Shown one piece after another: positions 1-64,000 of a stretch of 64,000 nucleotides of DNA (within the stretch, counting starts at the first letter, position 1; each line of letters starts with the position of its first letter). Source of the DNA: Paracoccus saliphilus (GTDB taxonomy: Bacteria > Pseudomonadota > Alphaproteobacteria > Rhodobacterales > Rhodobacteraceae); assembly GCF_028553805.1 (NCBI RefSeq), contig NZ_CP067140.1:2604001-2668000 (forward strand), written 5' to 3'. A model generated the notes under the pieces. That model made no database searches. It had not been told where the DNA came from and saw only the letters and a list, made by a program, of their open reading frames with translations. The position numbers and the translations under genes are program-made.

Positions 1-1440
1 GCAAGCTCGACAGGCTGGTTCGTTGCCCTGATCTTCGCGGATTTCCCGGGAACCAGTTTTCCATGGATCGTCTGCTGGCTGGTCGCAGCGGCCGTCGTCT
101 TCACGCTCTATTTCGGGTTTGTTCAGGTCAAGATGTTCAAACATTCGATCGAACTGGTGCGCGGAGATTATTCCGACCCGAACGATGCAGGCGAAGTCAG
201 CCATTTCCAGGCGCTTGCCACCGCTCTTTCCGGCACGGTCGGCCTTGGGAACATCGCAGGCGTGGCGGTCGCAATTGGTATCGGCGGCCCCGGCGCGACA
301 TTCTGGATGATTCTGGCCGGTCTGATGGGCATGGCAACGAAGTTCACCGAATGTACATTGGGTGTGAAATACCGCAACGAATACGAAGACGGTACCGTCT
401 CGGGCGGGCCGATGTACTACATGACCAAGGCTTTCAAGGAACGCGGCCTGCCGGGCGGCAAGGTCCTTGCCGTCATGTTCTCGATCTTCTGTATCCTCGG
501 TTCATGGGGCGGCGGGAACATGTTCCAGTCAAACCAGGCCCATGCCCAGATTTCCAGCGTTCTCGGCGATTATCCAGGCTGGATTACCGGGATTCTCTTT
601 GCAATCGTCGTCTTCGTCGTAATCATCGGCGGATTGAAATCCATTGCCAGTGTGACCGAGAAGGTCGTGCCCATAATGGGCGTTCTGTATGTGGTCACGG
701 CATTGATCATCGTGGCAATGAATTACGACATGGTCGGCACCGCATTCGGTCAGATCTTCGCCGGAGCCTTCACCGCTGACGGAGCGGTCGGTGGCGCGAT
801 TGGTGCGCTGATTCAAGGCTTCCGCCGTGCGGCCTTCTCGAACGAGGCCGGCGTCGGTGGTGCGGCCATCGCACACTCCGCCGTGCGCACGAAGGAACCC
901 ATTACCGAGGGGTTCGTCGCGCTGCTGGAGCCGTTCATCGACACCGTGGTCGTCTGCACCATGACGGCTCTGGTCATCGTCATTACCGGACAGCTGGTCA
1001 CCGATCCGAATACCGGCATGTTCATCCTGAACGAGGCCGGTGATGCGATCCAGACTCAGGACGGCAGCAGCGGCGTTGCCCTGACCTCGGCCGCCTTCAG
1101 CTCGCAATTCGGCTGGTTCCGCTATGTGCTGGCAATTGCGGTAGTGCTCTTCGCCTTCTCGACGATGATCACATGGAGCTATTACGGCCTGAAAGCCTGG
1201 ACGTTCCTCTTCGGCGAAGGGCAAACCAAGGAGATCATCTACAAGTTGCTCTTCTGCTTCTTCACCTTTGTCGGCGCAGCAATCAGCCTTGGCGCGGTGA
1301 TCGACTTCTCGGATGCGGCACTGTTCGCAATGGCGGTCGTGAACATCATTGCACTCTATCTCCTGATGCCGATCGTGAAGGCCGAAATGGCAAGCTACGT
1401 GTCACGGCTGCGCACGGGCGAGATCAGGAAATACGTCTGA
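1..1440 (+). CDS. Sodium/alanine (glycine) symporter, AGCS family, 5' end missing
   Basis: The frame is open from base 1, so this is the C-terminal ~479 residues of a protein that starts left of the window. A later ATG at 133 is not the start, because hydrophobic, family-like sequence continues upstream of it. AGCS hallmarks are visible: the segment SGTVGLGNIAGVAVAIGIGG and, about 200 residues later, RAAFSNEAGVGGAAIAHSA. Many hydrophobic helices run through to a short basic C-terminus. Members of the family import alanine, glycine or related amino acids with sodium across the inner membrane; the substrate cannot be told from sequence. A strong terminator follows the stop codon. Confidence 0.93.
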   Translation, partial: ASSTGWFVALIFADFPGTSFPWIVCWLVAAAVVFTLYFGFVQVKMFKHSIELVRGDYSDPNDAGEVSHFQALATALSGTVGLGNIAGVAVAIGIGGPGATFWMILAGLMGMATKFTECTLGVKYRNEYEDGTVSGGPMYYMTKAFKERGLPGGKVLAVMFSIFCILGSWGGGNMFQSNQAHAQISSVLGDYPGWITGILFAIVVFVVIIGGLKSIASVTEKVVPIMGVLYVVTALIIVAMNYDMVGTAFGQIFAGAFTADGAVGGAIGALIQGFRRAAFSNEAGVGGAAIAHSAVRTKEPITEGFVALLEPFIDTVVVCTMTALVIVITGQLVTDPNTGMFILNEAGDAIQTQDGSSGVALTSAAFSSQFGWFRYVLAIAVVLFAFSTMITWSYYGLKAWTFLFGEGQTKEIIYKLLFCFFTFVGAAISLGAVIDFSDAALFAMAVVNIIALYLLMPIVKAEMASYVSRLRTGEIRKYV

Positions 1441-1460
1441 CTTCGAAGACATGAAACAGG

Positions 1461-1498
1461 AACGGGCGGGCATTGCGATATGCCCGCCCGTTTTCATT
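1461..1498 (+). terminator. Rho-independent terminator after the AGCS symporter
   Basis: A perfect 13-bp stem (1461-1473 with 1480-1492) closes a 6-base loop and is followed directly by TTTTCATT. It lies 20 bases after the symporter stop. On the other strand the tail is less T-rich, so any service to the convergent solute-binding gene would be weaker. Confidence 0.9.
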
Positions 1499-1520
1499 GG
1501 CCCGCCATCTGCCGATGTGG

Positions 1521-2984
1521 CTACTCCACCCAACGCACCTTGGTCAGATCATTGGCCTGCGTCGGCGCATTCTCCCACAAGCCCTCGATCTTCGCATTCG
1601 CCACCCCCGTCCGTGCAAGCTGGAACAGGAAAGCGTTGACGTAATCATCCGCAATCATCTCTTGCGCGCGGACGTAAAGCGCGCTGCGCTGTTCGGGATC
1701 GGTCACCGCCTGCAACTCGTCCATCAGCGCCACGAATTCCGGCTTGGCATAGTGAAAATAGTAATCCGGCCGGGCATAGATATCGATATCCAGAGGTTCG
1801 GTATGGCTGATCACGGTCAGGTCGAAATCGCCGCCTTTGAAGACGCTTTCCAGCCATTGCGCCCATTCCATATTGGTGATCTCGGTCTCGATCCCCACCT
1901 CGCGCAGCTGCGCCGCCACGATCTCGCCGCCGCGCCGTGCATAGGGCGTCGGCGGCAGGGCTAGGCGCAACGTGATCGGCCCCGCCTCTTCCAGCAAGGC
2001 CTTCGCGGCCTCGGGATCATGCGCGGATTTCGCCGTCTGATCGGTGTAATCGGGATGATGCGGCGCGAAATGGCTGCCGATCGGCGTGCCATAGCCGAAC
2101 ATCGCCCCGTCGATGATATCCTGCCGGTTGATCGCATGGGCGATGGCCTGCCGGACCCTGACATCGTCCAGCGGAGGCTGCGCGTTGTTCATCGCCAGGA
2201 TCGTCTCGCCTTCGGTGGTGCCGACGATCACCTTGAAACGCGGATCGGCCTCCAGCTGCGGCAGGGTCTCGGGCGCCGGGAAGACGGGGAATGCATCGAT
2301 ATCCCCCGCCATCATCGCCGCAAAAGCCGCGGTCGGATCGCCGATGAAGCGGAATGTCGCCCGCGTCAGCGCCGGTTTCTCGCCCCAATAGCCGTCGAAG
2401 GCCGACAGCTCGACCTTATCGCCCTGCGCCCATTCGTCGAATTTGAACGGGCCGGTGCCGATGGGCCTAGTGGCCAGGTCGGCCGCGCTGGCCCCGTCGA
2501 CCATCACCGCGTCGCCCCATGCCATCTTGAAGGGAAAATTCCCGTCCGGCGCGGTCAGCGTGATCCGGACGGTCAGCGGGTCCACGGTCTCGACGCTCTC
2601 TATTCCCTCGAACAGCACCTTCTGCGCATTGGTCGAATCCTCGGCCCGCGCCCGGTCCAGCGTAAAGACCACGTCCTCGGCAGTGAACTCTGCCCCGTCA
2701 TGGAACGTCACGCCCTCCTGCAAGTGAAAGACATAGACCCGGCCATCCTCTTCCACGTCCCAGCTTGACGCCAGCGCGGGCAGGATGCCTCCATCGGGGC
2801 CAAAGCGCGTCAAACCCTCGAAGACATTGGCATAGACCACCTCGTCGATCGCGGCGGCGGCCCCGCCGGTCGGGTCGAGATTGGGCGGCTCCAGCACCAT
2901 GCCCAGGGTGATCGCGTCCTGCGCCGCGGCCCCTCCGGCCATCAGCGCCAGCGCCGCCACGGATGATTTCAGCAAATCAAGCAT
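1521..2984 (-). CDS. ABC transporter substrate-binding protein, peptide/nickel (SBP family 5)
   Basis: A 487-residue periplasmic binding protein with an N-terminal signal peptide (LLKSSVAALALMAGGAAAQD, probable cleavage after AAA). The mature start LGMVLEPPNLDPTGG and the following VYANVFEGLTRF are typical of DppA/OppA/NikA-type proteins. The length is slightly below the usual 500-540. The start ATG at 2984 has a run of G upstream as ribosome site. No DppB/C permease or DppD/F ATPase gene is next to it, so it must work with a transporter encoded elsewhere or be a lone receptor. The ligand is unknown. One copy of the GATATTTG hairpin repeat separates it from pcs. Confidence 0.9.
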   Translation of the reverse strand: MLDLLKSSVAALALMAGGAAAQDAITLGMVLEPPNLDPTGGAAAAIDEVVYANVFEGLTRFGPDGGILPALASSWDVEEDGRVYVFHLQEGVTFHDGAEFTAEDVVFTLDRARAEDSTNAQKVLFEGIESVETVDPLTVRITLTAPDGNFPFKMAWGDAVMVDGASAADLATRPIGTGPFKFDEWAQGDKVELSAFDGYWGEKPALTRATFRFIGDPTAAFAAMMAGDIDAFPVFPAPETLPQLEADPRFKVIVGTTEGETILAMNNAQPPLDDVRVRQAIAHAINRQDIIDGAMFGYGTPIGSHFAPHHPDYTDQTAKSAHDPEAAKALLEEAGPITLRLALPPTPYARRGGEIVAAQLREVGIETEITNMEWAQWLESVFKGGDFDLTVISHTEPLDIDIYARPDYYFHYAKPEFVALMDELQAVTDPEQRSALYVRAQEMIADDYVNAFLFQLARTGVANAKIEGLWENAPTQANDLTKVRWVE

Positions 2985-3071
2985 ATGCCCCCCCCAATCC
3001 TTGCATTGGCGGGATCATCGGACGGATCGGGCGTGCAGGCAAGCCGTTTGGGGCGATGCCGGGCCGGGCCC

Positions 3072-3138
3072 GCGTCCCGCGGCAGCCGGGGGCGCTTCGC
3101 CCCCCGGACCCCCAGAGGATATTTGCATGAAGAAGAAG
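3072..3138 (+). repeat. GATATTTG-hairpin repeat, copy 1
   Basis: Short-form member of the ten-copy intergenic family. It begins GCGTCCCGCGG, continues with a GC hairpin (GGGGGCGCTTCGCCCCC) and ends AGGATATTTGCATGAAGAAG plus one more AAG. Its AAG end points at the 3' end of the minus-strand pcs gene, 25 bases away. Read with pcs, the order is stop codon, CTTCTTCTTCATGCAAATAT, then the hairpin. Confidence 0.85.
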
Positions 3139-3163
3139 TGGCGGGACGTCCGTTCTCGGGGCT

Positions 3164-3856
3164 CTATCTGCGTTCGGGCAGCAATTGCTGCAGCGGGCCG
3201 GCTAGCAGAAGCCAGACCGAGGTTAGAACAAGCCCCCAGATCGCCCAGCTTGCCGGATGGAAATCGACCCATGCGGCGCGGGCCGCAAAGATCACCCACA
3301 GGACCGCGACGGGCAGCGAGACCGCCCGCCATCTTTCGGTGCGAACCGGGTGGATGAACTTGATATTGGTGAACATGGCGATGGTCAGCAACACGACGAT
3401 GACCAGGATCACGATCCAATGCGGCTTGACCGCGAAGAGCACCAGCACAACCATGTTCCAGCAGCCCGGAAATCCCGCGAATGAATTGTCATTGGTTTTC
3501 ATGCGCGTATCGGCAAAATATACGACGCTGCCATAGGTAATGACGATGATCGCGAACCATCCGGTCCAGCCCGAGAGCAATCCCGACTGAAACAGCGCGA
3601 AAGCCGGGATGAACACATAGGTCAGGTAGTCGATGATCAGGTCCATCAGCACGCCGTCATAGGCGGGCCAGTTCGCCTTGACGTCATATTTGCGGGCCAG
3701 AGGGCCATCGACGCCATCCACCGCAAAGGCCAGGACCAGCCAGAGGAACATCAGCGACCATTCCGCCCCGGCCGCCGCCAGCATCGCCAGCATGGACAGG
3801 ACCGCGCCGGTCGCGGTCAGAAGATGGACGGACAGGGCCTTGTGACGCAACTGCAT
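3164..3856 (-). CDS. pcs: Phosphatidylcholine synthase (Pcs)
   Basis: A 230-residue integral membrane enzyme of the CDP-alcohol phosphatidyltransferase family. It condenses CDP-diacylglycerol with choline to make phosphatidylcholine in one step, a route typical of alphaproteobacteria. The CDP-OH motif reads DGVDGPLARKYDVK, then D in AYDGVLMD and LIIDY (residues ~47-80), giving the DG-x2-AR-x8-G-x3-D-x3-D pattern in the modified form of Pcs. At least six hydrophobic helices follow. The length is usual for the family (~230-240). The start ATG at 3856 has AAAAAAGGTGA upstream. Only 48 bases separate it from sseB on the same strand, so co-transcription is possible. Confidence 0.95.
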   Translation of the reverse strand: MQLRHKALSVHLLTATGAVLSMLAMLAAAGAEWSLMFLWLVLAFAVDGVDGPLARKYDVKANWPAYDGVLMDLIIDYLTYVFIPAFALFQSGLLSGWTGWFAIIVITYGSVVYFADTRMKTNDNSFAGFPGCWNMVVLVLFAVKPHWIVILVIVVLLTIAMFTNIKFIHPVRTERWRAVSLPVAVLWVIFAARAAWVDFHPASWAIWGLVLTSVWLLLAGPLQQLLPERR

Positions 3857-3904
3857 TCACCTTTTTTGTCAGGTCGATGCCGACCGTGCAACTATATAGA
3901 TAAG

Positions 3905-4642
3905 TCAGCGTAAACGCGGCGGAGCTTTGCGCCGCTCGGAACGCGGTGCCTCGGGCATGGCCAGTTCGAATCGCAAGGCACCGGGTGGTGGGGCGGCATC
4001 CGAAAAGCTGATATCGACCCCGCCCGGCTGCGGTGGCAGGAAGGACAGTGCCTCGGCCAGCGCCTTGGCGATGGCGGGTTGCTGCCCGGCCTCGCTTCCC
4101 GCGATCAGCAGCAGATGCGCCGAAGGGCCGCCCTTTCCCTGCACCCCGGCCAAGGCCGCCCCACCGATCAATCCGCGCATATCGACCAGCCGGGCGGCCA
4201 GCGGCTCGGCCAGCGCCTCGACCGTGGCGGGAGCCGGGGCGGTCAGGCGCAACCGCGCCTCGGCGGCTTCCGGAGCAGCGGACAGGACCCCGGTCAGCCA
4301 GTCCAGCATATCCGCATCCAGCAACATCTCGGAGGGATGGCCCGGATTGACCAGCAGCCCCGCGCCCTCCTGCCGGAGCAGCCCGGCCAGAACCCGTCCC
4401 GGCATGGCTGCATAGGCCACCGGCGCACCGAAAAACCCGGCCAGCCGGTCCTCGCCATCACAGGCCAGCGCGACCGGCCCACCCTCCAGCGGAAATATTC
4501 GCAGCTCGATCCGGTCTCCTTCGGGTTCGCCGGTCAGGGCGACGGACAGCTCGGTATCCGCCAGGCGCGATAGCATGCGCGCCCGCTGTGCAGAATCGGC
4601 ATTGTGGAAGGCTGTGGCGGCAAGATCGTCAAGCGCGGTCAT
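3905..4642 (-). CDS. SseB family protein
   Basis: A 245-residue protein. The ATG at 4642 (MTALDDLAATAFHNADSA) is preferred over an upstream extension that would run into repeat DNA. The N-terminal half has the SseB pattern seen in Rhodobacteraceae: a helical start, then LADTELSVALTGEPEGDRIE, FPLEGGPVALACDGEDRLAG and LLVNPGHPSEMLLDADMLDW. The C-terminus is basic and proline-rich (SERRKAPPRLR). In enterobacteria SseB relates to serine sensitivity; no enzymatic role is known and none is claimed here. It sits 48 bases upstream of pcs on the same strand. Repeat module copy A occupies the region immediately upstream. Confidence 0.8.
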   Translation of the reverse strand: MTALDDLAATAFHNADSAQRARMLSRLADTELSVALTGEPEGDRIELRIFPLEGGPVALACDGEDRLAGFFGAPVAYAAMPGRVLAGLLRQEGAGLLVNPGHPSEMLLDADMLDWLTGVLSAAPEAAEARLRLTAPAPATVEALAEPLAARLVDMRGLIGGAALAGVQGKGGPSAHLLLIAGSEAGQQPAIAKALAEALSFLPPQPGGVDISFSDAAPPPGALRFELAMPEAPRSERRKAPPRLR

Positions 4643-4765
4643 GATCGGGACTCTCGGCAGAATATGGCTCTGCCCTAACCGGCAGCGCGTGCGGGCGCAA
4701 TCCGAAGGCAATTGCCCCGCGCTCCGGGGATGGCAGAAAAATTGCCTGTGCAGCGTACGCTGCCT

Positions 4766-4893
4766 GTGTACGGGCTGTGTACGCCCTGTGCACATGTGGT
4801 GTACGGGCTGTGCAGCCGGATCTCCAGCATTTGCTGGGCGAACCGGGCATGCCGTTGCGGATCGTCACATATGCAACGCACGGCGATGTTGCG
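4766..4893 (+). repeat. Five-iteron/GTTGCG module, copy A
   Basis: Hexamers GTGTAC, GTGTAC, GTGCAC, GTGTAC and GTGCAG start at 4766, 4777, 4788, 4799 and 4810, an exact 11-bp period. A perfect inverted repeat CAGCA-TT-TGCTG follows near 4825-4836. Then come GTTGCG at 4854, TGCAACGCAC at 4872 and GTTGCG at 4888. The spacing 44/18/16 from the last hexamer is shared with copy B. It lies between bamE and sseB, both on the minus strand. The 278-bp gap holds no gene that I can support; stop-free frames through it are not conserved between copies. Confidence 0.85.
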
Positions 4894-4920
4894 CGGATCT
4901 GCAGCATCGCCGTGGCGAGC

Positions 4921-5370
4921 TTAGTCGATGAAGTCGCCAGCCTGGAAATTGCCCAGATTGCCGAGGATTTGCCCGATCAGCGAAATCTCTGTCACGCTGG
5001 TATCGGTAACCCGGCGCGACAGGGCGACAACCCGGCCACGCTCAAGGCCGAACCGTTCGACATTGCTGACAACGCCTTGGGGGTTAAAGGAAATCGCGAC
5101 AACCTCGCGACTCACTTCCTCGGGTTCCCGCGGACCGTAGTGGCGCCAGCGCGAGCCCACGTAATACCATCCCGACCCGGTCAGAAGCCCCTGCGCCGAG
5201 GGACGCCCGATCAACGTCGGAAGTTGGTCCATTGTGGTTTCGCCCACGACCACCTGCGCCAGATCCGTATCCGGCGGCACGAAGCCGTGATTGCGATAGA
5301 CTGGAGAACAGGCTGCAAGCCCGAGAATGGTCACCAGGACCAGGATCAGCACCTGCCGAATTGCGGCCAT
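4921..5370 (-). CDS. bamE: Outer membrane protein assembly factor BamE (SmpA/OmlA lipoprotein)
   Basis: A 149-residue lipoprotein starting at the ATG at 5370. The N-terminus IRQVLILVLVTILGLAACSP is a lipoprotein signal with lipobox LAAC, so Cys is lipidated. The BamE fold is indicated by YRNHGFVPPDTDLAQVVVGE, TTMDQLPTLIGRPSAQG, WYYVGSRWRHYG and the REVVAISFNPQGVVSNVERF strand pair. It acts at the periplasmic face of the outer membrane in the BAM complex. Its length fits alphaproteobacterial BamE. It is divergent from the yceD gene with 162 bp between them, which probably holds promoters for both. Confidence 0.92.
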   Translation of the reverse strand: MAAIRQVLILVLVTILGLAACSPVYRNHGFVPPDTDLAQVVVGETTMDQLPTLIGRPSAQGLLTGSGWYYVGSRWRHYGPREPEEVSREVVAISFNPQGVVSNVERFGLERGRVVALSRRVTDTSVTEISLIGQILGNLGNFQAGDFID

Positions 5371-5532
5371 GAAAATGTTATCCCTCTGCTCGGACTGTTG
5401 ACGCGGCCCGACCGGCTTAGCAAACTCGCACCCGGCGCTCAAGAATATCCATCGGCGGTCGGGGGTTGCGCTACCCGGTCCTGCGGCAGAAAAGCCGATC
5501 GAACCCGCCGACAGATCGCCAGAGGTCCTATA

Positions 5533-6063
5533 ATGATCGCCCCAGACTCTCATCCGCAACGCCTGCGAGTGGCGCATCTGAACCCGCGCGCGCCCACCCC
5601 GTTTACCCTGCGTCCCGACGCGGAAACCCGTGCGGCCATTGCCGAAGAGCTGGGGTTGCAAGGGCTACCCAAGCTGGAATTGCAGGGCGAATTGCGTGCG
5701 GAAGGCGGCGATGCCTGGATCTTGCAGGGGCGACTCACCGCCCGGGTCGTGCAATCCTGCGTGATCACCCTGACGCCGGTGAAGACCAACCTCACCGAGA
5801 AGGTGCATCGCCACTATTCTCCGCATCTCCGCCCTCCCGAGGACGAAGAGGTCGAAATGCCGGACGATGCCCTCGAACCTCTGGGCCAGTTCATCGACCT
5901 GACAGCCGTCATGATAGAGGAGCTGACATTGACCCTGCCCGACTATCCCCGCGCCGAAGATGCCGAAATGCCGGAAATTGCCGAGGATACGCCCGAATCC
6001 GATACCCGCCGGCCCTTTGCCGATCTGGACAAGCTGCTGAAGGATGACGGGAATCAGAAGTGA
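5533..6063 (+). CDS. YceD/DUF177 family protein, probable 23S rRNA accumulation factor
   Basis: A 176-residue DUF177 protein. I place the start at the ATG at 5533 (MIAPDSHPQRLRVAHLNP). A much longer open frame extends upstream but crosses bamE and repeat module A, so it is rejected. The core ARVVQSCVITLTPVKTNLTEKVHRHY keeps the single conserved Cys expected for the family (V-x-C-V-x-T-L-x-P), and the acidic tail ends in RRPFADLDKLLKDD. YceD is found upstream of rpmF across bacteria and is linked to 23S rRNA accumulation. Here rpmF follows after 239 bp. Confidence 0.88.
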   Translation: MIAPDSHPQRLRVAHLNPRAPTPFTLRPDAETRAAIAEELGLQGLPKLELQGELRAEGGDAWILQGRLTARVVQSCVITLTPVKTNLTEKVHRHYSPHLRPPEDEEVEMPDDALEPLGQFIDLTAVMIEELTLTLPDYPRAEDAEMPEIAEDTPESDTRRPFADLDKLLKDDGNQK

Positions 6064-6302
6064 TTGCGCGGCTCTGCCAGTAACGTTTTGTAACCTTGTA
6101 ACAGAATCACCTTGTGCGGGCCGGTGTTTCGAGCCACGATCCGTGGACAGAGTGGTGAACAAGGCACATTTCCGGCCTCGGCACCGCTGCAAGGGCTTGC
6201 GGGCGCGAGTTTCATGGCGTATCTGCGCGGTTCATTTACGAATTCAAAACACACGGTGCGTATGCCGCAAGGACGCCGCACCCAGCTAACCGAGGTTGTG
6301 AC
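6064..6302 (+). other. Leader between yceD and rpmF
   Basis: 239 bp without a gene. It probably carries the promoter and leader of the rpmF-plsX-fabH operon. I see no clean terminator or named riboswitch. The ribosome site for rpmF is the GAGG about 9 bases before its ATG (ACCGAGGTTGTGACATG). Confidence 0.4.
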
Positions 6303-6509
6303 ATGGCTGTCCCTCAGAACCGCATTACCCGTTCCAAGCGCAACATGCGCCGTGCACATGATGCTCTGGTCGCCGGGAACCCGAATGAATGCACGAATTG
6401 TGGCGAACTGAAGCGCCCGCATCACGTGTGCCCGTCCTGTGGCCACTATGCCGATCGCGAAGTTGTCGCGCAGGCGAGCGAAATCGATCTCGACGACGAC
6501 GCGGCCTGA
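6303..6509 (+). CDS. rpmF: 50S ribosomal protein L32
   Basis: A 68-residue protein beginning [20 protein letters not shown], the unmistakable L32 N-terminus. The zinc ribbon is present as [18 protein letters not shown] (CxxC...CxxC). The C-terminus ends in acidic residues (EIDLDDDAA). It is a component of the large ribosomal subunit. It lies 22 bases upstream of plsX, the standard coupling of a translation gene to phospholipid and fatty-acid synthesis genes. Confidence 0.98.
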
Positions 6510-6531
6510 TCGGGGCCGGCATCGCCACCTG

Positions 6532-7641
6532 ATGACCACCGATCCCACCAGTTCGGCACCGCGCGCCCCTGAAAACGGGGGCAGCGTGGTGATTTCGGTT
6601 GACGCGATGGGAGGCGATCGCGGTCCCTCGGTCGTAGTCGCCGGGATGGCCGAGAGCGCCAGGAAGAATCCCGAGATCCGGTTTATCGTGCATGGCGACG
6701 AAGCTCAGCTTCGCCGCCTCATCGCGCGTCGCAAGGAATTGTCCGGACGCTGCGACATTCGCCACACGACAGGCGTGGTCACGATGGAGGACAAGCCGAG
6801 CCAGATCGTCCGCAAGGGCGACGGCACCTCGATGTGGTCCGCCATCGAATCGGTCAAGACCGGAGAGGCCGGGGCCGCAGTTTCTTGCGGCAATACCGGC
6901 GCGCTGATGGCCCTGTCGATGCTGCGGCTGCGCAAGCTGCCGGGCGTGAACCGCCCTGCGATCGCCTGCCTGTGGCCTTCGAAGAATCCCGGCGGCTTCA
7001 ACATCATGCTAGATGTGGGAGCGGATATCCGTGCCGATGCGCCGGATCTGCTTCAATACGCGTTGATGGGTGCTTCCTATGCACGCAACGGCATGGATAT
7101 CGCCGAGCCGCGGATCGGGTTGCTGAACGTGGGAACCGAGGATCACAAGGGCCGGGCCGAACTGAAACAGGCCCATGACCTGATGTCCGCGGCGGCCGAG
7201 ACCGGAAACTTCCGATATGTCGGCTTCGTCGAGGGTGGCGATCTGCCCTCTTCGCGTGTAGATGTCATCGTGACCGACGGCTTTACCGGGAACATCGCCT
7301 TGAAGACCGGCGAAGGCACCGCGAAGCTGGTCGGTGAATTCCTGAGGCAGGCCTTTGCCAATTCGATCATGTCAAAATTCGCGGCGCTGCTGGCCATGAC
7401 CTCGCTCAAGCGCTTGCAGAAACGGATCGATCCGCGCCGTGTGAATGGCGGAATATTCCTTGGCCTCAACGGCACGGTGATCAAATCGCATGGCTCGGCC
7501 GATGCGACCGGCGTGTCGGCGGCGATCAAGCTTGCCTTTCAATTGACGAAATCCGGCTTTCAGGACCGCTTGGCCGCCCGCGTTGCACAAAGCGCCGCCA
7601 CGCTGCCCTCTGGCATAGAATCAGAAGGAGCCGCATCGTGA
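6532..7641 (+). CDS. plsX: Phosphate acyltransferase PlsX
   Basis: A 369-residue enzyme that makes acyl-phosphate from acyl-ACP for phosphatidic acid synthesis. The chosen ATG at 6532 (MTTDPTSSAPRAPENGG) lies just after rpmF; an in-frame ATG at 6439 is inside rpmF and is rejected. Family motifs: VVISVDAMGGDRGPSVVVAG, SCGNTGALMALSM, LDVGADIRADAPDLLQYALM, GLLNVGTEDHKG and VDVIVTDGFTGNIALKTGEG. The N-terminal ~20 residues are an extra, low-complexity extension. It overlaps fabH by 4 bases (GTGA), implying translational coupling. Confidence 0.97.
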   Translation: MTTDPTSSAPRAPENGGSVVISVDAMGGDRGPSVVVAGMAESARKNPEIRFIVHGDEAQLRRLIARRKELSGRCDIRHTTGVVTMEDKPSQIVRKGDGTSMWSAIESVKTGEAGAAVSCGNTGALMALSMLRLRKLPGVNRPAIACLWPSKNPGGFNIMLDVGADIRADAPDLLQYALMGASYARNGMDIAEPRIGLLNVGTEDHKGRAELKQAHDLMSAAAETGNFRYVGFVEGGDLPSSRVDVIVTDGFTGNIALKTGEGTAKLVGEFLRQAFANSIMSKFAALLAMTSLKRLQKRIDPRRVNGGIFLGLNGTVIKSHGSADATGVSAAIKLAFQLTKSGFQDRLAARVAQSAATLPSGIESEGAAS

Positions 7642-8612
7642 CCCAACGCGCAGTCATTACCGGAACGGGGCATTACCTGCCCGAACGCGTGGTCGAGAAC
7701 AGCTGGTTCGAGGACAAGCTAGACACGTCGGACGAATGGATCCGGGCCCGCACCGGGATCGAGCGGCGGCATTTCGCGGCCGAAGGTCAGGCAACCAGCG
7801 ATCTGGGGATCCATGCCGCCCAAGCCGCTCTGGACAAGGCCGGATTACAGCCGGATGATATCGACGGCATCATCCTGGCAACTTCGACACCGGATTTCAC
7901 TTTTCCCGCCGTCGCGACCATGGTGCAATCCGGGCTGGGGATGACCCGTGGCTTCGCATTTGACGTTCAGGCCGTCTGCGCCGGTTTCGTCTTTGCGCTG
8001 GCCAATGCCGACGCGATAATCCGGTCCGGACAGGCCGAGCGCATCCTCGTGATCGGGGCAGAAACATTCTCGCGCATCATGGACTGGACCGACCGGGGCA
8101 CCTGCGTGCTGTTCGGCGACGGTGCCGGCGCCGTCGTTCTGGAAGCGCAAGAGGGCGAGGGCGACAACAGCGATCATGGCATTCTGGCCTGTGATCTCAA
8201 CAGTGACGGCCGGTTTCGCGAATTGCTCCATGTCGATGGCGGTGTCTCGAGCACCGGCACAGCGGGGCAACTGCGAATGCAGGGCAACCTGGTCTTTCGT
8301 CATGCCGTCGAAAAGCTGGCCAAGACCGCCCATGCGGCACTGGACAAAGCCGGGCTAAGCCCCTCCGAGGTGGACTGGCTGGTCCCGCATCAGGCAAATC
8401 TGCGGATCATCTCGGCCACGGCGCAGAAGATGGGCCTGCCGATGGAGAAAGTCATTCTGACCGTCGCCGATCACGGCAATACCTCGGCGGCCTCGATCCC
8501 GTTGGCGCTTTCAGTTGCCGATGGTCAGGGCCGGTTCAAGCCGGGCGATATCCTTGTGACCGAAGCCATCGGCGGCGGATTGAGCTGGGGTTCGACGGTT
8601 CTGCGCTGGTAG
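7638..8612 (+). CDS. fabH: 3-oxoacyl-[ACP] synthase III FabH
   Basis: A 324-residue condensing enzyme that starts fatty-acid synthesis from acetyl-CoA and malonyl-ACP. The start is GTG at 7638, overlapping the plsX stop, with a strong AGAAGGAG at 7623-7630. The catalytic triad is visible: Cys in FDVQAVCAGFVFAL, His in DWLVPHQANLRI and Asn in VADHGNTSAASIPLAL. The N-terminus ITGTGHYLPERVVEN and the TSDEWIRARTGIERR segment are typical. In many Rhodobacterales ihfA follows directly; here a DksA-like gene and TRAP genes intervene. Confidence 0.98.
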   Translation: MTQRAVITGTGHYLPERVVENSWFEDKLDTSDEWIRARTGIERRHFAAEGQATSDLGIHAAQAALDKAGLQPDDIDGIILATSTPDFTFPAVATMVQSGLGMTRGFAFDVQAVCAGFVFALANADAIIRSGQAERILVIGAETFSRIMDWTDRGTCVLFGDGAGAVVLEAQEGEGDNSDHGILACDLNSDGRFRELLHVDGGVSSTGTAGQLRMQGNLVFRHAVEKLAKTAHAALDKAGLSPSEVDWLVPHQANLRIISATAQKMGLPMEKVILTVADHGNTSAASIPLALSVADGQGRFKPGDILVTEAIGGGLSWGSTVLRW

Positions 8613-8619
8613 ACCCGAA

Positions 8620-8676
8620 GGGGCGCTGCTCCCGCCCCTGACGGGGCTTCCCCGGGGTATTTACATGAAGAATAAG
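8620..8676 (+). repeat. GATATTTG-hairpin repeat, copy 2
   Basis: A diverged short form. It has a GGGGCG/CGCCCC hairpin, then GGGGCTTCCCCGG, then GTATTTACATGAAGAATAAG. It fills the 74-bp gap between the converging fabH and DksA-like genes. The AAG end points at the 3' end of the minus-strand gene, 11 bases away. Confidence 0.75.
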
Positions 8677-8686
8677 GCTCAAGCCA

Positions 8687-8965
8687 TTATTTCAGCTGAG
8701 AATCCTTGCTGGCACGACGATTGATTCCGGCTGCGGGGCGGCGGGCCTTGTCGCGGTCGGATTGGCAGGTGACGCAGAGCTGCACACCCAGAATGGCCTC
8801 GCGCCGGGCCTGGGGAATCGGCTCATCGCATTCAGCGCAGAATTCGGCAGAGGCGACCACGCCTTCGGGACGGGCGGCGCGCGCCCTTGCGCGGGCGATG
8901 GCCTCGGCCGTGCTGATCTCGATCTGCTCGTTCACCGCGTCGTCGCGGGCCCATCCTCCGGCCAT
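8687..8965 (-). CDS. DksA/TraR C4-type zinc-finger protein
   Basis: A 92-residue protein. I choose the ATG at 8965 (MAGGWARDDAV) because AAGGAG ends 6 bases before it, while an ATG at 8971 abuts the AAGGAG. The zinc finger reads FCAECDEPIPQARREAI then LCVTCQSDRDKARR (CxxC-x17-CxxC), as in short DksA/TraR/YbiI proteins. The long N-terminal coiled coil of true DksA is absent apart from a short helical Ala/Arg segment. It may bind RNA polymerase, but that is inference from the family. It stands alone on the minus strand between fabH and the TRAP genes. Confidence 0.87.
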   Translation of the reverse strand: MAGGWARDDAVNEQIEISTAEAIARARARAARPEGVVASAEFCAECDEPIPQARREAILGVQLCVTCQSDRDKARRPAAGINRRASKDSQLK

Positions 8966-9127
8966 GGCCATCTCCTTCCGATCCTTCGAAGATAGGCAAA
9001 CTCGCCTCATGTTTCAAATCCACGACCCTCTCCTCCTTTCGGTTGACACCCCGCATGGCATTGACGAAGACTGAAACCCGAATACAGGTGCAGAAGGCAC
9101 CGCTGACCTGTTGGGAGGGTCCATATC

Positions 9128-9649
9128 TTGCCGATCATTCGGGTGATCGACGGCATCAACGAGGTCGTCGGCCGGATCATATCCGTCGTCGCGATCTTCT
9201 TTGCGGCCATCATAATCTATGACGTCTTCATGCGGAATTTCTATGGCGAACCGACCCGGTGGGCCTTTGATCTGACGAAGCAGCTTTATGGCTTTTATTT
9301 CATCATGCTGGGCGGTTACGCCCTGCGTCATCAGGCGCATGTGCGGGTCGATCTCGTCACCGCCCGGCTTGGGCGCAATGCGCGCCGGTGGGTCGAGGCG
9401 GCCGGATACGTGATCTTCTTCTTCCCGTTTGCATGGGTCTTTGCCCGCCGCAGTTGGGATTTCGCCATGACGTCATATGCGCAGGGCGAGGTGACCTATG
9501 GGGCGGTGCAATTGCCGGTCTATCCGTTGAAGATCGCGATGTTCGTGGCTGCCGTTCTGCTCTTGCTCCAGGGCATCAGCGAATTCCTGAAGCTGGTGCT
9601 GAACAAGGCCGACCACCTGGAAAGCATGGAGCCGCTGGATGTCCGGTGA
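9128..9649 (+). CDS. TRAP transporter small permease subunit (DctQ type)
   Basis: A 173-residue inner-membrane protein with four predicted helices (IISVVAIFFAAIIIYDVFM, LYGFYFIMLGGYALRH, VIFFFPFAWVFARRSW, IAMFVAAVLLLLQGISEFL). The family signature DVFMRNFYGEPTRWAFDLTK and HVRVD are visible. The start is TTG at 9128 with GGGAGGG 8 bases upstream. It overlaps the large permease gene by 11 bases. DctQ helps dock the binding protein and is essential for transport. It is first in a Q-M-P operon. Confidence 0.93.
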   Translation: MPIIRVIDGINEVVGRIISVVAIFFAAIIIYDVFMRNFYGEPTRWAFDLTKQLYGFYFIMLGGYALRHQAHVRVDLVTARLGRNARRWVEAAGYVIFFFPFAWVFARRSWDFAMTSYAQGEVTYGAVQLPVYPLKIAMFVAAVLLLLQGISEFLKLVLNKADHLESMEPLDVR

Positions 9650-10964
9650 AACGATTGCGCTGATCATGTCGGGCCTGCTTCTGCTCGGCCTGTTCATGGG
9701 GCATCCGCTGGCCCTCGTTCTGGGCGGAACCGCCGTGCTTGGCGCGCTGATCGCCGGAAAACCGATGGTGCTGGGCATCGTCATCAACCGGATCTTCGGC
9801 GATGTGCTGGACAATTACGTCCTGATCGCCATTCCGCTTTTCGTGCTGATGGCCCGTTTCCTGTCCGACAGCGGCGTGACCGACAAGATGTTCGAGGCAT
9901 TGCGCCACCTGATGGCACGGGTGACCGGCGGGCTGGGCCTCGCGGTGGTGTTCATCTCTATCCTGCTGGCGGCGACGACCGGCATCATCGGCGCCTCGAT
10001 CACGGTGATGGGCATGATGGCGCTGCGCCCGATGCTGCAATATGGCTATGACCGCAAGCTGGCAACGGGACTTATCGCGGCCTCGGGCTGTCTGGGCATC
10101 CTGATCCCGCCCTCGATCATGCTGATCCTGATGTCCTCCTATGCGCCGGGACTGTCGGTAGGACAGCTTTTTGCGGGCGCGATGGTCCCCGGCATGGTGC
10201 TGGGCTTTCTCTATGCCGTCTATGTCGCCATCATTGCCCGGATCAAACCGGAATGGGCTCCGGCGATTGCCGAGTCGGAACAGATCAGCCGTGGCGCCAT
10301 GTGGCGGATGCTCATCGTCGAGGCGGTGCCGCCGCTCCTGCTGATCCTCGGGATTCTGGGCTCGCTTTTGGCCGGGATCGCCACCGCGACCGAGGCCAGC
10401 GCCATCGGCACCCTATGCGCACTGGCGATCGTGATCCTGCGCGGGCGTTTCGAATGGAAGACCTTCTATTCGGCACTACTGGAAACCGGGCGGACCTCGG
10501 CCATGATCCTGTTCATCGTGGTCGGCGCGACTGCATTCACCGGGGTATTCAACATCACCGGCGGGTTGCGCGCCAGCCAGGACGTGATTCGCGGCTTCGC
10601 AAGCGATCCCTACATGCTGGTCGCGGTCATGCTGATCGCGGTGTTCATCCTCGGCATGTTCCTCGACTGGACGGGGATCGTCCTGCTGTCCTTCCCGATC
10701 TTCCTGCCGCTGGTCAATGAAATGGGCGTCGATCCACTGTGGTTCGTGGTGCTGATGGCTGTGGTGCTGCAAACCAGCTTCCTGTCGCCGCCATTCGGAT
10801 ATGCCTTGTTCTACATGCGGGCCATTGCTCCGCCCGAGGTGACGATCGGAGATATCATCAAGGGCGTACTGCCTTTCATCGGCCTGATCATCATGATCTG
10901 CGCCATGATCATCATATTCCCGGGAATGGTAACCTGGCTGCCGACCAGCCTGTATGGCGGCTGA
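9639..10964 (+). CDS. TRAP transporter large permease subunit (DctM type)
   Basis: A 441-residue membrane protein of the DctM family with about 12 helices, the usual size. Typical stretches are GLLLLGLFMGHPLALVLGG, LIAIPLFVLMARFL, TGIIGASITVMGMMALRPML, CLGILIPPSIMLILMSSYA and FILGMFLDWTGIVLLSFPIF. It forms the sodium-driven translocation channel together with DctQ. The start overlaps dctQ by 11 bases, so the two are translationally coupled. Confidence 0.96.
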   Translation: MSGETIALIMSGLLLLGLFMGHPLALVLGGTAVLGALIAGKPMVLGIVINRIFGDVLDNYVLIAIPLFVLMARFLSDSGVTDKMFEALRHLMARVTGGLGLAVVFISILLAATTGIIGASITVMGMMALRPMLQYGYDRKLATGLIAASGCLGILIPPSIMLILMSSYAPGLSVGQLFAGAMVPGMVLGFLYAVYVAIIARIKPEWAPAIAESEQISRGAMWRMLIVEAVPPLLLILGILGSLLAGIATATEASAIGTLCALAIVILRGRFEWKTFYSALLETGRTSAMILFIVVGATAFTGVFNITGGLRASQDVIRGFASDPYMLVAVMLIAVFILGMFLDWTGIVLLSFPIFLPLVNEMGVDPLWFVVLMAVVLQTSFLSPPFGYALFYMRAIAPPEVTIGDIIKGVLPFIGLIIMICAMIIIFPGMVTWLPTSLYGG

Positions 10965-11003
10965 TTCCCGAGACAATCAACCAGGATCAACAAGGAGGTA
11001 ACG

Positions 11004-12092
11004 ATGTTAAAGCGATTGATGACAACTGCCGCGCTCACGCTGGCAGGTGCCGCGCCGGCCATGGCGGAGAACTGGACGATGACCACCACCTGGCCGTCCA
11101 GCCTGGAACTGATCGAAATCGACAAGCACTGGGTCGAACTGGTCAATCAACTGGTCGATGACGACAAGCTGACGATCGAATTCTACGACGGCGGCAGCCT
11201 GGTTCCCGCGGGCGAGGTCTTTGGTGCAGTCGAATCGGGCACAGTGCAGGCCGGCGCCGATTGGCCGGGCTATTGGGCCGGGCGCGACAGCGCTTTCTCG
11301 CCCCTGTCCACGACGGCGAGCCTGTTCAATGCCGTGGATTACGTGAACTGGATCCAGGAATGGGGCGGTGCCGATCTCTATAACGAGGTCTATGGCAAAT
11401 TCGGCATGGTTTACCTGCCCTACGGTGTGACCAATAACGAATCGGGTTTCCGCACCGTCGACAAGCCGGTGAAGACCATCGAGGATCTGAACGGGCTGCG
11501 CCTGCGCCTCTCAGGGCTGGAACAGGGCAAGCTGCTTGAAAAGCTGGGCGGCAACCAGGTCAGCATGGCCGGCGGAGAGATCTACCAGTCGCTCGAACGC
11601 GGCGTGATCGATGGCGCCGAGTTCTCGACCCCGAATGTCGATTTCTCGGGCGGCTTCCAGCAGGTGACGAAATACTGGTCGACACCGGGCTGGCACCAGT
11701 CCTCATCGGTCTTTGGAGTCATGATCAACAAGAGCGCATGGGATGCCCTAGACGAAGACACCCAGAACAAGCTGCAGATCGCGGCGGATGCCAACCTGCT
11801 GTGGAGCCTGGCCTTTACCGAAAAGCGCGCGACCGAGGCATTTGCCCAGTTCAAGGAAGCCGGGACCGAAATCAACCGGCTGGATGATGCCGCGCTCGAA
11901 CAGATCCAGAAGATGGCGAATGAAACCATCGAAGAGGTTGCCTGCGAAAACCCGCTCTCGGCCAAGGTCTATGCCAGCCAGATCAGTTATCTGCAGGATT
12001 ATGCAAGCTGGCGCGACGCCTCCGCCCCGTTCAACCTCGGCCGCACGCCGCAAGGCCCCGATCTGGCCAAGATCGAGGAATGTGCGCAGTAA
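11004..12092 (+). CDS. TRAP transporter substrate-binding protein (DctP/TakP type)
   Basis: A 362-residue periplasmic protein with a signal peptide (LKRLMTTAALTLAGAAPAMA, cleavage before ENWTM). CAAGGAGGTAACG precedes the ATG. The DctP core includes GGSLVPAGEVFGAVESGTVQ and NGLRLRLSGLEQG, which holds the Arg expected to bind a carboxylate, followed by SMAGGEIYQSLERGVIDGAEF. The closest general type is the TakP-like group for 2-oxo acids and other organic acids; the ligand is not predictable here. It sits 39 bases after dctM as the last gene of the operon. Confidence 0.94.
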   Translation: MLKRLMTTAALTLAGAAPAMAENWTMTTTWPSSLELIEIDKHWVELVNQLVDDDKLTIEFYDGGSLVPAGEVFGAVESGTVQAGADWPGYWAGRDSAFSPLSTTASLFNAVDYVNWIQEWGGADLYNEVYGKFGMVYLPYGVTNNESGFRTVDKPVKTIEDLNGLRLRLSGLEQGKLLEKLGGNQVSMAGGEIYQSLERGVIDGAEFSTPNVDFSGGFQQVTKYWSTPGWHQSSSVFGVMINKSAWDALDEDTQNKLQIAADANLLWSLAFTEKRATEAFAQFKEAGTEINRLDDAALEQIQKMANETIEEVACENPLSAKVYASQISYLQDYASWRDASAPFNLGRTPQGPDLAKIEECAQ

Positions 12093-12119
12093 TTCGCGCA
12101 AATCAATGCGACAAGTCAC

Positions 12120-12143
12120 GGGCGGGGAACGATTTCTCCGCCC
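12120..12143 (+). terminator. Probable terminator hairpin between dctP and ihfA
   Basis: A ten-base stem (GGGCGGGGAA with TTCTCCGCCC, one G-U pair) has a 4-base loop. The tail ATTGCATTGAC is poor in T, so termination may be partial or factor-dependent. It would separate the TRAP operon from ihfA. Confidence 0.5.
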
Positions 12144-12201
12144 ATTGCATTGACAGGTCAGACAAAGCAAACCATCCTGATGCCATAAAAGAGGGAAGAT
12201 C

Positions 12202-12504
12202 ATGGGCGACAAAACGCTGACTCGGATGGATCTGGCCGAAGCGGTTTTCAGGGACGTTGGACTATCACGACACGAATCCGCTCAGCTGGTCGAATCGGTG
12301 CTTGACCATATCTCCGACGCACTCGTGCGCGGTGAACAGGTAAAGATTTCATCTTTCGGCACATTCAGCATCCGCGACAAGAATGAACGGATCGGTCGGA
12401 ATCCGAAGACGGGCGAGGAAGTCCCTATTACCCCGCGCAGGGTTCTGTCCTTCCGGCCTTCGCATCTGATGAAGGATCGCGTTTCTGCTGGCAACAAGAG
12501 CTGA
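12202..12504 (+). CDS. ihfA: Integration host factor subunit alpha
   Basis: A 100-residue DNA-bending protein of the HU/IHF family. [20 protein letters not shown] and [20 protein letters not shown] form the dimerising body. The beta-arm carries [20 protein letters not shown], with the intercalating proline in [12 protein letters not shown] context, and [11 protein letters not shown] ends the fold. It works as a heterodimer with IhfB in recombination, replication and transcription. GAGGGAAGATC precedes the ATG. The MerR-type gene starts 16 bases after its stop, the usual ihfA-merR pair. Confidence 0.97.
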
Positions 12505-12520
12505 GGATGGCTACTGACAG

Positions 12521-13138
12521 ATGAAGAAGCGGGCGGATGCATTTCGGTCCATTGGCGAGGTTGCCAAGATGATTGGGGTTGCCCCGCATGTGCTGCGCTA
12601 TTGGGAAACGCAATTCTCTCAACTGAAGCCGATGAAACGTCCGGATGGCCGGCGCTACTACCGGCCAGAGGATGTGCAGCTTGCCGCGGGGCTGTGCGAA
12701 ATTTTGCGGGAAGAAGGCCTCACGATCCGTGGTGCGAAGAAAGTTCTGGCCCGCGACCGCGGTGAAAGCCTCCGCGCTCGCGGAATGATCCGCTTGGGTG
12801 ATGCTCCGCAGACCGGAACGGCACCCGACATCATCGCCGCTCCGGCCACCGATACGTCAGATTCCGCCCTCCCACAGCCAGATCGGCTTGCCAATGAGGA
12901 GCCGCGAAAAATGGCCAATCAGCGACCAAAAGCCCGCCCGCGCAAGCAAAAACCTGATGGCGCAGCCCAGGCCCTGCCCCTCTTTCCAGATCTCGTGGCA
13001 GCTTCCAACGATAGGGACGGCATCTGGCTGAGCCGTCTGGTCAACACAGCGTCCCGGTTGCGCCATGCAGATCGCCTGACTGTTGCGGCATATCGGCAGT
13101 GCAAGCAGCTTCGCGATGCCATCACGCGGCACTACTGA
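12521..13138 (+). CDS. MerR family transcriptional regulator
   Basis: A 205-residue protein. The winged-helix MerR domain is at residues ~8-75: SIGEVAKMIGVAPHVLRYWE, then TQFSQLKPMKRPDGRRYYRP and EDVQLAAGLCEILREEGLTI. The middle is a proline/basic linker (RPKARPRKQKPDG), and a short C-terminal part (LPLFPDLVAASNDRDGIWLS) is shared with the orphan MerR encoded after ihfA in Rhodobacterales. No effector-binding Cys cluster is visible. Its targets are unknown. Confidence 0.9.
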   Translation: MKKRADAFRSIGEVAKMIGVAPHVLRYWETQFSQLKPMKRPDGRRYYRPEDVQLAAGLCEILREEGLTIRGAKKVLARDRGESLRARGMIRLGDAPQTGTAPDIIAAPATDTSDSALPQPDRLANEEPRKMANQRPKARPRKQKPDGAAQALPLFPDLVAASNDRDGIWLSRLVNTASRLRHADRLTVAAYRQCKQLRDAITRHY

Positions 13139-13190
13139 CAGCTTTCGCCTGCTTCATGGCGAATTGATGAAAATTTCCCCGCCATGGCCC

Positions 13191-13219
13191 TTGTGCAGCC
13201 CTCTTTCTTCGCTCTATAT
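13191..13219 (+). promoter_or_regulatory. Probable promoter of tRNA-Pro
   Basis: TTGTGC at 13191-13196 and CTATAT at 13214-13219 are separated by 17 bases and end 9 bases before the tRNA 5' end. The spacing and positions fit a housekeeping sigma promoter. Confidence 0.55.
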
Positions 13220-13228
13220 GGCCCGCGT

Positions 13229-13306
13229 CGGGCCGTGGCGCAGCCTGGTTAGCGCGTCCGTCTGGGGGACGGAAGGCCGCGAGTTCGAATCTCGCCGGCC
13301 CGACCA
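13229..13306 (+). tRNA. tRNA-Pro (anticodon GGG)
   Basis: The acceptor strands CGGGCCG (13229-13235) and CGGCCCG (13296-13302) pair fully. The D-arm AGCCTGGTTAGC is present, the anticodon stem TCCGT/ACGGA closes the loop CTGGGGG giving anticodon GGG, and the T-arm GTTCGAATC is canonical. The discriminator is A and CCA is encoded. It reads CCC and CCU proline codons. It has its own promoter and terminator, just after the merR-type gene. Confidence 0.97.
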
Positions 13307-13315
13307 TTTCGAAAC

Positions 13316-13345
13316 CGCCCATCCCTTCATCGGGATGGGCGTTTC
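13316..13345 (+). terminator. Rho-independent terminator after tRNA-Pro
   Basis: A perfect ten-base stem (CGCCCATCCC with GGGATGGGCG) has a 6-base loop and is followed by TTTCC. It starts 10 bases after the CCA end. Confidence 0.8.
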
Positions 13346-13374
13346 CATATCCACCGCAGATCTCGGAGAGAGTC

Positions 13375-14445
13375 ATGAACGGTGTTCTGCCTGACAGCGA
13401 AATCCGCAACCTGATCCGTTCGGGCATCATCACGGCCGAACCCGAGATCATTCCCGAGCAGCTTCAACCCGCCAGCCTGGATCTGCGCCTCGGCAATACC
13501 GCCTATCGCCTGCGTGCAAGCTTTCTGGCTGGCAAGGGCAGGCGAATCGCCGATCGACTGGCAGATCTGCAGATGCATCAGATGGATCTGACAGGCGGCG
13601 CGGTGCTCGAGCGCGGCTGCGTCTATCTGGTTCCGCTGATGGAACGGCTGAACCTTCCCGAAGGCCTGACCGCGGTGGCAAATGCGAAATCATCGACCGG
13701 GCGGCTCGACCTCTTGACCCGGCTGGTCAGTGATGACGGCACCGAGTTCGACCGCCTGCCCGAAGGCTATGACGGCCCGCTCTATGCCGAGATCTGCCCG
13801 CGCTCCTTCTCGGTTCTCGTCCGTCCCGGCATGCGCCTGAACCAGCTTCGGCTTCGGCGCGGACAGGCGGTGCTGAGCGACGGCGAATTGCGCGAGCTGC
13901 ACGCGCGCGCACCGCTGATGGGTGGTGGAGAAGCGCTGATCGACCAAGGTCTCGGCTTCTCGGTCGACCTGCGGCCCGAGAGCGGCGACCTGGTCGGCTA
14001 TCGCGCCCGCCCGCATAGCGGCGTGATCGACCTGGACCGGATCGGTGAATATCCTGCCGCCGAGTTCTGGGACGAATTACACAGTTCCGATGGCCGGCTG
14101 ATCCTCGATCCCGGTGCTTTCTATATCCTCGTCAGCCGCGAATCGGTGGCGATCCCCGCCGATTACGCCGCCGAAATGGCGCCCTACCTGGCGATGGTCG
14201 GAGAATTCCGGGTCCATTACGCGGGCTTCTTCGATCCCGGCTTCGGTATCGGCAGCACCGGTGCAGGCGCCCGCGGCGTGCTCGAGGTCCGCTGTCACGA
14301 AGCCCCCTTCGTACTCGAACATGGGCAGGTCGTGGGTCGGCTGGTCTATGAACGCATGGCGACACGGCCCGAACAGCTCTACGGGGCAGGAATCAAGTCG
14401 AACTACCAGGGACAGGGCCTGAAGCTGGCCAAGCAGTTCCGCTGA
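13375..14445 (+). CDS. 2'-deoxycytidine 5'-triphosphate deaminase, long two-domain form
   Basis: A 356-residue member of the Dcd/dUTPase superfamily, nearly twice the usual ~190. The N-terminal domain has GVLPDSEIRNLIRSG, IIPEQLQPASLDLRLGNTAY and LTAVANAKSSTGRLDLLTRL, resembling the SSxxR motif of Dcd. The second domain repeats the fold: EFWDELHSSDGRLILDPGAF, YAGFFDPGFGIG and LEVRCHEAPFVLEHGQ. It would convert dCTP to dUTP for thymidylate synthesis. The long form is common in alphaproteobacteria, so the duplication is lineage-typical and not an assembly artefact. Confidence 0.9.
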   Translation: MNGVLPDSEIRNLIRSGIITAEPEIIPEQLQPASLDLRLGNTAYRLRASFLAGKGRRIADRLADLQMHQMDLTGGAVLERGCVYLVPLMERLNLPEGLTAVANAKSSTGRLDLLTRLVSDDGTEFDRLPEGYDGPLYAEICPRSFSVLVRPGMRLNQLRLRRGQAVLSDGELRELHARAPLMGGGEALIDQGLGFSVDLRPESGDLVGYRARPHSGVIDLDRIGEYPAAEFWDELHSSDGRLILDPGAFYILVSRESVAIPADYAAEMAPYLAMVGEFRVHYAGFFDPGFGIGSTGAGARGVLEVRCHEAPFVLEHGQVVGRLVYERMATRPEQLYGAGIKSNYQGQGLKLAKQFR

Positions 14446-14477
14446 GGCATCGCTCGTTTCATTCTCCCGAGCCGCCC

Positions 14478-14536
14478 CTTCTTTTTCACGCAAATATCCC
14501 GGGGTCCGGGGCAGAGCCCCGGCCATCGCGGGACGC
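14478..14536 (-). repeat. GATATTTG-hairpin repeat, copy 3 (minus orientation)
   Basis: On the minus strand it reads GCGTCCCGCGATGGCC, then GGGGCTCTGCCCC-type hairpin, CCCCGGGATATTTGCGTGAA and AAAGAAG. It fills the gap between the convergent dCTP deaminase and methyltransferase genes, with the AAG end nearest the plus-strand gene. Confidence 0.85.
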
Positions 14537-14543
14537 AATCGAC

Positions 14544-15650
14544 CTATAGCGGCCCCGTCTGCCACAACCTGACCTTCAGCCCGCCATGCGCGACGATCGG
14601 CCCGGGCGGTTGCCAGGCCAGCCCGGTCGCCTTGGCCAGACCGGCATCACTGGTGACGATGCCGACACGCCAGCCCTTGAACCGCTCGCGAAAAACCTCG
14701 CCCATCGCCGCGTGAAGGCCATAAAGCGGCCCCTTGTTTCCGATACGCGCTCCATAGGGCGGATTGACGATGACGATTCCCGGCGCGCAATCCGGTGGTT
14801 CCAGATCGCTGATCGGACACCGCATGAAATGCGTGAAGCCCGTCACCCCTGCCCGCTCGGCATTGGCGAGGCTCATCCGCACCGCACCAGCATCCCGGTC
14901 GCTCCCGAAGAATTGCGGGATTGGCGATTGCGGCGTGACGGCCCTGCGCATCGCGTCCCAAGTTTCCGGCTCGAAACTCGCGAGCTGCTCGAATGCGAAT
15001 CCGCGCGAACGTCCCGGCGCCAGACCAGCCGCGATTTCCGCCGCTTCGATAACAAAAGTCCCCGAGCCGCACATCGGGTCCAGCACCGGCTGATTGCCGT
15101 CATAGCCCATCTCGCGCAGCAACATCGCGGCCATGGTCTCGCGCATCGGGGCCTTTGCGACAGCCTCCTTGTGGCCGCGCTTGTGCAGCGATTCGCCTGT
15201 CGTATCGAGGCTGATCGTGACGAGGTCATCCTCGATCCTCACCTTGACGACCATCGCGGCATCGGGCGTGATCTCGGCACCCAATTCTTCGCGCAAGGCG
15301 CGCTCGATGCGCTGCTTCGCAGCCCCCGCATGATAGATGCGCGATGCACGACAGGTCGCCTCGACCCTGAGCGGATGTTCGGGACGTAACACCTCACCCC
15401 ATGGAAACTTGCGCGCGCGCTTGTCCAGTTGCGCCAGATGCAGGGCGCGAAAGCTGCCGATGCGCGCCAGAACCCTGGTCGCACCCCGCAGCATCAGGTT
15501 TGCCCGCCACACATCCCGCCAGTTTCCACGGATGGTCAACCCGCCGGGCTGAGCCTCGGGCTTCCAGCCCAATGCACGCAACTCGGCCGCCAGCGGCGCT
15601 TCAAGCCCCGGTGTGGCGACCAGGAATATATCGAAAAGTTCATCACTCAT
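14544..15650 (-). CDS. THUMP-domain class I RNA methyltransferase (RlmL/Trm14-like)
   Basis: A 368-residue protein. An N-terminal ferredoxin-like plus THUMP RNA-binding region occupies residues ~1-160 (LFDIFLVATPGLEAPLAAEL, with SLDTTGESLHKRGHKEAVAK at its end). A SAM-dependent methyltransferase domain follows: LDPMCGSGTFVIEAAEIAAG binds SAM and VIVNPPYGARIG is the N6-adenine/guanine N2-type NPPY motif. This matches the N-terminal half of E. coli RlmL (23S rRNA m2G2445), often a stand-alone protein in other bacteria. The target base is inferred only from family. Confidence 0.9.
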   Translation of the reverse strand: MSDELFDIFLVATPGLEAPLAAELRALGWKPEAQPGGLTIRGNWRDVWRANLMLRGATRVLARIGSFRALHLAQLDKRARKFPWGEVLRPEHPLRVEATCRASRIYHAGAAKQRIERALREELGAEITPDAAMVVKVRIEDDLVTISLDTTGESLHKRGHKEAVAKAPMRETMAAMLLREMGYDGNQPVLDPMCGSGTFVIEAAEIAAGLAPGRSRGFAFEQLASFEPETWDAMRRAVTPQSPIPQFFGSDRDAGAVRMSLANAERAGVTGFTHFMRCPISDLEPPDCAPGIVIVNPPYGARIGNKGPLYGLHAAMGEVFRERFKGWRVGIVTSDAGLAKATGLAWQPPGPIVAHGGLKVRLWQTGPL

Positions 15651-15690
15651 CGCACAGACCTATCCCGGCCCGCGCGGATTGGCGAGTGGT

Positions 15691-15891
15691 TCAGCGCCCG
15701 ATCCGGCGAAGTAACCTGGCCGCCTGTTTCGTCCGCTTCTTGTTGAAACCGGCGCCTTTGCCCCGACCCGCTTTCCCGGAAGTCCTCTTACCGGATTTCG
15801 ACACCGCGCCGATACCCTTGTTGATACCCCAGTTCATCAGGCGGCGTGTCACCAGGCGGGTAAACATATTGATCAGCATGTTCGCGTTCAT
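15691..15891 (-). CDS. Small basic protein of unknown function
   Basis: A 66-residue protein from the ATG at 15891 (MNANMLINMFTRLVTRRLMN). I do not recognise the family. It has a short amphipathic N-terminus and a very basic Gly/Lys/Arg-rich rest (SKSGKRTSGKAGRGKGAGFN, KKRTKQAARLLRRIGR), which suggests nucleic acid or membrane surface binding. It lies 69 bases after scpB on the same strand. In several Rhodobacteraceae I recall tatABC at this place after scpB; they are not here. An upstream in-frame ATG at 15939 exists, but I see no ribosome site that favours it. Confidence 0.5.
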   Translation of the reverse strand: MNANMLINMFTRLVTRRLMNWGINKGIGAVSKSGKRTSGKAGRGKGAGFNKKRTKQAARLLRRIGR

Positions 15892-15960
15892 CTGGGCCCC
15901 TACAGCGTTCTGGCAAAATACCGGGCGCAATGCCGGCACCCGCCCTTGCTGGAAATACTC

Positions 15961-16659
15961 TCAGTCATCCTCGAACAAATCCTCTGCCGGATCGTTGTTC
16001 CCAATGTCGTCATCCTCGTCGCATTCGACAAGGGGAACACCCATCACATCTCCTGGTGGGCGGGATTCCAACAGTCCCGCCGCCCGCAATTCCGACAAGC
16101 CCGGCAAATCACGGGCGGATTCCAGCCCGAAATGATCCAGGAAAGCCTCGGTCACGACAAAGGTCGCCGGTCGCCCCGGAGTCATCCGTCGGCGGCCCAT
16201 CCGCACCCATTCCATCTCGATCAATTGATCCAGCGTGCCGCGGCTGACCGTCACCCCGCGGATTTCCTCGATCTCGGCACGGGTGACGGGCTGGTGATAG
16301 GCGATGATTGCCAGCGTTTCGATGGCAGCGCGGGACATCTTGCGCTGCTCTATCGTTTCCGCCTGCATCAGGAAACTCAGGTCGGCTGCTGTGCGAAACG
16401 CATAACCGTCGCCGATCCGCTCCAGCGTGACCCCCCGCCCCTCATAGCGGCGGCGCAACCCCGCGACAGCCTCAGCGGGATCGCAGCCCACCGGCAAGCG
16501 ATCGGCCAGTTCGCGGATGTTGACAGGCGATGCGGCAGCGAACAGCACCGCCTCGACCATCCGCTCCTGCTGCTCCATCGGCGGAGGCGGGAAGTCGGGC
16601 GAATTGGCGGCCTCGGTGGTCAGCGGCTCATTGGGGTCGTCTTCGGTCAAATCGGTCAC
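15961..16659 (-). CDS. scpB: Segregation and condensation protein B
   Basis: A 232-residue protein. The start is a GTG at 16659 that overlaps the scpA stop by 4 bases (GTGA), preferred over a long open frame that runs antiparallel to nothing but through scpA in another frame. Two winged-helix domains are visible: QERMVEAVLFAAASPVNIRE and AIETLAIIAYHQPVTRAEIE with EIRGVTVSRGTLDQLIEMEW. It is the kite subunit that joins ScpA and SMC in chromosome condensation. The C-terminus is strongly acidic (CDEDDDIGNNDPAEDLFEDD). Confidence 0.95.
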   Translation of the reverse strand: MTDLTEDDPNEPLTTEAANSPDFPPPPMEQQERMVEAVLFAAASPVNIRELADRLPVGCDPAEAVAGLRRRYEGRGVTLERIGDGYAFRTAADLSFLMQAETIEQRKMSRAAIETLAIIAYHQPVTRAEIEEIRGVTVSRGTLDQLIEMEWVRMGRRRMTPGRPATFVVTEAFLDHFGLESARDLPGLSELRAAGLLESRPPGDVMGVPLVECDEDDDIGNNDPAEDLFEDD

Positions 16660-17486
16660 GTCGGCCTGCGTCGAATGGTGATGGTGGAAAACGGATCGTC
16701 CTGCCGTATCTCCAGCTTGCCCTCCCTGGCAAGCTCCAGTGAGGCGGCGAAGGTCGCGGCAGTGGCCGAGCGGCGGCGTGCGCCCTGTCCCTCCCAGCCA
16801 TCGGGTAGGAAATCCGACAGATCGGTCCAATCCCCCGCAAAGCCGATCATCCGGCGGATGCGTTCCAAGGCCTGTTCCATGGTAAAGACGTCCTGCCGGT
16901 CGAAAGCATAGGGGCGGAACTCGTCGCGCGTCTTGAGCCGCGCATAGGCGCGCATCAGGTCGATCAGCCCGGCCTGCCATTCGGTCCGCCGCTTGCGGGT
17001 CACCGTTTCGGGTGCGCCACGCTGAAAGCGGCTGATGCCCAACCGGTCGCGCCCCATCAGCCGGGCCGCCGATTGCCGCATCGCGTCCAGCCGTTCCAGC
17101 TGAAAGGCCAGATGCGCGGCCATGTCCTCGGCACTCGGCCCCTCTGCCTCGGGATCGGGCGGCAGCAGCAGGCGCGATTTCAGGAAGGCGAGCCAAGCCG
17201 CCATGACCAGGTAATCGGCGGCCAGTTCGATCCGCAGGGCGCGAGCTTGCTCGACAAAGGTCAGGTATTGCTCGGCCAGATGCAGGACCGAGATTTTCAT
17301 CAGATCGACCTTCTGCGTCCGGGCCAGCGTCAGCAGCAGGTCAAGCGGCCCCTCGTAGCCATCGACATCGACGATCAGTGCCTCTTCGGCGCGGCGTTCG
17401 GCAACAGTTTCGGCATCGAAGGAAGCCACGAGCGGCCCGTCCGGTACGGGCTTCAGATAGGGCACGTTTTTGACAGGCTTGGCCAT
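16656..17486 (-). CDS. scpA: Segregation and condensation protein A
   Basis: A 276-residue kleisin. The N-terminal kleisin signature is clear: DVDGYEGPLDLLLTLARTQK, then VDLMKISVLHLAEQYLTFVE and DYLVMAAWLAFLKSRLLLPP. The C-terminal winged helix ends in KLEIRQDDPFSTITIRRRPT. ScpA bridges SMC heads and binds ScpB. The gene overlaps scpB by 4 bases and follows nagZ by 53 bases on the same strand. Confidence 0.96.
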   Translation of the reverse strand: MAKPVKNVPYLKPVPDGPLVASFDAETVAERRAEEALIVDVDGYEGPLDLLLTLARTQKVDLMKISVLHLAEQYLTFVEQARALRIELAADYLVMAAWLAFLKSRLLLPPDPEAEGPSAEDMAAHLAFQLERLDAMRQSAARLMGRDRLGISRFQRGAPETVTRKRRTEWQAGLIDLMRAYARLKTRDEFRPYAFDRQDVFTMEQALERIRRMIGFAGDWTDLSDFLPDGWEGQGARRRSATAATFAASLELAREGKLEIRQDDPFSTITIRRRPT

Positions 17487-17539
17487 CTCAGCCCCCGCTA
17501 GCGGTCAGGCTGACAGAGTCCGCCCTTGACGGCACGGAG

Positions 17540-18535
17540 TCAAGCGGCGCCACTATCGGGCAGCATCGCGCGATACTCGGCCATCAGCGCATCCAGATCG
17601 GCGGGCTCGGGCGGGCGGCGCATGGCCAGCGCGGCATCGGCACGGCGCTGCGCGTCAGGGGACATGCTTCCGGCGGCCGCGACAACGGGCTCCATCGTGC
17701 CGATATCACCATTGCAATGCAGCACCAGGTCGCAGCCTGCCGCGATCGAGGCGGCGGCGCGCTCCGGCTCGGTTCCCGATAGGGCGTTCATGCCGATATC
17801 ATCCGTCACCAGCAACCCATCGAACGCGATCTTGTTGCGGATGATGGCAACCATGCGGGCCGAGGAGGTCGCCGGGGCGTCATCCAGGGCGGCAAAGCGG
17901 ATATGCCCGGTCATGCCCATCGGCAAATCGTTTAGCGCCCGGAACGGGGCGAAATCCAGCGCGTCGAGCTCATCCTCGCCAACGGATACCATCGGCAGGT
18001 CATGATGGCTGTCGGCCACGGCCCGGCCATGGCCAGGCATGTGTTTCATGATCGGCAGAACCCCTGCCGCCAGCAATCCATCGGCTGCGGCCCGCCCCAG
18101 TTCGGCGACCCGGGCAGGATCGGTGCCGAAACAGCGGTTGCGCAGGAATGGATGCGTGTCGGCCTGTGCCACGTCCAGCGTCGGCGCGCAATCGGAATCG
18201 ATCCCCGCGTCGCGCAGTTCGGCCCCGATCAACCGATAGCGGAGCCACATCGCCCTTGCGCCCGCCTCGGCCTGATCCAGCGGAGCGGGCCATTCGCGCC
18301 AATGCGGGGCACGCAGACGTTGCACCCGCCCGCCTTCCTGATCGACGGTCACGATGGCGTCACGGCCCACCGCATCGCGCAGATCGCCTGTCAGGCGGCG
18401 AAGCTGCTCGGGGTTTTCGACATTGCGGGCGAAAAGGATAAAGCCCCATGGATCGGCCGAACGAAAGAAATCACGCTCGGCCGGGGCAAGGCGGGTCCCG
18501 GCGATTCCGCCGAGGATCGTGGCGCTGCAATTCAC
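17540..18535 (-). CDS. nagZ: Beta-N-acetylhexosaminidase NagZ (GH3)
   Basis: A 331-residue cytoplasmic glycosidase that removes GlcNAc from anhydromuropeptides in peptidoglycan recycling. The start is GTG at 18535, overlapping the SPOR gene by 4 bases. GH3 motifs: DPWGFILFARNVENPEQLRR, VTVDQEGGRVQRLR and KHMPGHGRAVADSHHDLPMV, which holds the His/Asp pair that acts as general acid/base in NagZ, and LVTDDIGMNAL, which holds the nucleophile Asp. The length is usual. Confidence 0.95.
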   Translation of the reverse strand: MNCSATILGGIAGTRLAPAERDFFRSADPWGFILFARNVENPEQLRRLTGDLRDAVGRDAIVTVDQEGGRVQRLRAPHWREWPAPLDQAEAGARAMWLRYRLIGAELRDAGIDSDCAPTLDVAQADTHPFLRNRCFGTDPARVAELGRAAADGLLAAGVLPIMKHMPGHGRAVADSHHDLPMVSVGEDELDALDFAPFRALNDLPMGMTGHIRFAALDDAPATSSARMVAIIRNKIAFDGLLVTDDIGMNALSGTEPERAAASIAAGCDLVLHCNGDIGTMEPVVAAAGSMSPDAQRRADAALAMRRPPEPADLDALMAEYRAMLPDSGAA

Positions 18536-19725
18536 TGGGAAGCGAGGGCGATACAGTCGGTACCGCCGGCCTTCATCGCGGCACAGAAGCTCTGGGCGTC
18601 CGAACCGCTGTCAAAGCCCGCCACCCGCAGCCGCCAGAAGGTCCGGCCATTCGACTTGTGCTGCTGGATCAACTGACCCTTGCCAGAAAAGAGAGAACCA
18701 AATTTCCCCGAAAGGCGGTTCCATTCGCTTTCCGCGACGGCATTGCTGTCGAACGCGCCGATCTGAACCACGGGGCCGCCCGAAGAGGCGACCTTCACCG
18801 GTTCCGGTGTAGCCTCCTGAGCCGCCGAAGCGGCATCGGCGGGACGCGCGGCGGGCGCCTCGGCGGCAGCGGTGGCCGCAACAGGTTCGCTTGCGGCGCT
18901 CTCACTGGCCGCCGGCGTCGGGGCCGCGACGGATGCCGTACGTGGCCGACGCGCGGGTCGGGTCGAACTTGCCAAGGCGCCGGAATCGGTGACCTTCTGT
19001 GCCTCTGCCAGCGCAGCGGTGATTGCGGCAGCCTGCGCGGGCACACCGTTCTCATCCGTCACGACCTCGTTGACCGGGCCTTCGCTGGCCGGTGCATCGA
19101 CGATTTCGGCACTCGCGACTGCGCTTTCAGCGGCGGCGTGCTCGGCCGCGGCCGCGGCTTCCGCCTCGGTCTGCGCCTGCCTCTCGCTATCGGAAAGCGG
19201 CGCGACCGGCTCGCCAGCGAAGCTGAGCGGAACGTCGGATTGCTGTGACGGCTCGCGGGCGGTCAAGCCGAACTCGCCCATCGCCACGTCATCGTCGGTC
19301 AATCCGGCGACGGCGGGGGCAATTGCCACCTGGTCGATCGGGGCTGGATCGGCACCCTCGGCGACATCGTTCACCGCGTAACCGGTATAGCTAGTCAGCT
19401 CCCCGCCCGGATCCTCGGGCGTGGTGCGGGCCTCGCCCTGAAGCGCATGAATGACCGGCACACCCGAGACATCGCGAGATACCAGTTGCCACCCCCAGAC
19501 CATCAGCCCAATCATCAGGGCGACCGAAGCCAGCGCCCCCAGATAATGGGTCAGCCTTGCGAGACGTGTCGTGAGACTTTCGGCCCCCTCGGGATCCGCC
19601 GCAAACCGAACATCGTCCGGATGGGCAGACTCATCGTCCCAACCGCCTTGATCATACGAGAATTCGCGCCGCACCTTGTGCCGCGAGAAAACATATCCGC
19701 CTTCGCGGAAGTCCATCACTGCCAT
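18532..19725 (-). CDS. SPOR-domain membrane protein
   Basis: A 397-residue single-pass protein. The N-terminal ~60 residues are cytoplasmic, followed by a helix at ~62-82 (LGALASVALMIGLMVWGWQL), a long Ala/Glu/Pro-rich linker and a C-terminal SPOR domain (~318-395: GPVVQIGAFDSNAVAESEWN to FDSGSDAQSFCAAMKAGGTD). SPOR domains bind denuded peptidoglycan at the division septum. It is coupled to nagZ by a 4-base overlap, and the argS-SPOR-nagZ-scpAB order is a recurring one in Rhodobacteraceae. The linker length is probably variable and its sequence low-complexity. Confidence 0.93.
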   Translation of the reverse strand: MAVMDFREGGYVFSRHKVRREFSYDQGGWDDESAHPDDVRFAADPEGAESLTTRLARLTHYLGALASVALMIGLMVWGWQLVSRDVSGVPVIHALQGEARTTPEDPGGELTSYTGYAVNDVAEGADPAPIDQVAIAPAVAGLTDDDVAMGEFGLTAREPSQQSDVPLSFAGEPVAPLSDSERQAQTEAEAAAAAEHAAAESAVASAEIVDAPASEGPVNEVVTDENGVPAQAAAITAALAEAQKVTDSGALASSTRPARRPRTASVAAPTPAASESAASEPVAATAAAEAPAARPADAASAAQEATPEPVKVASSGGPVVQIGAFDSNAVAESEWNRLSGKFGSLFSGKGQLIQQHKSNGRTFWRLRVAGFDSGSDAQSFCAAMKAGGTDCIALASQ

Positions 19726-19799
19726 AGCCTGCCTGCCTGCCGGTTGACCCGGCTTAACCGTTAACTGCTCATTTCACACCGTCAGGGGCACCTTGTGAA

Positions 19800-21542
19800 T
19801 CAGCGCATTTCCTCTGCCGGAGTGACACCCAAGATAGCGAACCCGCATGAAATGACAACGCCAACAGCCCGGACAAGAGCGATTTTTGCCTGCGATGTGT
19901 CGAAATCGCCATCCTGTATAAAGCGCAGGCTGGTATCGTCATTGCCGCGATTCCACAGCGAATGCAGGTCCGAGGCGAGTTCGTAAAGGAAAAATGCGAC
20001 GCGATGCGGCTCATGCGCGCGGGCGGCATGCTCTACAATGCGTGGCCATTCGGCAACTTTTTTGGCCAAGTCAAGCTCGGCGGGATGCGATATACGCGAA
20101 AGATCGGCAGCCAGCAGCGCCTCGTCAGAGACATCGATCCCCGCTTCCCGCGCCCGCCGAAGCACCGAATGAACCCGCGCGCTGGCATATTGCACATACC
20201 AGACGGGATTGTCCTTGGACTGCTCCAGCACCTTGGCAAAATCGAAATCCAAGGCTGCGTCGTTCTTGCGCGTCAACATGATGAAGCGGGTCACATCGGC
20301 CCCCGCCTCTTCGACCACGTCACGCAGGGTGACGAAAGTTCCGGCGCGCTTGGACATCTTGAACGGCTCGCCGTTCTTGAACAGTTTGACCAGCTGGATC
20401 AGCTTGATGTCCAGCGGCACGCGACCGTTGGACAATGCCTTCACCGCCGCGTTCATCCGCTTCACATAGCCGCCGTGATCGGCGCCGAACACATCGATCA
20501 ACTGGTCGAAACCGCGATCGATCTTGTCCCAGTGATAGGCGATATCTGGGGCGAAATAGGTCCAAGCCCCATCCGATTTCTGGATCGGCCGGTCCACATC
20601 GTCGCCATGCGCCGTCGAGCGGAACAGCGTCTGCTCACGTGCCTCCCAATCCTCGGGCAACTTGCCCTTGGGCGGCTCCAGCGTACCGCGATAGATCAGC
20701 CCGGCACTCTTCAGCCGGTCGATCGCCGCCTCTATCCTGCCGGTGCCGTAAAGCGCCTTCTCGCTGGAATAGACATCCATCCGCACGCCGAGCGCCGCCA
20801 GATCCGCACGGATCATCTCCATCATCGCGTCGGTGGCGAAATCGCGGATCTCTGCCAACCATTCCGATTCCGGCCTGTCGAGCAGGCTGTCGCCATATTT
20901 CGCCTTGAGCGTCTCTCCGACCGGGATCAGGTAATCGCCGGGATAAAGCCCCTCGCTGATCTCGGGCTCCAGCCCGTTGGCCTCGCGGTAACGCTCATAG
21001 GCCGACCGCGCCAGCACATCGACCTGCGAGCCGCCATCATTGACGTAATATTCGCGGGTCACGTCATGGCCCGAGAAATCCAGCAGATTGGCCAGTGTAT
21101 CACCGAACACCGCCCCCCGGACATGGCCGACATGCATCGGCCCGGTGGGATTGGCGCTGACGAATTCGACATTGACCTTGGCGCCCTGCCCGACCAGCGA
21201 GCGCCCGAAATCCTGTCCGCCACGGATCGCATTGCGCAGCATCTCCTGCCAGACATCCGGGGCAAGACGCAGGTTCAGAAAGCCCGGTCCCGCCACCTCG
21301 GTGCTCGAAATGCGCGGATCGGTCAGCCTCGCGGCAAGTTTCTCGGCAATGTCGCGCGGCTTCATCCCGGCCGGCTTGGCCAGCACCATGGCGGCATTGG
21401 TCGCCATATCGCCATGCGCCGGATCGCGTGGAGGCTCGACGGCCACATTCGCGTAATCCAGGCCAGCGGGCAATTCCCCCGCCTGTGCCATCTGCTCCAG
21501 CGCCGCGACGACCACGCCGCGAAGATCGGTGAAAAGGTTCAT
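19800..21542 (-). CDS. argS: Arginyl-tRNA synthetase
   Basis: A 580-residue class I synthetase that charges tRNA-Arg. The Arg-S N-terminal additional domain is at the start ([20 protein letters not shown]). The HIGH motif is HVGH in [20 protein letters not shown], and KMSKR is present in [20 protein letters not shown]. The C-terminal DALR anticodon-binding domain includes [20 protein letters not shown] and [17 protein letters not shown]. The length and order are standard. The SPOR gene starts 74 bases downstream. Confidence 0.98.
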
Positions 21543-21614
21543 TTTCGGCTTCCTGACTGATCAGCGCGGGTTAACGCCTGTGACCGGGGGAGGTCAACCA
21601 TGCAGCACCGGATC

Positions 21615-21720
21615 GCGTCCCGCAACGGCAGGGGAATTTCGCGTCCCGTCGCCGGGTGGTTCTCGAACCAGTGGCGCACCACCCGACGCCCCCCTGCAGG
21701 ATATTTGCATGAAGAAGAAG
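21615..21720 (+). repeat. GATATTTG-hairpin repeat, copy 4 (long form)
   Basis: A 106-bp long form. It has GCGTCCCGC at 21615 and a second GCGTCCCGTCG at 21641. A CGGGTGGT/ACCACCCG stem encloses TCTCGAACCAGTGGCGC, and it ends AGGATATTTGCATGAAGAAG plus AAG. It lies between argS and the antiporter gene, AAG end towards the antiporter 3' end. Confidence 0.85.
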
Positions 21721-21806
21721 CGGTATTTCCCACAGCGTTTCAAGCCATTCTGGGACGCAAGACCGATATCCGTCTTGCCGGGAACGCGTTTATTCGCCGG
21801 GCTTTC

Positions 21807-23723
21807 TCACTCCTCCACCGTCACGCTGCCATTGCCTTCGCCGCGCTTGACGGCCTCGGCTTCGGCCTTTGCCTTTTCCTTCGTCTCCTCCCGCGCCTCG
21901 TTCTCGCGGGCGATCTGCTCGGCGGCCTCGGGGGGCAATAGCGAGATAATGCGCGCGTCAGGGCGGTCCACCAGATCGTCGTCGCTCTCGACGAACCATA
22001 ATTGCCGGTTCGAGACCACGGCCAGCGGGATGGCGGTCTCGCGGGCCCGCCGCCAGTCCTCGAGACGATATTCCTCGGTCAGGCGCGTGGTGCGGAAACT
22101 CCAGCCCTTGGCCAGCAATTCCAGGTATTCCGCCAATGTGCGGTTGCCATTGACCGCCTTCCCGCCAAGCTGGCTAGGCAGGGCATGGCGGGCGCGCTCT
22201 TCCTTGTGGCGGGCAAGCTGCCAGATCGACTCGCGGCCGAATTCCGGGCCCAGATCGGTGGCGACCAGCGTGTTATAGGCGTCGTTGTCCGAGGCCGCGA
22301 GAATGCCGCCAAAGGCGATGAATTCGACATTATGCTCGGCTGCCTCGCCCAGGATATCGCCGTAGAAGACTGGTAACCCGGCGACACGGGCGCTGCGCAG
22401 GTGATCGCGGTTCGGATCGGTGATCAGCACATCGACCTCGGCCTTTTCCAGCGCAGCCGCCAGCCCGGTCGCGAATTGCGAGCCGCCGACGATCAGCAAT
22501 CCCGGTTTATCGCCCGAGGACAGGTCCAGCCGCCTTGCGAATGGCGCCAGCGTGAAACCATGCAGGACCACCGTGGTCAGGACCAGCACGAAAGCCAGCG
22601 GAGCGATCAGCGCGCCATCGGCGATACCCTCGGCCACCAGCCTCTCGGCGAAAACGCCCGAGACGGCGACCAGCACTACCCCGCGCGGGCCGGTAAAGGC
22701 GATCAACATCCGCTCCTTCATCGGCAGGTTGGTCCCGATCAGCGAGGCCAGCACCGTCAGCGGGCGCGCCACCAGCACGACCAGCGCCACGAACAGTCCC
22801 GCCCGCCACCAGTTCAGTTGCGCCAGCGTCTCGAACTGGATCCCCGCCCCCATCAGGATGAATACGCCCGAGACCAGCAGGATCGTCGCATGTTCCTTGA
22901 AGCGGTAAAGCTCGTGATAGCTGGGCAGATCGGCATTGGCGATCATCAGCCCCATCACCGTCACGGCCAGCAGGCCGCTTTCATGCAGCAAGCTGTCGGA
23001 GGAGGCGAAAACCGCCAGCACCACGACGAACAACAGCGGCACCTTCATGTATTCCGGCACCCAGCCCCGGCGGAACGCCTGCACCACCGCGTATCCGGCC
23101 AGCCCACCTATCAGCACTGCAAAGCCGATACCGACGACCAACTGTCCCAAGGCTGCGCCCCATGCGAGGCCGGTATTGCGGATCAGCACGATCTCGAGCG
23201 CCAGCACCGCGACCAGCGCACCGATCGGATCGTTGACGATGCCCTCCCATTGCAGCACCTGCGCCGGGCGCGATGTCAGCTTGGCCTGCCGCAGCAGGGG
23301 GGCGATGACGGTCGGGCCAGTGACGATCATGATTCCGCCGAAGACGATGGCGGCCTCCCATCCCGATCCGGCGCCGAAGACCAGCGCCAGCGACGAGGTG
23401 ATCCAGCCGAGCGGGGCACCGATATAGACCAGCCGCCGCACGGCAGGACGCGCATCGGCCAGCTTCTTGAAACTGAGCGTCAGCCCGCCCTCGAACAGGA
23501 TGACTGCCACGGCCAGCGCGATCATCGGCTGGATGATCGTGCCCAGGTCACGGGCCGGAACGAAAACTCCGGTCACCGGGCCGAGCATCAGCCCCGCGCC
23601 CAGCATCAGCACGATTGCCGGAAGCCTGAAGCGCCATGCGAGCCATTGCGCCGCCACGCCCGCGACGCCGACCACGGCGAATGCCTGTACCGGGCTGATC
23701 CCGCCGGTCAATTCGGTTGCCAT
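21807..23723 (-). CDS. Cation:proton antiporter, CPA family, with C-terminal nucleotide-binding-like domain
   Basis: A 638-residue protein from the ATG at 23723 (MATELTGGISPVQAFAVVGV), chosen because AAGGGACAG precedes it. The N-terminal ~400 residues contain ~12 helices of an NhaP/CPA1-type exchanger, including LGPVTGVFVPARDLGTIIQP, MIVTGPTVIAPLLRQ and FTGPRGVVLVAVSGVFAERL. A Rossmann-like RCK/TrkA-N domain follows (KPGLLIVGGSQFATGLAAAL, VLITDPNRDHLRSARVAGLP), then a C-terminal segment and a charged Glu/Lys tail. It would exchange Na+ or K+ for H+, with possible ligand gating by the Rossmann domain; the ion is unknown. Confidence 0.9.
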   Translation of the reverse strand: MATELTGGISPVQAFAVVGVAGVAAQWLAWRFRLPAIVLMLGAGLMLGPVTGVFVPARDLGTIIQPMIALAVAVILFEGGLTLSFKKLADARPAVRRLVYIGAPLGWITSSLALVFGAGSGWEAAIVFGGIMIVTGPTVIAPLLRQAKLTSRPAQVLQWEGIVNDPIGALVAVLALEIVLIRNTGLAWGAALGQLVVGIGFAVLIGGLAGYAVVQAFRRGWVPEYMKVPLLFVVVLAVFASSDSLLHESGLLAVTVMGLMIANADLPSYHELYRFKEHATILLVSGVFILMGAGIQFETLAQLNWWRAGLFVALVVLVARPLTVLASLIGTNLPMKERMLIAFTGPRGVVLVAVSGVFAERLVAEGIADGALIAPLAFVLVLTTVVLHGFTLAPFARRLDLSSGDKPGLLIVGGSQFATGLAAALEKAEVDVLITDPNRDHLRSARVAGLPVFYGDILGEAAEHNVEFIAFGGILAASDNDAYNTLVATDLGPEFGRESIWQLARHKEERARHALPSQLGGKAVNGNRTLAEYLELLAKGWSFRTTRLTEEYRLEDWRRARETAIPLAVVSNRQLWFVESDDDLVDRPDARIISLLPPEAAEQIARENEAREETKEKAKAEAEAVKRGEGNGSVTVEE

Positions 23724-23980
23724 CACTGTCCCTTTACGACTGTCTTCCCGCGAAACCTGCATCGCCACAGCCGATTGCGCAAGCATGAGTATGGGCCGCG
23801 CAATTGTCCTCAAAGATTGACGTTGCAGCCGGTTTAGTCTAGCGAGTGCCTGCCCGCATCCGGCGGGCCGACCGAAGGGGCGTGCGGATATGCGTCCCAT
23901 GACAGCCGCGAAGCGCTATCCGGGCGCACGGCATGGAACGCATCGCGCGACATTCGCGCGACATCTTGAGAAAGTCCCCG

Positions 23981-26089
23981 ATGACGAAATTCTCCGACCT
24001 GAAGCTTGACCCCAAGGTTTTGAAAGCGATTACCGAGGCGGGATACGAAAACCCGACTCCCATTCAGGCCGGGGCGATTCCGCCGGCCCTGGAGGGGCGC
24101 GACGTGCTGGGGATCGCCCAGACCGGCACCGGCAAGACCGCCAGCTTCACCCTGCCGATGATCACGATGCTGGGTCGTGGGCGCGCGCGGGCGCGTATGC
24201 CGCGCAGCCTCGTGCTCTGCCCGACGCGGGAACTCGCCGCGCAGGTGGCCGAGAATTTCGATATCTACGCCAAACATACGCGGCTGACCAAGGCGCTGCT
24301 GATCGGCGGCGTCTCCTTCGGCGAGCAGGACAAGCTGATCGACCGCGGCGTCGATGTACTGATCGCCACGCCCGGCCGCCTGCTGGACCATTTCGAGCGC
24401 GGCAAGCTGCTGTTGACCGGCGTGCAGATCATGGTCGTGGACGAGGCCGACCGGATGCTCGACATGGGTTTCATCCCCGATATCGAGCGGATCTTCCAGC
24501 TGACGCCCTTCACCCGCCAGACACTGTTCTTCAGCGCCACGATGGCGCCCGAGATCGAACGGATCACCAACACCTTCCTGCATGCCCCCGAGCGGATCGA
24601 GGTCGCACGCCAGGCCACCGCCAGCGAGACCATCACGCAGCGGCTGGTCGAGATCGCTCCCGCCCGCCGGGACCAGGCGGTCAAGCAAAAGCGCGAACTC
24701 CTGCGCGCGCTGATCGATGCCGAAGGCGAAGCGCTGACCAATGCGATCATTTTCTGCAACCGCAAGACGGATGTGGATATCGTCGCAAAATCGCTGAAGA
24801 AATACGGCTATGATGCCGCGCCGATCCATGGCGACCTGGATCAGAGCCACCGGACCCGGACGCTGGATGGTTTCCGGGACGGCAGCCTGAAACTGCTGGT
24901 CGCCTCGGATGTCGCCGCGCGGGGGCTCGATATCCCCGCTGTCAGCCATGTCATCAATTTCGATCTGCCCAGCCATGCCGAGGATTACATCCACCGTATC
25001 GGCCGCACCGGCCGGGCGGGCCGCAAGGGCACCGCGATCAGCATCGGCACCTCGGCGGATGACAAATATCTGTCGGCCATCGAAACGCTGGTCAAGCAAA
25101 GTCTGCCGCGTGTATCGCTCCCGGAAGGTTTCTCCCCTTCCGAAGAGTCGCGTTCCGCACCCCGCGAAGACCGCAAGGACAGCCGCGGCAGCACGCGCCG
25201 TCGTGGTAGCCGCCGTGACGATGAACGCTCGCAAGATAGGGACCGCCCGCAGGACCGGGACCGCCAGCAGGACAAGCCGGACACCCGCTCGTCAGGCGAC
25301 CGCCGCACTCCCGCCGAAGCCGAGGCGCCGAAACCCGAGCGCGGCAACCAACGGCGCGACGACCGCCGCCGTGGACGCGGCGAGGATCGTGGTCCGGCAG
25401 TGGTCGGCATGGGCAACCATGTCCCCGAATTCATGCTGGTCAGCCTGCGCTCGGCCACCGACAGCGCAGCGGTAGACCGTGACGACGCGCCCGAAGCGGC
25501 GGATCAGCAAGTAGCGGAAAAACCGGCGGAGGCGCCCGCGAAGCCAAAGCGCACACGTCGCAAATCCTCGAAATCGACCGATCAGGCGAAGACGGAGCAG
25601 AAAGCCGAGGACGCGCCGGTGCCTCAGGAAACGGCAACCGGGGAAACGGCTTCCAAGGAGGCCACGGTAGAGGATCAGGCGGCACAAGACGCCGTGGAAT
25701 CCGCCCCCGCGAAACCCAAGCGCACGCGCCGCAAGAAATCCGAGGCGACGGAAACCGCCGACGCGCCCGAAGCTGCCAAGGCCTCCGAAACCGCCCCCGC
25801 TGCCGAAGAACCCAAGCCGCGCAAGACCCGCTCGCGCAGCAGCAGCAAGGCCAAGACCGAGGAAAAACCGGCGGAAACCGGCGAAGAGGCGCCGAAACCC
25901 AAGCGCAGCACGCGCCGCAAGAAAGCGGACGACGCCCCGGAAGCCGAGGCCGACAGCAAGGCGGAAACCGCCGCGCCCAAGCTCAAGACGACGCGCAGCC
26001 GGCGCAAGAAGACCGACGAGCCTGCGACTGACAGCGGCAGCGATCCGCAGCCGGTGCCGTCCGAGACCGCCGACAGTTCCGACTCGTGA
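23981..26089 (+). CDS. DEAD-box RNA helicase with long repetitive basic tail
   Basis: A 702-residue protein from the ATG at 23981 (MTKFSDLKLDPKVLKAITEA). The helicase core (~1-380) has the Q motif (ENPTPIQ), AQTGTGKT, PTRELA, VDEADRMLDMGF, FSATM, VASDVAARGLDIP and HRIGRTGRAG. This fits RhlE/DeaD-type enzymes that remodel RNA and ribosome precursors. The C-terminal ~320 residues are low-complexity: an Arg/Asp-rich block, then about five spaced basic modules of the type PKRTRRKK in an acidic/Ala/Thr background, which probably bind RNA. It is 6 bases upstream of lnt. Confidence 0.95.
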   Translation: MTKFSDLKLDPKVLKAITEAGYENPTPIQAGAIPPALEGRDVLGIAQTGTGKTASFTLPMITMLGRGRARARMPRSLVLCPTRELAAQVAENFDIYAKHTRLTKALLIGGVSFGEQDKLIDRGVDVLIATPGRLLDHFERGKLLLTGVQIMVVDEADRMLDMGFIPDIERIFQLTPFTRQTLFFSATMAPEIERITNTFLHAPERIEVARQATASETITQRLVEIAPARRDQAVKQKRELLRALIDAEGEALTNAIIFCNRKTDVDIVAKSLKKYGYDAAPIHGDLDQSHRTRTLDGFRDGSLKLLVASDVAARGLDIPAVSHVINFDLPSHAEDYIHRIGRTGRAGRKGTAISIGTSADDKYLSAIETLVKQSLPRVSLPEGFSPSEESRSAPREDRKDSRGSTRRRGSRRDDERSQDRDRPQDRDRQQDKPDTRSSGDRRTPAEAEAPKPERGNQRRDDRRRGRGEDRGPAVVGMGNHVPEFMLVSLRSATDSAAVDRDDAPEAADQQVAEKPAEAPAKPKRTRRKSSKSTDQAKTEQKAEDAPVPQETATGETASKEATVEDQAAQDAVESAPAKPKRTRRKKSEATETADAPEAAKASETAPAAEEPKPRKTRSRSSSKAKTEEKPAETGEEAPKPKRSTRRKKADDAPEAEADSKAETAAPKLKTTRSRRKKTDEPATDSGSDPQPVPSETADSSDS

Positions 26090-26095
26090 TCCGGT

Positions 26096-27667
26096 ATGTC
26101 CGCGATCCGTCGCGCCCATAGGCTTCCACAGGCGGACACGCATCGGCGCCGCTCCCTGATCCATCTTTTGCCCGACCTGCTATTGGGGGCGTTGGCCGCA
26201 CTCGGCCTCGCCCCTTTCGGCATCTGGGGGGCCACGCTGGTGGCGCTCGCCCTGCTGATCTGGCGTATCGCCCGCGCGGGCACGGCGGGGGCCAGCTTCC
26301 GGCACGCGCTTGCGGGCGGGGTCGGCTGGTTCGCCCTCGCCCTTGTCTGGATCGTCGAGCCATTCCTGGTCGAGCCCGAGATCTATGGCTGGATGGCGCC
26401 ATTCGCGCTGATCCTGATGGCCTTGGGCGGCGCGCTGTTCTGGGCGCTGCCGGTCTGGATCGCATCGCGGCTCTGTCCCGGCCCACATGCGCGGGTGGCG
26501 GGGATCGTTGCGGCGCTGATCCTGTCAGATTGGCTTCGCGGCTGGATCTTTACCGGCCTGCCATGGGCGCTGACCGGTCATATCTGGATCGACACGCCGA
26601 TCGCCCAGACTGCCGCCTGGACCGGCGCCATCGGGCTCAGCGCCCTGACCCTGACTGCCGCCGCCCTGCCTGCCCTGCTCTGGCGCGCGTCTGACAACCG
26701 GATCGCCAGTGCCTTGCCGGGGGTGGTGCTTTCAATCCTGCTAGTCGGAACGGGCTGGGCCGCGGGCCTTTCGCGCCATGCCCAGCCCCTGCCCACTGAC
26801 ACCGGGCTGCACCTGCGCATCGTCCAGCCCAATGCCGAGCAGCGCCTGAAATGGGACCCGGAATGGTCGGGCGTGTTCTTCCAGCGCCTTCTCGACCTGT
26901 CCGCCGAACCCGGCTCCCGCGACCTGGTCATCTGGCCGGAAACGGCGGTGAATTTCCTTCTGAACGACGCGGGCGATATCCTGCCCGCCATGTCGCGGGC
27001 CGCCGATGCGCCCTTGGTCATGGGCATCCAACGGCGCGAGGACAGCCGCTATTACAACAGCCTCGCCGCCATCGCCTCCGGCGGAGAGGTGAACGCAATC
27101 TACGACAAGTTCCACCTCGTCCCCTTTGGCGAATATGTCCCCTGGGGAAACGAGCTGGCCCGCCTTGGCATCGGCGCCTTCGCGGCCCAACAAGGCAACG
27201 GCTATTCCTCCGGTCCCGGCCCGGAACTCGTGGAGCTGCCCGGCCTGCCCGCCTTCCAACCGCTGATCTGCTATGAAGCGATCTTCCCGCAGCATCTGCG
27301 CGGCCTCGACAGCCGCCCCGGATGGCTGTTGCAGATCACCAATGATGGCTGGTTCGGCAGGTTCTCCGGCCCATACCAGCACCTCGCGCAAGCCCGCCTG
27401 CGCGCCATCGAGACCGGCCTGCCGCTGATCCGCGCCGCCAATACCGGCGTCAGCGCAGTGATCGACGCGCATGGCGATATCCGCCAGAGTCTGCCCCTGG
27501 GTGAAGCGGGCAAGATCGACGCGGAACTTCCCGGCGCTCTGCCTCCGACACTGTGGCTGAGCTGGGGCCCGGCGCCGGTCGTGTTGCTGGCACTGGTCAT
27601 CCTGCTTGCCGCCGCCATGTCGGGGCGGCTGTTGCCCGGCAGGATTGGCGGCACAGACCCGAAGTGA
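26096..27667 (+). CDS. lnt: Apolipoprotein N-acyltransferase
   Basis: A 523-residue inner-membrane enzyme that adds the third acyl chain to lipoproteins. The N-terminal half contains ~6 helices starting at LIHLLPDLLLGALAALGLAP. The periplasmic nitrilase-like domain holds the triad: Glu in VIWPETAVNFLLND, Lys in NAIYDKFHLVPFGEYVPWG and Cys in QPLICYEAIFP. A last C-terminal helix (PVVLLALVILLAAAM) closes it. The length is normal. It follows the helicase gene by 6 bases, so they are probably co-transcribed. Confidence 0.97.
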   Translation: MSAIRRAHRLPQADTHRRRSLIHLLPDLLLGALAALGLAPFGIWGATLVALALLIWRIARAGTAGASFRHALAGGVGWFALALVWIVEPFLVEPEIYGWMAPFALILMALGGALFWALPVWIASRLCPGPHARVAGIVAALILSDWLRGWIFTGLPWALTGHIWIDTPIAQTAAWTGAIGLSALTLTAAALPALLWRASDNRIASALPGVVLSILLVGTGWAAGLSRHAQPLPTDTGLHLRIVQPNAEQRLKWDPEWSGVFFQRLLDLSAEPGSRDLVIWPETAVNFLLNDAGDILPAMSRAADAPLVMGIQRREDSRYYNSLAAIASGGEVNAIYDKFHLVPFGEYVPWGNELARLGIGAFAAQQGNGYSSGPGPELVELPGLPAFQPLICYEAIFPQHLRGLDSRPGWLLQITNDGWFGRFSGPYQHLAQARLRAIETGLPLIRAANTGVSAVIDAHGDIRQSLPLGEAGKIDAELPGALPPTLWLSWGPAPVVLLALVILLAAAMSGRLLPGRIGGTDPK

Positions 27668-27763
27668 TAGGCTGTCCCGGCGATCCGAACGGAGGCAGGT
27701 CGGTCACGAGAACCCTTTTACCATCTCCCACTCAGGCAAACGCGATCCGTGGAAGGCAAAGCC

Positions 27764-28420
<657 letters not shown>

Positions 28421-28568
28421 GAGGCATCGCGGAAAGCCGCTGCAATCCTTCTGATGCCCCGCAGGCCCTCACATCCGGCCCATCCCTGTCGCACTAACCT
28501 TACCACAACCAAGCTTTAACCGTTCATTCACGGATAACTTGGCGTCACCCCAGCAACTTGCGTTGCCC

Positions 28569-28696
28569 GTGTACGCACTGTGTACAGGCTGTGCACGCCC
28601 GGTGCACGGGTTGTGCAGCCGAAAACCTTGCATTTTCTGTGTCAAGCCACTCTCCCGTTGCGCGGTGTCACCGATGCAACGCACGCATCTGTTGCG
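28569..28696 (+). repeat. Five-iteron/GTTGCG module, copy B
   Basis: GTGTAC, GTGTAC, GTGCAC, GTGCAC and GTGCAG start at 28569, 28580, 28591, 28602 and 28613 (exact 11-bp steps). GTTGCG at 28657, TGCAACGCAC at 28675 and GTTGCG at 28691 repeat the 44/18/16 spacing of copy A. The central inverted repeat is degenerate here (TTGCATTTTCTG). It sits between two converging genes, so it is unlikely to be a promoter. Confidence 0.85.
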
Positions 28697-28725
28697 CCTA
28701 CGGCCAAGCTCCGGGCAGATTCATA

Positions 28726-28826
28726 CGTCCCGCGATAGCCGGGGGCTGCCTGCCCCCGTCGCCGGCAGGTCTCTCGAACCAGTGGCGCTCCAGCCAGTAT
28801 CCCCCGGGGACATTTAGAAGAAGAAG
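28726..28826 (+). repeat. GATATTTG-hairpin repeat, copy 5 (long form, damaged tail)
   Basis: A long form with CGTCCCGCGATAGCC, GGGGGCTGCCTGCCCCC, then the inserted GGCAGGTCTCTCGAACCAGT and GGCGC. The tail is altered: GGGGACATTTAGAAGAAGAAG, lacking the GCATG. The AAG end points at the minus-strand J-domain gene. Confidence 0.8.
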
Positions 28827-28864
28827 AGCGGATTATCGGGCCATGCCAACCCCGGTCGAGCGCT

Positions 28865-29488
28865 CTAGTCGCGGAAGTTCCGACTGTCCTTGACCTGATC
28901 CCAGGCCCAGACAACCTCGGCCAGCCGGTCTTCATCCGAGCGGTCTCCGCCATTCATATCCGGATGCAAGTCTTTCACCAGGGATTTGTATTGCTTACGG
29001 ATTTCCGGTTTGGTCCAGCTATCCTTGGCCTCCAGGATCTCCAGTGCCTTGCGTTCGGTGGGTGGTAGTTTCCGACTGATCTTCTGCCGCGCCTCGGGCG
29101 AGGTGCCGTTCGCGCCCAGGATCTCGAGCGGATCGCTGACGCCGTGGCGCGCCCAAGCCTGTTCCTGCGCGCGCCCGAAGGGCTTGGTTGGCCGTTCCCA
29201 CACCGTCGCATTATCCAGGAATTGCTGGAATTCCTCTTCGCTCTGGCCCTGGAAATAGTTCCAGTTCTGGTTGTACTCGCGCACATGTTCCTTGCAGAAC
29301 CAGAAGTAATCATCCAGATTCCTTGGGTTTTTCGGCGCACGATACTGTCCCGGCTCGTTGCATCCCTGCTTTTCGCAGATGCGGGTCGAGGTTTCGAACG
29401 CGCCTGACATGCCACGTCGGCCCTTGGCCCGGCGCTTCTTGTCCTTGGCGGCGGAAATGTCGAAACCGAACGGATCGTTTCTGCTCAT
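28865..29488 (-). CDS. J-domain (DnaJ-like) protein
   Basis: A 207-residue protein whose J domain is at the C-terminus (~145-205): RKALEILEAKDSWTKPEIRK, then YKSLVKDLHPDMNGGDRSDE with the HPD tripeptide that stimulates Hsp70. The N-terminal part has DPFGFDISAAKDKKRRAKGR and CxxxxC-like residues (RICEKQGCNEPGQYRAPKNP) of a type conserved in Rhodobacteraceae. It lacks the Gly/Phe and zinc regions of DnaJ, so it is a specialised co-chaperone. A GTG at 29500 would add MSQT; the ATG at 29488 is preferred. Confidence 0.9.
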   Translation of the reverse strand: MSRNDPFGFDISAAKDKKRRAKGRRGMSGAFETSTRICEKQGCNEPGQYRAPKNPRNLDDYFWFCKEHVREYNQNWNYFQGQSEEEFQQFLDNATVWERPTKPFGRAQEQAWARHGVSDPLEILGANGTSPEARQKISRKLPPTERKALEILEAKDSWTKPEIRKQYKSLVKDLHPDMNGGDRSDEDRLAEVVWAWDQVKDSRNFRD

Positions 29489-29555
29489 GGTCTGGGACAC
29501 CTTTGCGACTCGGAGGCAGCAGTTTAGGCTATTTCACGCGACATGGAAGATCTTG

Positions 29556-29822
29556 ATGGAGAATATGCGGATGATTGCGGATGAAATGCGCGAGAGGTTG
29601 GCGGTACTGACCCCGTCCCGGCTGGAGATAATCGACGAAAGCGAGGACCATCGTGGCCATGCCGGGTTTCGCGAGGGCGGACAGAGCCATTTTCGCATCC
29701 GCATCGCCAGCCCTTCTTTCAGCGGGTTGAGCAGGCTTCAGCGGCATCGCCTGGTCCACGAAACCCTGGGCGATATCGTGCCGCGAATCCACGCCCTTGC
29801 GCTGGAACTCGCGGAAAGCTGA
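29556..29822 (+). CDS. BolA family protein
   Basis: An 88-residue protein. GGAAGA sits 5 bases before the ATG at 29556; a second ATG at 29571 is also possible. BolA features are ADEMRERLAVLTPSRLEIID, HRGHAGFREGGQSHFRIRIA and the signature SRLQRHRLVHETLGDIVP. The His and Gly in HRGHAGF fit Fe-S cluster sharing with a monothiol glutaredoxin in other BolA proteins; that function is inferred. It is divergent from the J-domain gene, 67 bp apart, an arrangement I recall from related genomes. Confidence 0.93.
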   Translation: MENMRMIADEMRERLAVLTPSRLEIIDESEDHRGHAGFREGGQSHFRIRIASPSFSGLSRLQRHRLVHETLGDIVPRIHALALELAES

Positions 29823-29902
29823 AGCCGTTAGCGCCGTCAGTCTTGCCCCGGTCACAGGCGCCGCGTAGAAGCCGGGCGAACCGATGTAACGAGGTGCGGA
29901 CC

Positions 29903-30868
29903 ATGAGCATGCGCAAGGATTTCAATGACAGGCTGTTATCACTGGGGCTGGCGCGCGTCAGCGAAGCAGCGGCGCATGCCTCGGCCCGGCTGATCGGCCG
30001 TGGGGACGAGAAGGCCGCCGACCAGGCCGCCGTGAACGCCATGCGCGACCAGCTGAACATGCTGGATATCAAGGGCGTTGTCGTCATCGGTGAAGGCGAG
30101 CGCGACGAGGCGCCGATGCTGTTCATCGGTGAGGAAGTCGGCACCGGAAACGGTCCCGATGTGGATATCGCGCTTGACCCGCTGGAAGGCACAACGCTGA
30201 CCGCGAAAGACATGCCGAACGCCTTGACGGTGATTGCCATGGCGCCGCGCGGCACCCTGCTGCATGCGCCGGATGTCTATATGGACAAGCTGGCCATCGG
30301 GCCGGGTTATCCGACGGATGTCGTAAGCCTCGACATGAATCCGGCAGAGCGGGTGCGCGCCCTGGCAAAGGCACGCGGCTGCCAGGACAGCGACATCACC
30401 GTCTGCATCCTGGAACGTCCCCGGCATGAAGAGATGATCGCCGCGGTCCGCGAAACCGGCGCCGCGATCCGACTGATCACCGATGGCGACGTGGCCGGTG
30501 TGATCCATACCGCAGAGGCCGAGATGACCGGGATCGACATGTATATGGGCAGCGGCGGCGCGCCCGAGGGCGTGCTGGCGGCATCGGCATTGAAATGCAT
30601 GGGCGGCCAGATGTGGGGCCGGCTGATGTTCCGCAATGATGACGAGAAGGGCCGCGCCGCCAAGGCCGGGATCACCGATCTGGACCGGATCTATGCGCGC
30701 GACGAGCTGGTGACCGATGACGTCATCTTCGCCGCGACCGGCGTGACCAACGGCTCGATCGTGGCGGGGGTCAAGCGCGAACCGCATTACCTGCAGACCG
30801 AAACCATCCTGATGCGGTCCAAGACCGGCTCGGTCCGGCGTATGATCTATCGCAACCCGATCCGGTGA
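29903..30868 (+). CDS. glpX: Fructose-1,6-bisphosphatase, class II (GlpX)
   Basis: A 321-residue gluconeogenic phosphatase. The ATG at 29903 has GAGGTGCGGACC upstream; an earlier in-frame ATG at 29843 would add an unrelated basic stretch. The lithium-sensitive phosphatase motifs are clear: IGEGERDEAPMLFIGE, IALDPLEGTTLTAKDMPNAL and MYMGSGGAPEGVLAASALKC. It removes the 1-phosphate from fructose-1,6-bisphosphate, and class II enzymes can also act on sedoheptulose bisphosphate. recJ follows after a hairpin repeat. Confidence 0.96.
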   Translation: MSMRKDFNDRLLSLGLARVSEAAAHASARLIGRGDEKAADQAAVNAMRDQLNMLDIKGVVVIGEGERDEAPMLFIGEEVGTGNGPDVDIALDPLEGTTLTAKDMPNALTVIAMAPRGTLLHAPDVYMDKLAIGPGYPTDVVSLDMNPAERVRALAKARGCQDSDITVCILERPRHEEMIAAVRETGAAIRLITDGDVAGVIHTAEAEMTGIDMYMGSGGAPEGVLAASALKCMGGQMWGRLMFRNDDEKGRAAKAGITDLDRIYARDELVTDDVIFAATGVTNGSIVAGVKREPHYLQTETILMRSKTGSVRRMIYRNPIR

Positions 30869-30878
30869 CGCGGCAAAT

Positions 30879-30937
30879 GGGGGCACTGCCCCCGTCCCTT
30901 CGGGACTCCCCCGGAGGTATTTTGACAAAGAAGAAGG
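30879..30937 (+). repeat. GATATTTG-hairpin repeat, copy 6 (tail at the recJ ribosome site)
   Basis: A diverged short form between glpX and recJ. It has the hairpin GGGGGCACTGCCCCC, then GTCCCTTCGGGAC, CCCCCGGAGGTATTTTGACA and AAGAAGAAGG. The end AAGAAGGGG lies 5-7 bases before the recJ GTG and can act as its Shine-Dalgarno sequence. The ATG of the consensus is replaced by ACA. Confidence 0.75.
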
Positions 30938-30943
30938 GGCGAT

Positions 30944-32680
30944 GTGGCGTTTCTGGGGATAGAGCAGTCGCTGGCCGGGCGGCGTTGGATCGGCCCCGAA
31001 GCCGCATTGGAGCGGCTTGCCGAGGGCTTGGCGCAACAATGCTCCCTGCCCTTACCGGTCGCGCGCGTGCTGGCCGAGCGGGGTGTTGAGGCCGGTGAGG
31101 CGGAGGCCTTTCTGACACCTCGCCTGCGCGATCTGTTGCCCGATCCGCTGGTGCTGCGAGACATGGAAACGGCCGCCGAAAGACTGGTTGCCGCCACACT
31201 GGTGGGTGAACGCATCGCCATCTTTGCCGATTACGACGTCGATGGCGGAAGCTCGGCAGCGCTGCTTCTGGACTGGCTGCGCCAGCAGGGGCGCGACGCG
31301 ACGCTGTATATCCCCGACCGGATCGACGAAGGCTATGGGCCAAATGCCCCCGCGATGGCCGAACTGGCCGCCGGGCATGACCTGATCATCTGCGTCGATT
31401 GCGGCACCCTAAGCCATGACGCGCTGGCAGCGGCGGATGGCACCGATATCATCGTCCTGGATCACCACCTGGGCGGCGAAACGCTTCCCCCCGCCTTGGC
31501 CGTGGTCAATCCCAATCGCGCCGATGAGGATGGCGCCCTGGGACATCTTTGTGCCGCGGGGGTGGTGTTCCTGGCGTTGGTGCAGGCCGGACGCGTGCTG
31601 CGCGCTCAGGGGCAGCCCGAGCCGGACCTGATGGCGATGCTGGATCTGGTCGGGCTGGCCACGGTTGCGGATGTCGCGCCGCTTGTCGGGGTGAACCGCG
31701 CCTTCGTGCGGCAAGGGCTGGCCGTCATGGCGCGCAGGCAGCGGCCGGGGCTGGTCGCGCTGTCGGATATGGCGCGGCTGGACGGGCCGCCCAACGCCTT
31801 TCACCTGGGCTTTCTGCTGGGGCCTCGCATCAATGCCGGAGGCCGCGTCGGGCGCGCCGATCTGGGGGCCTGCTGTCTGTCCTCGCGCGATCCGGTGGAG
31901 GCAGCGCGTCTCGCCGAGGAACTGGACGGACTGAACCGCGATCGCCGCGCCATCGAGGCCGCTGTTCGTGACGAGGCGCTGGCACAGGTCGAGGCGCGCG
32001 GCGAGACCGCCCTGTCATGGGCGGCGGGAGAAGGCTGGCATCCCGGCGTTGTAGGCATCGTCGCCGCACGGATCAAGGAGGCCACCGACCTGCCATCCGT
32101 GGTGATCGGTGTCGAAAGGGGCGTCGGCAAGGGCTCGGCCCGGTCCGTTCCCGGCGTCGATTTGGGCCGGGCGGTCCAGCGGCTTGCGCAAGAGGGGCTG
32201 CTGATCAAGGGCGGCGGACACGAGATGGCGGCGGGCCTGACCGTGGCCGAGGACAGTATCGCTCCGGCCATGGCGCGTTTGGCCGAACTGATCGCCCGCG
32301 ACCTGGCAGCGCGCAGCAATACAAGCGATCTGCGCATCTCGGGACTGCTGGAACCCGCGGGGGCCACGCCGCAACTGTTTCGTCAGCTTGAGGATGCGGG
32401 GCCGTTCGGGCAGGCCTCTTCCGCCCCGCGTTTCGCTTTCGCCGATCAGTTGATCGACAGCGCTTCGACCATGGGTGACAATCATCTGCGCCTCCGCTTT
32501 CGCAGTCCCGGAGGCCCGGCGCTGGAGGCCGTGGCGTGGGGCGCGATGAATGGCCCGCTCGGCCCGGCGCTGATCGGGGCCAAGGGGCGCCGCTTTCACC
32601 TGACTGGCAAGCTGGACCTGTCCACCTGGGGCGGTCGTGAACGCGTGCGCCTGCGTCTCGACGATGCGGCTCCGGCGTGA
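30944..32680 (+). CDS. recJ: Single-stranded-DNA exonuclease RecJ
   Basis: A 578-residue DHH-family 5'-3' exonuclease for recombination and mismatch repair. The start is GTG at 30944 (MAFLGIEQSLAGRRWIG). The catalytic motifs are FADYDVDGGSSAALLLDWLR, LIICVDCGT and IVLDHHLGGETLPP. The DHHA1 motif is LLIKGGGHEMAAGLTVAED. The C-terminal OB-fold includes FGQASSAPRFAFADQLIDSA. The length is normal. Repeat copy 6 supplies the ribosome site. Confidence 0.96.
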   Translation: MAFLGIEQSLAGRRWIGPEAALERLAEGLAQQCSLPLPVARVLAERGVEAGEAEAFLTPRLRDLLPDPLVLRDMETAAERLVAATLVGERIAIFADYDVDGGSSAALLLDWLRQQGRDATLYIPDRIDEGYGPNAPAMAELAAGHDLIICVDCGTLSHDALAAADGTDIIVLDHHLGGETLPPALAVVNPNRADEDGALGHLCAAGVVFLALVQAGRVLRAQGQPEPDLMAMLDLVGLATVADVAPLVGVNRAFVRQGLAVMARRQRPGLVALSDMARLDGPPNAFHLGFLLGPRINAGGRVGRADLGACCLSSRDPVEAARLAEELDGLNRDRRAIEAAVRDEALAQVEARGETALSWAAGEGWHPGVVGIVAARIKEATDLPSVVIGVERGVGKGSARSVPGVDLGRAVQRLAQEGLLIKGGGHEMAAGLTVAEDSIAPAMARLAELIARDLAARSNTSDLRISGLLEPAGATPQLFRQLEDAGPFGQASSAPRFAFADQLIDSASTMGDNHLRLRFRSPGGPALEAVAWGAMNGPLGPALIGAKGRRFHLTGKLDLSTWGGRERVRLRLDDAAPA

Positions 32681-32745
32681 ATCTGCGGCTGGCCAGTGAC
32701 GGACAGCACCGTTAACCTGCACGCGACATCCAGAAGGAGGCAGAA

Positions 32746-33438
32746 ATGAAACTGACCTGGCTTGGGCATTCCGGCTTTCGTCTTGAAATCGAGAACGCGG
32801 TCATCCTGATCGACCCTTGGCTGACCGGCAACCCGCTCTTCCCCGAGGACAAGCGGCAAGAGGCGATCACGGGCGCGACCCATATCCTGCTGACCCATGG
32901 TCATGGCGATCATACCGGCGACGCGCTTTCGATTGCCAAGGAACACGACATCCCCATCGCGGGCATCTACGACCTGATCACGCATTGGGGCAATCACCAG
33001 GGAATCGACGGGATCGGCTTCAACAAGGGTGGCACGATCGATCTGGGCGGCGCCAAGATAACAATGGTCAATGCCAGCCATTCCAGCTCGCTGGACGGCG
33101 CGGACGGGCCGATCTATGCGGGGCACGAGTCGGGTTTCATGATCGCGGGCGAAGGTCACGTCATCTATGTCAGCGGCGACACCGATATCATGGCCGACAT
33201 GGAGTGGATGGGCGAATTGCACCAGCCCGATATCGGCATCCTCTGCGCGGGCGGGCATTTCACCATGGACATGAAACGCGCCGCTTTCGCCGCGAAAAAA
33301 TATTTCGATTTCAAGACCGTCATTCCCTGCCATTACAAGACCTTCCCCTTGCTCGAGCAATCCGCCGAAGCATTGAAGACCGGCCTTCCCGGTGTCGAGG
33401 TGATCGAGCCCGAGATCCTGAAGGCGATTGAATTGTGA
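32746..33438 (+). CDS. Metal-dependent hydrolase, beta-lactamase-fold (UPF0173)
   Basis: A 230-residue metallo-beta-lactamase-fold protein with AAGGAGG before the ATG. The metal-binding motif reads ILLTHGHGDHTGDALSIAKE (HxHxDH), with further ligands in VNASHSSSLDG, YVSGDTDIMADMEWMGELHQ and VIPCHYKTFPLLEQ. It matches the UPF0173 group, whose substrate is unknown. It overlaps pepP by 4 bases (GTGA), so they are translationally coupled. Confidence 0.93.
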   Translation: MKLTWLGHSGFRLEIENAVILIDPWLTGNPLFPEDKRQEAITGATHILLTHGHGDHTGDALSIAKEHDIPIAGIYDLITHWGNHQGIDGIGFNKGGTIDLGGAKITMVNASHSSSLDGADGPIYAGHESGFMIAGEGHVIYVSGDTDIMADMEWMGELHQPDIGILCAGGHFTMDMKRAAFAAKKYFDFKTVIPCHYKTFPLLEQSAEALKTGLPGVEVIEPEILKAIEL

Positions 33439-35237
33439 GCGGCTTCCAGAGTTTCGACGATCCTGCAGGCGATGACGATCACCCCGCGCGCCTGTCCGCT
33501 TTGCGCGCTCGGATGGCGGCGGAGGGGCTCGACGCCTTCATCGTGCCCCGCGCCGATGCTCATCAGGGCGAATATGTCGCCGATGCGGATGCAAGGCTGG
33601 CATGGCTGACCGGGTTCACCGGCAGCGCGGGATTCGCCATCGTTACCGCCGACCAGGCAGGGGTCTTCATCGACGGGCGCTATCGCGTGCAGGTGAAATC
33701 GCAGATCGATCTTGCGCATTTTACCCCGGTGCCCTGGCCCGAGACGAAACCCTCGAACTGGTTGCGCGACGCACTGCCCTCTGGCGGCAAGGCGGGTTTC
33801 GATCCCTGGTTGCATACCCGCAAGGAAATCGAGGCAATGGCGAAGGGTCTTGCCGAAACCGGGATCGAACTGACAGCCCTCGACGAGAACCCGGTCGATG
33901 CCATCTGGTCCGACCGCCCCGCCCCGCCTGTTGGTGCTGCGCGCGCCCATGATGAGGCATTGGCAGGGGAAAGCGCGGCCCTCAAGCGCAAGCGGCTGGC
34001 CGAGACGTTGCGCGAAGAAGGCCAGCGCGCAGCCTTCCTGTCTCTGCCCGATTCCATTTCATGGCTTCTGAATATTCGTGGCACGGATGTGCCCAAGAAT
34101 CCGGTTGTCCAGAGTTTCGCCATCCTGTCCGATACGGGGCATGTTACGCTCTTCGCAGACCCGGAAAAATTCGACAATAAGTTGCGCGCGCAGCTTGGTA
34201 ACGAGGTCACGATCCTTCCGCCGCAAGATCTCGCGGCCGCGCTGCGGGATCTGGACGGCCCGGTGCGCATCGATCCGGCCACGGCCCCCGAGGCGGGTTT
34301 TCGGCTGCTGGAACAGGCAGGCACCCGGATCAGCCCTGCCCCGGATCCGGCGATCCTGCCCAAGGCCCGCAAGAATCCGGCAGAGCTGCAGGGCATGCGC
34401 GCCGCCCATCTGCGCGACGGGGTTGCGATGACCCGGCTGCTGGCATGGCTGCACGCGCAGGATCCGGCCAGCCTGACCGAGATCGACGTGGTCAGGAAGC
34501 TCGAGGCGCTGCGGCGTGACGAAGGCATCATCGATATCAGCTTCGACACCATCTCGGGCGCGGGTCCGAACGGTGCCATCGTGCATTACCGCGTGACGGA
34601 ATCGAGCAACCGCCGCCTCGCCGCCGGAGAGATGCTGCTGATCGACTCGGGTGGGCAATATGTGGATGGCACCACCGACATCACCCGAACCATACCGCTC
34701 GGACAGCCCCCGGAAGAGGCAATCGCGCCCTATACGGCAGTCTTGCGCGGCATGATCGCCATCAGTCAGGCGCGTTTCCCCAAAGGCGTGGCAGGCGCGC
34801 ATATCGATTCATTGGCGCGGCAATTCCTCTGGGCCAAAGGGCTCGATTACGACCATGGCACGGGCCATGGCGTGGGCGCAGCGCTTTGCGTGCATGAAGG
34901 GCCCGCCCGGATCAGCCGCGTCAGCGACCTGCCACTGGAATCCGGCATGATCCTGTCCAACGAGCCCGGCTATTACCGTGAAGACGCTTTCGGCATACGT
35001 ATCGAGAACCTGATCGCGGTGACCAAAGCCGAGTCCGAACCGAACCGCGACATGCTGGGCTTCGAGACGCTGACATTGTGCCCGATCGATACAAGGCCCA
35101 TCGACCTGAGCGCTTTGTCTCGCGACGAGGCGGAATGGCTCGATGCTTATCACGCGCGCGTCCGTCGCGAGCTTTCACCGCTGCTGGACAATGAAGCCCG
35201 AGACTGGCTACATCGCGCCACTACCCCGGTTTCGTGA
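33435..35237 (+). CDS. pepP: Xaa-Pro aminopeptidase (M24B, aminopeptidase P)
   Basis: A 600-residue enzyme of the long (three-domain) aminopeptidase P type. The start is GTG at 33435. Two N-terminal creatinase-like domains are present (LSALRARMAAEGLDAFIVPR, TGFTGSAGFAIVTADQAGVF). The pita-bread catalytic domain has the metal ligands Asp/Asp in LLIDSGGQYVDGTTDITRTI, His in YDHGTGHGVGAALCVHEGP, and Glu in ILSNEPGYYREDAFGIRIEN. It releases N-terminal residues before proline. The gene symbol is given by family; the long form is also called XPNPEP-like. Confidence 0.93.
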   Translation: MSGFQSFDDPAGDDDHPARLSALRARMAAEGLDAFIVPRADAHQGEYVADADARLAWLTGFTGSAGFAIVTADQAGVFIDGRYRVQVKSQIDLAHFTPVPWPETKPSNWLRDALPSGGKAGFDPWLHTRKEIEAMAKGLAETGIELTALDENPVDAIWSDRPAPPVGAARAHDEALAGESAALKRKRLAETLREEGQRAAFLSLPDSISWLLNIRGTDVPKNPVVQSFAILSDTGHVTLFADPEKFDNKLRAQLGNEVTILPPQDLAAALRDLDGPVRIDPATAPEAGFRLLEQAGTRISPAPDPAILPKARKNPAELQGMRAAHLRDGVAMTRLLAWLHAQDPASLTEIDVVRKLEALRRDEGIIDISFDTISGAGPNGAIVHYRVTESSNRRLAAGEMLLIDSGGQYVDGTTDITRTIPLGQPPEEAIAPYTAVLRGMIAISQARFPKGVAGAHIDSLARQFLWAKGLDYDHGTGHGVGAALCVHEGPARISRVSDLPLESGMILSNEPGYYREDAFGIRIENLIAVTKAESEPNRDMLGFETLTLCPIDTRPIDLSALSRDEAEWLDAYHARVRRELSPLLDNEARDWLHRATTPVS

Positions 35238-35248
35238 CCGGGACATTT

Positions 35249-35314
35249 CTTCTTCATGAAAATATCCCCGGGGGGTTTCGGGGGGCTGGCAGCCCCCCGG
35301 CCATCGCGGGACGC
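35249..35314 (-). repeat. GATATTTG-hairpin repeat, copy 7 (minus orientation)
   Basis: On the minus strand it reads GCGTCCCGCGATGGCC, GGGGGGCTGCCAGCCCCCC, CCCCGGGGATATTTTCATGA and AGAAG. It lies between the convergent pepP and SDR genes, 11 bases after the pepP stop, with the AAG end at the pepP side. Confidence 0.85.
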
Positions 35315-35329
35315 AAAAAAATGCGGCCT

Positions 35330-35995
35330 CTACAGCTCTGCCAGAATCCGCTCAGCCTCGGTGCTGCAAGCTGTCAGCGCGGCACGATCCTCGCCGGGGA
35401 AGAACCGGGCCCGCACGGCCGTCGGCATTGGCGATGGCCGGGCGATCACTACACGGGGCCCGGTTTTCATCGTTTCCGCCTGCCAGCTTCTCGCCAGACC
35501 GATCTGCGCCGCCTTGCTGGCGCCATAAGCGCCGAAGAACTTCTCACCCGCCTTGGGGTCGTCGAAGAACATCGCCGTGCCGCCACGCGCGCGAAGCAGC
35601 GGTTCGAGCAGCACAATCAGGCCGCGCATAACCTCGACATTGACCAGCAGCGATTTCGACCAGTCCTTGCCGTCGATATGCGGCGCGGGCGACAGGGGCG
35701 CTGCGTGCACAGCGCAATGCGCCCATAGGTCGAGGCCGCCCCACCGTCCCGATATCGCGTCGGCCAGCTGCTGCATTGCCGGTGCCTCGCCGACATCCAT
35801 CGGCGCCAATGTGGCAGAGCCACCCGCCGCGCGGATGCGGTCATCCAGCTCTTCCAGACCGCCGACCGTTCTGGCCACCGCCAGAACGTGATAGCCACGC
35901 GCCGCCAGCTCCTCGGCCAAAGCCGCGCCAAGTCCGCGTGATGCACCTGTGACCAGCGCCAGCCTGGTCTTGTCTGATTGATCCTGATCGCTCAT
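35330..35995 (-). CDS. Short-chain dehydrogenase/reductase
   Basis: A 221-residue SDR from the ATG at 35995 (MSDQDQSDKTRLALVTGASR). The NAD(P)-binding TGASRGLGAALAEELAARGY is present, as is the catalytic YxxxK in FFGAYGASKAAQIGLA. NNAG is replaced by AHCAVHA (residues ~95-101), a divergent form. The tail ITACSTEAERILAEL-like end is short. The substrate is unknown. It is downstream of gltA on the same strand after the gltA terminator. Confidence 0.85.
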   Translation of the reverse strand: MSDQDQSDKTRLALVTGASRGLGAALAEELAARGYHVLAVARTVGGLEELDDRIRAAGGSATLAPMDVGEAPAMQQLADAISGRWGGLDLWAHCAVHAAPLSPAPHIDGKDWSKSLLVNVEVMRGLIVLLEPLLRARGGTAMFFDDPKAGEKFFGAYGASKAAQIGLARSWQAETMKTGPRVVIARPSPMPTAVRARFFPGEDRAALTACSTEAERILAEL

Positions 35996-36041
35996 GAATG
36001 TCCCATTGCCACCGCACCCGGCCCTGCGCAAGACCAACATG

Positions 36042-36066
36042 AAAAAGGGGCCTCCGACGAGGCCCC
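36042..36066 (-). terminator. Rho-independent terminator of gltA
   Basis: On the minus strand GGGGCCTC-GTCG-GAGGCCCC is followed by TTTTTC. It begins 21 bases after the gltA stop codon. Confidence 0.9.
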
Positions 36067-36086
36067 AATCCATGTTTTTTTCAAGT

Positions 36087-37379
36087 TCAGCGCTTGCTCA
36101 CATCCACGTAATCGCGCTTGTCGCTGCCGATATAAAGCTGGCGCGGACGGCCGATCTTGTTCTGCGGATCGCTGATCATCTCTTTCCACTGGGCAATCCA
36201 GCCCACCGTGCGTGACAGGGCAAAGATCGGCGTGAACATCGAGGTCGGGAAGCCCATCGCTTCCAGGATGATGCCGGAATAGAAATCGACATTCGGGTAG
36301 AGCTTTTTCGAAACGAAAAACTCGTCCTCCAGCGCGATCTTCTCCAGCTCCTTGGCGACCTGCAGCGTCGGGTTGTTGTGGATGCCCAGAAGGTCCAGCA
36401 CCTCGTCCGCCGATTCCTTCATGACCTTGGCGCGCGGATCGAAATTCTTGTAGACCCGGTGGCCAAAACCCATCAGACGGAATGGATCGTCCTTGTCCTT
36501 CGCCCGTTCGATGAATTCCGGAATACGCTCCACATTGCCGATTTCGCGCAGCATTTCCAGGCAGGCCTGGTTCGCGCCGCCATGAGCCGGCCCCCACAGG
36601 CAGGCGATGCCCGCCGCGATGCAGGCGAAGGGATTCGCCCCCGAGGATCCGGCCAGACGCACCGTCGAGGTCGAAGCGTTCTGCTCATGATCGGCATGCA
36701 GGGTAAAGATGCGGTCCATCGCTTTCGACAGCGCCGGATCGATCTGATATTTCTCGGCCGGAACCGAAAAGCACATGTTCAGGAAATTCGAAGCGTAATC
36801 CAGCTCGTTATTGGGATACACGAAGGGCTGGCCGATCGAATATTTATAGGCCATTGCCGCGATCGTCGGCAGCTTGGCGATCAGCCGGATCGCCGCCACT
36901 TCGCGTTGCCATTCATCGCCGATATCCGTCGAGTCGTGATAGAAGGCCGACATCGCGCCGACCACGCCCACCATGGTCGCCATCGGATGGCTGTCGCGGC
37001 GGAACCCACGGAAGAAGTTATGCATCTGCTCATGCACCATGGTATGGCGCGTGACGCGATTTTCGAAATCGGTCATCTGTTCCGCGGTCGGCAATTCACC
37101 GTAAAGCAGCAGGTAGCAAACTTCGAGATAGTTGGACTTCTCGGCCAATTGATCGATCGGGTAGCCGCGATACCACAGCTCTCCCTTGTCGCCGTCGATA
37201 TAGGTAATCGTCGAATCGCAGCTTGCGGTCGAGGTGAAGCCCGGATCATAGGTGAACACGTCCGCCTGCCCGTACAGCTTGCGGATATCCAGCACATTCG
37301 GCCCCTGTGTCGGGTTGAGAATCGGTAATTCATATTCGGCGTTATTAAGTCGCAGTGTGGCTATCTTTGAATCTGCCAT
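36087..37379 (-). CDS. gltA: Citrate synthase
   Basis: A 430-residue type II citrate synthase. The ATG at 37379 is chosen, with GGAAAGGA 7 bases upstream; a TTG one codon earlier is unlikely. The active-site residues are visible: His in [20 protein letters not shown], His in [17 protein letters not shown] and Asp in [20 protein letters not shown]. It condenses oxaloacetate and acetyl-CoA in the TCA cycle. The length is standard for gram-negative hexameric enzymes. Confidence 0.98.
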
Positions 37380-37452
37380 CAAAACGTCCTTTCCGGCTGA
37401 GCCGGGCCGGGCGCGAAAATACGCGACAGGCCCCGGCGAGTGAGAGCAGGCA

Positions 37453-38850
37453 TCAGCCCGCCAATTCCGTCTGGTCGTGCAACCGGGCCAGCGATTCCTC
37501 GCGGCCTAGCGCCGTCATCATGTCGAACACGCTTGGGGTGGCGGTTCGTCCGGCCAGAGCGGCCCGCAGGGGGCCAGCAAGCTTGCCCAAACCGACGCCG
37601 TTTTCCTCGGCGATGGCCTTGGCCGCCTGCTCCAGCTCGTCTCGCGTCCAGCTAGCATGCTGCACCGCGGCAGTCAACGATTTCAGCATACCACGGGATA
37701 CCGAGCCCAGTGCCTTGGCCGCCTTCTCATCGATGTCCACAGGTCTTTCGATTAACGCGAACCTCGCCTGATCAAGCAATTGAGGCAACGTACGGGCCTT
37801 TTGTTTCAGAACTGTTAAGGCCGGAAGCAGCCGCTCCTTCTGACGTGGCGTCAACGGATCGCCCTCCGTCTCGGCCAGGAATTCCTCGAGTGCGTCAAGC
37901 AGTGCGGCGTCGTCCATCTCTCCGATATGATGCCCGCTGACATGTTCCAGTTTCTTGAAATCGAGCCGGGCCGGCGCGCGACCGATCCCCGGCAGGTCGA
38001 ACCATTCGCGAGCCTGGGCATCGTCGAACAATTCATCATCGCCATGGCTCCAGCCGAGCCGCGCCAGGTAGTTCCGCATCGCGACCGCCGGATAGCCCAG
38101 GGCCGCAAATTCATGTAGTCCCACCGCGCCGTGGCGCTTGGACAGCTTCTTGCCATCCTCGCCATGAATCAGCGGGATATGGGCGAAAACCGGGCGCGGC
38201 CAACCCATGGCGTCATAGATCTGGATCTGGCGGGCCGTGTTGGTCAGGTGGTCATCGCCCCGGATCACATGAGTCACGCCCATGTCGTGATCGTCCACCA
38301 CCACGGCAAGCATATAGGTCGGCGTGCCGTCACTGCGCAGCAGCACCATGTCGTCCAGTTGATCATTCGCCACGCGCACCTCGCCCTGCACGGAATCGGC
38401 GATGACCGTCTCGCCGGTCCGGGGGGCCTTCAGCCGGATCGCATAGGGCGCATCCGGCAACTCGGGCGAGTCACGCCAAGGGCTTTGGAACGGTTGGCGG
38501 GGATTCGCTTCGCGCCATGCCGCGATCTCTTCGGTGGTGGAAAAGCATCTATATGCCTTGCCCTTCTCCAACATCTCCTGCGCCACCTCTACATGGCGGT
38601 CCTTGCGGGCGAATTGGCTGATCGGTTCGTCGTCCCAATCGAGCCCCAGCCATTCGAGCCCCTTCAGAATCGCCTCCGTCGCTTCGGGTGTCGAGCGGGC
38701 GCGGTCGGTATCCTCGATGCGCAGCAGGAACTTTCCCCCCCGGCCCCGGGCATACAGCCAGTTGAACAGCGCCGTGCGCGCACCGCCGATATGCAAGTAA
38801 CCGGTCGGGGAAGGGGCAAATCGAGTGACGATCTGGGCGGTATCGGACAT
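37453..38850 (-). CDS. gltX: Glutamyl-tRNA synthetase
   Basis: A 465-residue class I synthetase starting at the ATG at 38850 ([20 protein letters not shown]). The HIGH motif is HIGG in [20 protein letters not shown], and the KMSKS motif is LSKR in [20 protein letters not shown]. The C-terminal helical anticodon-binding domain ends [17 protein letters not shown]. An open extension upstream of 38850 is rejected because it lacks family sequence. It is transcribed divergently from comEC with 114 bp between. Confidence 0.97.
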
Positions 38851-38964
38851 CGGGGATTCCTGACGATGAATTTCAAGATTGGCAAGACCGCGTTTACCGT
38901 TCGGTAATCCAGCCATGCCATGTTTGTGACGCAGAAATAGAGAACCGCCCCGGAAAGGACAAGA

Positions 38965-41169
38965 ATGACTGCCCCTGCCGGCATCAGGCCGGTTCCCTCG
39001 GCGTCGGCCGTGCCGGTTCCGCCTCCGGGTTTGGCTCCTTCCCGGACAGGCACGATCCGGCATCCGGTCACGCGCCGATCCCGCCCGGCCATTGCAGGCC
39101 GGGCGGGACTATTCCCCTGGGTGCCGGTTTGCCTTGCGGCCGGGATTTCTGCCTGGTTCGCCCTGCCGGAATTGCCGACATGGTGGCAATGGCTGGCGAT
39201 CGCGATCACCGGCCTGATAGCGGTGGCAGCGTCATGCCTGGCCGCGCCGCTCGCCGAACGCGGGCGGATCGGCTGGCGAATGGCGGATATGCTGCGCCTT
39301 GGCGGGCTGGTCACGGCGCTGATCGTGGCGGGAACGGTCCTGATCGGGTTGCGCTCGGCCCATGTCGCCGCACCGATCCTGAAATGGCGCTATTACGGCC
39401 CGATCGAGGGGCGGTTGGTCGAGATCGACCGCTCTGCCCGCGACCGGTTTCGCCTGACGCTGGACAAGATCGTGCTGGAGGAGGTCGATGCCAGCCAGAC
39501 TCCGCACCGCGTCCGGGTTTCATTGACGGACACGGCGAGCGGAACCCTGCCCCAACTCGGGCAGCGGATCAGCCTGACCGGCCATCTGGGTCCGCCACCC
39601 GGTCCCGCCTCGCCGGGCAGTTTCGACTTTCGCTGGCATGCGTGGTTTTCAGGCCTGGGCGCCGTCGGCTATTCGCGCCAGCCCGCCGTCAGCCTGGCAC
39701 CGCCGAGTGGCGGAACGTGGAAAATGCACCGCGCCCGCATCGCCATCAGCCAGAAGATACAACAGCGGATCGGAGGGCAGGAAGGCGCCGTCGCAGCCGC
39801 GCTGATGACTGGCGACAGATCGGGCATCGCCGAAGCCACGAACAAGATCATGCGGGCCTCGAATCTCTACCACATCATCTCGATCTCGGGACTTCACATG
39901 GGGATGCTGGCCGGGTTCGTTTATGCCGCCATGCGATATGCGATGGTGGGGTTGCAGGCTACGGGTCTTGCACTCGCCCTGCCCGCGCACAAGATCGCGG
40001 CCCTTGTCGCGATGCTGGCGGCCGCCATCTACCTGTGGCTTTCGGGCGGAGGCGTTGCGACCGAGCGCGCCTTTGTCATGGTCGCTGTCATGCTGGGCGC
40101 GATACTGGCGGATCGCAGGGCGATCTCGCTGCGGACCGTTGCGATGGCGGCGGTGGCGATCCTGATCTACAGCCCCGAAGCGCTGGTCACGCCCGGATTC
40201 CAGATGAGCTTTGCCGCGACCATCGCGCTGATCCTCATTTACGGGCCATGGTCGTGCATCGCCCCGCATCTGCCGTTCTGGCTGCGCCCGGTGATCATGC
40301 TACTTCTGACCTCGCTGGTTGCCGGGATGGCGACGGCACCCATCGCGGCAGCGCATTTCAACCAGATGGCCCATTACGGTCTGCTCGCCAATCTGCTGGT
40401 GGTGCCTGTGATGGGCACGCTGGTCATGCCCGCAGGTGTCATCGCCGCGCTGCTGGCACCCTTCGGACTGGCCGATCCGGCACTATGGGTGATGGGGATG
40501 GGCACGGCATGGATGCTGCAAGTGGCAGAGTTCATCGCCGGGCTTGGCGGTTCCGTGACACCTGTCGTCCTGCCCCCTGCCCCGGTCCTGCCGCTGATGG
40601 GATTCGGGGCGGCGCTGCTGGTGCTGTGCTGGCGTCCGGGGACGGGCTTGCGCCGCTTGCCGTTACTTGCCGGTTTCGCGGCGGGCGCGGCAATGCTGGC
40701 CACCGCCGCCGCGATCTGGCTGAATACCGGCCGACCGCTTCTCCTGATCGCCCCGGAAGGCGAAGCGGCGGGGCTGATGACCCCGCAGGGCCGGGCCATG
40801 TCCAAACCGTCCGGCGGCAGCTTCACCGTCAGGACATGGTTGCGAGAGGATGGCGATATCGCGACGCAACAACAATCCGCCGAACGTCCCGGCTGGTCGG
40901 GCGACAGGAACATGCGGCACGCCGCGCTGCCCAATGGATGGCAGGTCTGGCATTTCACCGGTAAGGGCTCGGGTGAACGGGCAGCCGCCGCCTGTCTTCC
41001 AAAGCGCATCGTCATCGCGACGGAAAGGACCGGATTGACGACGAGCAACCAGCGCTGCCTGCTGTTCGACCTCTACGCGCTGCGGTATAGCGGTGCGGTG
41101 ACCATCGATTTCGATAGTGCTGAACCGGTGGTTCGAACCGTGGCAGAGACGCACCGTTCCCCGGGCTGA
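38965..41169 (+). CDS. comEC: ComEC/Rec2 family DNA-uptake channel protein
   Basis: A 734-residue membrane protein with the ComEC order. A DUF4131 N-terminal region with two helices is followed by an OB-like domain ([20 protein letters not shown]) and the Competence domain (~270-560) with [20 protein letters not shown] and [20 protein letters not shown]. The C-terminal beta-lactamase-like domain of the longest ComECs seems absent or very reduced. It would pass single-stranded DNA into the cytoplasm. Whether the organism is competent is not shown. The divergent gltX gene shares the upstream region. Confidence 0.92.
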
Positions 41170-41171
41170 AG

Positions 41172-41768
41172 TCAGTCCCGCCGCAGGACCAACCATGTCC
41201 AGCTTATCCCGGAGGCGCGGTTTTGCTTTTGGATGGACTCTGCCTTGCGAGAGGCCTGCAGTGACAGACCGGCCCGTCCCGCCGCTGCAATCGTCTCGTC
41301 CGGATCGGGATTGAAGAGACCTCGCGCAGGATCATCCTGGCCGTGCCGCAGATTCATGATGATCCGGCCACCGGGCAGCAGGCACGCGGCCAGTGACGCC
41401 ATGGCGATATCGCGGGCATCGGGGTTCACATGATGCCAGACACCGGACAAGAGCAGCAAGTCGCAGGCGGGTTGTGCCTGCAGCGTCCGCAGGTCCGGCA
41501 GGCTGTCGTCAAGCCATTCCACCCTTGGATTGGCGGCTTCGGCCATGTCGCGGAATTCCTGCACCGGCTCGACGGCGATAACCTCATGCCCTTGATCCGC
41601 AAGCCAGGCCGCAACCCGCCCCGGCCCGGCACCGATATCCGCAACCCGGCAGGGCGCAGTCGGGAAAAGATCGGCGACCGGTGCAAACGTTTCCGAGACG
41701 GGATGGCTTTCCCAACGCGCCGCAAGCATCGCTGCATTCTCGGCATAAAGGCGTAATGCAGGGCCCAT
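41172..41768 (-). CDS. Class I SAM-dependent methyltransferase
   Basis: A 198-residue protein from the ATG at 41768 (MGPALRLYAENAAMLAARWE). The SAM-binding motif I is CRVADIGAGPGRVAAWLADQ, followed by EVIAVEPVQEFRDMAEAANP and LLLLSGVWHHVNPDARDIAM. The ATG shares one base with the stop of the omega-transaminase gene (TGATG), so it is translationally coupled. The substrate is unknown. Confidence 0.88.
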   Translation of the reverse strand: MGPALRLYAENAAMLAARWESHPVSETFAPVADLFPTAPCRVADIGAGPGRVAAWLADQGHEVIAVEPVQEFRDMAEAANPRVEWLDDSLPDLRTLQAQPACDLLLLSGVWHHVNPDARDIAMASLAACLLPGGRIIMNLRHGQDDPARGLFNPDPDETIAAAGRAGLSLQASRKAESIQKQNRASGISWTWLVLRRD

Positions 41769-43132
41769 CACGCGACCTCGGCAAAGACTTGGGTCAGCGC
41801 CCGTTCCAGCTTGTCGAACATCTCGTCCATCTGTTCCTCGGTCAGGATGAAGGGCGGGCAAAGCACGATGGACTGACCCAGTGGGCGACAGATCAGCCCC
41901 AGATCGGTGCAGGTGTTGGCGATGCGCTCGCTGACCGAAAGGCTGGCGTCGAATGGAGTCTTGGTCGGTTTGTCCTTCACCGCCTCCAGGGCCCACATGA
42001 AGCCGACGCCCCGCAACTCGCCAATATGGTCGCTACGTTCCATGATACCGCGCAGACCGGCCTCCATCCTCGGGGCGAGGCGCCGGACGTTCTCCGCCAG
42101 CCCCTCGTTCATCACCACCTCGATGGCCTTGAGCGCGATGGCGCAACCCACCGGATGGCCCGAGGCGGTGAAACCATGTGGAAATTCCTCGATCTTCTCG
42201 GCTGCCGCCTGCAAACGGTCGGAGAGTTCGGGGCCAAGGATCACCGCGCCCATCGGGAACAGCCCGGCGGTCAGGTTCTTGGAGCTGATGATGACATCGG
42301 GCACGAAATCATAGGTCTCGCAGCCCCAGGTGTTTCCCGTACGCCCGAAGCCGCAGATCACTTCATCCGAGATCATCGGGATGTCGTATTTCTTCAGGAC
42401 CTTTTGCACCGCCTGGAAATATCCCTTCGATGGCGGGATCACACCGCCCGCCCCCATCACCGGCTCGGCAAAGAAACCCGCGATCGTGTCGGCACCCTCG
42501 CGCTGGATGGTTTCCTCCAACTCGCGGGCAAGGCGCTGCGTGAACTGATCCTCGCTTTCTCCCTCCTCGCCGAACCGCCAGTAATGCGGGCAGGTCAGGT
42601 GGATGAAACCGTCCATTGGCAGGCCGAAAACCTCGTTATACGGCTTGCCGGTCATGCTGGCCGAAACCGCCGTCACCCCGTGATAGGCATTGAAACGCGT
42701 CAGTATCCTGCGGCGTTTCGGATTGCCTTCGCTGCCATGCAGGAACCACAGCATCTTGACCATCGTGTCATTCGCTTCAGAACCCGAATTGGTGTAAAAG
42801 ACCTTACCACGCGCGAAAGGTGAAACCTCGACCAGCTTCTCTGACAGCATCACCGTCTGGTCGGACATTCGCCCGAAAAAGGCGTGATAGCCGGGGAAAC
42901 GGTCATATTGCGCCTTGGCGGCCTCGGCCAATCCCTTGTGATCAAAGCCTGCGACCATGTTCCACAGCCCGGAATTGGCATCGAGATAGCGCTTGCCGTT
43001 CACATCATGGACATAGGGGCCCTCGCCATGGGTGACGATGACCGCGCCGCGTTCATACACGCTTGGCAGATCGGTGAAACCGTACATGGAGAATTCGTCG
43101 GCGCGGGCTTCCCAGCTTTGCGGCTTGTTCAT
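41768..43132 (-). CDS. Class III omega-transaminase (pyruvate/amine aminotransferase)
   Basis: A 454-residue PLP enzyme from the ATG at 43132 (MNKPQSWEARADEFSMYGFT). Fold-type I class III features: the PLP cap YTNSGSEANDTMVKMLWFLH, the Asp in DEVICGFGRTGNTWGCETYD and the Schiff-base Lys in VIISSKNLTAGLFPMGAVIL. Against what I remember of the Paracoccus denitrificans omega-transaminase it is very similar throughout, including the C-terminus. It would transaminate primary amines or omega-amino acids with pyruvate. The physiological amine is unknown. Confidence 0.93.
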   Translation of the reverse strand: MNKPQSWEARADEFSMYGFTDLPSVYERGAVIVTHGEGPYVHDVNGKRYLDANSGLWNMVAGFDHKGLAEAAKAQYDRFPGYHAFFGRMSDQTVMLSEKLVEVSPFARGKVFYTNSGSEANDTMVKMLWFLHGSEGNPKRRRILTRFNAYHGVTAVSASMTGKPYNEVFGLPMDGFIHLTCPHYWRFGEEGESEDQFTQRLARELEETIQREGADTIAGFFAEPVMGAGGVIPPSKGYFQAVQKVLKKYDIPMISDEVICGFGRTGNTWGCETYDFVPDVIISSKNLTAGLFPMGAVILGPELSDRLQAAAEKIEEFPHGFTASGHPVGCAIALKAIEVVMNEGLAENVRRLAPRMEAGLRGIMERSDHIGELRGVGFMWALEAVKDKPTKTPFDASLSVSERIANTCTDLGLICRPLGQSIVLCPPFILTEEQMDEMFDKLERALTQVFAEVA

Positions 43133-43322
43133 GATGTTGCCTTCCGTGGACAGGTTCGCAGTCAAGCTATCCCTGCCGAGAGAAGCGTTCAATGGGTTCG
43201 AGAGCCGCGCGGACGGATTGCCGACCCACGCGCATCCGAAGTGATCGGAACGCCGGGAATGCAAGACGAATTGCCGATTGCGGAAATTTCCAAGCCGCGC
43301 CTAACTTGGCATAGGAGGACAG

Positions 43323-43781
43323 ATGATGCGCCTGATCATATTCGCCGTTCTGGCCCTGCTATTGCCCATGGCTGCCACTGCAGACGGGGTGGCCATATTC
43401 CCGGTCAAACTGCTCGACACGTCCAAGGAAGCGCGTGATCAAACCGCCGAACATGAGCGGCGCTTGGGTATCCTCTCCGAGGTTCTGCAAGAGGAACTGG
43501 ACGGCGCGGTGACAATCACCGGCGAGACGCTGGCCGAGTGTCAGCCCGAGACAACGGAATGCCTGCTGGAACTGGCGCGGGATACGGGATCGGACCAAGC
43601 GGTTTTCGTGGTGGTGCAAAAGACCAGCACGCTGATCCTGCAGGTCTTCGCCAATCTGGTGGATGTGGAAACGGGCGAGCTGATCGCCAGCCGTGATCTC
43701 AATTTCCGTGGCGACAATGACGAGGCATGGCGCCGCGCGGGCCGATTCCTGGCCAAACAATTGCGCGGCGCCGGCGATTAG
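43323..43781 (+). CDS. Exported DUF2380/DUF3280-type protein
   Basis: A 152-residue protein with a signal peptide (RLIIFAVLALLLPMAATADG) and AGGAGG before the ATG at 43323. The mature part matches a small periplasmic DUF2380 family: VAIFPVKLLDTSKEARDQTA, ILSEVLQEELDGAVTITGET and VFVVVQKTSTLILQVFANLV. Two cysteines (LAECQPETTECLLELA) may form a disulfide. The function is unknown. It is divergent from the transaminase gene and overlaps the next convergent gene by 4 bases at the 3' end. Confidence 0.75.
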   Translation: MMRLIIFAVLALLLPMAATADGVAIFPVKLLDTSKEARDQTAEHERRLGILSEVLQEELDGAVTITGETLAECQPETTECLLELARDTGSDQAVFVVVQKTSTLILQVFANLVDVETGELIASRDLNFRGDNDEAWRRAGRFLAKQLRGAGD

Positions 43782-44230
43782 GCTGCGGCGGCGGCCTCTA
43801 GCGCGGCGAGGTCGATCTTGCGCATCTCCATCAGCGCCGGAAAAACCTTCGTGGCATCCGGACCGGCCAGAAGCTGCGTCGCCCGGCGCGGAACGATCTG
43901 CCATGACAGACCGAAGCGATCCTTCAGCCAGCCGCATTGGGATTCCGCCCCGCCGTCTTTTGTCAGGGCTTCCCAAAGCCGGTCGGTTTCCGCCTGATCC
44001 TCGGTCAGCACCGAGATCGAGGCCGCCTCGGACAGGGTGAAATGCGGACCTCCATTCAACGCCTGGTAGGGCGTCCCCGCCAGTGTGAACTCAACCATCA
44101 GCACCTTGCCGTCGGGTCCGTGAACCAGATTGTCAATCCGGCTGTCTGGCAGCAGCGAGACATAGAACTCTGCCGCCTGCTGCGCCTTGTCGTCATACCA
44201 GAAACAGGTCGCGACCTTTTGCCTAGCCAT
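43778..44230 (-). CDS. VOC/PhnB-like protein (3-demethylubiquinone methyltransferase-like fold)
   Basis: A 150-residue protein of the PhnB/VOC superfamily: ATCFWYDDKAQQAAEFYVSL, VLMVEFTLAGTPYQALNGGP and the SQCGWLKDRFGLSWQIVPRR end. Such proteins bind metals or small ligands; a role in antibiotic resistance or stress is possible but not shown. It is the last gene of the four-gene TetR operon, overlapping its upstream neighbour by 8 bases. Confidence 0.86.
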   Translation of the reverse strand: MARQKVATCFWYDDKAQQAAEFYVSLLPDSRIDNLVHGPDGKVLMVEFTLAGTPYQALNGGPHFTLSEAASISVLTEDQAETDRLWEALTKDGGAESQCGWLKDRFGLSWQIVPRRATQLLAGPDATKVFPALMEMRKIDLAALEAAAAA

Positions 44231-44648
44231 TGTCCTGCCCTTTCGATCCGGTGAAGTTCAGCATCCACGGCGTTCCGAAACGGTCGCGGAACATGGTGAA
44301 GCGCTCGGCCCAGAATGTCTCCGCAGGCTCCATCGTGATCGTCTCGGCATCTTTCGACAATGCCGCGAATACGCGGTCGAACTCGGCCAGAGATGGCGTT
44401 TCGATCGACACATAGAAGCCTTGCGGGCGATCATACATGTCTTCCGAATTGTCCGAGGCCATGACCATGGAGGACTCCAGCGTCATCGCCATGTTCATCA
44501 CCATGTCATCGCCGCCCGGCATGCGCTGATCCGGCGCAGCATCGCCATTGCGGAAAACGCCGGTGATCTTACCGCCGAGGGTTTCCGCGTAATGACTCAT
44601 CGCCTCAAGGCAGTTTCCCTTGAAAAACAGATAAATGGTCGGTTGCAT
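44223..44648 (-). CDS. VOC/PhnB family protein
   Basis: A 141-residue protein from the ATG at 44648 (MQPTIYLFFKGNCLEAMSHY) with GGGAGGATAAG upstream. PhnB features are CLEAMSHYAETLGGKITGVF, MVMNMAMTLESSMVMASDN and RFTMFRDRFGTPWMLNFTGS. It is a different subgroup from its neighbour, so the pair is not a simple recent duplication. It is the third gene of the TetR operon. Confidence 0.88.
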   Translation of the reverse strand: MQPTIYLFFKGNCLEAMSHYAETLGGKITGVFRNGDAAPDQRMPGGDDMVMNMAMTLESSMVMASDNSEDMYDRPQGFYVSIETPSLAEFDRVFAALSKDAETITMEPAETFWAERFTMFRDRFGTPWMLNFTGSKGQDNG

Positions 44649-44659
44649 CTTATCCTCCC

Positions 44660-45124
44660 TCAGAGTGTTTTCGCCAAGGCTTCCAACTGGTCGGCGGCCT
44701 TGCCCCAACCTTCATGGAATCCCATTTCTTCATGCTCCTTGCGGGCCTCTTCGCTCCAGTGCATGGCGCGGGCGACGTAATGAGTGCGGCCATCTCCTGC
44801 ATCCTCGAAACTCACTTCCGAGGCCATGAAAGGCCGACCCTGCGGGCGCCAGCCGGGCGCGAAGGCGTCCGTCGTCACCAGCTTGCGTCCATCGACGAGT
44901 TCAAGGAAAACGCCCAGATTGGGAAATTTCTCACCGTCCGGGCCGTTCATCACGCAAGAGAACTCGCCGCCCGGCCGAAGGTCCAGCACCGGATCGGTGA
45001 TGTACCAGGGCTTGGGACAGAACCACTGCTCCAGCAGTTTCGGCTCGGTCCAGCAGCGCCACAAGGCGGCACGCGGAGCCTCCATCATGCGATCGAGAAC
45101 CAGGTCATTGGTCGTATCAGTCAT
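44660..45124 (-). CDS. SRPBCC/AHSA1 domain protein
   Basis: A 154-residue protein with the AHSA1 (START-like) fold: LVLDRMMEAPRAALWRCWTE, PKLLEQWFCPKPWYITDPVL and RPGGEFSCVMNGPDGEKFPN, ending HEGWGKAADQLEALAKTL. These bind hydrophobic ligands. It overlaps the TetR gene by 4 bases (ATGA) and is the second gene of the operon; VOC genes follow, a frequent pairing. Confidence 0.9.
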   Translation of the reverse strand: MTDTTNDLVLDRMMEAPRAALWRCWTEPKLLEQWFCPKPWYITDPVLDLRPGGEFSCVMNGPDGEKFPNLGVFLELVDGRKLVTTDAFAPGWRPQGRPFMASEVSFEDAGDGRTHYVARAMHWSEEARKEHEEMGFHEGWGKAADQLEALAKTL

Positions 45125-45759
45125 GTCGTCCTCCCTTTGGACGGGGTGTGAAACAAGAGTGTCAGATAGCGTTTGAGATGATCGACGCTATCGATGGCAA
45201 CGGCCGGATCGCCCGCCGCCTTGGCCAGGATGAATGCCCCCTGCAGCACCGCCTGCATATGGGCGGCAAGATTGGCAGCGGTCCAATCACCTGCGATTCC
45301 CCGCGATTCCATCGCCGCGGCGATATCGGGTTCCAGCGTGGCGGCATGGTCAAAGATCGTCGCCGCACAGGCTTCACGGATCGCGGGATGCGAGGCATAG
45401 GCCTCCTGCGTCATCGTGCCGACGAGGCAGGTGAATTCCTCGATCTCGCCGGCGATGATCTCGCGACGGAAATCGACATAGCCCAGCACACGGTCCAACG
45501 GGTCCGCATGGTCGTGATAGGACGCCGCGGCAAACAGCGCCCCGGTAGTTTCAGCCCAGTATTCCGCAGCGGCCACCCCCAACGCCTCTTTACTGACGAA
45601 ATGATGGAAGAAGGCGCCCTTGGTCACCCCTGCCGCACGGCAGAGCTGATCGACGCTGGTCGCGGCGAAACCCTGTGTACGGACGATATCGCGCGCCGCC
45701 TCCAGCAGTCTTGTGCGTGCATCGCCACGTTCGGGATTATGTTTGGTCGGTCTTGGCAT
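45121..45759 (-). CDS. TetR family transcriptional regulator
   Basis: A 212-residue repressor. The N-terminal helix-turn-helix is at ~15-60 (RTRLLEAARDIVRTQGFAAT, SVDQLCRAAGVTKGAFFHHF). The C-terminal ligand domain is of the TetR_C type (LAAHMQAVLQGAFILAKAAG). It is the first gene of an operon with AHSA1 and two VOC proteins. A perfect 9-bp palindrome lies 6 bases upstream of the ATG, so it very probably represses its own operon. Confidence 0.93.
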   Translation of the reverse strand: MPRPTKHNPERGDARTRLLEAARDIVRTQGFAATSVDQLCRAAGVTKGAFFHHFVSKEALGVAAAEYWAETTGALFAAASYHDHADPLDRVLGYVDFRREIIAGEIEEFTCLVGTMTQEAYASHPAIREACAATIFDHAATLEPDIAAAMESRGIAGDWTAANLAAHMQAVLQGAFILAKAAGDPAVAIDSVDHLKRYLTLLFHTPSKGRTT

Positions 45760-45764
45760 ATCCT

Positions 45765-45790
45765 ATAAATACCAACCAGTCGGTATTTAT
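45765..45790. promoter_or_regulatory. TetR operator palindrome
   Basis: Arms ATAAATACC (45765-45773) and GGTATTTAT (45782-45790) are perfect inverted repeats around an 8-base centre AACCAGTC. It is the classic TetR-type site ACCGACTGGTTGGT seen in many TetR operators. It lies immediately upstream of the tetR start and overlaps its leader. Confidence 0.8.
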
Positions 45791-45839
45791 GTCAACAGAA
45801 ATCTGCCAACCCGCTCGGGCATCATCCTCGCGGGCAGTT

Positions 45840-46556
45840 TCAGTCCCCAAACGGCGTCCCAGAGTTCTGGGGCACATTGTTCATCAGTCGCCATGTCTCC
45901 TGCTGAACATCCATGCGTCCACTGCGGGCAACGGTATCGAACAAAGAGGATGCCTTGAGGTTCTCGGGCAGGTTTCGCTCAATGTAATCGTCATTCCTTG
46001 GCAGAACCCACAACGACCGTCCCCGTTCGATCTGCAACCGGCTGAAACGGAAATCGACGAATCCTTCGCTGCCGGCCAGATCGGCAATCGTTGGCATGTG
46101 CCGCCCAAGCATGCAGGCCGTTCCGGTACCAAGATTGGTCACCCCGATAATCCCGGCGCAGGCCTTGAAAAACAGAAAATTGCGCCAGCCATATGTGTTC
46201 AGACGTTTCTTGTAGACCCAGGCATTGCCCTGATAGCCGACGATATTGCCGTTCAACCCGACCCGTCCCGCCAGAGCCAGGGTGTTCGCTACATAATCTG
46301 ACGGATAGAGGATATCGTCATCGACCGTGAAGACGATATCGTCCCGCCCGGCCTCGAAGGCGAATTTCCCCAGATCCTTCAGATCACGATCCGGGATCAT
46401 CGCTTCGACATTGCCGAATTGGCCAAGTTCTGCCGGAATCTCGTTATATTCGTTCAGGCAAATGAACATCCTGTCGACCTGCGGCGCGATACGCTGGATC
46501 ACCGCCATCATGATTTCCCGCCTCGGAGGGAAAGTCGCCATATGCGCCCGGATCAT
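45840..46556 (-). CDS. Glycosyltransferase, GT-A type (DxD-containing)
   Basis: A 238-residue protein starting MIRAHMATFPPRREIMMAVI. A probable DxD motif is in IVFTVDDDILYPSDYVANTL. The sequence IAPQVDRMFICLNEYNEIPA and YVANTLALAGRVGLNGNIVG fit a small GT-A sugar transferase. The donor and acceptor are unknown; surface polysaccharide is likely from family only. It overlaps the TfoX_C gene by 4 bases (ATGA). Confidence 0.75.
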   Translation of the reverse strand: MIRAHMATFPPRREIMMAVIQRIAPQVDRMFICLNEYNEIPAELGQFGNVEAMIPDRDLKDLGKFAFEAGRDDIVFTVDDDILYPSDYVANTLALAGRVGLNGNIVGYQGNAWVYKKRLNTYGWRNFLFFKACAGIIGVTNLGTGTACMLGRHMPTIADLAGSEGFVDFRFSRLQIERGRSLWVLPRNDDYIERNLPENLKASSLFDTVARSGRMDVQQETWRLMNNVPQNSGTPFGD

Positions 46557-46897
46557 GGCTTCGCCCCTGATGCCGAAGAACTGCCCAGGCCGATCCGGTC
46601 CAGCTCCGCCTCGATCCCCGACAGCGGAGCCCCCCTGACCTCGGCCAAAAGCGCATCAAAACGCGCCCGCAGCTTGTCCTTCTCGTCTCCCCTGCAATCG
46701 TTCCAGGGACGGCCCTGCAACCCCATATGCAGCACGTAATATCCGATGAAATGCGGTCTCTCGCCCGCTATCAGCAGGCGGCGATAGGCCTCATGCGCGC
46801 CGATTTCGCGCAACGCCGCCGAATCGGGAATACCCGCGGCGATCAGCGCCCGCGCCGTCGCCGGCCCGATATTGGGGATATCCGTCAGGTCACTCAT
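46553..46897 (-). CDS. TfoX C-terminal domain protein
   Basis: A 114-residue protein of the TfoX_C type. The helix-hairpin-helix-like start DIPNIGPATARALIAAGIPD is followed by SAALREIGAHEAYRRLLIAG and HFIGYYVLHMGLQGRPWNDC. It lacks the N-terminal TfoX domain. TfoX regulates competence in gammaproteobacteria, but a C-domain-only protein in this group has no proven role. It is the first gene of a two-gene unit with the glycosyltransferase. Confidence 0.82.
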   Translation of the reverse strand: MSDLTDIPNIGPATARALIAAGIPDSAALREIGAHEAYRRLLIAGERPHFIGYYVLHMGLQGRPWNDCRGDEKDKLRARFDALLAEVRGAPLSGIEAELDRIGLGSSSASGAKP

Positions 46898-46962
46898 GAC
46901 TCATACCTTTCCAAAAGCCACGCTTTCCTGTATCAGCGCGGGGATTCCTAGGACAACACAGC

Positions 46963-48303
46963 ATGACTGACCAAGCCAGCAAAACCGCCCCGGCGGCCAA
47001 GAAACTCTTCATCAAGACCTATGGCTGCCAGATGAACGTCTATGACAGCCAGCGCATGGCCGAGGCCATGAGCGCCGAGGGTTATGAGCTGACCGAAGAT
47101 CAGGCACAGGCTGACATGGTCCTGCTGAACACCTGCCATATCCGGGAAAAGGCGGCAGAGAAGCTGTATTCCGACCTGGGTCGGCTCAAGCCGCTCAAGG
47201 CCGAAAACCCCGATCTGAAGATCGGCGTGGCGGGCTGCGTGGCGCAGGCCGAGGGCGAAGAGATCGTCCGCCGGATGCCGCTGGTCGATCTGGTCGTGGG
47301 GCCGCAGACCTATCACCGCCTGCCCGAAATGCTGCGCGGCGAGGCGCCGAAGATCCTCACCGACTTCCCCGAAGAGGACAAGTTCGACCACCTGCCGCAG
47401 CGCCGCGCCACGCGGCGCGCGCCCGCAGCCTTCCTGACCGTGCAGGAAGGCTGCGACAAGTTCTGCGCCTTCTGCGTCGTCCCCTATACCCGCGGTGCCG
47501 AGGTCAGCCGCCCGGTAGAGCGCATCCTGCGCGAGGCCCGCGACCTGGTCGAGCGTGGCGTGCGCGAGATCACCCTGCTCGGCCAGAACGTCAATGGCTG
47601 GCATGGCGCGGGCGAGGACGGCCGCGAATGGGGCTTTGGCCGACTGATCCGCGCCCTGGGCGAGATCGAGGGGCTGGACCGTATCCGCTACACCACCAGC
47701 CATCCCAATGACATGGCCGATGACCTGATCGCAGCGCATCGCGACGTGCCGCAATTGATGCCCTATCTGCATCTGCCGGTGCAGTCGGGCAGCGACAGGA
47801 TCCTGAAGGCGATGAACCGCAAGCATACGGCCACGCAATATCTGCGCCTGATCGACCGCATCCGCGAGGCCCGGCCCGATATCATGCTGACCAGCGATTT
47901 CATCGTCGGCTTCCCCGGCGAAACCGATCAGGACCACGCCGATACGCTGCGCCTGATCGAAAAGGTCGGCTTCGGGACAGCGTTCAGCTTCAAATATTCT
48001 CCCCGCCCCGGCACCCCGGCCTATGAGCGCGCCGAAGTCGACACTGCCGTCGCAGATGCCCGGCTACAGGAATTGCAGGCCCTGCTAACGCGTCAGCAAA
48101 AGGCGACGCAGGAAAGCATGGTCGGACGCAGCCTTGGCGTGCTGTTTGAGAAACCGGGCCGGATCGACGGCCAGATGGTCGGCAAATCGGATTACCTGCA
48201 TTCGGTCTTTGTGGATGCCCCCGACGCGCAGATCGGGGACCTCGTGCCAGTGCGTATTGTCGAGAGTGCGCGCAACTCGCTGCGAGGTGAACTGGCGGCG
48301 TGA
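46963..48303 (+). CDS. miaB: tRNA (N6-isopentenyladenosine 37-C2)-methylthiotransferase
   Basis: A 446-residue radical-SAM enzyme that methylthiolates i6A37 of tRNA. The N-terminal UPF0004 Cys residues are in [24 protein letters not shown] and [12 protein letters not shown]. The radical-SAM cluster CxxxCxxC is in [22 protein letters not shown]-terminal TRAM domain ends [20 protein letters not shown]. Divergent from the TfoX_C gene with 65 bp between. A hairpin repeat follows the stop by 2 bases. Confidence 0.98.
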
Positions 48304-48305
48304 TC

Positions 48306-48364
48306 GCGTCCCGCGATGGCTGGGGCGCTGCCCCAGACCCCGGGATATTTGCATGAAGAAGAAG
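48306..48364 (+). repeat. GATATTTG-hairpin repeat, copy 8
   Basis: A clean short form: GCGTCCCGCGATGGCTGGGG, CGCTGCCCCAGACCCC, GGGATATTTGCATGAAGAAG and AAG. It begins 2 bases after the miaB stop, the closest placement in the window, between the convergent miaB and polA genes. A further ~180 bases to polA carry no gene I can support. Confidence 0.88.
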
Positions 48365-48542
48365 GGGCGCGTGCCGCATCGAGTGTGCGGGCCCGATCGG
48401 CGCGATCTATAGTGCTGCATGGCCAAATTGGGAACGCGATGCATCTTCTCCGGGGTCGTGATCTCCGCCCAGCTTGCCGCATCGTCCCACGGAGACGGTG
48501 TTGGCGTTCATGCGACCCGCGCCCATCGACATGGGTTTCCGA

Positions 48543-51350
48543 TCAATGCGCCTCGGCCCAGTTCATCCCGATACCCGCATCGACAACCAGTGGCACAGCC
48601 AGTTTCACCACCGGTTCGGCGGCGACCTCCATCACTTGCCGCGCCGCCGCGATCAGTTCCTCGGTCGCCCCTTCCTCGACCTCGAAGACCAGTTCGTCAT
48701 GGACCTGCAGCAGCATCCTTGCCGGCAAATCCCGAATCGCCTCGGGCATGCGGATCATCGCCCGGCGGATGATATCGGCGGCGGCCCCCTGGATCGGCGC
48801 ATTGATCGCCGCCCGGCGCGCACCGCCCGCAGCCGGGCCCGACTGGTTGATGCCGGGTGTGTTGATGCGCCGCCCGAACAGGGTCCGCACGTAACCGGCC
48901 TCTTTCGCGTCGGCCACGGTCTTGTCCATATAGGCGCGGATCTCGGGGAAACGTTCGAAATAGGTGTTGATGAAGGCCTGCGCCTCGGATCGCGGAATGC
49001 GCAGGTTGCGCGACAGACCATAGCCCGAGATCCCGTAGATGACGCCGAAATTGATCGCCTTGGCCTGGCGGCGGATCATCGGGTCCATCCCCTCGACCGG
49101 CACGCCGAACATCTGGCTGGCCGTCATCGCGTGAATGTCGATACCGTCCCTGAACGCCTGTTTCAGCGCCGGGATATCCGCGACATGCGCCAAAATCCGC
49201 AGCTCGATCTGGCTGTAGTCGAGACTGACCAGGCGATGTCCCGGAGTCGCCACGAAAGCCTCGCGGATACGGCGGCCCTCTTCGCTGCGCACGGGGATAT
49301 TCTGCAGGTTCGGATCGGTCGAGGCCAAACGCCCGGTCTGCGCCCCGGCGATGGAATAGCTGGTATGGACGCGCCCCGTTTCCGGGTTCACATGGCTTTG
49401 CAGCGCGTCGGTATAGGTCGATTTCAACTTGGAGACCTGCCGCCAGTCAAGGATTCGCGCGGGCAGGTCATGGCCTTCGGCGGCCAGGTCCTCGAGCACA
49501 TCGGCGCTGGTCGAATAGGCGCCGGTCTTGCCCTGCTTGCCGCCCGCCAGCCCCATCTTGTCGAACAGGATCTCGCCCAGTTGCTTGGGGCTGCCAACGT
49601 TGAACTTCTCGCCCGCGAGTTCGTGGATCTCGTCCTCGAGCTGCGCCATCTTCTGCGCGAAGGCGTTCGACATGCGTTTCAGCGTCTCGCCATCGACGCG
49701 AATCCCGGCCATCTCCATATCGGCAAGGACCGGCACCATGGGGCGCTCCAGCGTCTCGTAAACCGTGGTCACCCGCTCGGCATGCAGCACCGGGGCGAAA
49801 TGCTGCCATAACCGCAAGGTCACCTCGGCATCTTCGGCGGCATAGGGGGTGGCCTTGTCGATGGCGACCTGCGCGAAACCGATCTGCGATTTGCCCGAGC
49901 CGATCAACTCTTTGATCGGGATGCATTTATGGCCGAGGTAACGCTCGGCCAGTTCGTCCATGCCGTGGTTATGGGTGCCCGCGTTCAGCGCATAGGACAT
50001 CAGCATCGTATCGGCGATGGGGGTCATGCGGATGCCGTGGCGGGCGAAGATCTTCCAGTCATACTTGACGTTCTGCCCGATCTTGAGGATCGCCGGATCC
50101 TCAAGAACCGGTTTCAGCGCCTCCAGCACCTCGGAGGCATCCATCTGCCCCGCCACCCGTCCGGTTGCGCCGAACAGGTCGCCATCCCCCTCGACATGGC
50201 CCACCGGGATATAGCAGGCGCGGCCCGCACGGATCGAGAGCGACACGCCGACCAGCTCCGCCTGCATCTCGTCCAGCCCGGTGGTCTCGGTGTCGATGGC
50301 CACATGCCCGGCGAGGGCGATTTCCGCAATCCAGCGATCCAGCGCCTCACGGTCGCTCACGCGTTCATAGCCGTCCGCCCCCATCGCGGGCAGTTCCGGC
50401 GCGGCGGCGGTCTCGGCAGGCGGGGCGGACACTACGGCGGGCGCCTCGGCCCCCAGCTTTTCGGCCACCCGCGCCGTCAAGGTCCGAAACTCCATCTGCG
50501 CCAGGAATTCCAGCAAGGCATCGGCCTGCGGGTCGCGGACCTCCAGGCTTTCCAGCGTGAAGTCCAGCGGCGTATCGCAATCAAGCTGCACCAGCCGCTT
50601 CGAGATCCGAATCTGTTCAGCATGGTCGATCAGCGTCTGACGACGCTTGGGCTGCTTGATCTCTTCGGCACGCGACAGCAGCGATTCGAGATCGCCGAAC
50701 TCGTTGATCAGCAGGGCGGCGGTCTTGATCCCGATCCCCGGAGCGCCCGGCACGTTATCGACCGAATCGCCGGCCAGCGCCTGAACATCGACAACCCGGT
50801 CAGGCCCGACGCCGAATTTCTCGGCCACCTCGTCCGGCCCGATCTCCTTGCCCTTGATCGGGTCCAGCATGTTCACGCCCTGCCCCACCAATTGCATCAG
50901 ATCCTTGTCGCTGCTGATGATCGTGACGGCCCCACCGGCATCGCGCGCCTTGCAGGACAGCGCGGCGATGATGTCGTCGGCCTCGAATCCCTCGGTCTCG
51001 ATACAGGCGATGTTGAATGCGCGCGTGGCCTCGCGGGTCAGGGGGAATTGCGGGCGCAGATCCTCGGGCAGTTCGGGGCGGTTGGCCTTGTATTCGGGGT
51101 AAATCTCGTTGCGGAAGGTCTTGGAGGAATGGTCGAAGATCACCGCCACATGGGTCGGCGCATCGCTGCCATTCTGATCGCTGACATATTTCCACAGCAT
51201 GTTGCAGAAACCCGCGACCGCCCCAATCGGTATGCCGTCGGATTTCCGGGTCAGCGGCGGCAAGGCGTGATAGGCGCGGAAAATGAAGGCCGAGCCGTCG
51301 ATCAGATGGAGATGGCATCCCTTGCCAAAGCCCTGCGAATCCGAAGTCAT
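48543..51350 (-). CDS. polA: DNA polymerase I
   Basis: A 935-residue enzyme with all three activities. The 5'-3' exonuclease N-domain (~1-300) contains LHLIDGSAFIFRAYHALPPL and a helix-3-turn GDSVDNVPGAPGIGIKTAAL. The 3'-5' proofreading domain is intact: HVAIDTETTGLDEMQAELVG has the catalytic Asp/Glu. The polymerase motifs are VSLDYSQIELRILAHVADIP (A), RRQAKAINFGVIYGISGYGL (B) and LLQVHDELVFEVEEG (C). It functions in Okazaki fragment processing and repair. The length is typical of alphaproteobacteria. Confidence 0.98.
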   Translation of the reverse strand: MTSDSQGFGKGCHLHLIDGSAFIFRAYHALPPLTRKSDGIPIGAVAGFCNMLWKYVSDQNGSDAPTHVAVIFDHSSKTFRNEIYPEYKANRPELPEDLRPQFPLTREATRAFNIACIETEGFEADDIIAALSCKARDAGGAVTIISSDKDLMQLVGQGVNMLDPIKGKEIGPDEVAEKFGVGPDRVVDVQALAGDSVDNVPGAPGIGIKTAALLINEFGDLESLLSRAEEIKQPKRRQTLIDHAEQIRISKRLVQLDCDTPLDFTLESLEVRDPQADALLEFLAQMEFRTLTARVAEKLGAEAPAVVSAPPAETAAAPELPAMGADGYERVSDREALDRWIAEIALAGHVAIDTETTGLDEMQAELVGVSLSIRAGRACYIPVGHVEGDGDLFGATGRVAGQMDASEVLEALKPVLEDPAILKIGQNVKYDWKIFARHGIRMTPIADTMLMSYALNAGTHNHGMDELAERYLGHKCIPIKELIGSGKSQIGFAQVAIDKATPYAAEDAEVTLRLWQHFAPVLHAERVTTVYETLERPMVPVLADMEMAGIRVDGETLKRMSNAFAQKMAQLEDEIHELAGEKFNVGSPKQLGEILFDKMGLAGGKQGKTGAYSTSADVLEDLAAEGHDLPARILDWRQVSKLKSTYTDALQSHVNPETGRVHTSYSIAGAQTGRLASTDPNLQNIPVRSEEGRRIREAFVATPGHRLVSLDYSQIELRILAHVADIPALKQAFRDGIDIHAMTASQMFGVPVEGMDPMIRRQAKAINFGVIYGISGYGLSRNLRIPRSEAQAFINTYFERFPEIRAYMDKTVADAKEAGYVRTLFGRRINTPGINQSGPAAGGARRAAINAPIQGAAADIIRRAMIRMPEAIRDLPARMLLQVHDELVFEVEEGATEELIAAARQVMEVAAEPVVKLAVPLVVDAGIGMNWAEAH

Positions 51351-51526
51351 GGAAAGGTCCTTTCACACTGTCGGACCTGTTTTGGCAGAAAGCCGCGCCG
51401 GGGGCAAAGGGAAGCGATGGTCCGTGGTGGAAGCAGGCGCGGCGCGGGCATCCGCCCATTCGCGCCCCTCGTCAAAAGAGGGCGTCAAGCTAGCCCATGC
51501 CAGAGCGGAGCCGGTGGAACCTGTGG

Positions 51527-51757
51527 CTAGTGATCGTCCGCCGCCTGTTCGCTGTCGAGCACGAAACGCTTGTCGCAATAGCCGCAATCGACGAAACCCG
51601 TCTCTGGCGGAATCGCCAGCCAGACACGCGGATGGCCCAGCCCCCCGTCGTCACTGCCGTCACAGGCGATACGCCGGGTGGTCACGGTAACGGTCTCGGG
51701 CGCGGGGATGCGCAGTTCCGGAGCGGTCGCTTTCTCTGGCGTAACGGGTTCGGTCAT
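51527..51757 (-). CDS. Zinc-finger CHCC protein (NDUFS6-like)
   Basis: A 76-residue protein from the ATG at 51757 ([20 protein letters not shown]) with AAGAAGG upstream. The zinc ligands are [20 protein letters not shown] (Cys, His) then [15 protein letters not shown] (CxxC). It resembles the Zn-finger subunit of alphaproteobacterial complex I, but similar short proteins exist outside the complex. Divergent from the ABC ATPase gene, 91 bp away. Confidence 0.88.
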
Positions 51758-51848
51758 GGCTGGCCTTCTTGTCGCGGCGGGCAGGTTCTGTTCTAACCCA
51801 CATATCGCAGCACCGCCTGCTTTCGCAAGCTCTGCAAGGACCAGCTTT

Positions 51849-52772
51849 ATGTCGAATGCCATCGAAATCTCCGGCCTGCGCAAGATCTATGCCGCGCAGG
51901 GCAATGCCCCCGCGAAAGAGGCGCTGAAAGGGGTCGATCTGAACATCCCCTCGGGCAGCATATTCGGGCTGCTTGGGCCGAATGGTGCGGGGAAATCTAC
52001 CATGATCAACATCCTCGCCGGCCTGGTGAACAAGACCGAGGGGCGCGTGGTGATCTGGGGTTTCGACCAGGATGTGAACCCGCGTCAGTCCCGCGCCGCT
52101 ATCGGGGTCATGCCTCAGGAACTGAACATGGACCCGTATTTCACCCCCCGCGCCAGTCTCGAGGTGCAGGCGGGACTGTATGGCGTGCCGAAAGCCGACC
52201 GCTGGACCGACGGGCTGCTGGAACTGGTCGGGCTGACCGATCAGGCCGAGGCCTATGCCCGCAACCTGTCGGGCGGGATGCGGCGGCGGCTCCTGCTGGC
52301 CAAGGCGCTGGTCCATCGCCCGCAGATCCTGGTGCTGGACGAACCGACCGCGGGCGTCGACATCACCCTGCGCGAGATGCTGTGGAACAATGTCCGCAAG
52401 CTGAACGAACAGGGCATGACCATCATCCTGACCACTCATTACCTCGAAGAGGCCGAGGAAATGTGCGACGAGATTGCCATCATCAATCATGGCCAACTGG
52501 TGGTGCGGCAGGGAACCCGCGAATTGCTGAGCCGCGCCGATGGCAAGACGCTGGTCATCGATACCGGCGAACCTGTCGACCTGCCCGCCCTGCCCGACGG
52601 CGCCACCCCCGAATGGCGCCCGGACGGACGGCTGGCGATCAGCTATCCGCCCTCCCGCATCCGCGCCGATCAGTTGCTGGATGCATTGCGCAGCGCCAAT
52701 GTGCCGATCATCGATGTCGCCAGCGAACAGCCCGATCTCGAGGATGTCTTCGTCGAGCTGACCCGCGGCTGA
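51849..52772 (+). CDS. ABC transporter ATP-binding protein (ABC-2 type)
   Basis: A 307-residue ATPase from the ATG at 51849 ([20 protein letters not shown]). The Walker [21 protein letters not shown], the signature [20 protein letters not shown] and the Walker [20 protein letters not shown] are intact, followed by [20 protein letters not shown]. It matches the multidrug/lipid-linked ABC-2 group. An ABC-2 permease normally follows such a gene, but the next gene is HIT on the other strand, so the permease is elsewhere or missing. Confidence 0.92.
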
Positions 52773-52782
52773 CGCGAATCAC

Positions 52783-53166
52783 TCAGTCGCGCAGACTGAC
52801 CATCGGGCCCATCATCCGCCCGCCCATGATATGGACGTGGAAATGCGGCACTTCCTGCACACCGTCGGGTCCGGCATTGGTGATCGCACGGAAACCCTGC
52901 CCGCCACTCTCCAGCCCGACTCCCTCCTTCGCGACCACCTCGGCGCAAAGCCGCATGAATCCCGCGATCTCATCGGCCAGGGCATTGGCCGCGAAATCGT
53001 CGAAACTGACATACCGGCCCTTGGGAATCACCAGAACATGGCTGGGCGATTTCGGGGCGATATCCCGAAACGCCAAGGCATGTTCGTTCTCGGCTACGGT
53101 GTCATTGGGGATCTCGCCGCGCAGGATGCGAGCGAAGATATTCTGATCGTCATAGTCGAAACCCAT
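52783..53166 (-). CDS. HIT family protein
   Basis: A 127-residue histidine-triad protein. NIFARILRGEIPNDTVAENE, APKSPSHVLVIPKGRYVSFD and the triad VPHFHVHIMGGRMMGPMVSL are visible. It is a nucleotide phosphoramidase/hydrolase of the Hint type. It is convergent with the ABC ATPase, 10 bp apart, and 14 bp downstream of the GT gene on the same strand. Confidence 0.95.
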   Translation of the reverse strand: MGFDYDDQNIFARILRGEIPNDTVAENEHALAFRDIAPKSPSHVLVIPKGRYVSFDDFAANALADEIAGFMRLCAEVVAKEGVGLESGGQGFRAITNAGPDGVQEVPHFHVHIMGGRMMGPMVSLRD

Positions 53167-53180
53167 GGCGCTTTCCCTGC

Positions 53181-54758
53181 CTAGTCTGCGAAAAGATGTT
53201 CAGTTCCGGCGAGATCCTGCGCGATTTCTGGCGAGACGTCCAGAAAACGCTCGAGGCTCACCGCATTCTGATCGAGCGGCTGCCCATCCGCGATGACCTG
53301 GAACCGCTCGAAATTCATGTCGCGCAATCTCTCGGCCTCCTGATCCAGATCGGCCCGGACCACGGGCAACAACCGTTCGACGACATCCGCCGGGGTGGTC
53401 GCCCCGGTCAATCCGATTCGTCCCATATGGCCGCGCAGATAGTCGTCGTCGAATTCGTTGTCGATGAACAGGATCCGGGTCTCGGCCTTGTCACCGACGA
53501 AATCGGTGATCAGCGAGAGCGCCGAGGGATCGATGCACAACACCATCTGGCGGCTTTCATATTCGTCGAACAACAGACGCAGCAATGCGCGCCGATGGCG
53601 TTGCCGCTTCGTCAGGCTGGAAGCAACGCCGCCCAGCCAGGGCAGGTTGGCCTCCTGTTCGTCGAACACGTAATCCAGCGCGGGAATCGTCGTCAGTTCC
53701 CGGATTCTCGCCGTAAGCCTCTTGGCGATATGCCATTTCTTGGCAACGATCAGGTGAACCATCTGGTTGCGGCCCAGACTGCCCTCGCTTTCCCAGAAAC
53801 GCGGCGCGAATCGGCGACCGATCCTGCCGCGCCCGGTCAGGAAACGGAAAAGCCGCGGCCCCTCGTCAGAGATGACGAATTCCTGTCCGTTGGCCTGCCA
53901 CAGCGCCCCAAGCCTTTCCCGCAACTCCAGTGCCTCGGCGCTGATCTTGCGTGCGAAAAGGTAGTCCTGGCGCAACAACAAATCATAGTGATCGTTGTAG
54001 AAAGTGGCGGGCATTCCGTAATCGGTGAACATCAGGAATGTCAGTGTCCTCCGATGGATCTCGGTCTTCGGCACGAGATGCGCGACCAGTGTCTGAAAGA
54101 AGGTCTCGTCGGGAATCCATGTCGTCGCGAAGAATCGCATCACGTCGCGCCGTTCCCGGCAGAAATTCAGCAGGTTCTGGATCGTCTGGCGGCGCAGGCA
54201 CCACCATTGCGAGCCGATCATGACCTGCAGATCCGAGGGGATATTCCGCCGGATCCTGAACCGCCTTTGCAGGTCGAGACTGGTGTAGAACAGCCATTTA
54301 TTCTTACGTTCGTTGAAGAAATGCCGATAGACCAGGCGCTCTTCCTTGATGCCGGTCTTGATCCAGTCACTTTCGAAAAAGTCAAAACTTTCAATGAAGT
54401 CGCCATCATGCCGCGCCAGGAAATCATGCGCGTACTCCCCGGATTTGACCGGCATGCAATCACCCGACAGCATGTAGAAATGCGTGGCCTCGGGGAACGC
54501 CTCCACCGCCGCCTCGACGGCAAGCAGCGTCGCCGCGACCAGCGACCACTCCCCCCAACCGCATTTCAGCCGCCGTTTCGCGAAGGTGACACCCGGATCG
54601 TCCTTCAGGGCTGTATGGATACGCTCGAAATAGCGCTCCGGAGCGCTTGCGTCGAAATGTATCGACACAAAATCGCCCGTGGCAGTAAGCCGCCGAGCTT
54701 GTGCGATGACCCCTTCGGGATCCTTATGAGTCAATAGGATAAAGGCGATACGTGTCAT
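53181..54758 (-). CDS. GT14-like N-acetylglucosaminyltransferase with DUF5928 domain
   Basis: A 525-residue protein. The N-terminal ~300 residues are of the core-2/I-branching glycosyltransferase (GT14) type: IAFILLTHKDPEGVIAQARR, FVSIHFDASAPERYFERIHT, HFYMLSGDCMPVKSGEYAHD and QVMIGSQWWCLRRQTIQNLL. The C-terminal ~220 residues are a domain I know as DUF5928, seen attached to such enzymes in Rhodobacteraceae. It probably modifies an exported glycan. It is divergent from a sulfotransferase gene. Confidence 0.85.
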   Translation of the reverse strand: MTRIAFILLTHKDPEGVIAQARRLTATGDFVSIHFDASAPERYFERIHTALKDDPGVTFAKRRLKCGWGEWSLVAATLLAVEAAVEAFPEATHFYMLSGDCMPVKSGEYAHDFLARHDGDFIESFDFFESDWIKTGIKEERLVYRHFFNERKNKWLFYTSLDLQRRFRIRRNIPSDLQVMIGSQWWCLRRQTIQNLLNFCRERRDVMRFFATTWIPDETFFQTLVAHLVPKTEIHRRTLTFLMFTDYGMPATFYNDHYDLLLRQDYLFARKISAEALELRERLGALWQANGQEFVISDEGPRLFRFLTGRGRIGRRFAPRFWESEGSLGRNQMVHLIVAKKWHIAKRLTARIRELTTIPALDYVFDEQEANLPWLGGVASSLTKRQRHRRALLRLLFDEYESRQMVLCIDPSALSLITDFVGDKAETRILFIDNEFDDDYLRGHMGRIGLTGATTPADVVERLLPVVRADLDQEAERLRDMNFERFQVIADGQPLDQNAVSLERFLDVSPEIAQDLAGTEHLFAD

Positions 54759-54925
54759 GTAAACGATTCACAGTCTTGCTGTATAAACAGAGTTTGCATT
54801 TTTAATGCGTTGAAAATCCCCTCGGGGTTTGCTTTCTGTCTGTAGCAATTTTGAGTACATGGGCAAGCCGGTTGTCGCTAAGCGGTGGAAATCGGCCAAC
54901 GTTAATAAGAGAGAAGAGAATCACT

Positions 54926-55744
54926 ATGGGGTTTCCCGGCGTTTGGATGACCGAGAGTGGCAGCATGATCTACCGGGTGGTGCCGAAATGCGCCTGCTCG
55001 ACGATCGGACAGATCATGTTCTACTCGGATCACGGTCGTTTTTTTGATGGCGATATCCACGATTCGACCGATGGTCTGCATAAATGGTCGCAAGACGACA
55101 GCCAGAAGGTGATCGAAAGCGCGGTTCTGGGCCATAAGACGCCCACCTTCACCTGTGTCCGCAACCCCTATTCGCGCATCCTGTCCTCGTTCTTCGACAA
55201 GATCGCGGGCATTCAGCGCAACGGACGGCGCTATCGCGGCAATCTGGTGCCGCAACTGATCCAGCGCTACGGCATCGATGTCGGCACCCCGGAAAACGGC
55301 TTCGAATTCGACCAGATCGCCAGCTTCCGCCGCTTCCTGCTATTCGCGCGGGACACCATCCGCTGGCGCCGACCGATGGACCCGGACATCCATTGGTCTG
55401 CGATGTCGGGACATATCGGGACTTTCATCGCCAATGGCGGCCAGTACAATCGCATATTCTTCACCGAGAAATTCAACGAGGGAATGCAGCAGGTTCTGAA
55501 AGGCTCGAAAACGCCGAACAGCATCGACCTGAAAGATGTGCCGCGCTTCAACGAATCCGAAGGCCACGGTCCCAAGCGGGCGCATAAGGTCAGCGACTAT
55601 TTCGACGACCTGTCACGCCATCTGATCTGGGAAATCTACAAGGACGATTTCCAGCTCTTCCGCTATGATTTCGATGATCCCGACAACAAGATGCCGATCG
55701 GAGAGGTCGACCTGAACGAAGTTCACGCCAAGCTGGGCCGCTGA
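54926..55744 (+). CDS. Sulfotransferase family protein
   Basis: A 272-residue protein from the ATG at 54926 (MGFPGVWMTESGSMIYRVVP), preceded by GAGAAGAG. The PAPS-binding motifs are IYRVVPKCACSTIGQIMFYS (5'-PSB) and FTCVRNPYSRILSSFFDKIA (3'-PB). It matches the sulfotransferase-2 group that modifies carbohydrates. It is divergent from the GT14-like gene with 167 bp of relatively AT-rich DNA between, so a shared task in glycan decoration is possible. Confidence 0.85.
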   Translation: MGFPGVWMTESGSMIYRVVPKCACSTIGQIMFYSDHGRFFDGDIHDSTDGLHKWSQDDSQKVIESAVLGHKTPTFTCVRNPYSRILSSFFDKIAGIQRNGRRYRGNLVPQLIQRYGIDVGTPENGFEFDQIASFRRFLLFARDTIRWRRPMDPDIHWSAMSGHIGTFIANGGQYNRIFFTEKFNEGMQQVLKGSKTPNSIDLKDVPRFNESEGHGPKRAHKVSDYFDDLSRHLIWEIYKDDFQLFRYDFDDPDNKMPIGEVDLNEVHAKLGR

Positions 55745-55825
55745 TCCGAAGATAGGCAAGCTGCGCGCGGAGGGTAGACATAATCTACGTCCTCCCGCCA
55801 GCAGCCCCTATTTCATGAAGACATG

Positions 55826-55867
55826 AAAAAGCGGCGCCTCCTGCCAGAGAGCGCCGCTTCATTTTTT
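55826..55867. terminator. Bidirectional terminator between sulfotransferase and acpP
   Basis: An 8-base stem (AGCGGCGC 55831-55838 with GCGCCGCT 55852-55859) is flanked by GAAAAAG on the left and TTCATTTTTT on the right. For acpP on the minus strand the tail is TTTTTC; for the plus-strand gene it is TTCATTTTTT. It can serve both convergent genes. Confidence 0.88.
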
Positions 55868-55891
55868 GCCTTGATCAGGCGAGGTGCCGTC

Positions 55892-56125
55892 TCAGACGGC
55901 GCCCTTGATGAACGTCACCGCGTCGCCAACGGTTTGAATCGTCTCTGCGGCGTCATCGGGAATCTCGATGCCGAACTCTTCTTCGAAGGCCATCACCAGT
56001 TCCACAGTATCGAGGCTGTCTGCGCCCAGGTCATCGATGAACGAGGCAGACTCGGCCACCTTGTCCTCATCGACGCCCAAATGCTCGACAACGATCTTTT
56101 TCACGCGATCAGCGATATCGCTCAT
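55892..56125 (-). CDS. acpP: Acyl carrier protein
   Basis: A 77-residue acidic protein. The phosphopantetheine Ser is in [20 protein letters not shown]. It starts [20 protein letters not shown] and has GAGGATATGAC upstream. It carries the growing chain in fatty-acid synthesis. The position beside fabG and fabD is the canonical fab cluster order on the minus strand, fabD-fabG-acpP. Confidence 0.99.
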
Positions 56126-56219
56126 GTCATATCCTCATTCTCGCGGGCATCCGCCCAATCTTGTTCCCGGGCGACGGCCCGTGCCAGCACAGGGCGGTTT
56201 CCCTGCTGCTAAAGGCGGG

Positions 56220-56247
56220 GATATAGCACCCAATATCCCTCATGCAA
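56220..56247 (-). promoter_or_regulatory. Possible acpP promoter
   Basis: On the minus strand TTGCAT (56247-56242) and TATATC (56225-56220) are 16 bases apart, roughly 95 bases upstream of the acpP start. It would give acpP extra transcription independent of fabG. Confidence 0.4.
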
Positions 56248-56296
56248 CCGCTTTTCCAAGCTTTTTGTCGCCGCGTTGCAGCACGGCCCTTTCGGA

Positions 56297-57034
56297 TCAG
56301 ACCATTGCCATTCCGCCATTCACATGCAGCGTGGCCCCGGTCACGTAACCGGCCTCGGCGCTGGCCAGGTAAGCGACGGCCCCGGCGATCTCGGTGGGGC
56401 TGCCCATGCGACCGACGGGAATTTGCCCCAGGATCTTGCCTTTCTGCTCGTCATTCAGCTTGTCGGTCATCGCCGTCTCGATGAAACCGGGGGCGACGCA
56501 GTTCACCGTGATCCCCCGGCTCGCCACCTCGTAGGCAAGGCTTTTCGACATGCCGACCAATCCCGCCTTGGCCGCGGCATAATTGCCCTGCCCCGGATTT
56601 CCCGTCGCGCCAACGACCGAGGTGATATTCACGATCCGCCCCCAACGCGCCTTCATCATCCCGCGCAGCACCGCCCGGGACAGTTGAAACACGCTGGTCA
56701 GGTTGACGTCCAGGACCTGGCTCCATTCCTCGTCGGACATCCGCATGAACAGGTTGTCCCGCGTGATCCCGGCATTGTTGACCAGGATATCCACCGATCC
56801 CATCGCATCCGCCGCCGCCTTGGGCAGCGCGGCGACAGCTTCGGCATCCGCCAGATTCGCTGGCACCACATGCGCCCGCTCCCCCAGCTTCGCGGCCAGT
56901 TCCTGCAACGGCGCCTCGCGCGTTCCCGACAGCGCGACCGTAGCCCCCGCCGAATGCAACGCCTCGGCGATCGCGCCGCCGATTCCGCCCGACGCGCCGG
57001 TCACCAGCGCGTTCTTTCCCGTCAAATCAAACAT
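56297..57034 (-). CDS. fabG: 3-oxoacyl-[ACP] reductase FabG
   Basis: A 245-residue SDR from the ATG at 57034 (MFDLTGKNALVTGASGGIGG). The NADPH site is TGASGGIG, the structural NNAG is present in VDILVNNAGITRDNLF, and the catalytic YxxxK is in GNYAAAKAGLVGMSK. Ser is in NITSVVGATG. It reduces beta-ketoacyl-ACP. The ribosome site is AAGAAGAGGTGGG, supplied by the tail of hairpin repeat copy 9. It lies between fabD and acpP. Confidence 0.98.
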   Translation of the reverse strand: MFDLTGKNALVTGASGGIGGAIAEALHSAGATVALSGTREAPLQELAAKLGERAHVVPANLADAEAVAALPKAAADAMGSVDILVNNAGITRDNLFMRMSDEEWSQVLDVNLTSVFQLSRAVLRGMMKARWGRIVNITSVVGATGNPGQGNYAAAKAGLVGMSKSLAYEVASRGITVNCVAPGFIETAMTDKLNDEQKGKILGQIPVGRMGSPTEIAGAVAYLASAEAGYVTGATLHVNGGMAMV

Positions 57035-57040
57035 GCCCAC

Positions 57041-57092
57041 CTCTTCTTCATTCAAATATCCTCTGGGGGTCCGGGGGGCGAAGCGCCCCCGG
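57041..57092 (-). repeat. GATATTTG-hairpin repeat, copy 9 (fabG ribosome site)
   Basis: On the minus strand: CCGGGGGCGCTTCGCCCCCC, GGACCCCCAGAGGATATTTG, AATGAAGAAGAGG. It is the leader of fabG between fabD and fabG. The AAGAAGAGG ends 6 bases before the fabG ATG. The internal ATG would give M-K-K-R-W-A-C-L-I then stop, overlapping the fabG start out of frame. Confidence 0.85.
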
Positions 57093-57111
57093 AAAATACC
57101 CCCGACCTGTC

Positions 57112-58038
57112 TCACCCCTTCAACGCGGCGATATCCGCCGACACGCCGATATTCTTCACCACCGCCTCGCGCGAAATCCGCTTGATCATGCCCGACAGTG
57201 CCTTGCCCGCGCCGATCTCCCAGAACTCGGTCACGCCCGCCTCGACCAGATGTACCACCGATTCGCGCCAGCGGACCGTGCCGGTTACCTGCTCGACCAA
57301 CAGCCGCCGAATCGCGCCAGGCTCTGTCACCGGCTCGGCGCGGACATTGGCGATCAGCGGCACGGCGGGCGCCTGGATATCCACCCCGGCCAACGCATCC
57401 GCCATGACCGCGGCGGCAGGCTGCATCAGCACCGAATGGAACGGAGCTGATACCGGCAGCATCAGCGCCCGCTTCGCCCCCGCCTCCTTCGCGGCAGCGG
57501 CGGCACGCTCCACGGCATCCTTGTGACCCGAGATCACCACCTGCGCCGGATCATTGTCATTGGCGGCCTGCACGACCTCGTCGCCCGCCACCTCGCGCGC
57601 GATGCGGTCCACCGTCTCGAAATCGAGCCCAAGGATCGCCGCCATCGCGCCCTGCCCGACCGGCACCGCCTCCTGCATGGCCCGCCCGCGCAGGCGCAAG
57701 AGCTGCGCCGTATCGGCCAGCGTCAGCGCTCCCGCTGCGCAGAGGGCCGAATATTCGCCCAGGGAATGCCCGGCGACATAGCTGGCGGCGGAAATGTCGA
57801 TCCCCTCGGTCTCCATCGCCCGGAACGCCGCCATCGAGGCCGCCATCAGCGCCGGCTGCGCGTTCTGCGTCAGCGTCAGCGTCTCGATATCGCCCTCCCA
57901 GATCAGCGCCGACAATTTCTCGCCAAGCGCCTCGTCCACCTCGGCGAACACGTCACGCGCCGCCGGATAGGCCTCGGCCAGGTCGCGCCCCATACCCACG
58001 GTCTGCGCACCCTGCCCCGGAAACACAAATGCCCGCAT
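57112..58038 (-). CDS. fabD: Malonyl-CoA:ACP transacylase
   Basis: A 308-residue enzyme that loads malonate onto ACP. The nucleophile Ser is in VAGHSLGEYSALCAAGALTL, the Gln/Gly start is FPGQGAQTVGMGRDLAEAYP, and the His/Arg partners are in VSAPFHSVLMQPAAAVMADA and RGRAMQEAVPVGQGAMAA. The length is normal. It is the first gene of the fabD-fabG-acpP set on the minus strand. Confidence 0.98.
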   Translation of the reverse strand: MRAFVFPGQGAQTVGMGRDLAEAYPAARDVFAEVDEALGEKLSALIWEGDIETLTLTQNAQPALMAASMAAFRAMETEGIDISAASYVAGHSLGEYSALCAAGALTLADTAQLLRLRGRAMQEAVPVGQGAMAAILGLDFETVDRIAREVAGDEVVQAANDNDPAQVVISGHKDAVERAAAAAKEAGAKRALMLPVSAPFHSVLMQPAAAVMADALAGVDIQAPAVPLIANVRAEPVTEPGAIRRLLVEQVTGTVRWRESVVHLVEAGVTEFWEIGAGKALSGMIKRISREAVVKNIGVSADIAALKG

Positions 58039-58133
58039 CTAAACCCCCAGAAATGTTTTCCTTATACTCCGGCATAGCGCGGGCAAGGCATTGCCGCAAC
58101 TCGCAGGGCAACCGGAACGCAGCCGATGCAATG

Positions 58134-58160
58134 AAAAAAGGGGGCCCCGAAGGCCCCCTT
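58134..58160 (-). terminator. Rho-independent terminator of ndk
   Basis: On the minus strand AAGGGGGCC-TTCGG-GGCCCCCTT is followed by a run of TTTT. It starts 26 bases after the ndk stop and separates ndk from fabD. Confidence 0.92.
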
Positions 58161-58186
58161 TTCCAATTCCGAACAATAAGAACCGA

Positions 58187-58609
58187 TCAGCCGACCAGTT
58201 CCAGCCCCGAAAAGAAGAACGCGATTTCCTGCGCGGCAGTTTCCGGCGCATCCGAGCCGTGAACCGAGTTCTCGCCGACCGACAGGGCGAATTCCTTGCG
58301 GATCGTGCCCTCGGCAGCATCGGCCGGGTTGGTCGCGCCCATCACTTCGCGGTTCTTGGCAATGGCGCTCTCGCCTTCCAGCACCTGCACCACCACCGGC
58401 TCCGAGGCCATGAATTCCACCAATTCGCCATAGAAGGGGCGTTCCTTGTGAACCTCGTAGAACTTGCCGGCCTGCTCGGGCGACAGCTTGATGCGCTTCT
58501 GCGCGACGATGCGCAGGCCCGCTTCTTCGAATTTGGCGTTGATCTTGCCGGTCAGATTGCGCTTGGTGGCATCGGGCTTGATGATCGACAGGGTGCGTTC
58601 GGTGGACAT
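58187..58609 (-). CDS. ndk: Nucleoside diphosphate kinase
   Basis: A 140-residue enzyme from the ATG at 58609 ([20 protein letters not shown]), with AAAGGTAA upstream. The active-site His is in [20 protein letters not shown]. It moves the terminal phosphate from ATP to other NDPs. An upstream in-frame extension without family sequence is rejected. Confidence 0.99.
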
Positions 58610-58808
58610 GGATTTACCTTTATCTGCGGCAGGCCGCGCCCGCCATGAATGAGATCCGCGTCCGGTTATCAGGCTTCTTTCAGACCGGCAAGACTGCGCG
58701 CCCGCCAGTCCGGCCACGGCACAAAAAATCGCCGTCCCATTGCGCTTTCGTGAAACCGATACAACATTGAGGTAGTTGATCCGCGTGGCAAGCAAAGGCG
58801 GCGCCGAC

Positions 58809-59564
58809 ATGCAACCATTCCGCAAGGGCCAGTATCAGGCGAGACTGGCCGAAACGCCCGAGGATATCCGCGCAGCGCAGCGCCTGCGCTGGCTGTGCTT
58901 CATTGCCCGCAACGAAGCGGGCGACGGCGGCGACCAGGTCGATAGCGACGCGCTGGATGCGGAATGCCGCCACATGCTGGTCGAGGACATGACAACCGGG
59001 CAGCTTCTCTGCTGTTTCCGCTTCCTGCCCCTGTCCGGCGGGTCCGAGATCGCCCGCAGCTATTCGGCCCAGTTCTACAATCTCGACGCATTGGCGGATT
59101 TCGACGGTCCGATGGTCGAGATGGGGCGTTTCTGCATCCATCCCGAGGCCCGCGATCCGAATATTCTGCGGATTGCATGGGCGGCCATGACCCGCTTCGT
59201 CGACGAGGCCGGGATCGAAATGCTGTTCGGCTGCTCCAGCTTTACCGGCACCGAACCCGAAGAACATGCCGAGGCCTTCGCCATGCTCAAGGAACGCCAT
59301 CTCGCCCCCCGCCGCTGGCTGCCGCGGGTCAAGGCGCCGAAGGTCTTCCGCTTCGCCCGCGCCCTGCGTCTGCGCAAGCCCGACCCAAAACGGGCGATGG
59401 CCACGATGCCGCCGCTCTTGCGCAGCTACCTGGCCATGGGCGGTTGGGTCAGCGATCACGCGGTGGTCGATTCCTCGCTTCGGACAATGCATGTCTTTAC
59501 CGGTGTCGAGATCCGCGCCATCCCCCCGGCCCGTAAGCGGCTCTTGCGCGCGGTCGCGGGATAG
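58809..59564 (+). CDS. L-ornithine N-alpha-acyltransferase (OlsB type, GNAT-like)
   Basis: A 251-residue protein from the ATG at 58809 ([20 protein letters not shown]); a TTG at 58776 with TGAGG upstream is an alternative. It matches the OlsB/acyl-homoserine-lactone-synthase-like fold: [40 protein letters not shown] and [20 protein letters not shown]. It would acylate ornithine with 3-hydroxyacyl-ACP, the first step of ornithine lipid. The partner olsA (PlsC type), often adjacent, is not in the window after it. Confidence 0.82.
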
Positions 59565-59582
59565 CGGCGCATCGGCGGATTT

Positions 59583-59679
59583 GCGTCCCGCGATGGCCGG
59601 GGCTCTGCCGTCGTCGGCAGGTCTCTCGAACCGGTGGCGCGGCCGGCCGGCGACCCCGGGATATTTTCATGAAGAATAG
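59583..59679 (+). repeat. GATATTTG-hairpin repeat, copy 10 (long form)
   Basis: A long form with GCGTCCCGCGATGGCCGGGG, CTCTGCCGTCGTC, the inserted GGCAGGTCTCTCGAACCGGT and GGCGC, then CCCCGGGATATTTTCATGAA and GAATAGA. It begins 18 bases after the OlsB stop. Confidence 0.85.
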
Positions 59680-59845
59680 AAAGCGGGCTCGGGCTGTTGG
59701 GCGTGAGTCGGATTCCATCGATGGCCATTTATTCCATGATGGAAACAATAATCCGCATATTTGAAAGATTATGCGCGAAATGGAGTCTGCCTCTACACGT
59801 TACTGCGCGAAAATCGCCACCAGAGCCGCGCGATGCTCGCTGCCT

Positions 59846-59972
59846 GTGTACGCTCTGTGTACAGGTTGTGTACGCCCTGTGCACGGGCTGTGCGACGAGA
59901 ATCCCAGCATTTGCTGACTGAATCGGGTGCATGTTGCGAGGCTGTGCCGATGCAACGCACGCTGCCGTTGCG
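59846..59972 (+). repeat. Five-iteron/GTTGCG module, copy C
   Basis: GTGTAC, GTGTAC, GTGTAC, GTGCAC and GTGCGA start at 59846, 59857, 59868, 59879 and 59890, again at 11 bp. A CAGCA-TT-TGCTG inverted repeat lies near 59905-59916. GTTGCG at 59933, TGCAACGCAC at 59951 and GTTGCG at 59967 give spacing 43/18/16, one base shorter than A and B in the first gap. It is in the same orientation as the others. Confidence 0.85.
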
Positions 59973-60004
59973 TTCCGCCTTCTCGCGCGCCCTCTGCCTA
60001 TATG

Positions 60005-60643
60005 CTAGCCCCGCGTCCGGGGCGGACGTGGCCGATAGACCGGCAGCTTCCAGCCCCAGATCAGGCTGCCCGCACGCAGCACCCAAACGATGACGGCGCA
60101 GGCAATCAAGGCTTCCCCGCGCTGGAAACCCAGCCAATCCAGCCCCGCCGCCATCAGCGCCCCGCCAAAGGCCGCTGTCAGGTAAAGCTGTCCCTGTTTC
60201 AGCACTAGCGGCACTTCATTGCCGACGACATCGCGCATGAGCCCGCCGAACGTACCGGTCACGATGCCCATAATGACAATGATAACAGGGCCATAACCTT
60301 CCTCCATCGCCACGCCGACCCCTGCGGCGACGGCCACGGCCAGCGCCACGCTATCCAGCCAGACCAACAGGCGATAGCGGCTCTCGAACAGATGCGCGGT
60401 CCAGAAAACCAGCAGGGCAGCCCCGGCTGCGATTAGGATATAGGTTGGCTGTTCGACCCAGAACACCGTCTCGCGCCCAAGGATCAGGTCACGCAAGGTG
60501 CCGCCGCCCACCGCCGTCAGCGCCGCCATGAAGATGAACCCCACCGGATCGAGCTGCGCCCGGCTGGCAACCAGCGCCCCGGTCAGCGCGAAAATCAGCA
60601 CCGCGCCATAGTCGAGCATGACAAGCAGACCCGCAAAGCTCAT
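60005..60643 (-). CDS. TRIC-type cation channel family protein (UPF0126)
   Basis: A 212-residue membrane protein with two internal repeats of three helices plus a last one: [20 protein letters not shown] with [20 protein letters not shown], and [20 protein letters not shown] with [20 protein letters not shown]. The GGGTLRD and GGLMRD motifs are typical of the prokaryotic TRIC channels, which pass K+ or Na+. It overlaps rnhA by 4 bases. Confidence 0.93.
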
Positions 60644-61089
60644 TTGAACGGCGCCATCCCGGCGCGCGCAAGCTCGTCCGCCCGCTCATTCTCGGCATGA
60701 CCTGCATGCCCCTTGATCCAGCACCATTCGACCTTGTGCCGCGCCCGGGCCTCGTCCAGCCGCTGCCAGAGTTCGACATTCTTGACCGGCTTCCTGCCGG
60801 CCGTGCGCCAGCCATTCTTCTTCCAGCCGTGAATCCATTGGCTGACACCGTTTTTCACATAGGCGCTGTCAGTCGTGATGGTGATTTCGCTTGGCCGCGT
60901 CAGCGTCTCCAATGCCGAGATCGCGGCCATCAGCTCCATGCGGTTATTGGTCGTCGCGGCTTCTCCGCCCTGCAATTCCCGCTCTTTCACGATCCGTTCG
61001 CCATCCATCGCGCGCAGCAGGACGCCCCAGCCACCGGGGCCGGGATTGCCGCTGCACGCCCCATCCGTCCATGCGAAAAGCCTTGTCAC
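60640..61089 (-). CDS. rnhA: Ribonuclease HI
   Basis: A 149-residue enzyme that degrades RNA in RNA-DNA hybrids. The catalytic carboxylates are in [20 protein letters not shown] (Asp), [20 protein letters not shown] (Glu) and [20 protein letters not shown] (Asp). The basic handle region [20 protein letters not shown] is present. It overlaps the LysE gene by 4 bases and the TRIC gene by 4 bases. Confidence 0.98.
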
Positions 61090-61688
61090 GCCCGGCTCAC
61101 CGCCAGTTTCAATCCCAGCATCGCGAAGGACGCCGCGAAGATCCGCCTCATCCAGCGCATCGCACGCTCCGACGCCAGCAAGGCGTCACGTCCGCTGGCC
61201 GCCAGACCCGCATAGATGACGAACACCCCGAATGTCATCCCGGCAAAACCCAGGCCTAGTTCGAGCAGCGCCCCCAACCCGGCCCCGACGGGCAGGAATT
61301 GCGGCAGGAAGGCCATGAAGAACATCGGCAGCTTGGGATTGAGCAGATTAAGCAGGACCCCGCGCCAGACCAGCCGTCCGGCAGGAGTCGGCTCTCCGGC
61401 GCCGAATTGCAATCCGCCCGAGCCTTGCAAGGCGCCCCAGGCCATCCAGAGCAGATAGGCGACACCGGCGAATTTCACCGCCTGGAACAACAGGGCACTG
61501 GTATGCAGCAATGCCGCCAGCCCGGCCATGGCGACCAGCATATGGATGACCGTGGCGATCGTGCAGCCGAGCGCGGCCCAGAGCCCGGCCCGCATTCCCC
61601 CGCCCAATGTCGAGGACAACGTGTAGATCACACCCAGCCCCGGCACGACACAAACGATGAAAGCGGTCAAAAGGTATTCGAAACTCAT
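61086..61688 (-). CDS. LysE/RhtB family amino-acid exporter
   Basis: A 200-residue membrane protein with six helices: [60 protein letters not shown] and [20 protein letters not shown]. The PGP-like start and GxxxG helices fit LysE/RhtB exporters. The substrate is unknown. It overlaps the GST gene by 4 bases. Confidence 0.93.
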
Positions 61689-62287
61689 TGATCCAGCCTC
61701 ACATATCCGGGTATTGCCTCGACCCGGCGCAACCAGGCATTGATCGCGGGAAAGCGATCCATCTCGAATCCCCCGCGCGTTCCCGCGCTATGGGTATAGG
61801 CGTACAAGCACAGATCGGCCAAACTCGCCTCGTCGATAAGCCAATCATGCCCTACAAGCCGCTCCTCCATCACCTGCAGCACTGCATGCCCCCGTTTCAG
61901 TAGATCGGCCAAATGTTCTGGCGTGGCATCGGACGCCCGTTCAGGATAACACAGCAGCGCCTGCCGGACCGCGATGACAGGTTCGTGGTTATATTGCTCC
62001 CAGAACATCCAGCCAAGCATTTGCGCCCGCTCCACCGGATCGGACGGGATGAGGGACGTCTCCTCACCCAGATACCACAGGATCGCGTCGGACTCTCCCA
62101 GCTTTCGCCCATCATCCAGGACCAGTGCAGGTACCTTGCCATAGGGCAACACCCCTTCGGCCTTGGCTCGCGTCAAAGCCTCCGAGCCATTCTCGCAATC
62201 GATCACCTCGGCTTCGCGCCCCGTCAGCGCCAGCGCCAGCCGGATCTTGTAGCTATTGCCCGACGAAGGCATCGAATATAGCCGCAT
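61685..62287 (-). CDS. Glutathione S-transferase family protein
   Basis: A 200-residue protein from the ATG at 62287 (MRLYSMPSSGNSYKIRLALA). The thioredoxin-like domain includes YGKVPALVLDDGRKLGESDA with Glu-Ser for glutathione, and the helical C-domain DWLIDEASLADLCLYAYTHS. The ribosome site AAGAAGAAGGGGCGG resembles the tail of the hairpin repeat, though no full element is here. It overlaps the LysE gene by 4 bases. Confidence 0.92.
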   Translation of the reverse strand: MRLYSMPSSGNSYKIRLALALTGREAEVIDCENGSEALTRAKAEGVLPYGKVPALVLDDGRKLGESDAILWYLGEETSLIPSDPVERAQMLGWMFWEQYNHEPVIAVRQALLCYPERASDATPEHLADLLKRGHAVLQVMEERLVGHDWLIDEASLADLCLYAYTHSAGTRGGFEMDRFPAINAWLRRVEAIPGYVRLDQ

Positions 62288-62363
62288 CACCGCCCCTTCT
62301 TCTTTGTTTCCAGCAGCCCGGGAAAGCTCAGCCGTACAGGCCGGACAGAGGCTGCGCCCTCGT

Positions 62364-63320
62364 TCACGCCATTTCCCGCAGGACCCGCGGCACCTTGAAC
62401 TCGACATTCTCCCGCGCCGTCTCGACGATCTCGACGGTCACGTCATACCGGGCGCGAAAAGCGTCGATCACCTCATCGATCAGCACCTCGGGCGCACTGG
62501 CCCCCGCCGTCACCCCGACCTGACGAACACCTTCGATCGCGCGCCAGTCGATCTGCTCCGCCCGCATCACCAATTGCGAATATGCGCAGCCCTCTGCCCG
62601 CCCGACCTCGACCAGGCGTTTGGAATTGCTGGAATTCTGCGCGCCTATCACCAGCAACGCCTCAATCCGTGGCGCGATCGCCTTGACCGCTGCTTGACGG
62701 TTGGTGGTTGCATAGCAGATATCCTCTTTCGCCGGGCCGACAATTTCCGGGAAGCGGGACTGCAAGGCGGCAACGATCGCGGCAGTGTCGTCGACAGACA
62801 AGGTTGTCTGCGTGATGAAAGCCAGCCGGGCCGGATCCCGCGGATGCATCCGGGCGACATCATCGACCGTTTCAACCAGGATGACCTCGCCTTCCGGCAG
62901 CTGACCCATGGTGCCCAGCACCTCCGGATGGCCGGCATGGCCGATCATGACCAGTTGCAAGCCTTCGGCATGATGGCGCGCCGCCTCCATGTGCACCTTG
63001 CTGACCAGCGGACAGGTCGCGTCCACAAAAACCATATCGCGTTGCCTGGCCTCGGTCGGGACCGATTTTGGCACACCATGGGCGGAAAAGATCACCGGTC
63101 TGTCATCGGGGCACTCATCCAGTTCCTCGACGAAGACGGCCCCCTTCTCCCGCAATGAATCGACAACATATTTGTTGTGCACGATCTCATGCCGGACATA
63201 GACCGGAGCGCCCCATTTCTGCAACGCCATCTCGACGATCTTGATGGCACGGTCCACGCCTGCGCAAAACCCACGTGGCGCGGCAAGAAAGAGCGTCAAA
63301 GGCGGTTTTTCATGTTCCAT
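62364..63320 (-). CDS. ispH: 4-hydroxy-3-methylbut-2-enyl diphosphate reductase
   Basis: A 318-residue Fe-S enzyme of the last step of the MEP isoprenoid pathway. The three cluster Cys are in [40 protein letters not shown] and [20 protein letters not shown], with the conserved ISAHG-like [13 protein letters not shown]. The length is standard. CAAGGAT precedes the ATG. It is the first gene of the downstream GST-LysE-rnhA-TRIC group, 76 bp from the GST start. Confidence 0.98.
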
Positions 63321-63632
63321 ATCCTTGCCCTAACGTGACGACAAAGCATCGTCCAGACACAGCGCGTTTACATCCCCTATATCGATAGCCCGCGGGCATC
63401 GCGCCGCCAATCCATAAAATCGCAAGCTTTTTGCATAAATTTTAATAACTTGGAAATTGACCTGGCCTCGAGTCGAGAGCTTCATGACATCGCGTCCTCC
63501 GACTACAAGCGCCCATATAATTCCAAGGTTCAACATGTGTCAGCCAAGTTTGTGTTTTCCTGCCCTCTCATGAGCATAGTACCCAGATATACGACGCGGC
63601 TGCGAGCAAGTTTGGTTCGAATTTCGTTTCCA
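63321..63632. other. 312-bp intergenic region upstream of ispH
   Basis: It is AT-richer than the surroundings, with A/T-rich runs such as GCATAAATTTTAATAACTTG near 63432-63451. A promoter for ispH is likely here but I cannot fix it. A 68-codon minus-strand frame (63330-63536) has no family sequence and is not called. Confidence 0.45.
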
Positions 63633-64000
63633 TCAATCCGCAAGAGCGAGAATCGCGGTCACGTCCAGATGTGCTTCAAGATGCTCGGCCAATTCATCCA
63701 GCGTCTGCTCCACCCCGGTCTCGTATCCCGGCTGCGATGTGACGCCCAATCGCTCCAGATAGGCTGCGCGGAAGCGGTCATCGGCAAACAATCCGTGCAG
63801 ATAGGTGCCCATGATTCGCCCATCGCGACTGACAGCACCATCCGGGCCGGGCACATGCGCGAAAGGACGGTTGCAATCCGGGCCGGTGCTCTGCCCCATA
63901 TGGATTTCATATCCCGAGACGGGATGCCCAAGGGCTTCGCCGTTCACGCGGACCAACCGCTTGGTTTCTGCCATCTCGGTTTCGATATCGAGCAGGCCAA
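63633..64000 (-). CDS. cobQ: Cobyric acid synthase CobQ, C-terminal part, start beyond the window
   Basis: The frame runs off the right edge, so only ~121 C-terminal residues are present (GLLDIETEMAETKRLVRVNG onward); the ATG at 63974 is internal. The glutamine-amidotransferase features fit CobQ: PVSGYEIHMGQSTGP and IMGTYLHGLFADDRF, which holds the catalytic His. It amidates adenosylcobyrinic acid a,c-diamide in cobalamin synthesis. No cobalamin riboswitch can be checked, as the 5' end is absent. Confidence 0.9.
   Translation of the reverse strand, partial: GLLDIETEMAETKRLVRVNGEALGHPVSGYEIHMGQSTGPDCNRPFAHVPGPDGAVSRDGRIMGTYLHGLFADDRFRAAYLERLGVTSQPGYETGVEQTLDELAEHLEAHLDVTAILALAD

Follow-up and report, generated by a model that had tools for sequence, protein, structure and literature searches.

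Three sites in a 64,000-nucleotide window of the Paracoccus saliphilus chromosome carry the same precisely spaced set of short motifs, which raises the question of what kind of element they represent. They are members of a non-coding repeat family of about 70 copies, with a core of about 145 letters, that is scattered over the chromosome. The sequence-only reading had described one layout and one spacing for the three sites, and on direct re-reading all three align in register. In copy 1 (core 4750..4894, + strand; E=1.0e-30, matching 2608750-2608893 of the chromosome) a left arm is followed by five iterons, a palindrome and a right module. Read directly, the iterons start at 4766, 4777, 4788, 4799 and 4810, a period of exactly 11 bp, and the array (4766..4815, +) consists of four GTGYAC units and a fifth unit, GTGCAG. 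The right module (4854..4893, +) comprises GTTGCG, TGCAACGCAC and a second GTTGCG, the last two forming the proposed helix P5. Measured from start to start, iteron 5 lies 44 bp before the GTTGCG at 4854, which precedes TGCAACGCAC at 4872 by 18 bp, and the second GTTGCG follows 16 bp later at 4888. Copies 2 (28553..28697, +; E=2.1e-31) and 3 (59830..59973, +; E=7.9e-30) share this layout; the left flank of copy 2 is that of the subclass with ..TTGGCGTCACC, and that of copy 3 carries TTATTCCAT...AAATGGAGT.

Some details of the original description needed revision. The array period holds, but the fifth unit, taken for another GTGYAC hexamer, is commoner in a GTGCAG or GTCACAG form, and alignments of copies give 3 to 5 iterons per copy, with a period of exactly 11 bp. 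The conserved part also begins earlier than supposed, at 4750, with GCARCG...CGYTGC. In addition, the core holds the palindrome CCCAGC-ATTT-GCTGGG and has short inverted ends, CGCAAC / GTTGCG.

Family size was determined with a model (R1) that uses sequence alone and was trained on 14 of the 20 copies first identified. On the 4.38-Mb chromosome it found 70 copies at E<=7.3e-15, the next match lying at E=0.0176, and it found none on the 243-kb second contig. The pattern TGTGYACN4TGTGYAC has 72+46 matches genome-wide versus 0 for its reverse, so the spaced iteron pattern is not due to chance; among these 118 matches, 100 of 100 checked fell inside model copies. The spacing, which had looked selected from three sites, is thus kept rather than accidental, and the whole-genome count gave many further copies, not few or none. 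Many dispersed, non-coding, intergenic copies are also what characterizes bacterial small interspersed repeats.

Conservation between copies is uneven: 62 columns have a mean identity of 90%, 20 columns 32% and the unaligned flank 27%, the columns being sorted by conservation itself. A combined set joined the 70 own copies with 51 from other species, identical, partial and weak ones being removed, and one alignment (A4) covers 51 of the 70 own copies. Nearest-neighbour identity among copies has a median of 78% and a maximum of 85%, and the family therefore contains no recent copies.

Could these sites organise the chromosome or serve its replication, as was first proposed? Sites of the parS, matS and KOPS type have a regional or replichore-oriented distribution. 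In contrast, 31 copies are oriented with the leading and 39 with the lagging strand, the replichores being set by parS (4,351,560 and 4,353,435) and a sampled switch in GC skew near 1.85 Mb. Copy spacing is close to random (CV 1.14 versus 0.98 simulated). Because orientation is independent of replichore and spacing is random-like, an organising site gets no support. The shared + orientation is correct within the window but is no rule of the genome (41 +, 29 -). Nor is the family found throughout the genus: 51 of 125 Paracoccus genomes match at E<=1e-4 and 74 have no match under strict filters. One genome (G084) holds 73 copies, and a close relative, about 90% identical, only 9.

The position relative to genes is far more regular. 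With crude gene calls, 52 of the 70 copies have a right-hand gene pointing toward them; its stop codon lies 0-60 bp off in 42 of these and within 35 bp in 38. Two of the remaining 18 proved to be gene-calling errors that also fit, with stops 27 and 14 bp away; these corrections raise the totals to 54/70 copies with such a gene and 44/70 with its stop codon <=60 bp from the right edge. In six other species, 15 of the 20 copies examined have a facing right gene. In the window, copy 1 is flanked by minus-strand genes on both sides; the stop codon of one of them, a BamE-domain ORF (4921-5661, -), lies 26 bp from the right edge, and the copy therefore follows the rule of most copies. Copy 2 has a GST-domain ORF (+, 27749-28420) on its left and a DnaJ-domain ORF (-, 28865-29488) on its right; at copy 3, a glycine-transporter-domain ORF (-, 60005-60643) has its stop 31 bp from the right edge. 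No upstream gene in the + sense is present for 25 of the 70 copies, which counts against the folded-RNA reading discussed below.

This arrangement agrees with the earlier view that the sites are not promoters of their neighbours, since most copies are not placed as promoters would be. It also makes an operator for the regulon of a conventional transcription factor very improbable: only 7/70 copies (crude calls) and 0/20 in the other species lie between divergent genes, and the neighbours named so far are mutually unrelated. Such a role would find some backing in a few other genera, where iteron arrays precede a start codon, as at two loci (L137, L232) whose gene we take to be dihydrolipoamide dehydrogenase-like. 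Two P. saliphilus neighbour genes, presumably mcl- and rluA-like, recur beside arrays of other genera, which by a rough estimate is at chance level.

A structured RNA was among the options named at the outset, and the letter conservation is best read as that of a folded + strand: changes in spacers 1 and 2 are coupled like the two sides of a stem, and at several positions the substitutions are limited to those compatible with G-U pairing on the + strand. In the predicted fold, which is supported but not proven, iteron 1 and spacer 1 would pair with spacer 2 and iteron 3 around iteron 2, and a second iteron hairpin, a CCCAGC hairpin and a GCAAC/GTTGC hairpin at the right end would form as well. 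When the spacer 1/2 stem is included, two-sided changes number 48 versus 32.3+-3.8 in shuffles; the covariation score was reached by 0/500 shuffles, slid versions scored <=0.071 versus 0.190, and a smaller structure tested for covariation agrees. None of the other spacer pairs exceeded z 1.8. Two common spacer types account for most of this signal; P is 0.045 in the 19 other copies and z 2.0 in other species. A shift in spacer register as its cause is only partly excluded, as spacers 2 and 3 do not alternate. Helices other than this stem vary mostly on one side. Neither pairs changed on both sides (7 versus 6.4) nor further pair types (33 versus 31.7) exceeded shuffles, which keep relatedness in.

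Thirty iteron transitions keep + strand pairing and 0 break it, although 18 transversions and 4 Y>G changes do; the iteron 1-4/2-3 pairing covaries weakly (score reached by 18/500 shuffles) and was set aside. In the right-end hairpin, A>G changes number 31 versus 7 for T>C across the 121 copies. The first GTTGC shows 29 T>C changes, which leaves helices P4 and P1 unsupported. Own copies fold at lower energy as the + strand in 63/70 cases, although their flanks, taken as a control, also favour + in 42/70 (P=0.04); among copies of other species this bias is absent, the + strand folding better in only 25/51 (z -2.31 versus -1.72). A minus-strand RNA was rejected on a consensus fold energy of 0 versus -9.9 for the + strand.

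Alternatively, the element could be a double-stranded DNA site on which a multimeric protein stacks along one face of the iterons, makes a second contact at GTTGCG and stops transcription where genes end or else organises the DNA. ParR binds the 11-bp repeats of parC, which offers a model for such stacking, and parC of plasmid R1, like our arrays, has five directly repeated 11-bp units; the Paracoccus family differs in having 70 chromosomal copies and none on the second contig. The exact period over 3 to 5 units speaks for such a site, as does the GTG of iterons 1-4, which is almost invariant in the 121 copies and fits a protein reading TGTG in DNA as well. The search of other Rhodobacteraceae points the same way, having found iteron arrays with other arms, lacking the rest of the core and often near GTTAAC, and in one relative the element was lost at five compared sites, as if a factor had been lost. 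However, a DNA site predicts neither spacer complementarity nor one-sided wobble variation, nor does it gain from the absence of replichore orientation and even spacing. Its binding protein remains hypothetical, RAYT being the sole protein family searched. We consider this explanation somewhat unlikely.

Known RNA families, plasmids and phages offered no match. The hairpins have no consistent following T-run in alignments judged by eye, and the family is therefore no obvious intrinsic terminator. At the gathering cut-off, Rfam 15 returned a tRNA alone over the window; for copy 2 its best hit was E 1.4 and 10 bits versus a gathering score of 35, so a known RNA family, named beforehand as a possible explanation of the copies, does not account for them there. 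Plasmid and phage searches with copy 2 gave no match. A literature search found no description of the repeat family, though one may exist.

In subclass I a hairpin, AGTATG-TTTTT-CRTACT, precedes the core by 89 to 101 bp. The genome has 15 exact sites of this hairpin, every one of them at that position, so the left module was copied along with the core. A hairpin P0 was considered as a universal part and dropped after a single match, in G018, among the other-species copies scanned. A very common repeat, X, occurs six times in the window and also stands alone.

Joint copying would suit a parasitic, non-autonomous mobile repeat, now mostly silent and tolerated behind genes, whose subclasses with their own left modules would be old copy lineages. 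Insertion sites differ between species, as that explanation would have it, and parasitic repeats of pneumococcus are likewise enriched between convergent genes (PMC3049150). The candidate mover, RAYT (PF01797), occurs in 12/125 genus genomes, with mostly partial matches in P. saliphilus itself, G015, G085 and G087, but is absent from G084 with its 73 copies; it does not track the element and was rejected. Target site duplications (k=2..9) showed no excess over shuffled pairs, and recent copies are lacking. Neutral old copies would be expected to decay evenly, not to keep many columns and lose others, and tolerance alone leaves the orientation toward the stop codon unexplained. A parasitic origin is thus unlikely.

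The family is best classed as new among the REP/BOX-like interspersed repeats. Pneumococcal BOX elements are small and modular, with ends flanking a variable tandem unit; they could fold once transcribed, are overrepresented between genes that converge, and turn over slowly (PMC3049150). Compared by anatomy only, the Paracoccus repeat shares these traits, but its tandem unit has a length of 11 bp, in phase with the helix, and its orientation is tied to the stop codon. REP/BIME elements are multi-copy, extragenic, palindromic and partly placed just behind stop codons (PMC2817692, PMC12306157), all of which applies here; the 145-bp composite core and the lack of association with RAYT do not fit them. 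Short, non-coding, dispersed copies with short inverted ends are reminiscent of MITEs as generally understood and as partly outlined in PMC3049150, from which the absence of target duplications and near-identical copies sets the family apart.

We tentatively favour, at a little below an even chance, modular non-coding interspersed repeats oriented behind stop codons that would act through the folded + single strand, most likely as RNA. Transcripts of the + strand, arriving from the upstream gene or antisense into the 3' end of the facing gene, would fold at the core, and the fold may insulate or fix transcript ends. Perhaps a protein reads the UGUGYAC repeats, one that a lineage can lose. A more specific version is possible, though doubtful: the roughly 70 elements would be old cis-acting sites behind stop codons, each under its own constraint, and a putative factor of Rhodobacteraceae that binds RNA or DNA would read them and insulate convergent transcription, with lineages able to lose factor and elements together.

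The repeats are a large feature of Paracoccus chromosomes that matches none of the families searched and likely has a distant counterpart in other Rhodobacteraceae. Should the fold or the iterons recruit a factor, they would constitute a dispersed system for transcript ends or insulation outside intrinsic and Rho termination. Even if the family is parasitic, its motifs have long been kept, with a preferred orientation relative to stop codons, and this makes it possible to test selection on such repeats.

The element with three copies in the window is securely an interspersed repeat; its mechanism is tentative. The positions and spacings given for the three window sites by the sequence-only reading were confirmed by direct reading and alignment. 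Of its five units (iterons, 11 bp apart) the GTGYAC type holds for all except the fifth, which usually takes a GTGCAG or GTCACAG form. Aligned copies show that a left arm, GCARCG..CGYTGC, also belongs to the conserved unit, as does the palindrome CCCAGC-ATTT-GCTGGG. The core is thus about 145 bp long with these parts included, and beyond its edges the information in the copy alignment drops to about zero.

The recurrence proposed from three sites is borne out genome-wide. A sequence-only profile model built from 14 copies found 70 copies at E<=7.3e-15, with the next match at 0.0176. An iteron-pair pattern gave 72+46 genome matches versus 0 for its reversed control, and all 100 matches checked, out of 118, lie inside model copies. 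All 70 copies are on the 4,378,448-bp contig (C1 of G000, the genome under study), while the model search found 0 on the 242,883-bp contig (C2) against about 3.9 expected by length. A replichore strand bias, considered in the same reading, did not emerge: with replichores defined by parS and sampled GC skew, 31 copies are oriented like the leading strand and 39 opposite to it. Inter-copy spacing has a CV of 1.14 versus 0.98 under random placement, and the longest copy-free stretch (444 kb, G000:C1 2118111-2561751, P=0.04) lies away from the skew switch.

At E<=1e-4, 51 of the 125 genomes of the genus, Paracoccus, have a match to the model in a scan that used strict filters and scored 25 candidates in each; a fuller search of 39 of these 51 gave 2 to 73 copies each at E<=1e-3. 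Over GTDB, a three-iteron pattern has at least 120 matches, and 70 of the 80 among the matches listed carry Rhodobacterales labels, some of their genera being ones we take to belong to that order. Among the matches listed, the full core is almost confined to genus genomes and Paracoccus records, and many arrays outside Paracoccus have GTTAAC nearby in place of the GTTGCG module. In two other records (L137, L232), GTGYAC arrays lie a few tens of bp upstream of the start of a gene that is presumably dihydrolipoamide dehydrogenase-like, and in L160 and L227 such arrays lie between what we take to be rpoA and rplQ. Some gene types recur beside arrays in different records, each facing the array; we assume these to be gltD-like (L147, L200, L222), moaB-like (L189, L226) and hisH-like (L150, L233).

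Copies are old and their sites turn over. Mean pairwise identity among the 70 is 66%, and nearest-neighbour identity has a median of 78% and a maximum of 85%. Six of about 40 distinct other-species copies (24 loci plus 20 loci, four common to both) occupy the same place as a G000 copy, where flanking identity is about 69 to 92%: L106 and L269 in genus genome G018, L111 in G106, L103 in G068, L108 in G098 and L273 in G084. G018 is 89-92% identical to G000 in common stretches, yet has 9 copies at E<=1e-3. Its first 400 kb contain adjoining sequence orthologous to that of five G000 copy sites (one on one side only); none of the five holds a full core, and one retains the right module, as judged by eye. 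Conversely, at L275, L276, L280 and L283 a G084 or G110 copy adjoins sequence that is copy-free in G000. The hairpin AGTATG-TTTTT-CRTACT has 15 exact genome sites (e.g. G000:C1 1052949-1052965), each of which lies 89 to 101 bp upstream of a core, so the unit that was copied in this subclass is at least 235 bp long; the remaining subclasses have different left modules. A silent mobile repeat would account for such common modules and for the turnover, but not for orientation or the uneven conservation in old copies, and no target duplication was found at the copies. A separate common repeat, GTCCCGCGATGGCCGGGGG..CCCCCGG..GGATATTTGCATGAAGAAGAAG, often also lies left of core copies and has six pattern matches in the window (3119+, 14479-, 21701+, 30917+, 35247- and 48345+). 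Split or partial Y1 transposase matches occur at G000:C2 79617-79930 and G000:C1 1581466-1581642.

Orientation is tied to stop codons. By crude gene calls, the right-hand neighbour faces the element at 52 of 70 copies, with its stop 0-60 bp away in 42 of these; left-hand genes face it at 45, and only 5 have a stop equally close. In convergent cases the right edge is closer to its stop in 28 of 34 (P=2e-4). Two of the 18 exceptions, including window copy 1, are miscalled genes: the Pfam domains BamE and Polyketide_cyc2 back facing genes at these sites, with stops 27 and 14 bp away. Three further suspected miscalls had no Pfam support and were kept as called. Both corrections bring the counts to 54/70 facing and 44/70 with a stop within 60 bp. 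The 20 copies compared in six further species (G018, G106, G084, G110, G023, G100) include 15 with a facing gene, which lies within 67 bp in 13 cases, and no divergent arrangement.

Conservation is uneven within one short element: identity averages 90% in 62 columns and 32% in 20, groups sorted by conservation itself, against 27% in unaligned flank. A protein site on duplex DNA, the main rival, would account well for the 11-bp phase. A folded + strand RNA is favoured on two grounds: some of the variation is one-sided in a manner that G-U pairing permits, and one stem covaries. Across 121 copies (70 own, 51 from other species), variation in iterons 1-4 falls at Y4, A5 and C6 and rarely at G1; their transitions keep + strand pairing in 30 cases and break it in 0, the pairing-breaking changes being 18 transversions and 4 Y>G. 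The right-end hairpin shows A>G 31 times versus T>C 7, its sixth pair is G-C or G-U, and the first GTTGC shows T>C 29 times. Complementarity between spacers 1 and 2 reaches z 5.4 in the 121 copies (own 4.8, other species 2.0), with no remaining spacer pair above 1.8. The structure including this stem has 48 two-sided changes versus 32.3 in shuffles, and its covariation score was matched by 0/500 shuffles, which leave relatedness in; two other measures were not above shuffles. Most spacer 1/2 changes are between two spacer types, with P 0.045 among the other 19 copies. The + strand has the lower-energy fold in 63/70 own copies, 25/51 others and 42/70 own flanks, and mean fold z (+, -) is -2.00, -1.23 for own copies, -2.31, -1.72 for others and -0.80, -0.61 for own flanks. 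On the favoured reading, the + strand RNA would fold at gene ends.
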